Part shown: positions 1 through 64,000 of the stretch, piece by piece | How the letters are laid out: the number at the start of each line of letters is the position of its first letter | Numbering within the stretch: the first letter of the stretch is position 1 | NCBI RefSeq assembly: GCF_000189635.1 | Contig: NW_002476507.1 | Span: 186,001-250,000 of the forward strand | From: Tetrahymena thermophila SB210 | Lineage: Eukaryota; Ciliophora; Oligohymenophorea; Hymenostomatida; Tetrahymenidae | Direction of reading: 5' to 3' | DNA: 64,000 nucleotides | Notes under the pieces: generated by a model | The model's input: only the letters and a program-made list of their open reading frames with translations | Told to the model about the DNA's origin: nothing | The model's database searches: none | Position numbers and translations under genes: made by a program

Positions 1-2204
1 TACAAATATTCAACTTTTGAGAATATTAAAAGATTAAAATTAAAATAACTATCAAATTCTTATAAATTTTTTTTAATTCAATCTTAAAATTAATATATTG
101 AGAGTTATTATTTAAAAAAATTGAATAAATGTAAAAATAATAATAGTGTTAAATAAAAAAGGTAAAATTAAATACATTAAATTTTATTATCCTTTTTTTA
201 AATAAACTAAATCTAGAAAGAAGATTGTTTTGATTATTTATTATAACTTTGGATATTGTTGATTAATAAATCACCTAATAATAAAAAAGTAATTAAATGC
301 AAGTATTACTAATTTTAATATTATTTAATCATTAAGCTGGTCTTTTTTTAAGAATACTTATACTTATACTTTTAATTTTAATAATTGATTATTTTACCTT
401 AAAATATTTACATTTTTAATGCATTTTTGAATATTTTCAGGTAAATTGTTAAGTTATTTTAGCCTGAAAGAATTATAAATCTAAAATTAATTTATAATAA
501 AAAGAGATATTATTTTGGTGATTCTTTTATCTGAACAGAGATATTAAAAAACCTTTAAAATAAGTACAATATTTTTTAAAAATATCTCTTGTCAATTTTA
601 TCATTCTCCAAATAATATAAAAATTATTTTTTAATAAATATCAATAAATATAAATAATATGCTTATAAAGAAATTATAAATTAAAATTTTTATACTTAAT
701 TTCCTCACACTTTCATTATCAGATAATTTTATTTAAATAATTAAATTGATCTAATTCAAGAATCTAGAAGTATTATTAACAAGTTTCTATAAGATAATAA
801 TGATTTACATAATTAATTAAAATAATCTTTTTTATTCAAGATTCTTCAAAAAGCATACAAAAAATTAATATCTTTTAGTTTTTAGTGATATTAATTTTAG
901 GAAATTCAGAAATTATTATTTAGAGTAAATTAAAAACTCTTTGAATGTTTAAATCTTTTTCTAACAAGTTCAATATTGACTTTTTCAATATTTTTTAGTG
1001 TGTTTTTGTTACAAAAGGAACATTTTTCTTATTCCATTTATTTTTTTGTAAATATTAGTATATTTTTAAAGAGTGTAAGAAAAAGAAAATTTAGGTAACA
1101 TAGATGAATATTTAATATTGAATAAAAGCACATTTAAAATACACTAATTTGCTTTCATGTTAATTGTTATATAATAACTTATTGTATCATTTTTAATTTA
1201 TTTTCTATAAAATTGATTCAGTATAATTATTTTTAATGATGTCATTTGATTTACAAAAAATGTATGTAAATAGTAAAAAATAACAATTAATAATTATATT
1301 TGTTTGTTTGTTAGCCAATAAAAAAGCATCTATCTATCTTTTGCATTTATTTAATAAAATTTTATTGAAGAATACTACTTTTAATATAAAAAAACTTAAG
1401 TTATTTTTTAACAAAATTCAATGTAAATTGATTTATTTCTATTCATATAAACCTTATCTAAAACTAAATAATTTTTCTTTCAAAATTTTTTCTTTCCATT
1501 TTACATTTTAGGCATAATTTTTGTGGTTAAAAATAAAAGATACAATATGATATTAATAAATAATATTAGGAAACATTTGAAGAATATTTAAGAATGTTTT
1601 GTAACAAAAATTTAAAATAATTAAAACAATATTATTTATTTGATTTTTATTTTTTATTGTATCTTACATTTTAAAATTCAAACATTATTATTAATTTTAC
1701 TTATCATAGACTTGCTTAAACAATATGTTAAAATTTTATTACTTTTAATTTCGATATTTTTATTAGATTAAAAAACAATATTATTATACTGGCTAATTTT
1801 TCAAAAACAAAGAAAGTTTACAGAGGATAAAATAAATTTTTATCGACTTATTTACTTTTACAGCTTTCCTTAAAATATGTATTTATTTAAAATACTTGAA
1901 AATCATATTTAATACATTTATTTGGTTTTTTAATTTTTCTATGGTTACCTTACATATAGCAAATAGATAAATTTTGATTCGTTTTTATTTTCTTTTAAAT
2001 TTGTATGTAATGTTTTGAATATGGGAAAATATTGATAATAAGAATCATTAAAAGGCTAAAAGAAGTACATTATTACTGAAAATAAAAGATAATATTTGGT
2101 AATTTAAAAAACATTCAATTTCCTTTCTATATATATTTTCAAAATATGCTATAAATAATTTAATTAAAATAATAAGATTGAATTAAATAAAAGGGAAGAA
2201 TTAA
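1..2204. other. Upstream spacer of receptor copy 1
   Basis: This AT-rich stretch holds no convincing gene. From about position 175 onward it aligns with about 9771-11823, so it is the left flank of the 9.6-kb tandem duplication; shared landmarks are the CTGGTCTTTTTTTAAG run near 336 and 9942 and the ATACTGGCTAATTTTTC run near 1786 and 11413. Short open frames inside it are not conserved between the two copies. The last 450 bases are probably promoter and 5' leader of the gene at 2205. Confidence 0.7.
1745..2035 (+). repeat. Upstream module, copy 1
   Basis: About 290 bp upstream of receptor copy 1, sharing blocks such as ATACTGGCTAATTTTTC, TTTACAGAGG and CAGCTTTCCTTAAAATAT with 8665-8960 and 11390-11680. 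It contains TATCGAC at 1841-1847, 358 bases before the start codon. It probably holds promoter or 5' leader sequence. Confidence 0.7.
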
Positions 2205-2391
2205 ATGCTTTAGATAGTAAGAGTTTTATATATTTTTTTAAACTATTTGTTAGTTCACGTGCTGGCAAATGTATCCTACATTATGCATCCAAATCCTGTA
2301 TCTTTGCTTGATTTTAAACAAAAAGCTTCTTCTGTTGCACTTCTTAATTGTGAGTCGGATGATGGCTTGTATGCTTTTGTGGCTTCAACTT

Positions 2392-2399
2392 ATCATGGA
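2392..2399 (+). repeat. Target-site duplication, left
   Basis: ATCATGGA directly precedes the element and is repeated at 2688-2695; the uninserted paralogue carries it once. Confidence 0.92.
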
Positions 2400-2687
2400 C
2401 AGTGATCCTAAAAAAATACTATTTATCGATAAATTTTATCGATAAAATTGTTATCAGTTTATCGATAATCTATTTAGAAAAAAATTTTTTTTTTCAGTTT
2501 ATCGATAAAATATTTTTAAAAAATAAAAAATTATCGGTTTACCGATAAATTATCGATATTTTAAATTTTTTTCATGATTTTATCGAACAAGAATTTTATA
2601 ATACATTTTAATTATTTACTTATCGATTATAAAAATTTTTTTGAGATATTATTCGATAATTATCGATTAATTCGATAAGGATCACTG
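2400..2687. mobile_element. hAT-like MITE with 10-bp TIRs and 8-bp TSD
   Basis: A 288-bp insert starts CAGTGATCCT (2400-2409) and ends AGGATCACTG (2678-2687), perfect inverted repeats. It is flanked by the direct repeat ATCATGGA at 2392-2399 and 2688-2695. The paralogue at 11824 has a single ATCATGGA at the same codon, which proves an insertion with an 8-bp target duplication. An 8-bp duplication and CAGNG-type ends are typical of the hAT superfamily; assignment to hAT is inference. The interior has many ATCGATAA/TTATCGAT motifs in both orientations and no coding capacity, so it must be non-autonomous. Confidence 0.9.
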
Positions 2688-2695
2688 ATCATGGA
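2688..2695 (+). repeat. Target-site duplication, right
   Basis: Second ATCATGGA, immediately after the right inverted end. The coding frame of exon 1 resumes at 2696 in register with the paralogue. Confidence 0.92.
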
Positions 2696-4340
2696 GTACA
2701 TATTGTTGATCTTCACAACTACTATATACCTTAAATAGTATCTGTAGCACCCTCTTAATATGCTTAAGGATGTAAAGTAAGCAATAATATCTTATTTATT
2801 GCTGATCAAAAGTAAGGCCTGGTTATCTACAATGTTTCTGACAAATAAAATCCTAAGCTAATATCTGTTACAGCATATACTCAGAACTCATTTAAACCTT
2901 CATATTAATATGTCTTACTTTCTTCTGATCAAAAATATATATTCTGCCTATCATATGGATTTGTCTTAACCTATGACATTACTGATCTAGCCAATCCATA
3001 GATCTTGCCATTCCCCTTAGGTAATATATTCTCTTCTCTTCATATAAATTTATTCTTTAAATGAATAAATAATAATGAATTACAAAATAATCTATGATTA
3101 GAGCAAAATTAAATTCTTAATATCAAATCAATAATTTTATTTAATGCTCATAATTTGTACTTGGGCTTATTTTTTTAATTTGAATTAATTATAATCATAA
3201 AAAACTTTATTTTTACTTATTTTAATTAGATTTTACTCTTGCTCCTAATAGTTATACCCTCAGATTTGATCCTACAATGAGGTTTATTGCTATTGCAAAT
3301 CATATATCAGGCGTTACTATTTTAGATATTAGTAATATAAATTAACAATATATTAGATGTATTTAAAATCCAAGTTTTGTTACTTGGGATGTGGCTTTTA
3401 CCCCAGATAAAAAAGCTTTTTATGCACTTGATGCATACTTTGGCCTATTCTATGCAGATCCATCTATATTATATGATGATTCTTAAAAAGGTAAAGTATC
3501 TTTGTCTTTTACTCTTGTTATTCCAGTTACAGATTCTTTAGTGATGACTATGGAAATTTCTTAAGATGGATCTTTATTATTTATTGGTCATAGAAGCACA
3601 GGAATCAAAATATATTAATTAAATAGCCAAAATTACAAATAACTTATTTTTATCCAAAATCTATAAGCTTCTTACATGGTTCTATGCATGAATCTTTCTA
3701 AAAATCAAAATTAATATATTTATGTGACTAATGGGATACAATTAATTATCTTTAAGCTTGTTTAACCTAATACAAATTAAGATTTCCCCAATTTATTTAA
3801 TACATTTTAATCATCCTTAACATTTGTGAGTCCTGATTAAAACTAACTTAGTATTTAGTGTACACAAAAGGAAGTTATGGTAACAGCTACTTCAGTAGGA
3901 ATTTTCATTTTCGACATAACTGATCCCTTTTATCCAAATTTATATGAAAATTATATTAAATAATCATAAACAAAGGGAACTATTTCGCTTATAACAACCA
4001 CTTTTGATTTTAATACCCTGCTTATTGCAAATTAACAAGGAGGCTTAGTAACATTTGATATTTCTAATAGATCAAATCCATAATATAAAAATCAATACTA
4101 ATTAATTTAAAATAAACAATCATACACAGAATATACAAGGTAAAAATTAAAATTTTTTCTATTTTAATTTAACTATCTTTTTAATTAATCTTTTTTAAAT
4201 AAAAAAGCGTTAGGATAAGTAAAGATGGTACAAAAGTTGTAGTTGGTAATAGTTTTTATGGTGTGTTAATCTATATGTTTGATAACCCATAAGACTTGTC
4301 ATCTCTAGTTCTTACAAATGGTTACGCAAATTAATACGCT

Positions 4341-4409
4341 TGTGGTTTTGAGAGATGTGATTTTACTTCTGATGCTACTAAATTTGTTTGTGCTTGTAGA
4401 GAAATAGGA
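4341..4409 (+). other. Conserved Cys signature in receptor copy 1
   Basis: Encodes C-x4-C-x10-C-x-C-[RK]-E-x-G within the LVIVD region. The same spacing is found at 13662-13730, 28950-29018, 36447-36515 and 44409-44477, so it is invariant in all five copies. In a secreted domain it probably forms disulphides; metal binding is possible. Confidence 0.8.
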
Positions 4410-6640
4410 ACTATTTTTTTCTAACTTTTACAGCCAGGTATAGATCCAATAGCTAAATATGCATTCAATGAGATAGCTGTAGAACAGGCTATTATTTCAT
4501 AAAATGATAAGTTATTATACTTAGCTAATGGGTTTTAAGGAATATTTATTATTGATATCACAAACTTTTTTGAACCAAAAAAATTAAGTCAACTTGTTCT
4601 CTAAGGTTGGGTATAATGGGTCACTCCTATTTTTAATGAAAAATATTTAATGGTTTCTTAAGTCGAAAAGGGTTAATTGAGTCTAGTCAATATTGAGGAT
4701 CCTGCAAACCCTTATGAGTAATAAAGAATAGAGTTTTTAGGTGAAAGTTCTACAGCTTCTTGTTTAAGCCCTTCTAACCCAACAAATTTATATTTTTTAG
4801 GTAAAATTTTCTTAATTTTTAAAAAAATAATTTAAAAATATTTAAAATTAGGAAATACTGGACTAAGATATGTTCCAATTTAACCATCGATAACTATGCA
4901 CACTTAGTTTTAAGTATAACAACTAGATAATAATGGTAATTTACTTTATTATTAGACATTAGAATAAGGAGCTTAATTGCTTGTTGGTTAAAACATTAGA
5001 ATAATTTATACTTAGCTCTATAATGAATAAAAAATTTAAGTCAATAATGCTTTTTATTATCGTTAATTTGGTAGATAAGCTCTTCCTCCATGGATTACTT
5101 TTTTACCTTCTCAATCTCAAATAATAATGGTAGTGGATAAGCTTGGAACTCTTAATGATTTCTCAACAGAAAAGAATGGTGAAAATATATTAATCTTATA
5201 GGTATAAGTCCAGCTATAATCCCAAAAGCTAATAAATAATTCGCTAAAAATTGATTAAACTCTTGCTTCTAGATTGCTTATTTTACTCGAATAAAATGGC
5301 TTTGTTGATGTTAATGGATATATAACAGAAAAATTTGATCCTTAAGTTCCATTTGATTTAAACTTTTATGATGGTGTGAATTACACTCCAACCACTCACT
5401 CTAGTGTGTATCAATAGATTCAACAGCAATTAAAAAAAATTTTAGCATTCTCAAAAGTAGAATATCCAATTAGGTTTTTTATAGTAAGTTCCTTAAAGTT
5501 TAATTACTCTTAGAAATTAAGATAATAGAATGCTTCAGACTCTGGCAGTGTCATTTCAACTCCATCTCAATAAGTGAGTATTCTAATGTAGATAACATCA
5601 AATGGGAAATTTGTCAAGAAAATATTTGAAGGTGTATTGGCTTCTTTTTCAGACGATTTAACAAGTGTTAAGATAACTGGTTAAACTTCATTTGTCAATG
5701 CTATCATGAACAATAGTATTTAAATAGCAAATTAAACACAAGACCTTTCATAAGTTGCAATAACATTCTTAATTTCTGATTCAAATAATTATGACTAAAC
5801 AATAAAAATCTCTCTCAAAGAAGCTGATTTTATTTAAATACACTAACCTGTTTAATTGAATGCAAATAAAACACTCTAAGGTCAACTTGAGAAGTATTAT
5901 TCAAATGGATAATTACCAATAGTAGATCGTTTCTAATTTTCTTTCGATTTAGAAACCTTTATCCAACCTGATGGGTTACCAATAACATACTCAGCATATA
6001 TTTTAAATGGAGACAATCCCCCATAGTAAATCTTAACAGGCTCTTGGATAGATTTTAATAATCTAAGCTTGGTAAATTATTTTAATAAATATTTTGCATT
6101 AATTATTTGTGAAAAAAAAGGGTTTTAGTGGGATAAGGACAGCATCGTATTTTTGGACAACTACAACTGTGAGAGTCATTGCTGATGACGGATATTCAAA
6201 AGCTCACTGCGATTTTAACATGACCTTTAATTAAATTCCCTTTTTTTATGCTTTTTAGCTAATAGTTTCAGTAGTTGGTCCTATTGTTGGTATTATTAGT
6301 ATTTGGAAATACCGCTCTGAGATTCATTTGTAATATTTTATTTAATTTTAATAAATTAATATAAAAAATTATACCTTAAAATAGATTTGTTTCAGAGAGA
6401 AAACACATGTACTAAAATGAAATTGCTGTGACTGGAGAACTCTTTAAGAAATAGATAATATTATATGGAAAAGTTTAATCAGATGCTTTAACCCTTTGGA
6501 AGATGTTAAGAAAGTAAGACAAATCTTTGAATTAATCTTTAAAGGATGAATACAAATTGAACCAAACAATAGATGTATACAATTTAGTCTCTAAACTTGA
6601 AAAGGTATATCATGAAAATACTAAAAAATTCCCTTACTTA

Positions 6641-6673
6641 GATCCAAGAGAATTTGATTTCCATGATAGCAGG
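6641..6673 (+). other. DPREFDFxDSR motif in receptor copy 1
   Basis: An 11-residue motif C-terminal to the membrane helix, present in all five copies (also 15961-15993, 31243-31275, 38801-38833, 46809-46841). It is the best conserved part of the predicted cytoplasmic region. I do not recognise it from a named domain. Confidence 0.8.
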
Positions 6674-8664
6674 TTAGTTAGATCTGTAAAAAGATTGGCT
6701 TATTAGGTTGTTTTAGACAATGATTAAACAACATTAGAAGTATTCGAAAAATTAAAGAAATTCTCTACAAAAAATTTTGGGTATCAAGACTGGTATAAAA
6801 AATATTTAGTCATATATCCAATAATGGAAATAAAGGGTGAAAAAGTTATTCATAGAGTTATCGAACAATAAGATAAGGTAAACGATTAACTAGAATCAAG
6901 AAGTTAGTTATTTAATGAAAATTTGATAAATAACTAGTTAAAAATTAAAGATTGTAATGTAGAAACTTTAAAGAAGATAGATTTAGATTTACAAAATGAT
7001 GAAAATAAACAAAATATGATTAGTGCAAATATTTAATCATAGATTTATTCTGGAGAGAATACTAAACGATTATCATAAAGAGGAAATTCTGAAAATGATC
7101 TTTGTTAAAAACTTGATACAGTTAAAACTTAAGGGAAAGAGTAGATTTACATAAATTTGAATCCTTTCCCAGAAATCTTCATAAATCAGTAAATAATTAA
7201 TCAGACTCTGTTAGATATTCGTTGCCAATTACAATATGATTTCAACTTACTAGCAGAGATTATTGCTCTTGAAGCATCAGGTGCTTTAACAGGAAATCCA
7301 AGTTCTTTTAATCCTTCATATGGTGAAAGCATTCATACAATTCCTTAAGAGCTTGACACTTTACAAGCTTTCTGTAAAAATAAGGTAAAAAACAAATAAA
7401 TAAATTATGAAAATTTATACAATTTTCTTTTCTTTTTTACATATAGGAAGATGGTTGTGGACAAAAAATTCTAAAATTTTTAAATATGTAATATTCTCCT
7501 GTTGGATTTGTTAAGAATAACCCTCTTCCTAAGTGGTTGAACTTTTAAATTATTGACGGAATAATTAATATATGGGGTATCCCCTAGCCAAGCGATGAGC
7601 CAGAAATACTTATTAGAATAATCAATGATTTAGGTTTAGCAATATACAGCTTCCACATATTCATTTAAGACAAAGAGGGTAACGATATGAGAAACAAACA
7701 AATCTTACGTAAATTCACAATTTAAAATAAACCAAATCAAAATAAATAAACTGGTATCACAAAAATGCATTCTTCTGTAAATATAATGTCATAACAATTT
7801 GGGACACCTTAAATAAAAAATACTATGAGTGCAAATAATGAATCTCCTTAAGCCAAAATAGTTTCTTAATAGCTTATAGGAACTAAAAGCTAATTTGCTA
7901 ATGAATAGACAAAATTAACTGGCTAGAATAGTCTCCCAAATTTCTAAGAGTTTTAGTTATGTTAGCTGCAAAAAATAGATGAAGAAAGACCCTCTGTTTT
8001 ATAATAATTTCACTCAAATATAGATGCTACTAAATTTGTTAAGCAAAATTCAAATCTAGAAAGTAACCTACCCCAAAAATAAATGGAATTAAAAGAAAAG
8101 ATAACTGAGATTAATTCTTCTGTAATTATAGAAATAGACTCAAATTTTAAAGAATTTAATGTAATTAAATTATTTTGGTTAAGTTAATAAAAATAATTTA
8201 TTTTTTTTTTGTTTATGAAAAAGGAGGTTGATAATGACAATTAAAATAAAGATATTAGAAAATCTAGTTATAAATTTAAACCATAATGATTCTTTAATTT
8301 ATATCAAATAGATTTTATATTGTAATATTTGTAAATTAAATACTTTTTACATTTAAATATTTACCCACCAAATTATGAAATCATTTAAGTAAAAATATTT
8401 TTGGATTTAAGTTTTTATAAAATTTTCACCAAAATTTATGATAAATAAAAATGAATTAAAAAAATGGCTTAGAACTAACAATTTCAAATATATTTTTATT
8501 TAATTTTAAACTCATTAATACCCAAACCACTAGATTTTAATTAGGCGTTTGGCTATACATTTTAAAGTACCAAATAATTGATTAATTTTTAATTTAATAT
8601 ACCATAAACTTGAACAATATTTTTGAATGTGAATACTTGTTTGATAAATAATATTGATTTGTAA

Positions 8665-8960
8665 TTTATATATTTCTATTAGTTTAGTAAACAATATTAT
8701 ACTGGCTAATTTTTCATAACAAATAAAATTTACAGAGGGCGATATAAATTATTATCTACATATTTACTTAAATAGCTTTCCTAAAAAAATATATATTTAT
8801 TTAAATAATTTCAAATACACTTGAAATAAATTCATTTTATATGTTAATTTTACTAAGCTTTCCTTACATACATAGGATTCATAAACAGAATATTAATAAT
8901 TTTTATTTTCTTTTAAATTTATTTGTAAAATTTTTGAATAAGGAAAAAACTATGGTCTTT
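8665..8960 (+). repeat. Upstream module, orphan copy
   Basis: Third copy of the upstream module, lying between receptor copies 1 and 2 with no receptor exon after it. It keeps ATACTGGCTAATTTTTC, a TTTACAGAGG block and the following TATTTACTT/AGCTTTCCT blocks, although TATCGAC has become TATCTAC. It looks like the leftover 5' flank of a deleted gene copy. Confidence 0.65.
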
Positions 8961-11389
8961 AAAAAATGTCCACACATTTATTGTTATCAGATTTAATAAA
9001 ATTATTCATAATATCTTAATAAGTTGGCATGACATTTGTAATTTTACTAAAATTTTGGTCCAGATAGAGGCCAATTTAAACAGTTTCTACTGTATCAAAT
9101 AATATAACACTTATTACCATGTTATCTTTTTATTTGCTTAATTTTTTAAAGGAAAAATTTAAAAATAAAATTATTAATCTGTTTTTCACTCTCACAATAT
9201 TAAAATTGAAATAAGATTAAATATTAAACCTTTTGATTTAATTGAATATAAAATCTATATTTTAAGGCAAATATGAAATCATTGTCTGAGTTATAATTAA
9301 ATATTATTCATGGTTATTTTTTTATTTAGATTTATTAGATTTTATTATTACAATATTTTTTGGTAAATAAATTCCCTAAAGAATATTGAATATTTCATTT
9401 TCTAGTATTAAAAAGCAATAGTTCTCATAAACTTATGTAAAACGATAAATCTAATAAAATTTAGTTTTTTAAGATATGCTGGATAACTAGAGTCATAAAT
9501 GCTGTCTAATAAATATAAAATTGAGTAGTATTCAAATGAAATTTACTCAATTTAATTTACTTGTATTTGAGTTAAAATTTACTTTTTATAATTGCTAATA
9601 ATACCAAACAATAATAAAAATAAATAAATATTTAAATACAAAATAAAAATTATTTTTTTTAAAAAAAATTATTTTATAATAGGAATACATTTTTTAAGTT
9701 TAAATTTGTGTATTTAATAAGTTCATTTTTGTATAGAAGGCAAGAAAATAAATAAACAAGATTCCTAAAACTTGATTTTTATTATTTTCCCTTAAATTAT
9801 ATATAAATATTGAACTTTTAAGAAAATAAATTGCTTTTGAATTAAAACTTTGGGTATATTGATTAATAAATCACCTCATATCAATTATACAAAACAATTA
9901 AATACAAGGAATTCTAATTTTAATATTATTTAATTTTTAAGCTGGTCTTTTTTTAAGAAACGTTAATTTAAATTATAGAGTTTTTTACCTTAAAATATTT
10001 ACATTTTATATGTATTTTCAATATTTTCAGGTAAATTTTTAAGTTATTTTTGTTTAAAAGAATTTTAAATATAAAACTAATTTATAATAACCATTTTTGT
10101 TTAAATTTGTGTATTTGATTTTTAAATATACAAAAAGTAATAAAAAGAGAGATTAATTAGTAGATTCTTTTATCTTAACAAAGATAGTAAAAAACCTTTA
10201 AAATGTATAAAATATACTTATTATTCATAAGTTTAGTTAAATATCCTTTAGCAATGATATCATTCTCCAAGTTATGTAAAAATAATTTTTTAATAAAAAT
10301 CAATAAATCTAAAAAATATACTCATAAATATACTATTTTACAAAATTTTTTATATTTAATTTCCTCTACCATATATATTTATTTACACATAAATTAATAA
10401 ATTGATCTTTCTAATTCAATAATATTAATGTAATGTATAACAAACAAGTTATCTATCAGATTAATATTTACATAATTAATTAAAATCATCTTTTTAATTC
10501 AAGGATTTCAAAAAGCATACAAAATATTAAATATCTTTTAAGTTTAGTGTAATCAATTTTAGAAAATTCAGATTTTATTATTTAGGATAAATTAAAACTC
10601 TTTCAATCTTCTCTTATCAATTTAAATATCAAAGTGTGTTTATATTTAACAAAGAGTTAACTTTTCTTATATTTGTTTTTTTTTTAAGTAATAGCATTAT
10701 TTTTAAAGAGTTTAAAAAGAAAAATATTTATTAAATAACTTATATGAAAATTTAGTATTGCAAAAAAATAAACTTAAAAAAAACAATTATTTGCTTTAAT
10801 GTTCGTTGTTAAAATTAATAAATTATTGTATAATTTTTTTTAAAATTGATTTATTTTAATGATGTTATTTGATTTTTTTTAAAATTTATGTAAATTATAA
10901 AAAATAACAATAAATCTAGATATTGATTTGTAAGCTAAAATAAAATCATCTATTTTTATGACCTTTTTATTTATTTAATTTTCTTTACGAATGTTACTTT
11001 TAATATAAAGGCAAAAGTCAATTTTTTTAAAAAAAATTCAACGTAAATTGCTTTATTTGTATTCATATAAATTTTTTTTAAAATTAATTAACTTTTTTTT
11101 CAAAAAAATTTTTTTTTCAATTTTAGACATGATTTTTGTTGTTTAATTTCATTAGAAAACACATTATGATTTTAATTAAAATATTAATTAATATTAGGAG
11201 ATAAATGAAAGAATATTTAAGAATGATTAATTACAAATATTTAAAATAATTGAAATAATATTATTTATTTGATTTATTTTTGGTGTATGTTACACTCTCT
11301 CTAAAGTATCAAACATGATTATTAATTTTACTTATCATAGACTTACTTAAAAAATATGTTAAAATTGTAATACTTTTAATTTCTACATT

Positions 11390-11680
11390 TTTATTAGATT
11401 AAAAAACAATATTATACTGTCTAATTTTTCAAAAACAAAGAGATTTTATATAAGGATAAAATAAATTCTTATCGACTTATTTCCTTTGGCAGCTTCCCTT
11501 AAAATATTTATTTATTTAAAATACTTGAAACACATTTTTAATACATATATTTGGTCTTTAAATATTTGTTAGGTTACTGTATATACAGCTTATAGACAGA
11601 CTATGATTTATTCTATTTTCTTTTAAATTTGTTACAAATCTTTTGAATATTAAAAAAATTGTGATAATAATAATCATTAA
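11390..11680 (+). repeat. Upstream module, copy 3
   Basis: Upstream module of receptor copy 2, with TATCGAC at 11470-11476, 354 bases before the start codon. It is collinear with 1745-2035. Confidence 0.7.
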
Positions 11681-11823
11681 AAGGCTAAAATATGTATATT
11701 ATTACTGAAAATAAAAGATACTTCAATTTATTTTCTATATATACAAATTTTTAAAAATATAATTACAATAATTAATTAAAATAATAAAATTGAATTAATA
11801 TATAAGTAAAAGAGAGGAAATAA

Positions 11824-14800
11824 ATGTATTAGATAGTAAGGATTATATTTATTTTTTTAAACTTTTTCATAGCTCACGTGCTTGCAAATGTTTCCAACAT
11901 TATGCATCCAAATCCTGTATCTTTGCTTGATTTTAAACAAAAAGCTTCTTCTGTTGCACTTGTTAATTGCGTATCGGATGATGGTCTCTATGCATTTGTA
12001 ACTTCAACTTATCATGGAGTACATATTGTTGATCTTCAGAATTACTACATACCTTAAATAGTATCTGTAGCACCCTCTTAATATGCTTAAGCATGTAAAG
12101 TAAGCAATAATATCTTATTTATTGCTGATTAGAAGTAAGGCCTGGTTATCTACAATGTTTCTGACAAATAAAATCCTAAGCTAATATCTATTACAGCATT
12201 TACTCAGAACTCATTTAAACCCTCTTATTAGTATGTCTTACTTTCTTTTGATTAAAAATATATATTCTGCCTATCATATGGATTTGTCTTAACCTATGAC
12301 ATTACTGATCTAGCCAGTCCACAAATCTTGTCATTCCCCTTAGGTAATATATTCTCTTCATATAAATTTATTCATTAAATGAATAAATAACAATCTATTT
12401 CAATATAATCAATGATTAAAGCTAAATTAAATTCTTAAAATCAAATCAATAATTTTATTTCCTTCTTCTAATTAGTACTTGGTTTTATTTTTAATTTTAA
12501 TTAATACAATGATAATAAAGTTTATTTTTAATAATTTTAATTAGATTTTGCACTTGCTCCTAATAGCTATACCCTCAGATACGATCCTTCAAAGAGGTTT
12601 ATTGCTGTTGCAAATCATATTTCAGGTCTTACTATTTTAGATATTAGTAATATAAATTAACAATATATTAGATGTATTTAAAATCCAAGTTTTGTTATAT
12701 GGGATGTTGCCTTTACCCCTGATTAAAAGGCTTTTTATGCACTTGATGCATACTTTGGCCTATATTATGCAGATCCATCTATATTATATGATGATTCTTA
12801 AAAAGGTAAAGTATCTTTATCTTTTACTCTTGTTATACCAGCTCCAGATTCTCTAGTTATGACTATGGAAATTTCTTAAGATGGATCTTTATTATTTATT
12901 GGTCATAGAAGCACAGGAATCAAAATATATTAATTAAATAGTCAAAATTATAAGTAGCTTACTTTTATCCAAAATCTAAAAGCTTCTTACATGGTTCTAT
13001 GCATGAATCTTTCTAAAAATCAAAATTAATATATTTATGTGACTGATGGAATACAATTAATTATCTTTAAGCTTGTTTAGCCTAATACAAATTAAGATTT
13101 CCCAAATTTATTTAATACATTTTAATCCTCCTTAACATTTGTGAGTCCTGATTAAAATTAATTTAGTATTTAGTGTACACAAAAAGAAGTTATGGTAACA
13201 GCTGCTTCAGTAGGAATTTTCATTTTCGACATAACTGACGCCTTTTATCCAAAATAATATGCCAATTATATAAAATATTAATAAACGAAGGGCACCATTT
13301 CGCTTATAACTACCACCTTTGATTTTAATACTCTGCTTATTGCAAATTAACAAGGAGGCTTAGTAACATTTGATATTTCTGATAGATCAAATCCATAATA
13401 TAAAAATCAATACTAACTAATTTAAAACAAATAATCATATACAGAATATACAAGGTAATATTTGAAACATTATTTTTTTTAATTTTAACTTAACTATCAT
13501 TTAAATTAATTTTTTATCAATTAAAAAGCGTTAGGATAAGTAAAGATGGTACAAAAGTTGTAGTTGGTAATAGTTTTTATGGTGTGCTAGTCTATATGTT
13601 TGATAACCCATAAGACTTGTCATCTCTAATTCTTACAAATGGTTACGCAAATTAATACGCTTGTGGTTTTGAGAGATGTGATTTTACTTCTGATGCTACT
13701 AAATTTGTTTGTGCTTGTAGAGAAATAGGAACTATTTTTTTCTAACTTTTACAGCCAGGAATAGATCCAATTGTTAAATATGCATTCAATGAGATAGGTG
13801 TAGAGCAAGCTATAATTTCATAAAATGATAAATTACTATACTTAGCTAATGGATTTTAAGGAATATTTATTTTTGATATCACAAATTTTTTTGAACCAAA
13901 AAAATTAAGTCAACTTGTTCTCTAAGGTTGGGCATAATGGGTCACTCCTATTTTTAATGAGAAATACTTAGTAGTTTCTTAAGTCGAAAAGGGTTAACTG
14001 AGTCTTGTCAATATTGAGGATCCTTCAAATCCTTATGAGTAATAAAGAATAGAATTTTTAGACGAATACTCTTCTGCTTCTTGTTTAAGCCCTTCTAACC
14101 CAACAAATTTATATTTTTTAGGTAAAATTTTCTTAATTTTTTAAATAATAATTTGAAAATATTTAAAATTAGGAAATACTGGACTAAGGTATGTTCCAAT
14201 TTAACCATCTATAACTATCCACACTTAATTTTAAGTATAATAACTAGATAATAATGGTAATTTACTTTATTATTAGACTTTAGATTAAGGAGCATAATTG
14301 CTTGTTGGGCAAAACATTAGAATAATTTATACTTAGCTCTTTAATGAATAAAAAATTTAAATCAGCAATGCCTTTTATTACCGCTAATTTAGTAAATAAA
14401 ATCTTCCTCCATGGATTACTTTTTTACCATCTCAATCTCAAATAACAATGGTAGTGGATAAACTTGGAACTCTTAATGATTTCTCAACAGAAAAGAATGG
14501 TGAAAATATATTAATCTTACAGGTATAAGTCCAGCTGTAATCCCAAAAGCTAATAAATAATTCACTTAAAATTGATTAGACTCTTGCTTCTGTATTGCTC
14601 AATTTACTTCAATAAAATGGTTTCATTGATTTTAATGGATATATTACATAAAAATTTGATCCTTAAGTTCCATTTGATTTAAACTTTTATGATGGCGTGA
14701 ATTACACTCCAAACACCCACTCAGGTGTATATTAATAGATTCAATAGCAGTTAAAAAAAATATTAGCTTTCTCAAAAGTAGAATATCCTATTAGGTTTTT

Positions 14801-17604
14801 TATAGTAAGTTCCTTAAAGTTTAATTACTCTTAGAAATTAAGATAATAGAATGCTTCAGACTCTGGCAATATCATTTCAACTCCATCTCAACAAGTGAGT
14901 ATTCTAATTTAGATAACATCAAATGGGAAATTTGTCAAGAAAATATTTGAAGGTGTATTGGCTTCTTTTTCAGACGATTTAACAAGCGTTAAGATAACTG
15001 GTTAAACTTCATTTGTCAATGCTATCATGAACAATAGTATTTAAATAGCAAATTAAACACAAGACCTTTCATAAGTTGCAATAACATTCTTAATTTCTGA
15101 TTCAAATAATTATGACTAAACAATAAAAATCTCTCTCAAAGAAGCTGATTTTATTTAAATACACAAACCTGTTTAATTGAATGCAAATAAAACACTCTAA
15201 GGTCAACTTGAGAAGTATTATTCAAATGGATAATTACCAATAGTAGATCGTTTCTAATTTTCTTTCGATTTAGAAACCTTTATCCAACCTGATGGGTTGC
15301 CAATAACATACTTATCATATATTTTAAACGGAGACAATCCCCCATAGTAAATCTTAACAGGCTCTTGGATAGATTTTAATAATCTAAGCTTGGTAAATTA
15401 TTTTAATAAATATTTTTCATTAATTATTTGTGAAAAAAAAGGGTTTTAGTGGGATAAGGACAGCATCGTATTTTTGGACCACTACAACTGTGAGAGTCAT
15501 TGCTGATGACGGATATTCAAAAGCTCACTGTGATTTTAACATGACCTTTAATTAAATTCCCTTTTTTTATGCTTTTTAGCTAATAGTTTCAGTTGTTGGT
15601 CCTATTGTTGGTATTATTGGTATTTGGAAATACCGCTCTGAGATTCATTTGTAATTTTTATTTAATTTTAGTAAATTAATTTAAAAAATTTTGCCTTAAA
15701 ATAGATTTATTTCAGAGAGAAAACACATGTACTAAAATGAGATAGCTGTGACTGGGAAACTCTTTAAAAAATAGATAATATTATATGGAAAAGTTTAATC
15801 AGACGCTTCAGCCCTTTGGAAAATATTAAGAAAGTAAGACAAATCTTTGGAATAATCTTTGATAGACGAATACAAATTGAATCAAACAATAGATGTATAC
15901 AATTTAGTCTCTAAACTTGAAAAGGCATATCATGAAAATACTAAAAAATTCCCTTACTTAGATCCTAGAGAATTTGATTTCCATGATAGCAGGTTAGTGA
16001 GATCTGTAAAAAGATTGGCTTATTAGGTTGTTTTAGACAATGATCCAACAACACTAGAAGTATTAGAAAAATTAAAGAAATGTTCTATAAAAAATTTTGG
16101 ATATCAAGATTGGTATAAAAAATATTTAGTCATAAATCCAATAATGGAAATAAAGGATGACTAAGTTATTCATAGAGTTATTGAGTAATAAGACAAGGTA
16201 AACCATAAATTAGAATCAAAAAGTTAATAATTTAATGAAAACTTGAAAAATAATTAGTTAAAAAATAATGATTACAATGTAGAAACTTTAAAGAAGATAG
16301 ATTTAGATTTACAAAATGGTGAAAATAAATAAAATCAAATTAATGCAAATATTTAATCATAGATTTATTCTGGAGAGAATACTAAACGATTATCAGAAAG
16401 AGGAAATTCTGAAAATGATCTTTGTTAAAAACCTGATACAATTAAAACTTAAGGAAAAGAACAGCTTTACATAAATTTGAATCCTTTCCCAGAAATCTTC
16501 ATAAATCAGTAAATAATTAATCAGACTCTGTTAGATATATGTTGCAAATTATAATACGATTTCAACTTACTAGCTGAGGTTATTGCTCTTGAAGCTTCAG
16601 GCGCTTTAACAGGAAATCCAAGTTCTTTTAATCCTTCATATGGTGAAAGCATTCATACAATTCCTTAAGAGCTTGATACTTTACAAGCTTTCTGTAAAAA
16701 TAAGGTAAAAAATGAATAAATAAATTATAAAAATTTAAACAGATTTCTTTTCTTAAATATAGGAAGATGGTTGCGTACAAAAAATTCTGAAATTTTTAAA
16801 TATGTAATATTCTCCTGTTGGATTTGTTAAAAATAACCCTCTTCCTAAGTGGTTGAACTTTTAAATTATTGACGGAATAATTCATATATGGGGTATTCCC
16901 TAGCCAAGTGATGAGCCAGAAATACTTATTAGAATAATCAATAATTTAGGTTTAGCAATATACAGCTTCCACATATTCATTTAAGACAAAGAGGGTAATG
17001 ATATGAGAAACAAATAAATCTTACGTAAATTCACAATTTAATATAAACCAAATCAAATAAAATAAATTGGTCTCACAAGAATGTATTCTTCTGTAAACAT
17101 CATGTCACAACAATTTGGAACGCCTAAAATAAGAAATACTATTAGTGCAAATAATGAATCTCCTTAAGCCAAAATATTCTCTTAATAGCTAATAGGAACT
17201 AGAAGTTAATTTGCTAAGGAATAAATAAAATTAACGGGATTGAATAGTCTCCAAAATTTCTAAGAGTTTTAGTTATTTTAGCTGCAAAAAATAGATGAAG
17301 AAAAGCCCTCTGTTTTATAATAATTTCACTCAAATGTAGATCCTTCCAAAATTGTTAAGCAAAATTCATAACTAGAAAGTAACATACCTGAGAAGTAGAT
17401 GAACTTAATAGAAAAGATATCTGAGCTTAATTCCTCTGTAATTATAGAAATAGATTCAAATTTTAAAGAATTTAATGTAATTAAATTGTTTTGATGAAGT
17501 TAATTATATTAATTAAAATTTTTTTATTAATTAAATAGGAAGATGATAATAACAATTAAAATAAAAATATTAGGAAATCTTGTTATAAATTAAAACCAAA
17601 ATGA
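11824..17604 (+). CDS. LVIVD/CADG membrane receptor, copy 2 (intact)
   Basis: Intact reference copy of the family, 1,743 aa. Exons: 11824-12343, 12545-13454, 13529-14121, 14173-15392, 15442-15650, 15705-16704, 16763-17476, 17539-17604; the sum is 5,232 nt. A hydrophobic signal peptide (about 1-21) is followed by an HPNPV motif and repeated LVIVD-like strands such as GVHIVDL and GLVIYNVSDKQNP, a probable beta-propeller. A four-cysteine signature lies at 13662-13730. A CADG-like module (about 1030-1115) precedes one membrane helix (about 1121-1144). The C-terminal region, some 600 residues, carries DPREFDF (15961-15993), NPSYGES and a second cadherin-like stretch (about 1512-1575). The extracellular N-terminus is inferred from the signal peptide. 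The last intron is needed: reading through meets TGA, whereas splicing restores the tail seen in copy 1. Ligand and role are unknown; adhesion or surface recognition is a guess from fold. Confidence 0.85.
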
Positions 17605-18144
17605 TTCCTTAATATATAATAAATATATATTACAGTGTAATATTTCTAAATTCAGTACTTTTTAACTTAAAATATTTACCCTGGTTAAATTATGAAAACA
17701 GTGTTTAATATTTTTTTATGAATAAAAATAATCTATTTGGGAATGTTGAGTTTTTATATTTTATAACCTTGTTATTTTAGCAAATATTTGTGATCTTTAA
17801 AAAATTTATGAAGAAAGGAATTAATTATATTAATATTTATATAATAAAAAGAACTTTTTTTATCTATTCTAATAAAATTTTTGTTGCTTTAAACTAATTA
17901 AATGATTAATTATTTATAATTTGATTTACTTAATATTTATAGATGGATAATTAATATAATATAAATATAGATTGTTAAAAAGATATAAATCTAACACATT
18001 CTGATTGTTTATTAAAATTTAATTTTCCGCCAAATACATTAAATTATTATAATATCTTGTTTTTAATATATAAATATATATTTTTTATGTTTTCAGTATT
18101 ATTTATTAAAATATCTTAAAAAAATTAATTTCTACAAGCTTTAA
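17605..18144. other. Spacer before MSH6-like gene
   Basis: AT-rich, no gene seen. The first 100 bases or so are the end of the duplication; the rest is presumably the 3' end of the receptor gene and the promoter of the MSH6-like gene. Confidence 0.6.
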
Positions 18145-21100
18145 ATGTCGCCAAACAAAAAAACAATAAAGTAAGATGTCTTATTCCAAGAATAAACTGA
18201 AAAGAAAAAAGATTCTAGATCAAGTTCTTCAAAAAAGAAGAAGAATGTTGAAGAATTGCTTTGTAGAAACCTTAATATTAAAGATCCTAAGTAAAAATAA
18301 TAGAAATCATCAAAAAAGAAAAGCAATGAACATTAGTAAAGCTAAGAAAATTAAGAGTCTTAAGAAACTAATAAATAAGAAACAAATATATTCAAAGATG
18401 TTTTTGAAGATGAATAATGGTAAGAAAATAACCAAAACTCCTTAGATTTTGAAAATGAGAATATTCTTGATTTGATAAAGAACTATACATTCGCAAAATA
18501 GAATATCAAATCATAAAATTTATAATAATCTAATTAGAAAAATGGTGACAAAAATGATAAAAAGGCCAGCTTAAATAAATAATAGATAAGTGATTCATAA
18601 AAAAAATAGTTGAATGAAATGGAAATGGAGATAGAAAATGAAGGTTTAAGTGTTTCTACAAAAACTTCTGGTTAAAAATAAAAAAATATATATTCAGATG
18701 AAATAGATAGTGAAGAAGAGATAGATTTAAATGATAGTCTTAATAAAAGGAAAAAGTTAAAAAAAGTTACAAAGGATTAAATTTTCGAAAAGTGTAATAA
18801 ATAATAATAAGCAATTTTATAGAATGTAGAATTAAAGGCATTAAAATATCCACTAGAAAAAGAATAAGGAGAAGAAAGCGATAGTTTTGATGAAAATATT
18901 TAAAAAATAGATAATAAAGAATAAGGTGCACAAAATGAAGAAATAGTTGATGAAACAGATGTAGGGGAGCTCCCAGAATTCTTACAAAAAGAAAATATCA
19001 AAGATAAGAAAGGCAATAAAATTGGAAGTGAAAATTATGATCCAACAACTCTCTTTATTGAAGAATCTTAACTTAAGATATTCAAACCTTACATGAGAGA
19101 ATATTGGAGAATTAAGAGTGATCATTACGATAAAATAGTATTAATTAAGTTAGGAAGATTCTATGAAGCATATTATGAAGATTCCTTCGTATGTAATTAA
19201 ATATTGTAACCAAAATATTCTAGGAAAAATAAATGTGGGTTTCCAGAAGAAATTCTTTATCCTTATTTAAGTAAATTGACAGAATGCAATTTAAAAGTTG
19301 TTATTGTTGACCAGTTAGAAACTGAAAAGCAATAAAAAGAAAGAATCAAGCAAATGAAAAGCTAAAATATCAAGCTCACTGAGAGAGATAAACTTATGAA
19401 TAGGGATGTTGTAGCAATTTATACAAAAGGTACAGCTGCTCTTCAATTAGTAAGAGGCAGAAAATTACAGCTCAGTACTAGCACTTATATTTTGAGTATT
19501 GTAACAGAAAAATAATCTTTTAGTAAAAAAATTACCTTTGGATTAACTTTATTTGACTCAATAACTGGAAAAATTTTGCTTGCATGTTTTGAAGATGATA
19601 ATATTTATTCAACTTTTCAAAAAATCATCTATGTTTATAGGCCTTCAGAAATCATTTATAGAAAACAAACTACAGACATTGAAAGCTTGAGATTACTGTC
19701 CTAATTACCAACTAAACCATTAACTACTTAATTGAATGAAGAAACAATTTGGAAACCTACATATGCTTTCAATCATATAGCTGATATTTTTGGGAGTGAT
19801 GACATTTAAAATATGTGGCCAAAGTGTTTATATTTTTATTCAAGAAGTGAAGAGAACCCGTCATATTAGCTAACATATTCAGCACTAAGTGCACTAATGT
19901 ATTATATGAAAAGCAATCTACTTTTTGATGAAACAATACCAATTGCAAATTTTATCAGAATTGATCATGAAAACAATAGAGAGATTTCAGATTATGAATT
20001 AAAAGAATCAAATTGTGACTATAAAATAGAAGAGGGCGAATAAATCAATAGTTTACATATGGAATAAGAAGATGTTTAAAAATAAGAAGATAACAACTAT
20101 GAAGATAAAAGGTTAATTATGGATAGCTAAACTCTAAGCAATCTAGATATTTTAGAAGTATCATATGGAAACAAAGAATCTAATTTTTTATTGAAGCAGT
20201 ACTCTTTACTTTAGCTTTTAGATAGAACATGTACAAAGCCAGGAGAAAGATTAATTAAGCTATGGGTGGCTTCACCTTTAATAGATAAGCAATAGATTGA
20301 ATAAAGACTTGATGCAATAGAAGATTTATAAAATCACAATTTACTTAGAGATCAATTCAGAGATAAACTTTCAAATTTAAGTGATCTTGAGAATATACTT
20401 TCGAGACTCTACTCGTATAGAGTCAAAAATAAGAGCAGGTAAAACATACTAATAATTTATTTACTATTTCAATCAATCATTTATAAATTTAAAATTATTT
20501 TATCATTTTTAAGTAAATATTTTATTAATAAATAAATAGAGGCGTTTATTTCGAAGATGTGTCTTAGCAAAGATTAAGAGAACTAAAGAATTTTTTTGAA
20601 GATATAAAATAAATATTAATAACTATTAAAGATACCTTCTTTTTAGAAAGCAATACTTTCAAAAGTAAAAGACTGAAAATGCTTGTGGGGGGAAATAAAA
20701 AAGATGAAAATTATAATCCAAATGATAATTTACATGATATTTGCTTAAGAAAGATACTTTCTATTGAAAAAAAGATATTATGGATTGGTTCTAAAAAACA
20801 TATTCCTACTCCTGTACCAGGAATCTGTGAAGCATATGATAACAAATTGAAAGAGATTGAAGATCATGAAAATGAATTTTCAAATTATATCAAAAAAATT
20901 AGAAAACAATTTGGGGATGATAGGATTCAATTTTGCCATAGTAAGGCCCCTTATTAACTTGAGATTCCTATTGAATTAGTTAAGGGAGATAAAAAACCTG
21001 CTGATTTTGAACTGACATCAATTACTAAAAAAACATAGCGCTTTCATACCCCATAGTTAAAATAGCTAATAAACAAACAACTATTGCTACAAGATTAACT

Positions 21101-22190
21101 TAAATAGTTTCTTGGAGACTTCACATGTGTTATATTTGATGAATTCTTTAAATACAGGTAATTCTTTAATTCAATTTAAACTTTTATACTTTAAAAAATA
21201 TTTATTTTAAATTAAATATTAAATTTTTGTAACATATGTTGAATTTTAATTGAAATTTTCAAAAGATAAACAAATTAAATCTTTAAAAAAGTTATGTTGA
21301 TAACTTTATTTAATTTTTAAAAAATTAGAAATAATTGGAATCAAATAGTTAATGTCATAGCTGAAATAGATTGTCTCATATCTCTTTCTCAAGTTTCCTT
21401 CCATGAAACTATGGTATAGAAACTGGGATTTATGACAAGACCTGTAATTGTTGATCAAAAATAAGATGAGAGTAATTACCTTAAAATTATCTAAGGAAAG
21501 CATCCTTGTGTGGCTCTGAAAAAATAATTTTAGGCCAATAGTATTATAATAAATACTTAACATAATAAAATTAACTATCCTAGAGTACAAATAATAACTG
21601 GCCCTAACATGGGAGGTAAATCAACAATACTGAGAAGTGCAAGCTTGATTGTTATTATGGCTTAAGTAGGATGTTATGTACCTTGCCAGTACTTAGAATT
21701 TTCTCCTTTTGATAGAATATTTACAAGAATAGGTATGAGAGACCTACTTTCTTAAGGTAAAAGTACTTTCTATATTGAATTAGAAGAAACATTATAGATA
21801 GTAAAGAATTCGAATCAAAACAGTCTGGTACTTATTGATGAACTTGGTAGAGGAACATCTACTTATGATGGTGTTGCTTTAGCTAGTGGAGTTTTACAGT
21901 ATATTATTGAAAAAAATAAGTCTTGCTGTCTCTTCTCTACACATTCTAATTTTCTTGTTGAGCAATATTAAAATAGCCCTATGGTAAAGCTATTCAAAAT
22001 GGGATATGAATTAGTGCCAAATGAAAAAAACTAAATCAAATTTACATACAAACTATGCGATGGATAAGTTGAGCAGTCTTTTTCAAGAAATGTTCTTGAT
22101 ATTGTTGGGTTTGAAAAATCTTTAATTTTTGAATCTCATTTTAGATCTTGCCTTATAAATTTATCATTAATGAATGCTTAAAATCATTGA
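18145..22190 (+). CDS. MSH6: MSH6-like mismatch-recognition protein (MutS homologue)
   Basis: DNA mismatch repair protein, expected to pair with MSH2 in the MutS-alpha heterodimer. Exons: 18145-20438, 20540-21157, 21329-22190; 3,774 nt, 1,257 aa. Residues 1 to about 310 are a charged, Gln/Lys/Glu-rich, probably disordered extension as in eukaryotic MSH6; I see no clear PCNA-binding box. The mismatch-binding Phe-x-Glu is present ([12 protein letters not shown]339-Y340-E341), followed by a GFPE motif typical of MSH6 rather than MSH2. The C-terminal ATPase has Walker [10 protein letters not shown] (about 1062-1070), the [12 protein letters not shown] Walker B/signature and STHSNFL. The protein ends soon after the ATPase and helix-turn-helix region. 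It sits between receptor copies 2 and 3 with no obvious functional link to them. Ciliates can have several MSH6 paralogues, so which one this is cannot be settled here. Confidence 0.93.
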
Positions 22191-23002
22191 ATTCACAAAT
22201 AAGCTCAAGATAGATCAACTCTTTTTAAAAAATGAAAATCATTTAAATAGAGTAAATAAGTTTTGCAAATTATAAAACTATAATACTACGATAAAAAATA
22301 TAATAACTACATATTAATATACAATAAAATTTAACTTTTATTATATCTAAAATATAAATTATATAATATTCCTCTACAAAAAACCTTACTTTTCCAAAAA
22401 TTATATAAAAAAATTAATATATTATTCTTTATATTCTAATTTATAAAATAAGAAAAATGACTATTTTCCCATTCTCTTTTTTCTCCTTCTAATGCTTATT
22501 CCATAGACTACTTAAACAATCATATATTTATAATATAATATCTGCATATTATTTTTGTGTTTATGCTTTCATTTTATAGAAAATTATAAATTCTTAAACA
22601 CAAGTAGTAAAACAATAGATTTATAGAATTCTTCTATATTTAATGATTATCTACCAAAAACAGCTTTAATTAATCTAGAATTTTAAGATTTTTTTTCTAA
22701 AATTCTAAATTAAAGTGGAATAATTTTCAAAGTTTTAATTAAAGCCTTTTGAATATAAACGTGTTCAAAACAAATTAATAAAGATAGATATACTTTATAT
22801 AAATTAAAAAAAATAATTGATTATAGATAAATAGAAAATTAGAATTTAAAGTATTCTTTTTTAATATGGTAATTCGAAATGACTATTTTATATTACTTAA
22901 AATAATTAAATCAAATAAAAAATATAATATTCTAAAAAAATTATTATATTCCTAAAATTTTAATATAAATTATAAATTTAAATTAGAATTCTTACTTCTT
23001 AA
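22191..23002. other. Spacer between MSH6-like and SRP54
   Basis: AT-rich, no supported gene. A 99-codon open frame on the minus strand (22205-22504) becomes composition-driven Phe/Tyr/Leu/Asn after about 20 residues and was not accepted. Confidence 0.55.
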
Positions 23003-24517
<1,515 letters not shown>

Positions 24518-25227
24518 AATAAATTACCTTATAATTTACCAAGCCAAAACCTTGCTAAATTTAAAATTGCGAAAATTTTTATTAATAAATCAAAGACCAA
24601 ATAACTGCAATAAATTAAAAATTACTTAAAAATAATATGAATATTTTATTTATTCTTTAAAATTATTTGCAATAAAAATGATAAAATGTTTTTTTATGTT
24701 TTATTACTCTATAGTTTTTTTTTATTTCAAGAAATATTATATTTTACATTTAAAAAAAAAACTAAAAACTCCAAATTGGCATGAAAATTTGATAAAAATC
24801 ATACTAGAAAAAAATAAAAAACTTATTGTGTCTAAAATGTAACAAATTCTAGAGTTTTTATTTGTAGTAAAATGGTGTCGATTGTAACAAATTTAAAATG
24901 AAATACTAAACTTCTAAAACTTTATTTAGCAAATAAAATAGAATTTAATTTATTTTAAGAAAAGATTGAATACATTATATGTTTTTCATTTGTTTATAAA
25001 TTATTTCATATTTTTAGTATTTTATAAATTTCTTATTACTAACAGCTAGTAATTAATCATTTACAAAAATTATTTATCAAAAAATACAATTAAAAAAAAT
25101 TTTTTTGGTTTTATTTGCTATTTATAAATTAATTTATTTAATAAACTTGGTTTTCAAGTATAAAAAATTTTTAACTTTTTGATTTAGTACTTAGGCATAA
25201 AAATTTAAAGTTAAGAAAAACGGGGAT
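24518..25227. other. Spacer after SRP54
   Basis: AT-rich, no gene or structured element recognised. Confidence 0.55.
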
Positions 25228-25490
25228 GATAAACAAATTAATTCTTCTTCTTATTGTATTTTTGTTAAAATAATAGACTAACTGTGAGATATAATCTATT
25301 ATTCATCCTAATCCAATCTCTTTTTTAGATTTTAAAGAGTTAATAATAATATTTAAAAATATAAAGAGAAAGAATTTTATCTTGATTTCTAGTAAACATA
25401 TGAACCGAATTTTTTAGCAACTTAAAAAATACACTCAAACTCAAATGACTCTCCATTAAGCTATGAATGTTTGCTTTCTATGATAAAACA
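25228..25490 (+). pseudogene. Truncated 5' remnant of the LVIVD receptor family
   Basis: The frame starts with a hydrophobic signal-like stretch (MINKLILLLIVFLLKQQ) followed by SIIHPNPISFLDFKE, which matches the mature N-terminus of copies 1 and 2 (HPNPVSLLDFK). After this the similarity stops; the frame runs on with unrelated residues and ends at TGA at 25488-25490. No GT-AG combination I tried joins it to a family-like continuation. It is probably a decayed or partly duplicated gene start. A small unrelated secreted protein that reuses this 5' end is the alternative. Confidence 0.55.
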
Positions 25491-27119
25491 TAAAACTTAA
25501 TGCTAAATCGCTAATGTTTCTCATAACTTTAATTTAGAAAAGGAAAAAATATTTTCTTAAGTATAATAAGGATAATAGTAATGATTTTTATTGTCTCGCT
25601 TATTTAAAACAATTTTTGCAATATAAAACTGAATATTAAATAAAAAAATATTAGCTTTATAAAATTATAATAAGTTTAAACGGAATAATCTTAATTCATT
25701 GGTGCTAGGAGGATATAAAAATTATCTTGTATATGAGAAAAAAGTAAATTTTATTTATTAAGTAAAATTAAAAAAATTCTTTTATACTTAATTAATTTAG
25801 GTTGGTATTGATAGTACCAACGTATAAACAGTTAAAGTGTAAAATTTCAAGTAAAAGTAAGCTTGAAATTTTAATTTGAATTCATTTTTTTAACCTAATT
25901 TAAATATTTTACGTATTATGTTTAAAATTTAAATATAAGTTTTTATTGTAAATAACTTAATTTAAGTTAAGAATTTTTAACTTTTCTACAAACGCAAAAC
26001 GCTTACATATATATTAAATGTAATAACTCGAAATTGATTAGCTAATTATGAGTTAAACAATTAGAACAATAAGAAATTATCATAATTTTTAATCATTAAA
26101 CATATTTTACTTTGTTATTTTATTTTCTATAAAATTTAAAATATCTTTAATCAAAATAACGCAGAAATATATATTTATTATTTATCGACCAAAATTTAAA
26201 TAATTAAATAAATAAATCTAAAAAAAGCTTCATGTTTTAGAAAGGTGTATAATTTCAAAAAATATTAATAATTTTTCAATCAAAAACAAAAAAATGAATA
26301 ACTTAATTATTTTTATAGTAGATAATAAATCAATTTATAATTAACTTTAGTTTTTTAAAACATTAAAGAGTATTTTAGTTGTATTTTCTATGTAAAGACA
26401 TCATTTTTGATTTTAATGATTAAAAAAAAAATTATAATCTCAATATTAATTGAAATTTTATATTTTTTTAGATTTTAAATTCAAGTATATAGTCGTACTT
26501 GAGTGTCATATTTTACTCAAATCTGTTGTTTAAAATAATAAAAAATTAATATTTTCCAGAGGAAAGTTGATTTTTTTAGTAAAAACTTGAATTTTCTATC
26601 AAATTTCAATTTTGTTATTCTTTATAGATTGTTTGTAAAAATAATTTTTTAATTTTCTAAAAATAATAGGTAAATTATCAAATAGAAATAACTAAAAAAA
26701 ACATTTTTTCATTAATATTAAATAAAAATGTTTTTTTTATTACAACAAGTAATAATTTATTTTTTAATATAAGATACTTCCTTCACTGATTAAGAAAAAG
26801 CTAGAACTGAAAAAGTGAGCAGTAAAAAAAAAATCCGATCAAATTAAATTATATATATATATATACAATAAGATTAAAATTTGTATTTTAGGTTTTCTAA
26901 ACGTAAGCTAGAAATAATTGATTTGAACAATAACTAATTTCGTCATCTCACTTTCAATAATAATAAAAAGACTATTTAATATGTATTTTTATTAATAATT
27001 TAGAAAATTATGAATAGTAAACTTTAATTGTTATTAACATTAGTAAATTTCTTAAAAAACAAATAATTATTAGAAAAAGAGTAAAGTATTAAAACTTTAT
27101 TAGAAATTAAATTCAAGTG
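25491..27119. other. Spacer before receptor copy 3
   Basis: Mostly AT-rich and without a supported gene. It contains short coding-like islands (around 25390-25590 and 25690-25880) that could belong to the decayed gene at 25228, two adjacent perfect hairpins (25801-25872), a TATCGAC motif at 26183-26189, and an (AT)n run at 26849-26865. Confidence 0.5.
25801..25872. repeat. Pair of adjacent perfect inverted repeats
   Basis: First: GTTGGTA (25801-25807) and TACCAAC (25815-25821) around a 7-nt loop. Second: AAAATTTCAAG (25841-25851) and CTTGAAATTTT (25862-25872) around a 10-nt loop. They follow an AG that could be a splice acceptor. Function is unknown. Confidence 0.6.
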
Positions 27120-30100
27120 ATGCTTTTTATTTTTTAATTTCTACTTATCATAATCTCTTAGTTTATAAATGGTATAACATCATAATTTGTTTTACATCCT
27201 AATCCAGTCTCTTAAATCGATTTGAAAAATGTAACTCAGTCTGTAGGTATTACAAATTGCATTTCAGAAGATGAATAATATGCTTTTGTAGCTTCAACAT
27301 ACGCAGGTATACATGTAATAGACCTTTCTAATATTTATATACCAAAAGTCATTTCTGTAGCATAATCTTCTTATGCGTAAGCTTGTGCTGAAAGGAATAA
27401 CTATTTATTTGTAGCAGATTAACAAGAAGGCTTAATAATACATAATATAACAGATAAATAAAATCCAAAAAGAATAGCTACTGCTTCTTACACTGAAAAT
27501 GGCTTTAAGGCATCATATTAATTTGTACTACTTTCACCTGATTTCTAATTTGTTTTTGCCTTATCTTATGGATTTGTCTTTACCTTTTAAATAACTGATA
27601 TAACAAAACCAAGATTGCTACCTTTCCCTCTAGGTAAAATTATTTATATTTCTATCATTTTTAGTTGATAAAATTACATATACTTAGCATGTTACAATTA
27701 AAAAATAAAAAGATAGATCTTTAAAAATATTACTAATATTACAGAATAATACAAATTTGATTCTATTTAATATTTAATTAAAATAAATCAAAATTTTAAA
27801 AAATACATAATTTCATATTATTCCACTAAAATTCAAGGTTATATTAAATAAAAATAGATTTTACATTTGCTCCTAATTGTTATACTCTTAGATTCGATAA
27901 AAGTAAAAGATTCATAGCTATTGCAAATCATATCTCAGGAGTAACAGTGCTTGATATTAGTAATATTTAGAAATAATACATTAGAGCAAGTTCAAATCCT
28001 AAGTTTGTTATTTGGGATGTGGCATTTACTCCAGATTCTAAGGCATTTTATGCTTTAGATGCTTATAATGGGCTCTATTATGCTGACCCTTCTGTTCTTT
28101 ATGATAATTCATAATAAGGAAAAGTTAGTTTAAACTATGATTTAGTTTTGCAAAATACAGATTCACTAGTTTTAAGTATGATAATAACAGATGATGGATC
28201 TCATATGCTTATAGGCCATCGTAGCACAGGAATAAAAGTCTATTAATTAAATAGCTAAAATTATAAGAAATTAAATTTTATTGAAAGCTTAGATGCATCA
28301 TACATGGTTATTACCATAAATTTATCTAAAAATAATGCCAAGTACATTTATGTTACAAATGGAATTTCTCTAATCATTTTTTAACAAGTTACTCCAAACA
28401 TTAATTAAGACTATCCCAATATGCTCAACACGTTTTAGTCTTCCCTTACTTTTATTGATAGCAATGTAAATAGGTTTGGTATATTTTGTACAAATAGCGA
28501 AGTTATCGTTGCCACTGCTGGGAGTAGCTTAAATATTTATGATACAACTAATCCTTATTAGCCTTCCCTATTAAAAAGTGTTTCTTAATAAGCAAGTAAT
28601 TTCGATAATTTTTCAATTGCCATAGCTACACCTGATTTTAATACATTAATTATTGCTTCTTCATAATCTGGGGTTCTCACTTTTAATATCAAAGATAAGT
28701 CAAAACCTATTTTTTAAAACCAATACTAATTTTCCTATAAAGGATAACTAATGACTTAAGCAACTAGGTAATATTATTTTTTCTTAAAAAATTCTCTGCA
28801 ATTTTATTTTTTTAAGTGCTAAAATTAGCAAAGATGGGAAAAAAATAATTGTTGGAAATAGCTTTTTTGGAGTTTTAATATTCGCATTTATCAATTCTAC
28901 TGATTTGAGCTAATTACAACTCATAAGTGTTTTTCCTAACGACATAGCTTGTGGTTATGAACGTTGTGATTCAACATCTGACGGAATAAAATTTGTATGT
29001 GCTTGCCGTGAAATCGGTACAATCTTTTTTTAACTTTAGAATCCTGGCGAACCACCTCTCAGAAAGAATTAATTTTTAGAGCTTGCTGTTGAATAAGCTT
29101 TGATTTCTTAAAATGATAAGTTACTCTTTCTAGCTAATGGATATTAAGGTTTAATAATTGTAGATATTTCTGATTTTTTTAATCCTAAAAAGTTAAGCTA
29201 GTTAGTTCTATAAGGGTGGGCTCAAGCAATTACACTTATTTTCAATGAAAACTATATAGTGGTCTCTTAAGTTGAAAAAGGATAACTCAGCTTGATTAAT
29301 ATTTAAGATCCTTCTAATCCTTATGAATAATAGCGTGTATAATTTAAGGGCGAGAGTTCTACAAATTCATGTATAAATGCTGCTAATCATGATGATTTAT
29401 ACTTCATAGGTAAAATATAATTAAAAATAATATTTTAAACTTTATGCTATTATTAAAAAAAGGTAATTTTGGTTTAAGATACTTGCCAATAAAACCAAAA
29501 ATTACAGTTCACACATAATTTGAAGTAGCTGTTTACAACTAAAATGGAGGCTTTCTTTATTATCAAACTTTAGAGTAAGGTTAACAACTATTAGTGGGCT
29601 AAACTATAAGGATAACTTTTGTCTAACTTTATAACGAATAAAATGCAATTATAAGCCAGGTCTACTATTATCGCTATTTTGAAAAACAAGTTCTCCCCCC
29701 TTGGATTACATTTTTAACTACCCAATAACAAATAAACCTTAACGTAGATAAGCTTGGTACTTACAATGACTTTTCAAAAGAAAATAAAGGAGAAAACATT
29801 TTAGTCTTAGAAATTTAAGTTTAAATAACACCAAATTAATTGATAAATAACTCATTGAAAATTGATTTAAATTTATCAAACTATTTAATTAGCTTGCTCT
29901 AACAAAATGGTTATTTAGACTAAAACAGCTATTTAACAGATAAATTCAACCCATATGTAACATTTGATTTAAATTTCTATGATGGAAACATATATAAGCC
30001 AAGTGATTATTCATCTGTTTATGATAAAATTTAATCATTTATTAAATAAACTTTAACATTCTCTAAAATTGATTACCCAATAAGATTCTTTATAGTCAGC

Positions 30101-32811
30101 TCTCTTAAATTTAACTATTAAAAAATTATTAACAATTCTGCAGATATCATTCAAACTCCTTCATAGTAAGTGAGCATCTTTATTTAAATTACAAAAAATG
30201 GGAAATTTGTTAAAAGGATTTTCGAAGGTGTTTTAGCTTCTTTTTCAGATGATTTAACAAGTGTTAAAATATCTGGATAAACTTCGTTTGTAAATGCTAT
30301 AATAAAAAACAGCATACAAATAGCAAATTACACGGCAGATCTTTCTCAAGTTAGCATAACATTTATTCTCTCTGATGCAAATAACTATGATTAAACAATT
30401 AATACCTCATTAGATTAGATAGGTTTCATTAACATACATAAGCCTGTTTACTAAGATAAAAATCTTTCTTTATAATCTTAGTTCAACAGATACTACACAA
30501 ATAACTATTTACCTATTGAAGATCGCTTCTAATTTTCTTTTGATTTAAATACATTTAAATAAGATGAAGGCTTATAATTGACATACACTGCATATATTTT
30601 AAATGGTTCAAAACCTCCTACTTAAATTCTGACAGGCTCATGGATAGAATTTAGCAATGTTAACTTAGTAAATTTAATATTTAATTTTAAAATCTTTAAT
30701 AATATTAATTTTATATTAAAAGGCGTTCAGTGGAATAAGGTCAGCAAGTGCCTTTATGGATACAACACGGGTAAGGATAATAGCAGATGATGGATATTCT
30801 CAAGTTTAAGATGATTTTTATATGACATTTGGGTCAGTTCCTTTTTTATACGCTCTTTAAATCATAATATAAATAGGAGGACCAATTTTGGGTATAATTG
30901 GTTTATGGAAGTATCGCTACGAAATTCACTTGTAATAAAATATTTTATAGAATAACAAATTTTTTATTTCCTTAATTTATTTATAGATTTTTGCTTGAAA
31001 GAAAAAACATGTATCAAAATGAAGTTGCAGTAGTAGGTTAGATGTATAAAAAATAAATTATAATTTATGGTAATGTTTAGCAAGATGGATTAACATTGTG
31101 GAATATGTTAAAAAAATAAAATAAAAAATTGAAGGAAAATCTAGTTTAAGAGTATAAATAGAATAATACTATAGATATTTATGAGATTATTACTTAATTA
31201 GAAAAAATATATTATAAAAATTAAATCAAATTTCCTTATATTGATCCAAGAGAGTTTGATTTTGATGATAGCAGAATGGTTAGGACAATCAAGCGTATAG
31301 CTTATTAATGCGTTTTAGAAAAAAATCCAAATACAAATAAAGCTTATGAAAAACTAAAAAAGTATTCCCTCAAAAATTTTGGAAGAAAAGATTGGTATAA
31401 ATTTTATCTGGAGTTGTATCCTTTAATGGATATAAATTAAGTATTAGGAAGAGATCAAAGGGTTTTAGATTAACCAGATAAAGATATTTTCTAAGAATTT
31501 TAAAAGAATACTAACAATGAATTATTAAATTCTAATTAAGTTAGATTAAGAGAAGTTAAATTAATTAGTAATTAAAAAGCTGATTCTCAGCTATAAAATG
31601 ATATTTTAAATTTAAATTCGCCTCTAGAACTTTAAGAATTAACTGAAAGGTAAAAATTAGCTAAATGTTCTCTAGTAGAAAATTAACAGATGAATATCAC
31701 TTCAGAGAATTAAATTCTAAAAGAAAAAATTCTTAATAATGAGTAAAAGTAATAAAAAGCTTATGTAAACTTGAATCCATTTCCAGAAATTCATATCAAA
31801 TAAGATTTAATTTAAGAAACATTAAAATAAATGAATTTTAATTTAGCCTTTGATTTTAATTTACTTGCAGAAATTATGGCATTAGATGCATCTGGAGCTC
31901 TTATTACTTAGCCTAGCAAATTGAATCCATCCTATGGTGAAAGCATCCATTGTTTGCCATATTAACTACTTAATTTATAAGCTTTCCGTAACAACAGCAA
32001 GGTATTTTAAAAATTATTTAAAATTAAAAATTTTAACTTTAATATAATATTAACAGGAATAAGGATGTATTTAAAAATTTTTAAACTTTTTTAATATGAG
32101 CTACACTTCTCTTGGATTTGTAATGAATAACCCTCTACCAAAGTGGTTAAAATTTTAGATCATAGATGGTGTAATTAATATGTGGGGAATTCCATAACCA
32201 AATGATGAAGCAGAAATTCTTATTAGAATCATAAATGATACAGGTTTTGCTATTTACAGTTTTCATATCATTATATAGGATTAGCTAGGAAACGACATGA
32301 GAAATAAACAACTCCTCCGTAAATATACTATGCAGTACAATCCTACGTCCAGAAAAAAAACAGGTCATGGTAAATTACTTCATTAGTCTATCAACAATAT
32401 TGGCAGTTAACAGTTCATTCCAGCTGCAGGCAGTAAATTGCCATCTTAGGAATCACCATAGCTAAAGGGATAAACTTTAAGAAATATACCAATGAAAAGT
32501 CAATTTTGCTTAGGCTCAAATCAGAATATTAACCATAATTTCCTTTCAGAAGAACAAGTTAATGAATAAAATAGTGACTAAAATGAGAAAAATTCCTAAA
32601 ATATAAATATTACATTAAAAAAAGATGGCGAAAAAGAGAAATAAGTATCCAATTAAGAAACCTCAATAATCGTAGAAATAGAAGAAAATATGAGTGAAAA
32701 AAATGTAAAAATTTGAATATAATATTTTTAAGTACTTAATTTATTTTTTAATATATTAAGGATAAAATAGAATAAGTTAAGTGTCAAACATTTTAGAACA
32801 AGTCTAAATGA
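27120..32811 (+). CDS. LVIVD/CADG membrane receptor, copy 3
   Basis: Third full-length paralogue, 1,714 aa. Exons: 27120-27633, 27858-28767, 28817-29409, 29463-30667, 30723-30931, 30987-32001, 32057-32704, 32761-32811; sum 5,145 nt. Exons 2, 3 and 5 are exactly 910, 593 and 209 nt, as in copies 1 and 2, although the protein is clearly diverged. It has a signal peptide (MLFIFQFLLIIISQFING), HPNPVSQIDLK, LVIVD-like strands (GIHVIDLSN, GLIIHNITD), the four-Cys signature (28950-29018), a CADG-like module, a membrane helix near 1114-1138, DPREFDFDDSR (31243-31275), NPSYGES and a C-terminal cadherin-like stretch. The final exon encodes a short basic tail (TFQNKSK). Gene order and strand fit an expanded tandem family interrupted by MSH6 and SRP54. 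Confidence 0.83.
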
Positions 32812-34472
32812 AGCTAACAAAAGTTTATTAAATTAAAAAAGATACAAAATAATTAATTTTGTAGGGTATTCATTCTAGATTTATATATTCAAATAAATTT
32901 AGCATATATTTAGTGGCTTTTTATATATTTTATTAAATATTTTGCTTTGTTTGTTAAGTTAAATGATAAATAAGAGTTTGGTTTTTTTATTTAAAAAAAG
33001 CCAAAAAATTAATTTATATAAAATTGATTTACACTTCTCTTGATAAATAAATGTTAATTATTTAACACTCCCTGTAAATTAAATATATATTTAATAATAT
33101 TTTCTTTTGCTTTTATATTCACAGTGTGTTTTATTACACTCATCAAAATTACAATTTATTTTTAAGGAAAAAAATTTTTAAAGTTTTATATGTATAAAAA
33201 ACCTGTTGTCATAATACATAAAATTAAACTAAGTGTAGGAATTATGGTAGTTAACCAAAATTTCATATATATATTTTTCAATCTATCTATTATATATTTT
33301 TATATGCTAGTAAGCAGTATATCAATTAAGAATATCTAAAGATTTAATTTTTATTTGTAATTCAGTATGTAAAACTATTTAAATTATTAGAGATAAAATA
33401 ATTATTTTAAACATTTAAAGTTAAATTCATACAAGTTTTTTAAAAATATTTTCTTTAATTCTTTGAAAAATAATATAAAAAGAACTCTTAATAAATAACA
33501 GTATTGTGTTTACTAAAGATTTTTATAGAAGAATTAAAGCGCTTGAATCAAAGTAATTACAAAATTACAATTACAATCAAATATTAGTGCAAAAAAGAAA
33601 GAAATGATGTATTTTAACATTATAAGGTTAATTTTAATTAAAATTATTGTAATTTTTATCTTATTCAAGTGGATACAAAATTAATTAATCAAATTTACTA
33701 AAATATCTATTTTCTGATTGTCAAAAATCAAATTTGTGTGGTAAAATAAATTGACAGTTTTTTTAAAAAACTAAAATTTTTGCTTAATTCAAGCAAGCGA
33801 AGTGTCATAAGCAATCAAAGGCCATCTTTAATTGAAATAATAAAGTTAAGTTTAGTAAACAAAAATTTATGAAAGTATATTTATTACTTTTTTTTATAAA
33901 AACTACTGGTAAATAATTATTTGATACAATACAATACAAAAAATAAAATAATACATTACTGATTAATTATTTCAAATATAAACATTTATTCTGAAATATA
34001 AATTAATTTTCTATTTTATTTTTTATCATTTTTCATAGGGAATGAGCAGATAGAGATTACATATTTTTATCGACCTAATTTAATTTTAATAATTAAAAAA
34101 AGTAAGATATTTAATTAATTAATCAAATACTTAAAGTTCTTTCAATTTAAAATTTAAATTAAGGTATTTGCTACTACCAAGTATTATTATTGTTTATGTT
34201 ACAGCTTAATTTACTATTTCTTTTAAATTATGAAATGCAGCGTTTTCAGTAAAAATTATGTAATTTAGCTATAATTAATATTTTTTATTGATTTTTTTAC
34301 ATATTTCATTTGTTCTTTTATATTTTGCTATATTTCTATTTATTTACTTACTGACTTATTGATTAAGTCATTTTATATTAACAATAAATAAAAATTTCAT
34401 TTGCATTTCTTAATTTAAAAGCATTTAATTCGCTAAAATTTTTAATAATTTAGAATCTAGAGAGCTCAAAAT
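32812..34472. other. Spacer between receptor copies 3 and 4
   Basis: AT-rich, no gene seen. It carries TATCGAC at 34078-34084, 389 nt before the next start codon, like the upstream modules of copies 1 and 2. Confidence 0.55.
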
Positions 34473-37400
34473 ATGATATTATTTTTTTATTTATTATTAC
34501 ATCTTCTTACTCAAATAAGTTGCTCCAGTTATGGATAATTTATAGTCCATCCTAATCCTTTGGTAGATTTTAATATGAAATAAATTATATAGAGTACAAG
34601 CCTTATGTTTTGTATTTCAGAAAATGAAAAAACAGTATTTATTGCTACTGGCTCCAATGGAATATAAATAATAGATGTTTCAGAAATGGCCAACCCTAGC
34701 ATAAAATCCAACATTTAAACAAAGCAAGCTTAACACTGCTAAGTTAAGAATAATACACTCTTTATTGCTGATTAATAAGAAGGATTAATTATTGCGGACG
34801 TGAGAAATTTAAATAACCCATATAGATTATCTACTACATCTATTCAAGCTGGAACTGCGCAGTCTTACTAATATGTACTTATAACTCAAGATATATAATT
34901 TGCATTTATTCTTTCGAATGGAAATCTTTTAACCTACTTTCTCAATGATTTATCAAACCCTAAATCTGTCTCCGTCAGCCAAGGTATATTTAAATACACA
35001 TAATATTATTTTTTTTGTAAACTTTACATTCTAACTCTAATTTCTACTTTTGAGCTAGCTTTTCTCAATAAATAAAAAAGTATAAATCAATGAGAAGACA
35101 TTTACAAATAAATTTAATTTTTATATGGAATAAGTTTTTTAATTCTTTTTTTATGAGACTTATTTAAAAATCTATTTAGGTAGCACTAGCCTTTCTACTT
35201 ATTCTTATAAAATGAGATTTGATCAAGCTTAATCGTATATAATATTATCCTGTTATGATCAAGGCTTACTTATTTTTGATGTAAGAAATGTGATATCACA
35301 GTAATTAAGGACAGTGGTTAATCCTAACCAGTTTATTGTTGATTGTGTATTTACTTAAAACAGCTAGGGTATTTATGCCCTTGATATAAACTCTGGCTTA
35401 TATTATGCAGATATTACTTAGTTAAAATCAATAGACTAAAATTAATCAACTAAAGCAAACCTTTCTTTTAGTAAAGTAAATTTAATATTATAGACTTAGT
35501 TTTTAACTATTTAATTGACAAATGATGGAAATTACTTGCTTGTTGGACTTAGAAGTGTAGGTTTACAGCTTTATTAAATAAACTAATAAGATTTTACTAA
35601 TTTACTTTATATACAGACGATACGAAATGCTAAATATATGATCATGGATATTATAGTCTCACCAAAAAATTCTTAATATGTTTTTATAGTGAATGGAGTG
35701 TCTTTGCTAATTTTTTAAACTGATCTACCAAATTTAAATCAAGACTTTCCTAACTTTTTTAATTAATTCTAATCTTCGCTGTAACATTCTCTAGAACAAA
35801 ATGTACTAGGTATGTCCTGCTTAGCAAATAATTTAATAGTAAGCTACCCAAAAACTTATGTAACCATTTATGATATTTCAACTGACCCTTACTCTCCTAA
35901 GGTTGTAAGTTAAATATAAAAAGTGCAAAACCCTTAAAATCCTTCTGATTTAAGCTAAAATTTCGATGATCTTAATTATATAGAAGTTTCATCTGATGGA
36001 AACACTCTTTATTTGTCATCTTCTAAATCAGGATTGATTACTTTTAGCATATAAGATAAGGCAAAACCTATTATGAAAAATAAGTATATTTATTAACAAA
36101 CTAGCGACAACGGTGGATCAACTATTTCGCTAACCTAATTTACAGCGTAAGTCATCCATTTATTTATTTACTATTTATTTCTTTGCGTATTTATTAATTT
36201 TTATTATTTTTAATGTGATGATTTGATAGCGCTCCTAAGTTAAGTATGATTGTATTTATTATAATTATATTCTTTTATTTACATTTGAAGAGTAATATTT
36301 ATAAATTATTTAATAGAACCAAACTATCTAGTTAGTAAGATTAAATAATAGCATCAAATAGTGTATATGGGGCAGTAATATTTAAAATATCAAATTCTGA
36401 TTAATTAAGCTTGGAATAATATAGAATTTTTTAAAATAAATTTGGTTGCACAGTGCAACGTTGCGATTTTACTTCAGATGGATAGAATTTGGCTTGTCCT
36501 TGTAAAGAAGTAGGGACTTTGCTTTTTGATTTAAAGGAATAATCTTAATATATATAGCCTAAACAAGTAATTTATTAAATTGGAGTTGAATAAGCAAAAA
36601 TTTCAGATGATGATAAATTACTCTTTTTAGCAAATGGTTTTTAAGGGTTAATCATACTAGATATTAAAAACTTTTTTAATCCAATTTAGCTAAGTGAGAT
36701 AATATTGGAAGGCTGGACATACACAGTTTACCCAATTTTTAACAATAAGTATATTATTACAACTTAAGTAGATGAAGGCTAAATTACTTTGATTAACATA
36801 CAAGATCCAAAAAATCCATATATTCAATAGAAAATAAACTTTCCTGGAGAAACATCAACTAATGTTTGTATCAATCCAAATAATCAAAAACATATGTATT
36901 TTGTTGGTAAAAATTTTTATTTCAAAGATTTTATTTTAATCCTGTATTTCATTTTATTTTTATTTATAATTTCTTTAATGAAAATTTAATTTAAAATGAT
37001 AAATTCTATTTAAAAAAGGAAATATGGGACTAAGGTATTTTCCTATCTAAAGCGATTTGAATATCCATTCACAATTTTAAGTAGCTTAGAATATTGGAAC
37101 TAATTTATTTTATTAAACTGTTGATCCTACATAAAAATTGCTCGTAGGATAACAAGTAAGAATTACGTTTCAATAACTATATGCCATAAACACTATCAAA
37201 ATAAACTCAGTTAAGTACTAGACTAATTTTAAGAAACAAAGCCTTCCTTCATGGATTAGTTTCAATTAAAAAGATAATTAAGTAAATATCTAGGTAAATT
37301 AATCAGGAATTAATCAAAATGGAGAAAATTTCATTATTTTAGAAATATTAAAGTAAATTTAGAGCTCTGATTTTATCTTAAATGGAATCATTGATAGCTA

Positions 37401-40400
37401 ATTTGCCTAATATTTATATATGTTGCTTCAAATTAATAATATAATTGACTAAAATGGCTATTTGAATGAGAGTTTTAACTCTTAATTGCCTTTTTAGATA
37501 AACTTCTACAATTCAGTTTATACAGAAGATTTATATAAAAATTATTTTACCTAGATTTAAAATTTAATTAAAAAGACTCTCGTATTTTCTAGAATAGACT
37601 ATCCTGTTAGGTTTTTTGTTGCCTCATCATTGGTTTTTAATTTTGATCTCAAGATACAAAATTTCAGATTTAATGACTCTACTTAAGCATCATAAAATTT
37701 TGTAATTTAATCTCTATCTGATAAAATAAACATCTAATTAAGCTTACTTCAAAATGCTTAATTCTAAAAAATTAAATTTGATTCAGTTTTAAGCTCTTAT
37801 TCTGAAGATCTTAGAACATTAAATATAACAGGACCTACATAGAATATCAATAATTTTCTAATAAATTACTTATAAATACGCAATTTGACTTAGAATATTT
37901 CTGAAATTATGATTTCAATTTAAATTCAAGATTACCTTAACAAAGATTAAGCTTATAACTTAAATTTAAATCAAACCAAGTTTATCCAGTTATACTAACC
38001 GATTAGCAGAAATTTAAGTAAAAGTCTTTAGAGCTAATTTGATTTTTTGTATCCTAGCAGCAGTGTTTATATATAGGAGAGCTTTACATTTTCATTTAAT
38101 CAGAATACATTCTTATTTAATAATCAGAGCTAAATTTAATATTAAGTATTAATGGGCTAAGATGATAGCAGCATGAAAGAAATATCAAATTATGACTGGA
38201 TTTAGTTTAATCCATTGAGCTTGGTAATTTTTTTATTTATAAATGAAAGTTATTTAAAGATTATTCAAATATAAATAGACGATTTATGGATAAGCCTCAA
38301 ATAACTAATTTTTATAGGACTATACAATAAAGGTGATTACTTTTGATCAATACACAAAAGCAGAAGATTAAATAGTTATTAAATTTAACAAAGTGCCTTT
38401 TATCTATGTATTTGAAATTGCATTTAAAATATTTCTTCCTATTCTATTTATTCTGATTGTTTGGAGTTACAAAATGTAGATTCACTTGTAAATTTTTTGT
38501 TTATTTAAATAAATAAATAATTTTTTTATTATTTAACATAAAAGTTTCATCTTGGAAAAGAATAATATCTACTAAACAGAAACAGCAATAATAGGAAAAC
38601 ATTTTGAAAAAAAAATAATTTTATATGGTAGTGTTTAGGCAGATGCTATAAAACTTTGGGAACTTTATAAAAAAAGAAATAAAGACATTGAGTAAAAAAT
38701 ATAAAATGACTACAAATAAAACAAACTAGTTGATATTTATGCCATATTAAAATAAATAGAAGTTATTTATTAATAGCTGAAATAAGAATTCCCTAAACTA
38801 GATCCGAGAGAGTTTGATTTTGATGATAGCAGACTTGTTAGATCAATTAAAAGACAAATTTATGAAATACTTTTACTTTAAAATCCTAGCACATTTTAGG
38901 TATACAAACTATTAAAAGACCATGCAATTTAAACAACGAAAAGAAGAAAAGACTGGTACAAATTATATCTTCAAATAAATAATTCTAATCAAAAATAAAA
39001 AGAAAGCCAAAATTAAGTAAAGAAAAATTTAAAATAAATATATGAATCTGAGAAAGAATAGTAAAGCTTTCCAAAAGTTAATCTATTTGATTAGATGAGT
39101 TTCTAACAGCTGAGATTAAGAGAGGTATATTCAAATCGAAAAATATAAATTCCTTAAAATAAAGATAAATTAGATTTATTTAGCACAACATAACTAAATA
39201 ATTCTGTTTAAGGCTAATCTCCCTAAAGTCCAACCAAAAAATATGAATAAAAGTAAAGTTTGTATAAGTATTTTAAAGACTAACAATCTTTTGAAAAAGT
39301 CCAACAAAGTTCTTAAGAAACTAACCATTTAAGTCCTTTTCCGGAGATTATGATTTATTAATCTGAAGTATCTAAAATATTAAAAAGTTTGAAATGTACT
39401 TTAAAGTATGATTTTAATTTGTTAGCTGAATACCTAGCTTTAGAGGCCTCAGGAACATTAAATAGTATTCCCAATCATTTAAATCCTTCAGCTGGAGAAA
39501 GTCTGCACCTGCATTCATATAATTTATCAGTTCTAAAAGCCTTTAAAAAAGACTAAGTAACTTATTCAATTTATTTTTAAAAATAGATAAATAAATAATA
39601 ATTTTATCTTTAGATATAGTTCTTTGTTATTTCTACTTCTTATTTTTAATAATTAAAATGCAATAATTGCTATGGATTGAAACTGTTATAAAATACGATT
39701 GTACAAATTTTAAAAGAGTTTTGAATTTCAAATGGGATCATTTTTATTTTCTAGTTAATTTTTTTAGTGATGTGTTTTAATTTAAACATTTTAATTAATT
39801 TAGAATTAAAGCTTGGCACATAAGATTAAAAATTACTTTAATTTAAGTTATTTTTCTATCGGACTATCATAAAATAATCCTCTGCCTAAATGGTTAAACT
39901 ATAGAATCATTGATGGTGTGATTTATTTATTTGGCTTTCCTGAAGCATGTGAAGAATCAGAAATATTAATCAGGATATTTAATAAAACTGGATTTTCTGT
40001 ATATAGCTTTCATATTAATATTAAAGATTAAAATGGAAATGATTTAATTAATTAGTTAAATCTAAAATAAACAACAACAATAAATTTAAACTCTAAAAAA
40101 GTCAAAATATAAAAAGCAATTCATTCTTCTGTAGTAGTTATTTAATAATAAGAAGAAGAAGATAATAATAAAAAAGAAATAATTTAAAAAAATAATGATT
40201 AGAAAACATAGATAGATAATTTATAAAAAGCTCCAAGCTTTTAATTTATTGACGAAGCAAAATTAAAGTTAGAATCTCCTACTAATGTTATTACTCTTCA
40301 GTAAACATAATAAAATGCTGAAAATACAAATATGTTATTTTAAACAGAATAATCTAAATAAAATGGTGCATGTAGATCAGCTTCTCTCTTTGAGGAAATA

Positions 40401-40618
40401 TAAAATGATAAGTCAGCTATTGATTTAGAAAGTAATAATAATTAAACTTTCTATTAAAATCATCTGTAAGAATCTTTTCTGATAAATGAGATAAACTAAT
40501 CTAAATAATAAGTAAGTTAATTTTTAAAAATTATTTTATACAATAAATACTTTTAATATTCAAAAAGATTGATTAAATAATTAAAACCTAAGAATTTAAA
40601 ACGAAATCTTAGAAGTGA
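34473..40618 (+). CDS. LVIVD/CADG membrane receptor, copy 4
   Basis: Fourth paralogue, 1,750 aa. Exons: 34473-34983, 35180-36146, 36317-36906, 37019-38223, 38279-38487, 38545-39556, 39804-40511, 40568-40618; sum 5,253 nt. Intron positions match the other copies, but several introns are longer (170, 112 and 247 nt). It has a signal peptide (MILFFYLLLHLLTQISC), HPNPLVDF, LVIVD-like strands (GIQIIDVSEMANP), the four-Cys signature (36447-36515), a membrane helix near 1131-1155 and DPREFDFDDSR (38801-38833). The C-terminal cadherin-like stretch is also present. The NPSYGES motif is changed to NPSAGES. The CADG-like stretch before the membrane helix is the least conserved of the family. The exon 7 acceptor at 39803 was chosen because it restores a column-for-column match to the other copies. 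Confidence 0.8.
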
Positions 40619-42444
40619 AAAATAGAATACTTGTCTTTATTTGAAATTTATAAATATTTATTACTTGCAATATTAAATTACTTAGCTTTTATTTATATGA
40701 TAAAGTTTTATTTTTTTAATAATAAAAAATTATCCTTTTATAAATATGTAATTTTTTTTTTTGATAATTGAGTTATTAGATAAATATAAATTTTGAAAAA
40801 TATTGGTATTGGTTAATTTTAATTGGATATTGATTTTAGAAATATTTAATTATTATACTTTATATGATTGATTGATTTAAGATTTGAATGATCTAAAATA
40901 TTTATAAGTATTTTTATTTAGTACTTTTTGGGGTATATTGTTTTTTACAAACAAATTAAATACCACAAAAGCTAGATAAATCAGATTATTTATCTTAAAA
41001 ATATTTAGAACAATTTAAAATAAAGTATTCATTCAAATTGTAAAAGAAATAAAAAAAATCAATATTATTTGAATTAATAACCTTAAAAATCTAATTAATT
41101 ACTTCTATATTTTTGCATTTTCTAGGGCTTTTTTCAAATTTATAATATTTATTAAGATAACTTTAATTTTTATCTTATAAGTATATAAAATACTCCAAAT
41201 TGCCAATAATAATTTTTAAATAATAGATAACAAACAAAATTTTGAGATAATATTTTTAATATATTAAATTTGCTAAAACAAATAAATTAATATTATTCTT
41301 GTTACATTAAATAATTTAATATCAAAAAAAAAATTATATGCTCGAATATAGAATCTTATTACTCTTAAAAATACACTTTTTCAAACCTCTTTTTTATCAA
41401 ATTAAATTTTTGGTAAATTAATAAATTAGCTTATATTAATTTTGTTTTTTTTTTTAAAAGGAGAGTTAGTTTCGCTCATTATTGAAATATAATAAATTCA
41501 AAAGAAAAAAATTACTAGAAATTTTCTTTCAAAATCAAATGAATTTATTTATTATTTTTATAAAAAGCATCAAACCTAAATATTAACCAACTCATTCTTT
41601 AACTAAAAATTTTCAAATCAATATGGGCATAATTTACTTTAATTTTATAATTTAATTATAAAATTTAAAATCAATTACTAAGAAAATAGCAAGATTAAGA
41701 ATAATAAATTAAAAAATTCCCTTTTGATTTTTGCTACAAATAATTTTTTTTCAAAAATAATAACAGCTTTACATTTATAAAATTCTATTTATCTGAAAGA
41801 GTAAATTTTATCATTTATATATGTAATCAATAGCTGGTTTACAAGTAAATATTAATAATTAAGTTTACGATTCCTTTATTTATTTAAAAAATAGAATAAA
41901 AATGAAGATTTTATAGTTAATTCATAAAACATTTTTATAATTGGAAGTTCAAAAATTAAATCAAATTATTATTTAATTTTATTTTATAAAATAAATAATC
42001 AAATATTTCATTTTTAATATAAAATATGAAATACATAAGATATTAACTAATTTAATTATTTTAAACGTATATAAGATTAGTAGTTTTTAGATTACGAATA
42101 GAAAAATTCTATTAGTTTTTAATATTTTATTTAGATCAACGTATTAACGCATATTTTTTAATGATTCATGCAAATTACTAACTGATGCAAGACTGATAAA
42201 AATAGAAATAATAAGTATTTCTAAAAAACAACTCAGTAAAAATAACATTTGTGATAAGAGCTAGAAAATAAATAAAAATTGTGAAATTTCTTATTTGTAA
42301 AAATCACATTAAATAAATGTAAATTGTAAATAACATTAATAATTTATTTTTAATCAAATTATTGTAAAATTAGCAATAACTTTTTGATAAATAATAGAAC
42401 TCTAAAAATAATTACATATTCAAAAATCATAATTTTAAAATAAA
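40619..42444. other. Spacer between receptor copies 4 and 5
   Basis: 1.8 kb of AT-rich DNA with no gene or repeat recognised. Confidence 0.55.
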
Positions 42445-45400
42445 ATGAGGTTTGAAGCAATCAAAGTTACCTTTGTATTTATATTCTTTATTTAGCTTTT
42501 AGCTAGTATTTAAAGCTAATCTCGATAATACTCGATGGATCCCAAAGCCATCTCCGAATTAAACTTAAATTAACTATAAAAAGATAACAATGCGTTAGGA
42601 TTATGTATATCTAATGATGAAAATATCACCTATGTTGCAGGAGGTTAAGGCGGTCTTTTTGTTATTGACATCACAAATAAATAATAGACATATGTAGTTT
42701 CTTAAATATATACAAAATTCGCGATAAGTTGCTAAGTGAGAGGATCATATCTTTTTTTAGCTGATTTGTATGAGGGATTTTTTATTTATAATGTTAAGAA
42801 CCATTAATTGCCTTTAAAAGTTTCATAAATGGATTTTATTAAAAGCTTTTAATCTGTTTAGGTCACATAAGATGGACTATATGCTTTTCTATTGGCTAAT
42901 GGTTAAGTTTTTTCTATAGACGTATCTGATCCGAATAATCCAAAAATAGTTTCATCTTTCAGTAATATAAAAATAAAACAATTAGAATATATAATATAAA
43001 CCTTAAGTTTTGATAGATTATTTACTGATTAGATATAACACTTACAAATATAAAACTCAATTCTTCAATAAATAACAATATTTATTCATCATCTTTTTTT
43101 TATTTTTAAGTTCTAATGATCATCAAAAAGCATTTAAATACAGGAAAACAATAAAATTCCTCCAATTAATTTTACTTTTTATTTTATTATTTTTCTTAAA
43201 TAACTTTACTTGATTAAAAAATTAAATCACTGCTGATAATAATTTTTTAATTGAAAATAACTATTACCAAATTTATATTTAAATTTTAATTATTATAAAA
43301 AAGCATAGTTTTTATCTCCGAATTCATATAGATTAAGATTTGATATAAATGAAGAATACTTACTTGTATCTAATCACATGATGGGAGTTTAAATATTTGA
43401 CATTAGAGACAGAACCAATATTTAATTAAGACTCAATTAAAATCCAGCATTTGTAATTTGGGATTGTATTATGACATATGACAGATAAGCCTTATATGTT
43501 GCTGATGGTTTTTTCGGATTATTTTATGCACCAGTCTAAGGTTTACTTTCAATACCAAAATCATCTAACTAATAAGTCACCTTTACTTTTAAAAATTTAT
43601 TACCTGCACCATATCTACTATAATCATTAGTAATTACTAGAGATAATAGCTATATTGCACTAGGTTTTCGCAGTTAAGGATTAAAATTGTATGAAATTTA
43701 AAATGGCTAATATGATTAACTACAGTTTGTTTAGTAAATAGAAGGTAATATGTTTGCAAATGAAGTTTATTTTACAAAAAATTAAGAACAATATCTCTAT
43801 TTAGTAAATGGATATTCTTTCGTCATTTATCAATCAGTTATTCAAAATTTAAATTAAGATTTTCCAAATATATTTAATACATATTAATCTGCCCTTAGAC
43901 CACTAGTAAGTAGCTCATCTCCAACCCACAACTATTGCTTCCCTAACTAATAATATTACATCGAAACAAACTATTAATATGGTAATTCCATTTTATCAAT
44001 GGCCGATCCTTATAGTTTAGTATAAGTTGGTTTCATACCTTTTATTGGAGGCTTGATTGATGGTTCTCAAGCAAATAGTCAACTAACATATTTATTTGTT
44101 GCAATGTCACAAGTCGGTTTGGTTATTTATGATATAAAGAATATAGCCAACCCCTAACTAGTAACTATATATAGCCCTAAAGTATATATCAATCCTAACT
44201 AACCTCCATTATAAAATCTAATTATAAAGTAAATATCTAATTTAATTGTAATTTCATTTATATTTCCTATCTTTTTTTTTACAGCTTAGATTTAAGCTAT
44301 GATTAAAAGCTAGTTGTGATTTCTAATGGTTTCTCAGGAATTGTAGTTGCTGATGTAAGTGATCCAACTCATCCAGTCGATGGAGGCTATTACTCATAGC
44401 CTCACAGCTGTGGTTTCGAAAAGTGTATGTGGTTAAGAGACTCTATAAGAATTGTCTGCACCTGTAGAGAAACAGGAATTTTTTTTTTCTATTATTCCTA
44501 CACAACTAAAGCTTTAACACTATCAAATATACTTATTTCTGTAGGAACTGAAAGATTTAATTTCTCAAGCGATTAATCCAAAATATTTCTTGCAAATGGG
44601 TTTTAAGGAGTTGTTATAATTGATATAACTAACTTTGATAAACCTGTCATTCTAGGAAAAACAGTAGTAACTGGTTGGGTAGTAAGTCTTGATGCAATCT
44701 ATTCAGATAAATACTTAGTTATAGCTGAAAATGAAAAAGGTTAGATAGCTATTATTAATGTAGAAGACCCTACAAATCCTTATGTTTAGCAAAAATATTA
44801 GTTCCCAAACGAAAATGCATAAGCAATATGTGCAACAAAAGATTAGAAATACTCCTATTTCTCAGGTATTATTTTTGTTTCAATTTTTTAAATTTGAAAA
44901 TATGGTTTGATTGATCTTCCTATTTGTTTTTAATTAATAAAATTTTTTTATTCAACCATAAAATAAAAATAAACTTTCATGAAAGAAAATAAAAAATAAA
45001 TTTTATATTAAATCATATTTTAATTTTATAATTTAAAAAAAAGGTACACTAGGAACAAGAACAATTCCTTTGACTACGAACTTGAAGATTCATTCATAAA
45101 TTTAAGTGGTTCAAACAAATTAAAATGGATAAAACTTTTATTAAAGCTTAAATCCAGGTTAAAAATTGCTTGTTGGATAGCAAGCTATAATAACATTTGT
45201 TCCGTTGTATACTGAATTAAAAATAAAAATATAAAATGTTTACTACTACAGAAATTTTGAAATGAATACTCTTCCTTCGTGGATAATATTTTTAGAAAGT
45301 TAATCATAAATTTCAATGAATGTAGATAAATCTGCAACTCAGAATAACTTTTCAAATGAGAAGTAAGGTGAAAACATTTTAGTCTTAGATATATTAACTC

Positions 45401-48400
45401 AAATATAGTAAACTGACTTCAATCTTAATGCGAAATATCCAAACCTAGCTTAAGCTATATATAAAACTTTGTTAAATGAATAATATATTGACGCTCAGGG
45501 ATTTATAACTTCTAAATTAGATCCCAACATTGACTTTGAACTTAATTTTTACAACGACTCAGATTTAAAATAAACAAGTTTTACCTCAGATCAACAAAAT
45601 TAAATGCAGTATTAAATAAAAAAAAAATTAGTTTTTTCAAAGATCAGTTATCCTATTAGATTTTTTGTTTAATCCTCACTTAAATTTGATTACAATAATA
45701 ATTAAGGATAGATTATTCAAACACCTTCCCCATAAGTAAGTATTTTCTTTTAGATTTTGTAAAATGGAATATTCGTAAAGAAAACCTTTGAAGGTGTGCT
45801 TGCTTCTTTTTCAGATGATCTAACTAGTCTAAAGATATCAGGATAAAGCTCTTTTGTAAACTAGATTGTTTCAAAGAATTTATAGATTTCAACAAATTCT
45901 ACAGACTTTTAAAAAATTTTATTGTATATTGATCTATCTGATTCTGCTAATTTCGATATTCTTTAGAACTTAACACTAAGCTAGCTTACTTTTATTTCTC
46001 TTGTTTCACCTATATAATTAAAGACATAAAGTGATCTATAAAATCAATTCAACAGATATTACTCTGATTCTAAGGTGTATGTAGAAGAAAGATTTTCTTT
46101 TTCTTTTGACATGGATACATTTACATAAAAAGACGGGCTATAATTAACTTACAAAGCCTATTGGGTAATTTCTGAAACAAATTTATAACTTATAACTAGT
46201 GGAGATTGGATTGAATTTAGTGAATTTAGCCTGGTAAAAATAAAATAAAAAAAGTATTTATAATATTAAAATTTTTTATTTAAATAGAGTTTCAGTGGTT
46301 AGAGATCAGCGTCTTATTGGTTAAGTAAAGCAAGAATAAGAGTTATTGCCACTGATGGATACACTTCTGCTTCTAATGATTTTGTTATATACTTTGCTTC
46401 CCTTCCTTTCTTATATGTTTTCTAATTCATCATTTAGATCTTAGGTCCAATCCTAGGTGTCTTAGGTATCTATAAATACCGCTTTTACATTCATCTGTAA
46501 ATTATTTTTTTTTTCATAAATTTTAATTAAATATTTATGAATATTTTTTTAGATGCTTATTCGAAAGGTATTTGATGCATAACTAAGAAGTAGCTGTTAT
46601 AGGAAAAACGTTTTAAAAATAAATTGTACTGATAGATGAAATAACTGATGATGTACTTGATATATGGAATAACTTTCTCAAGTAAAATAAATTCTTCAAG
46701 AAATAGCTTGTTTCTGAATACAAATCATCTAAGAAATTTGATTTTAAATTAATTATTTCTCAATTACAATAACTGTACACAATTAATTAAAAGAAATACA
46801 AAAATATAGATCCTCGAGAATTTGATTTCGATGATAGTAGGACAATAAGAATAGTCAAGAAACTTATTATTAATGTTTTATTAGAGGAATATAAAATCAC
46901 AAAAAAATTGTATGAAAAAGTAGTAAAATTTGCTAAAAAGAAGTAAGGAAGAAATGACTGGTATAAATACTACACTAATATCATTCCTACAATGTAAATA
47001 AAAGATAACAACTTGGTTATAAAAAAATCAAATCCTAAAATCAATGAATTAAAAAAAGAAAATGGATAAAGCGAAAAAATTATTACATAAACAAAGATTT
47101 TTGTAAGTGATAATAATATATAAGAAAGAAATTCAAATTATAAATAATGCTCAATAGCAGAAATTTAAAAATAACTACTCAAAGCTGAAGATATCCAATC
47201 AGTGAATAAATTTTAATCAAATTGTTAAATATCAAATGAAAAAATAAATTTGTACAGATAAGATGAATAGTTAAAATATAATACTCCTTAACCTAAATAG
47301 TCAAATAAAAATGAAAGTGAACATATAGATATTATTTTAGATTAAAGTGATGAAGACATAGAAGAAAAGTAATAAAGTTCTTTTTCTGATGATGAAAACA
47401 GTGATGAGATTTAAAAAGGATATCACAATTTAAATCCATTCCCTTAAATAGCTATTATATAAGACAATTTAGTTAAGGCGATAACATAAATTCAATTTAA
47501 TAAAAGCTACGATTTGTATTTAATAATAGAGTTGATCATTCTTGAAGCTAGTGGTATAATCACTTGTTCAAGAAATATTTTCAATCCATCTAAAGGAGAG
47601 AGTCTTCACGTTTTTCCACATGAACTTAATAGCTTATAGGCTTACAGAAAAGATGAGGTATTTTTTTTATTCAATATCTAAGAATTATAAAATTTATTTA
47701 AAACAAAAAGAATTAATTTTGCCTTTGCTTGATGAACATATTTAATATGAGCTACACTCCAATAGGTTTAACCATAAATAACCCTCTTCCTAAATGGTTA
47801 AACCACTAAATTGTAGATGGTATTATACATATTTGGGGAGTGCCTAAGATTAACGATGATCCTGAAATACGTATTAGAGTGATAGATTAAAATTAAATTA
47901 CCATAAGGAGCTTTCATATAGTTATATAAGATGAGAGAGGAAACGATCTTAGAGATAAAAACTACTTAAAGAAAGCTCATGCCATGATAAAAGAAGCTAA
48001 GCAAAAAAGAAGAATAATTAATAAAATAAATTCATCTAATAATATCTAATTAAAAGGAAATTAGATTACTTCTCATAGCATAATAAAAGATAATTAAAAT
48101 TTAAAAAATTAATAAACATCTGAAAGACAAGAAAAAGTATAATTTAAATTATCTGAAGCAAAAATAGATTGCCAATAAAGTCATACTAAATTATAAGATA
48201 ATTAAAAAGTTGAATATTAAATAGAGTTAAATCATCAAACAAATATAAATTAAAGAAATTCCGTAGAGGATTCTTTGGTAGCAGAAAACTAAATATAAAA
48301 CGAAGTTGAAGAAAATGTAAATTAAATTAGCAAATTACTTCATATTTAATTATTTAATTTTTTATTTAGCAAAACGATATTGAAAAACAATTAAAGATCT

Positions 48401-48447
48401 ATCAAAATCTCACTAGAAAAGAAGGAACCTTAGTCAAGAATTTTTGA
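42445..48447 (+). CDS. LVIVD/CADG membrane receptor, copy 5 (most divergent)
   Basis: Fifth paralogue, 1,736 aa. Exons: 42445-42961, 43304-44228, 44285-44865, 45044-46233, 46288-46496, 46553-47657, 47711-48316, 48370-48447; sum 5,211 nt. The first intron is long (342 nt). It has a signal peptide (about 1-24) but lacks the HPNP motif, reading YSMDPKAISELNL instead. Kept features are GLFVIDITN-type strands, the four-Cys signature (44409-44477), exon 5 at exactly 209 nt, a membrane helix near 1111-1134, DPREFDFDDSR (46809-46841), NPSKGES and a C-terminal PLPKWLN cadherin-like start. The region between the motifs carries an extra acidic stretch (DEDIEEKQ) absent from the others. The exon 7 acceptor at 47710 is the least certain boundary. 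Confidence 0.78.
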
Positions 48448-48795
48448 AAATATCCAACTATTATTTGAAAAACATTTGAGAATTGTTAAATATTGAATCC
48501 CATTTTAATAAAATCTAAAAATTTCTAAATATATAATGTAATAAAACTACTACTCTAAATAAAGATTACTATTTTTATGTTTATAATTATTATATTTGAT
48601 TAACAAAATTTATTATTATTTAGATATATAAAATCTTGTTTAAATCTTACATAATAAGATTTAAATAATCTTAAATAATTTTATTTTGTCTTTTTTAAAA
48701 TATTTATGAATCAATTTTACAAATAAATCATAAAACATATGTTTAATTAACAAATTATGAAATAAGTTAATGAATCTTAATTTTTATGAGCATTT
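48448..48795. other. Convergent spacer
   Basis: AT-rich 348-bp gap between the 3' ends of receptor copy 5 (+) and the LIM-headpiece gene (-). It presumably holds both 3' ends; nothing else is seen. Confidence 0.6.
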
Positions 48796-50231
48796 TCAAA
48801 ACAGTTTATGTTTTTATTTGAGTTCTTTCTAACGCCAAGCTTTAAGAGCTGCAAACTCTTGTTTATTCATTTAGAATATCTTATGGAATTCTTGATCAGA
48901 AAGATAAACCTCTTTCTTAGTAAAGTCAACATCTGAAGGAGGATTAGAAGTTAAAACACTATAAGGTATTACTTTATAGGAAATTGGTTCACTTTAATTG
49001 CTGCTTGAAGTATTAGGGATAGTTTCTTTTTTAGGTTCTTCTACCTTCAAGCTTGCATTGTTGTCATTTTACTTAACTTGTATTTCCTTATTTTAAGAAT
49101 TATTGGTTTCAAATTATTTTATTTTATCAGATAGCTTTTATTTTCCTTAATCTTCATTTTGCTAATCTTAAATTTTCTACTTTTAAGCTAATTATTGAGT
49201 TTTTAATTATTGAGTTTTTTATGTGTCTTTTTCCATTTGTTTTAGCTTTTCCAACTCTAACTAATTATTTCTTTCCAATTCTTTTTTTCTTTCTTCCTCT
49301 TCTTCATGTTGTTTTTTTCTTTATTGCTCTTCTTCTTCTTCTTTTAATTTTTGTTCTTCCTTTTCTACTTCTTCTCTTACATCAGCTAATAGCTATTCTG
49401 TATTATTGTTAACTTAAAATATAGATTTTTAACAATTAAATTTCATTTATTTTTTAAATTTTGTTACTTTGCTCTTGTTCTCTTTATAATTCTTATTTTT
49501 CTTTTTCATAGCATTCAATATGGTAGAGCATATCTTTGTATTTGTAATATCCTGATAGAATAATCTAATATTTAAATATTATATTTAAGATATTTAGTAT
49601 CTATCTATTTAAAACTTACTTCATTGCAATAAGAACATTATAAGTTCAAACATCTTGCATGGAAAATTTATCCATCCTATTCTAAGTGATTTTCTTATTC
49701 AATGACTAAATCACATTTATTGCACTTAAAGCAGGATTAGTGGTATACCTTTCCTCCAGTAGAAATTTTACAATCTAAAATTGCCTACTAACAAGAATCG
49801 CATTTATCAACGCTTTATTCAAGGCATTCATTGCAAACTATGTGCTTATCCTAATAAATTAAAAAAATTGATTAAGTTAATTTTCATATTTCCACATTAA
49901 TTACTTCATCTTGAACATATTCTGCAGTAAGTTATTTCTTGCATCTAAAACATACAAAGCATTCTTTATGTAATTCTACACCATCAGCAAGCTAAACAAT
50001 ATTTTCAATGATTGCTAATCCACAAGCTGCACATTTTGGTGCAATATTTTAAGAATAGCATTCAATACAATAATAATCATCATTTTCTTAATGATACTAT
50101 TAAGTACTTAAATCAGCTTAGCAAGAAGAACAAGTAAAATGATTTTCATGGTAAAACTTTTCTCCAACAATGACACATTTTGCATCATTAATTTGTTCAT
50201 TACATTTGGCACAAATAGAAGGTTATTCCAT
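48796..50231 (-). CDS. LIM domains plus villin headpiece protein (abLIM-like)
   Basis: Probable actin-cytoskeleton adaptor, 423 aa. Exons on the minus strand: 50231-49905, 49850-49620, 49564-49468, 49412-48796; sum 1,272 nt. Three LIM zinc-finger domains follow the start: residues about 7-61 (CAKC...CSSC...CIEC), 67-121 (CAAC...CFRC...CNEC) and 126-179 (CDSC...CNKC). A fourth, CSYC to HIEC (about 180-205), lacks its second finger. A Glu/Lys/Gln-rich coiled coil covers about 210-330. The last 36 or so residues (YLSDQEFHKIFQMNKQEF, then AALKAW, ending KLF) match the villin headpiece, an F-actin-binding module. LIM plus headpiece is the architecture of abLIM/UNC-115 proteins. Donor and acceptor sites all preserve frame. 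Confidence 0.88.
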
Positions 50232-50603
50232 TTTTAAAAGTATTTTTCTCTTTTAGAAATATTTATTTAATTATTTGTTAATTTATAATTTTTTATTTGC
50301 GAATCTAGCAAGCTTTAGACAGATATTTTTTGCAAATTTGATATTACTTTTACATTTGATTGATCTGATAATAGATATTTGGATGGATAGACAGATAGAT
50401 CAGGAACTTTTAATATCCACAAATATTTTTTTTCCCAGTAAGGGTAAATAAATAAATATTTGTAATGAAAAAAAATGAATTTATTCCAAAATTAAAGTAT
50501 AATATTTACTAACTAACTAACACAAATAAAATAAAATATTTATCAAAAAGATCAACAAAATAATAAATAATAAATTTTATTAAATATTTTTAAATTATTT
50601 TAA
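50232..50603. other. Spacer upstream of LIM-headpiece gene
   Basis: AT-rich gap between two minus-strand genes; it presumably includes the promoter of the LIM-headpiece gene. No other element seen. Confidence 0.55.
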
Positions 50604-51065
50604 TCAAAATTAACGGTTAAGAAAATAAGCTCCAATTATTTTATTTTCGAGTGCAAGATTTTAAGCTAAAATAAAAAAAAATTAATTAAATAAAAAATAT
50701 TTTTTTAATAGGTTTTATTTACCAGCTTCTTCTGCTTCCATTAACAAGATGTTAAGTTGTTTAGGAGTCCAACCTTCAAAAATCATTGGTTTAACTTTTT
50801 TGAGTATTTTTAGGAAGTACTTAAATTTATCCATAAAATCTTCAAACATTCCAAGTCTCCAAATTTCTTTAGTTAAAGATTGTCCAACCTATTCTTTTAA
50901 TTTAGTTCCATTTGCTTGCATTCTGCATCTCAAGCGAACTGGTGCTGTTTCAGATAATTAATATTCAAAAGATATTCCTCTTAAATCCTTATTGAGGGAT
51001 GTTTTCTTTAAAACTTCTCTAAGGGCTGCTACCACCTTTTATAAGATATTATGTCTGCTAATCAT
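50604..51065 (-). CDS. Unrecognised small basic protein
   Basis: A 134-aa protein if a 57-nt intron (50722-50666) is removed; exons 51065-50723 and 50665-50604. It starts MISRHNILQKVV and has a mixed, non-repetitive composition with many Lys, Arg and Leu, including the patches LRCRMQANGTKLKEQ and MIFEGWTPKQLN, then a Glu/Ala helix. No membrane segment is seen. I do not recognise the family; a mitochondrial or organelle subunit would fit the size and basic N-terminus but is only a guess. The intron is a multiple of three and contains no TGA, so an unspliced 153-aa form is also readable; its very AT-rich content and GT-AG ends argue that it is spliced out. Confidence 0.65.
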
Positions 51066-52876
<1,811 letters not shown>

Positions 52877-55491
52877 AAATTCTTCTAAAATAATTCAATA
52901 AAAAAGAAAATAAAATTGTTTTTTTATTTTCTTATTAAATAATTAAAAAATTAATAAGTTTGTTTTTATTCAAATAAATATAAGTAGAATTTTTATATAA
53001 GTTTTAATATGCTATGTAAATAATATGTCTTTAAAAATTATACTTTTAGCTTTTATTTTAGGTTTCTAATATTAATATTATTTATTTAAAAACCAACACA
53101 AATAAAATTTTATATAAAAAATTAAAATCTGAGAAAATTGTTTTAGTTATTTGCTTATAAAGTTTTACAGAAATTAGATTGAATTGAACTAATAATATTT
53201 TTGACTAGAAAAACAAATAAAAATAATAATATAAATTTTTATTTTTTGATATTTTATATATTTTAAATTTATATTTAACTAAATATTTAATCATTAATAA
53301 ATTGTTTAAAAATATTTTGTAAGAATTAAAGATAAAATTAACTACATTTGAAGTATTATTTTTCATAAAAAAATAATTTTAATAGAGAAAATAAAGCTTT
53401 AAGATATAAATTTGAAAAAGAAAAAAAATTTTACTTTAAATGATTATATTATTAAATTTTATTTATTTATATTTTAGTCATCAAATATGAAATGAAATAG
53501 TTTTGGTGATTTATAAAAATTATTGTAATATAAAAAATATAAAATGTATACAATCAAATAATAATTTAATTATTTCTATAATTTTTGCTTAATCATACGT
53601 AAATCAATTAAAAGATCATTTAATTGCTTGCTTATTTAGCATATTTTTAGTACTACTTATTAGATACTTTTGGATTAGTGGCATTATTTTAATAATAACA
53701 AGAAGGAATATAATCATGATTACTTCTGCAATTTTAATATATCATCTGAATAATTTGAAAAATAAAAAGGAGTTTTACAATTAATAAATTAATCTTTATG
53801 AATATTATTCACAAAAAAAAAACTAGGTTACATGTGCATTTATTTTGAGTAATTATTGCTCAAAAAAAATTAAAATTTTAAAAATAAAAAATATTTTTCG
53901 CATCTACTAAAGATATTAGAAAGCAACATATGTGGAAATTTTTTCGGACTAACATATATAGATGTAAAAATGTAAAAATTAATATATATTATCAGCATTA
54001 AAGTATTTGTATTTTCTTCTTTAGTATTTTAGAAACAAAATTATGATAAGAGATTAAGCTAAATATTTGGAGTTTTAGTAATTTATGAGGTAAATTTTCA
54101 AGAGATTATATATATGACTAAGAATAGAATTTAAGTTACAAAAGATTAATAGATTTATGGATTAGATATAATAGTTATTATTTATTGTAAAATTAATGAA
54201 TTTTTTTTTTTGTTTTTTCAAGTAAACAAAAGTAAATATTTATTTTCATATTTATTTAAAATAGTGTAAATTCTTATTATGCTTGAATATTTCAATTAAT
54301 CTTTGAGAATACAAAAAATTTTATTAAAGTATGAAAAATTAACTTTTCCTAAAAAGAGAGAGAAAGTCATTATCTAATTTATCACAAATTTTTTGTTATT
54401 TGAGATGTTGTTTTTGAAAACTTAAACAATGATTAATTCAACGGTGTAGATTTTTACTTTTATTTTTATGTAGCTATCTTCTTTTTCTTTCTTTTTTTTA
54501 AAAAAAAGAATAAATAACTACTGTTTTTGAATAAATAAAATAAAAAAGAGCGATATATTTTTAAAGCATAAAAAAGCCTTATATATTTGTAAATAATTAT
54601 GATAATACAATTTAAATATAATTTATTACAGATTCTTTAATAATATGATTTAAATTTAAAATTACATAAAAATCTACTCTCGAAAAATATTAGCAAGCTG
54701 ATCAATAAAAATATTAAAGTTCCTAAATGATAAATGAATTAATTTTATTCTATCAACATATCTCATTTTAGAAAAGGATAAATAAATATACTCATAAATA
54801 AATAAATTTATTGATAGATTGGCAATTATTAAAGAAATTTCTGAAGTTATTTAGAATTTAAGGTTCGTTATGTATTTTGCAAAATAAAACTGTTTAATTA
54901 ATAGTTTAGGATTTCAATAAAATATTTTATAGGTTAACGAATTTATAGAGAATTTTTTATAAAAATAAAAACTCTTTTTACTTTAGGTTGCACTTATTTA
55001 TATTTTTACATTACATAAATTAGCTTGTATTTATACAAAAATGTATTGAGTATAAGATTTAATTGGATGAGTAATAGTTAAAAACCATTTGATAAAACAA
55101 TCATAAAAAAACTGTACACAGTCCATGTATTATTTTTTTATGTTTTTTTAGAATTTTTTAGTTAGAAAAGATTTTATTTATTTATAATAATAGTAAATTA
55201 AGGGTGTTTATTTATTTATTGATTTGTTGTTTGAGGCTATTTTTATATTGGTTTGTTATATAATTTGAAATGTTCATATCTCCTATTATTAATAGAAATT
55301 GGAAGCTATTTATTTGATCACTTGTTCTTTCATTAATTAATTGTAGGATTATTTATATTCTATATTAAAAAAGTTGTTATATGTTACCAGAAGTTTTAGC
55401 TTACTTCTAGCATTTTAATTTTTAATTTTTTTTATTTTGTATTTTTCTTATTTCTTTCTTAGAGTAGAGATTAAGCAGTATATTCAATACA
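52877..55491. other. Long AT-rich spacer
   Basis: 2.6 kb with homopolymer-rich sequence on both strands. Reading with TGA as sole stop gives only composition-driven frames. I see no gene, RNA gene or repeat family. Confidence 0.5.
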
Positions 55492-56139
55492 TCATTCGAA
55501 AGCAGTTGATTAAGAAGATATACTCTAATTTTCAAACTAACGATTGTAGTCTAGATAATAATGGTTTTATCTTAAATTTCGAAGATTTTATTGTTAGTTG
55601 TATGGATAATTATTAAATGGAATGGCAGACGCTGCAAAGCGAGCATCGTCTGAGGGATTAATAAAGTGAGAATTGAATTAATATTCCTTTATTTGCTGAT
55701 TGCTTTCTTTAAAAACATAAGACTTTATTTCATTTATATCGAACAGGTCAATAAATTAGTTGAGATTAATAGGACTACAAAATTAGTAAAGTTGCTAATA
55801 CAGCTTGTTGCTGTTGAATTACTTTGGAAAGTTTTCTAAATCCAATTTTATTTTATTCAAAGTGAAAAGGTAGTCGTAAATGGTTTGAGGCTTAAGACAA
55901 CCCTTTCTTTAATGGTTTTCGTCTTACTGCATGTCCTCAAATTTATTGATAATCTCATTCAGATCTAAGATAGCATTTAAGTAGTATATATGATCAGAGT
56001 TAATATTGCATTCCTTGAGTAAAGTGTTTCTTTTGGTATTTATAAGTCTTTCTAAGCTAATTATGAATTTTAATGAGAAAGGATATCTTGTGCTTTCTTA
56101 AGGTATAAATTGCTTTATTTCGGATTGGTTATTTCCCAT
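55492..56139 (-). CDS. Predicted N-myristoylated orphan protein
   Basis: A single uninterrupted frame of 215 aa with ordinary codon usage, clearly less AT-rich than its flanks. It starts MGNNQSEI, which fits the N-myristoylation rule (Gly2, small residue at position 6), so membrane tethering is likely by inference. The middle part (about 20-160) is helical-looking with scattered Leu/Ile and Asp/Glu; the last 50 residues are rich in Gln, Asn, Tyr and Ser. There are no Cys pairs, P-loop or membrane helix. No family is recognised. The nearest genes are far away (2.6 kb and 2.0 kb). Confidence 0.7.
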
Positions 56140-58180
56140 TTATTTATATTTGCACTATAAAAAGTAAATATGAGCTTTGCCTATAATTATGATTGTTTCT
56201 TTATTGAGTTTATATTTTTAGAAAGAATTATTAAGTAGGAGAAGAAATTAAAGCGAGTTTCTTGCTTGCTTTTCTTTGTTTTTTTTTTGTTTGTTTTTTT
56301 AATCAGAATATTTTTTTTAATTGTTTTACTGTGTTGATTAATATAAAATTTTTTATAACCCGCTTTCTTAATTTGATGAATTATCATTTTTATTATTTTT
56401 TTTTAAGTTTGTAATCAGGCTAATATATGTAATGTATATAATTCAGTGTATTTTTTGTATTTTACATTAATCACTTTCTTAAATATATATCATTAATTTT
56501 TTCAGTTTTACTGTTATTCCCCATACATTTGTATAAATTTTTATTTATTTATTTATTCTTTAAACATCTTTCTTCATCGCTCAGTTCAATATATTTATTT
56601 ACTTACCAATAGATTTCATTTTTTAATTTTAAATTTGACAAGGCATATTTTTGGGACAAAGTTTTTAATTTCCATTCGAAATAAATACCAATTTCGATTT
56701 TTATTTTTTTAGCTTTTAATCACATAATTAGCTTCTGAAATACTAATTTATCTTTGTATTAATTTTAAATCAAGTGAATTGGTATTATTAATTCTTAGAA
56801 CCAAAAAAATTTTTTATTTTTTTATTACTCTATTTGCTAAATTATTATGTTTTTAAATTATTTCAACTTAAAAATTTACTTAGCAAGCGTATCACAAAAA
56901 AATAAATTAATTAGTAAATTTAGCTTTAATATTTTTGTAAATATTATTTATACTTTTAAAATACATAAATACTTTTTTAGTAACTAAATATAAACTAATT
57001 ATATATATTTGCAAAGAATTTTAATGAAATCTACATGAAATTAATAAGCATTTATGCTTATTCATTGCTTATTTTTTATTTAATAAGCTTTAAATATAGT
57101 ATATCAGAAAACATATACTCATGTTAATTAATTAAAAAAATCGTCATTTATTATCACATATTATTTTCATTTAATTATTTGTTAATATAAGAAAATAACT
57201 CTCTTAGATTGCTAATAAATTCTAATTAAATTTTTGAATTTTTTTAACTTTTATCCTTAAAGTCTCTGTCTATATTAAAATTAAAATAATATCTTGATCA
57301 AAAACTATTTCTATTCCAAACCCATTTTTAAAAAGTGTTAGTATCCACATAAATAATCTTAAGTTCGCAAGCAATTTAGAATTTTAGACAATTTTAATAA
57401 TTAAATTTTTAATCTGAAGCGAAATGTTAACGTATGGTCAATGATCTTATAGATTTTATTAAACGTCCATTATTTTTCTTTTATAAATTAATAAAAAGCG
57501 CAGAAATTAATCAAATAAATATTTAGGTTAGTAAGATGTAAATTATTTATTTATTAAGATATTTTAATAATTAAAAAAAATTTAGTTTTTGATACCCAAA
57601 ATAGATTTAGATTTTTCTTACATATCTATGATACTTCCTAAACTACTAAAACATAAATAAATTAATAAACAAGCAAACAAACAAAAAGAAAATAGGTTCT
57701 AAAATTTTAAAACTATAATAAATATGCAAGCTTAAAAATTAATATTACTAATACCGAATCTTTCTGGCTCTTGGAATTTTAAATACTAAAAGTTTTCTTT
57801 TCCCTTCAGTATTCATTCAGATATTCATTGATAAATTCAATTTATAAAAAATATTATTCCATAAACTTTTTAGTAAAGTGACTAGAACAAAAAATTATGT
57901 AGCCAAAATTCATTAAATGAATTTTATCTATTTTCATTCGTAGTAAACAAAAATTTTCTATTTTAAAAATTTACTGAATTTAATTTTAATTAATAAAAAG
58001 TATGGCCATGAAAATTTAAATTACATTACTATTACAATAACCAATCAGATTATATGAATAAATAAATTTAAAAAATACATTTAGTATCTATATTAACTTG
58101 TAATTCATTAATTACTATTACAAAATTCAAAAGGAAAATGTATGTATTACTATTCTTTACAGTCACTAAGTATATTACTA
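56140..58180. other. Long AT-rich spacer
   Basis: 2 kb with no supported gene. A minus open frame at 56187-56387 is Lys/Asn/Ile composition only. A CAAA-type short run lies near 57668. Confidence 0.5.
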
Positions 58181-61100
58181 TCATAGTTATGATTAATTAT
58201 TAAATTAAAAACTTTATCTGCTTCCTTTGTGCTAGTTAGTCAAGCTGTGTAATCTTATTGGCTTATTTTAATTTTATATACCATGATTGCCTAACATAAA
58301 ATTTAACTGGGTCTTTTTCTTTCTATTATTTATGTTTTTATTGAGAGTAATAGGGGATTGTGTTCCTTGTTAAATATTATAAAAACCATTATTTTAATTT
58401 GAAGTTATTAAATCTTATTGGGAACGAGTATGTCGATGCATATTTTGGTTCGGAATAGATTTTCTTTAAATATTTAATTGTTATTTTAAAGGAGAGTTTT
58501 AAAAATTAATATTTTCTGCAGATTTTCTTAGAGGGCTTTAGCTTTTGTTTAGATTCTATTAAGGATACTACAAACTTAATGAATTAAGTTTTGAGTTATT
58601 GCTCATAAAAATATTTGGTTTTTAATCTTAATGGTTTGTTGAGAGTAGGCCCTATGACTTTCTCATTTATTATCTATGAAAATATTTTAGACTTTCAATA
58701 GCATTGGTTGCAATATCCTCTACTATCTTTTTTTAACGTTTAAAATCTTCTAAGTCTTTCTTTTTTTAATTGTATGAGTCGACAGTCCCTTTATTTTTTA
58801 AGTAATCACTTAAAGGTCCATCATGAAGATGCTTCTTAAGAAAATCTTCAAATTTATACCTCTGTATATCTTTAAATATTTAGGGATTATATGTAAATTA
58901 TTTGATAAATTTGCCCTTTAAAGAAGTAAAAAAATCTGCATTGAAAACTCCTATTACTTCCTTTTTAGGTTTCTCTCCAAGTAGAAAACTAGGCTTAGAC
59001 ATTTTTTTTAAATATTCTTTTTCTGCTTACATTGATTTTATAGGCGATTAACTAACTTTAGTTTATAACTCTTGAGAAGTAGATCTAGGAATAGCAAGAG
59101 GACTCTTCTTTTCAAACGAAGTCTATGATTATAAGTTATTCTAACTTTGAAATCTAGTTTAAGAGTTATAATTATTATTTTTAGTTGTAAAGCTTTAGCT
59201 GTTATTCTAGCTTCTATTCTAATAATTAGTTTAATAGTGCAAAGAGTTTGCATTCATTCTTGGCCTTGAATTATGGTAATACGAGCTTTGAAATGGATAC
59301 TCGGTATTTTGCAAGTTTGGCTTTACAACTTAAGGTAAATATTAAGTTTCTTGGTTTTGGTTATGATTAGGATTATTAGTAAGCTTGTTCATTTTGCTTT
59401 GAATTATTTCTTGAGATTAATTTTAAGCTATTTAGCTAGTCATCAATCGATCATCGTTTGACTAATTAATTAGAGAAATATCTTCTTAGGATTTATTAAG
59501 GCCCTACTTTAATTTTCTATTTAACTAGTGCTTTTAAATGTCTATTTGCTAAATGCGAGGATTTGCTGATATTTGAGTTTTCGTGTGATGAGCTAAAGTC
59601 ATCAAATCTATTGGATTTTCTTTTTTTTTCATAAAGTAAGTGCTAATAGAAGGTAAATAAGAGTAACATGATATAAAAGCATTTTATTTATTTAAATTTT
59701 GTTTAAAATTTTATAATAAAAGATCCTCTTCTTCTAAATGTCTTAAAGTAGGTTATCCTACTTCAAGTATTTACTATTATGGTATTTGTTCCTTTTAAAT
59801 TTAGTTTATGAGTATTTAAGGTAAGGATTTGTTCTATGTATTTTATTTTTCTTGTATTTAAGATAAATTAGCTGAGGTCTATTCATTTAAAATTTATGTC
59901 GTATCATTTTTATTTCCAGGAATGCTAATTGTAATAATATGATTTTCTTATATTTTATTCTAATTTTACTGTTCACCACATTCTCCTATTGATGTTTTTC
60001 CAACAGAAATAATTTTATCATTTCTCTCAGTTAAATGATTGAAAATTTATTAATTTTTTTATTAGCTATGGATATCAGCATATAATTCGTTATTTTAGAG
60101 TCCAAGTAATTATTTTTATGGAAGTAGTATTTCCTTACTTGTCTCAATCTTTTTATCGCTTAAGTTAGTAAAAGAATACTGAATATTCTCACTTAGTTTT
60201 TTAGGATTATTTTCAATTTCTCCATATGATATATCACTTCTTTATAATTTTTAATCATCTTGTGGAAGATGAACAAATGATTTTATTTTTCTTGCATCTT
60301 CACTTATATTTAAAGCATTTTTGGGAGAACTTAAGATATTTTAAGGTATTTGGGTTAGTGATGATCTCATATTTTAACTTTTTTTGTTCAAATTATATAG
60401 CTAATCAATCAAATCTTTAGTGATTTCATTTGGTGAATAGCTTTTTCTTCTATCTTCTTTATTTGCTAGAACTTCTAACATATTTTTATTGCTATACGAA
60501 TTTTGAGGCTGTATAGTGATTTACTTTTTTCTATTCTTCCTAGTAAAAGGTGTATATTTAAGTTCACCTTATTGCTATTTAAGAGAATCGTTTAATTCAT
60601 CCCCATTTTAAGAACTATGCAAGCTATCAATTGTATTTTTGCTAAGGATAATTTAATGATTTTCATCATATTTAATTTAAATTTTTTCACTAAACCGTTA
60701 TGATTGTTTATAAAACTGAGAAATATTTATTGGAGTAAAATCTTAAGATGGAGAATCCTACCCATCTTACAAAGGAGTTTGGTTAGGAGTAGATGTTGAG
60801 GAATCAATAGATTAGTTAACTTATAGGTTTGATATTAAATTTTCTAAATTTGTAGTTTATTTTTTATTTATAATTTAAATATAAGAAGCACTTTCTGGAT
60901 TATCCATTACTATTAAATAAAAAAGATCTTTCGATAAAACAAATATTTCTCCTTATTTAGACAAACATTAAACAGAATATGATCTCTTTGTATTCGACTT
61001 TATAATATCATTTAATCCAAAAAATTCACACTAATTTAAGCTATAAATCTATTGTTAATAAGAAAAGCATTAATAAGTATTTTTAATGTGATATTCAAAA

Positions 61101-62171
61101 TTTTTTTACTTTTTTATTTATTAATTTTTAGCTTTTCATCATTTGCTATTCTTGCTAACTTTCATTAAATTAAGAATCTTATTCAATACCCTGTTTAGAC
61201 TTCAACTTCTTATAAATCTAATATGTTAAAGAGTAATTAAACATAATGTTATCAAGTATGGATATTCATTATATTTTTTTAATATTTAAAAATTGATTAA
61301 AAATACATAGAGAAAAATAGTAAAATTAGAATAAAAAATGAAATACTGCAAAATCACCACTTTTAACTATGTAAAAACTTGTAACCATGTCAATATCCTC
61401 TCTAAATACTTGCTAATTTTATGTAATTATCTCAAATGTGCAAGCTGAGTGGAGTCTTTTCACTTACTTAAAATCTAGCTTATTAAAATAAGGTAATTCC
61501 CAAAGAAAATTTATTTATTAGGTTTCTTATAAGCTGAATGATTTTTTTAAAATTTATAGAAATTCATTTGCTAATAAAACCCCACATACAGAGTCCTTTT
61601 ATGCTATCATTGTTCTCAATCTAGGTTGTTTATATATCAAGGACTTTTAACCAAAGCTCTCGCTGATTTTGATTTAATTTACTAGCACAAGCTCTTTTTC
61701 TTGATTATCTGGAAGATACCCATCTATTTCCCCTTCTAAGAGTAAATAAAACTTATCTCCTTCAGTACCTAAATAATATAAAATAATTATCTCCTAATTA
61801 AATATCTTTTGAAGCTTTTTAAAACGTTCTTAGCTGAAATCTTTAAATAAATAAAGGTAAACAAAATGATTAAAAAGTAAATTACCATGTTGATAAACAA
61901 TATCATCTTATTTAAAACATTCAATTTTCATATATTTACAAACTTCTTTATAAATGTTAACTTTTTCTTCATCTTCTAATTAACCTAAATTTGGGTTGAA
62001 GCATTTCATATAATATTCTAAATCTTTTATCTCTTGCTGAGATCTTTAGTTGAATGGGATTGCCATTAACTAAATTAATTTCTAATTACAATTAAATACA
62101 ATAGAATGATAAAAAATATCTCACTTTTTTAAATTTATAAATCTTACAGTTCTCTGCAAATAATTTGACAT
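58181..62171 (-). CDS. Protein with two cyclic-nucleotide-binding-like domains
   Basis: Large ciliate-type protein, at least 1,205 aa. Minus-strand exons: 62171-62148, 62081-61886, 61768-61347, 61217-61110, 61048-58181; phases are consistent. The first cNMP-binding fold (about 60-165) has HGTEGDKFYLLLEG and ESFGQKSL...PRLR. The second (about 165-300) has FYIVKSGDFAIYKKL, a short insert, then CEFFGLNDI...KRSYSV. In both, the Glu of the canonical FGE phosphate-binding cassette is replaced (Gln, Leu), although an Arg remains. Residues after about 300 are a roughly 900-aa Gln/Asn/Ser-rich, probably disordered region with no recognised domain. It may bind cyclic nucleotides poorly or act as a scaffold. 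The start is uncertain: the frame upstream of the chosen Met reads KKPTHKDRGLQ and looks coding, so an unseen upstream exon is likely. Confidence 0.8.
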
Positions 62172-62665
62172 TTGTAATCCTCTATCCTTATGCGTTGGTT
62201 TCTTCCTTGAATTATTTTTATATTAGAAATTTCAATTTAAAGTTATGAAATATGTAAATTTAAACAAATCGTTATCTAGATTTTTGATACTTTTTATCTC
62301 TCAAATTTATATAAGATAATAAGAAATAATACCCAATAATTAGTAAAAATTTTAATGATAAAAATTAAATCATTATAAATTTAATACATAAAAGCAAATA
62401 AATAATATCACCTTTATATCTAAATTATAAAATCCTCAATAGTTCATTATATCATCTGTAAATAAGCATAATGACTTATTTTGTTTTTGTACATAAATAT
62501 AATAAATTGTTAAGAATTAACTCATATTTCTTTTAGGATTAGACTATCGAACTTTATTTTTACTGATCCTAAATATTATAATTAATGTATTTCTACTTTT
62601 TCAAAATAATATCTAAATAAAATAGCTAAATTTAAAATAAAATATGTTAGAAAAATTTGAAAATA

Positions 62666-62841
62666 AGATATTGGAAATTATTAATTAAAATATTCTTAAA
62701 TATTTCAAAAAGAAATAATATAATATTGAGAAATTAAGAATTTTGTCTTTATTGAATATAAGATATTGTAAACTTTTAATTAAAATATTCTTAATTATTT
62801 CAAAAAAAATAAAATAATCATCTTGAAAAATTTAGAATTTA
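62666..62841 (+). repeat. Diverged direct repeat
   Basis: Two copies of about 80 bp (62666-62744 and 62760-62841) sharing AGATATTG, TTAATTAAAATATTCTTAA and ATTTCAAAAA blocks in the same order. Confidence 0.6.
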
Positions 62842-63125
62842 ATATTTACTTATTAATTATTTATAAAAAATAATTTAATAAAAAATACACAAGAATTTTA
62901 AATATATGAATGAATGCCTTTTAAGTTAGATTGACATTTTTTACAAGCAAACCTAATACTCACATTTAATAAAAATTTTTTAAATTAATGATTTTTAATT
63001 GTATATATAACAGCTATTTTTAATTGCAATATTTATTAAACATGTTTTTCGTTAAAAAATATTTTACAAGAAAAAAAAATATCTTAAAATATAAAGGGAT
63101 AAAGATAAGTATATAAATTTTTTAA

Positions 63126-63211
63126 GCGCAAAAAATAGGACGATGAATTATGTTCGCTCAACCCAAAAATTTTTCAATCTGAGTGAATTTGATTTCAATG
63201 AAAACTGGCGC
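63126..63211 (+). promoter_or_regulatory. Candidate E2F-type sites upstream of RAD51
   Basis: AAGCGCAAAA at 63124-63133 and TGGCGCAA at 63206-63213 resemble the E2F/DP core (TTTSSCGC or its complement). They lie about 270 and 190 bases before the RAD51 start in a locally GC-richer stretch. RAD51 is an E2F target in other eukaryotes; function here is inference. Confidence 0.35.
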
Positions 63212-63399
63212 AAGATCGATTGGCTTTCAACAGTTTTGATGTTATTAGAATGTTTTAAATATTAATTGCTTTTGATATTTGAAGGAAAAAAAACAAAAAC
63301 AAATCAAAAAAAAGAATTGCTATATAAGCAAAATTTTAACTTGTTAAATTTTCTTTAAAATTAATAGTAAATTTATAGACCAAAAATTTAAAAGAAAAA

Positions 63400-64000
63400 A
63401 TGGCTGAGTACGCTGAAGACGTTGAATAAAGCGATGGACCTATGTTGATCGCCAAATTGGAAGAACATGGTATTAATAATGCAGATGTTAAAAAACTCAT
63501 AGATGCTGGTTTCCAAACTGTTGAATCCATTTCTTACACTGCTAAGAAAAATCTCTTGCAAATTAAGGGTATGACTGAAGCAAAAATCGATAAAATCCTT
63601 GATGTTGCTGCCAAATTAGTTCCTAATGATTTCTAAACTGCAGCTGAATACTATGTAAAGAGACAAAGTGTCATCAATCTTACTACAGGCTCAACTGAAT
63701 TAGACAAACTTCTTGGTGGTGGTTTTGAAACAGGCTCTCTCACTGAAATTTTTGGTAAAAATATTAATTAATTATTTGTTTATAAAATAGAATAATAAGT
63801 TTAAGAAATTAATATCAAATTTTAGCCACCATTTCTTTTTAAATATGATTTCCATCCATATTTATCATTAATTCTTAAAAAATAGGTGAATTCAGAACAG
63901 GTAAAACTTAAATTTGTCATACTTTGTGTATCACCTGCTAATTACCCAAGGAAAAGGGTGGTGGTGAAGGTAAGGCTATGTATATTGATACTGAAGGTAC
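63400..64000 (+). CDS. RAD51: RAD51 recombinase, 5' part (runs off window)
   Basis: Strand-exchange protein for homologous recombination and meiosis. Exon 1 is 63400-63754; intron 63755-63885 (GT-AG, 131 nt); exon 2 begins at 63886 and continues past the window edge. The N-terminus ([20 protein letters not shown]) leads into the helix-hairpin-helix domain (about 20-80, [18 protein letters not shown]). The core follows with [19 protein letters not shown] and Walker [10 protein letters not shown], which is rebuilt only after splicing, then CITCQLP and MYIDTEGT. It is collinear with eukaryotic RAD51 rather than DMC1 by the [10 protein letters not shown] and GEFRTGKTQ context, although the decisive C-terminal part is missing. 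Divergent neighbour: the cNMP-binding gene. Confidence 0.95.

Follow-up and report, generated by a model that had tools for sequence, protein, structure and literature searches.

The window analysed here, a 64,000-nt stretch of DNA (C65:186001-250000), contains part of a tandem array whose genes, in the best-supported reading, belong to a ciliate family of type I receptor-like proteins that is undescribed as far as we searched. Genes were modelled by a small gene finder, for which copy 1 served as the training set, and by manual splice checks, and relatives were sought in 101 Mb of genome sequence on 445 contigs. The size of this genome, its code, and its style of intron would suit a macronuclear genome of Tetrahymena type. 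The open frames require that TAA and TAG be read as glutamine (NCBI code 6), and under this code the region 2205-48447 resolves into five genes of eight exons apiece, all on the forward strand (Table 1).

Table 1. Features of the receptor-like gene array, in window coordinates
Feature	Position	Strand	Exons or content	Evidence
Copy 1 (c1)	2205-8289	+	2205-2399 + 2696-3020 (one exon, split by the element), 3230-4139, 4208-4800, 4852-6071, 6121-6329, 6385-7384, 7447-8160, 8224-8289	Gene model, code 6
MITE-like element, 288 bp	2400-2687	.	Within exon 1 of copy 1	10-bp perfect terminal inverted repeats, target duplication
Copy 2 (c2)	11824-17604	+	11824-12343, 12545-13454, 13529-14121, 14173-15392, 15442-15650, 15705-16704, 16763-17476, 17539-17604; 1743 aa	Gene model
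c2 exons 2-3	12545-14121	+	Most of the LVIVD/propeller region	Pfam LVIVD, iterated repeat profile
c2 exon 4	14173-15392	+		AlphaFold model pLDDT 78.7, structural comparison
c2 exon 5, 209 nt	15442-15650	+	Second half of pre-membrane CADG-like segment, then membrane helix
c2 exons 6-8, predicted cytosolic tail	15705-17604	+	Helical domain, low-confidence linker, second conserved stretch, CADG-like segment
MutS-family gene between copies 2 and 3	18145-22190	+		Pfam MutS_I, MutS_III, MutS_V
SRP54 gene between copies 2 and 3	23003-24517	+		Pfam SRP54 and SRP_SPB
5' remnant	25226-25339	+	Signal-peptide-like start plus IIHPNPISFLDFKE	tblastn, weak
Copy 3 (c3)	27120-32811	+	27120-27633, 27858-28767, 28817-29409, 29463-30667, 30723-30931, 30987-32001, 32057-32704, 32761-32811; 1714 aa	Gene model
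Copy 4 (c4)	34473-40618	+	34473-34983, 35180-36146, 36317-36906, 37019-38223, 38279-38487, 38545-39556, 39804-40511, 40568-40618; 1750 aa	Gene model
Copy 5 (c5)	42445-48447	+	42445-42961, 43304-44228, 44285-44865, 45044-46233, 46288-46496, 46553-47657, 47711-48316, 48370-48447; 1736 aa	Gene model

The seven intron positions and phases that the first-pass annotation described as shared are indeed common to the five window copies. The phases are 1, 2, 1, 0, 2, 0, 0 throughout; introns 1-6 each occupy one alignment column across the copies, except that intron 1 of copy 5 is one column off, and intron 7 keeps its phase but sits in a poorly alignable tail. The acceptor of intron 2 in copy 4 has a revised position in the final model. 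All 35 introns start with GTAA or GTAT, the element in copy 1 being left out of this count. The constant exon 5, also noted at first pass, measures 209 nt in each of the five copies and in the other eight members of the 13-gene clade described below. Exon 2 is 910 nt long in c1, c2, and c3, and all eight exon lengths of c1 and c2 are equal once the element of c1 and one target duplication are set aside.

The earlier description of a five-member array proved to be an effect of the window edge. A genome search with exons 2, 4, and 6 of copy 3 located at least four upstream copies on the same contig (u1-u4, with exon 2 at C65:156335, 163882, 171391, and 179150), bringing the total to at least nine. 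Once spurious extra splits are disregarded, automatic models of u3 and u4 reproduce this series of exons, the start of u3 being clipped by the stretch fetched. These upstream copies, together with the MutS-type and SRP54 genes inside the array, rule out an uninterrupted series of five genes. The five models do share one strand, and the 5' remnant is present with weak statistics, at E 0.02-0.05 in a tblastn search of the masked window extended by 20 kb downstream, but the initial count of five full-length genes has to be qualified, as copy 1 in its assembled form is not intact. Copies c1 and c2 also share about 2 kb of sequence upstream. A 300-bp segment found upstream of c1 (1731-2029) and of c2 (11374-11658) occurs a third time between them, at 8646-8948, where it may be the trace of a lost array copy. 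A ribonuclease HII gene lies downstream of the array (51818-52873, Pfam E 8.2e-46). Elsewhere in the window, a RAD51/DMC1-like gene, recognized by eye, crosses the window end (window 63143 to C65:250681), and a 984-codon open frame on the reverse strand (58181-61135) has no Pfam match at E<=0.001; part of this frame resembles by eye a candidate cyclic-nucleotide-binding domain.

The element in exon 1 of copy 1 is flanked by an 8-bp target duplication, ATCATGGA, at 2392-2399 and 2688-2695, and an in-frame TGA two codons inside the element ends the reading frame. The genome yielded one further relative, a 470-bp version at C443:156721-157190, where the target duplication is CATAGGAG. This version is likewise situated within an open exon, and the translated product of its host gene resembles leucine-rich repeats by eye. 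Both element copies are in phase 0 within coding exons, and splicing at an internal GT...AG would leave an in-frame addition of 18 nt. This low-copy MITE-like element may be intron-like, or it may be an eliminated sequence that the assembly has kept; in copy 1 it may be spliced, excised in some chromosome copies, or inactivating.

The extent of the family was assessed by whole-genome searches in which copy 3 supplied exons 2, 4, and 6 as queries and a second search with a distant member, the loci being united by position. Close relatives beyond the C65 array were identified on contigs C122, C327, C160, and C363. In the exon 4 tree, built from the best 30 of 76 exon 4 matches, 13 genes form a clade (100/98) in which c4 is a long branch. 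The nine array copies do not group as a single clade in this tree, as the gene at C122:134198-138701, from a different contig, is placed as the sister of u1/u2 (100/99); thus, either one copy moved out of the array or the two contigs are neighbors in the germline. A scripted check of exon 5 at the 13 loci returned 209 nt in 12, two of which also gave an alternative of 217; the thirteenth is c4, for which the script gave no output and the gene model gives 209 nt. Exon 6 is a single open frame in all 13 members, ruling out the split exon 6 that the frame column of the search had suggested for the C327, C160, and C363 relatives. The surrounding superfamily comprises at least 116 loci spread over 47 contigs, and both searches recovered 51 of these loci; these counts are lower bounds, and some matches are partial. 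At 17 of 17 loci outside the 13-gene clade the frame continues past the exon 5 region, and at 12 of them it is open across the whole 4-kb stretch fetched; therefore, the fixed introns are a trait of the 13 clade members. The order of parts is the same in full-frame superfamily members.

In hydropathy analysis each of the five window proteins starts with a hydrophobic, signal-peptide-like segment and has a single strong membrane helix, located at about 1112-1153. Extra hydrophobic stretches occur in the tail of c5 (1462-1480) and, one each, within the propeller region of c2 and c3. The helix is followed by basic residues (WKYR in c1-c3, YKYR in c5, SYKM in c4), and the pattern GP..G..G.WKYR is found in most copies and absent from c4. 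Hydropathy in all five copies and these basic residues support a putative type I membrane topology; the extra hydrophobic stretch of c5 tempers the prediction. In the predicted ectodomain, LVIVD repeats (PF08309) exceed the Pfam cut-off in c2 (41.9 bits versus 20.2, E 6.3e-11) and match at E<=1 in all three copies scanned; their number suggests that they probably form two seven-bladed propellers. According to the structural model, exon 4 of c2 probably encodes a pair of Ig-like beta sandwiches, with a helical insert in the first. The predicted cytosolic tail contains a confidently predicted helical domain with the invariant motif DPREFDF..DSR, and no recognized enzymatic domain was found in exon 6 or 7.

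The first-pass annotation had also proposed a CADG-like module. CADG-like segments are present, but the proteins contain several segments of Ig-like/CADG-like type, of which one is predicted to face the cytosol. In the window copies the He_PIG/CADG profile (PF05345) stays below its cut-off, with no match at E<=1 in three full-length copies, one match (E 0.026) among five exon 4 pieces, and none among five exon 7 pieces. The profile is above cut-off at the pre-membrane position in two relatives (superfamily loci on C279 and C114, the two places in the genome among the matches listed). Sub-threshold matches occur near the end of the fetched frame, in the post-membrane segment, at L051, L053, L063, L065, and L066, and at exon 4 in L064; L052, L055, L058, and L062 gave no He_PIG match.

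Divergence within the array is graded, as first described, with c3 about 58% identical in protein to c1/c2 and c4 and c5 34-40% identical to the others, but the reported near identity of c1 and c2 amounts to 91.5% at the protein level. The upstream pair u3/u4 is 90.4% identical over a 4861-column alignment. Between c1 and c2, identity is 88.0% in the introns (543 sites) and 77-86% in three flanks, with a dS of 0.18; these values fit an ordinary recent duplication, and gene conversion is not needed to explain the similarity. The c1/c2 dN/dS ratio is 0.217 overall, an average that leaves room for a few positively selected sites, with 0.092 in exon 5 (few sites) and 0.226 in exon 6. Selection for ectodomain diversity is not supported by the values of 0.191 in exons 1-3 and 0.174 in exon 4 versus 0.314 in exons 7-8, as well as by exon 4 ratios of 0.080 for u3/u4 (dS 0.19) and 0.119 for u1/u2 (dS 0.74). 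The remaining pairs among c1-c5 are saturated (dS 1.55 or more) and carry little information on selection. The suggestion of tandem birth-and-death fared better, since the recent pairs c1/c2 and u3/u4, the 5' stub, and the copy hit by the element all fit it. Together, the segment at 8646-8948 and the stub at 25226 support tandem birth and loss of family copies by exchange, under constraint and with no diversification.

To our knowledge, little is known of how a free-living ciliate cell senses and sticks to its surroundings. We propose that the array encodes type I membrane proteins, most likely surface receptors or adhesion proteins of a Tetrahymena-like ciliate, a reading to which we give about even credence; the role in recognition or adhesion is suggested by the architecture. 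In such receptors the LVIVD repeats, folded as two seven-bladed beta-propellers, would bind ligand, the Ig-like/CADG modules would make up a stalk, the conserved membrane helix, with its GP..G..G.WKYR pattern in most copies (c4 excepted), would pack with partners, and the helical tail domain with its DPREFDF motif would recruit a cytoplasmic partner. Unequal exchange would alter the number of array copies, and selection would hold the surviving ones nearly constant, so that they would be distinct receptors or separately expressed paralogs rather than a rapidly changing antigen set. More tentatively, and as less likely than not, we extend the proposal to a so far undescribed superfamily of integrin-alpha-like receptors, more than 100 in number, with tandem beta-propellers, an Ig-like stalk, a single membrane pass, and a private helical signaling tail, which would be tandem-expanded, strongly constrained, and would give each cell a large fixed surface repertoire. 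If the receptor reading is right, the genes would offer a tractable receptor system, as the tail motif is shared and its partner could be found once for many genes.

The same parts could serve inside the cell. Sortilin combines a propeller, a single membrane pass, and a conserved tail, and the window proteins might be endomembrane cargo or sorting receptors that work like VPS10/sortilin without being related to it, the propeller binding lumenal cargo (for example, of secretory granules) and the tail the trafficking machinery. Strong ectodomain constraint would suit fixed cargo as well as fixed ligands; however, no sortilin/VPS10 Pfam profile matches at E<=1 in three copies, a comparison at the level of profiles, and at least 116 loci seem many for cargo receptors, so that we regard this alternative as rather unlikely. 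High copy number, strong conservation, and the lack of a recognized enzymatic domain in exons 6 and 7 would also agree with structural proteins of the pellicle, the alveolar sacs, or a ciliary membrane coat, whose propellers and Ig-like modules would assemble a lattice without ligand signaling; yet a confidently predicted helical tail domain with an invariant motif is more than an inert anchor seems to need, and we consider this improbable. A family of variable antigens or recognition proteins shaped by diversifying selection, which the tandem arrangement, graded divergence, and remnants might recall, is very improbable given dN/dS of 0.08-0.22 for c1/c2, u3/u4, and u1/u2, the three pairs whose dS is low or moderate, and the lower c1/c2 values in exons 1-4 than in exons 7-8.

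The receptor-like family matches no characterized receptor that we could find, in line with the first-pass annotation: a profile of three full-length copies retrieved no PDB sequence at E<=0.1, and in the open-licence literature no paper was found that joins LVIVD with ciliates, the LVIVD papers being judged by title. Open-licence papers on Tetrahymena with cadherin-like, dystroglycan, beta-propeller, or cadherin domain gave no description of the family. A paper on Tetrahymena mucocyst docking (PMC9159632) was discarded as a dystroglycan link, as in its available text the word occurs in the reference list only, and a Stentor paper mentions one anterior-enriched gene with a cadherin domain (PMC13291615). 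The term LVIVD is used, in abstract and text, by a 2004 paper on repeats in archaeal and bacterial cell-surface proteins (PMC2447325). The window family has the LVIVD profile in common with such proteins, above cut-off, whereas it adds CADG-like segments, a eukaryotic-type signal peptide, and the helical tail. The Tetrahymena leucine-rich-repeat families with 90-bp exons (PMC6564038) are likewise large and tandemly duplicated with fixed exon lengths and phases; however, their exons are repeats within one gene separated by phase 2 introns, whereas in the 13-gene clade exon 5 is a single constant exon per gene. The immobilization antigens of Ichthyophthirius also form tandem arrays with pseudogenes (PMC3341644), but the window family, set apart here by description, is membrane-spanning with a conserved tail. 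Compared with dystroglycan-type cadherin-like (CADG/He_PIG) proteins, the window copies match below threshold, have a propeller ectodomain, and carry a further such segment after the membrane pass. Integrin alpha has a beta-propeller head, a stalk of Ig-like sandwiches, one membrane pass, and a partner-binding tail. It is the nearest analog in shape, with a like order of parts, in a comparison of how the molecules would work; the window copies differ in having LVIVD repeats, probably two propellers, and a long conserved tail. The integrin alpha profile FG-GAP has no Pfam match at E<=1 in three copies, a comparison of profiles in which the propeller fold is predicted from the repeats only. If the proposed reading is correct, this family would represent a eukaryotic propeller/Ig receptor plan outside the integrins.
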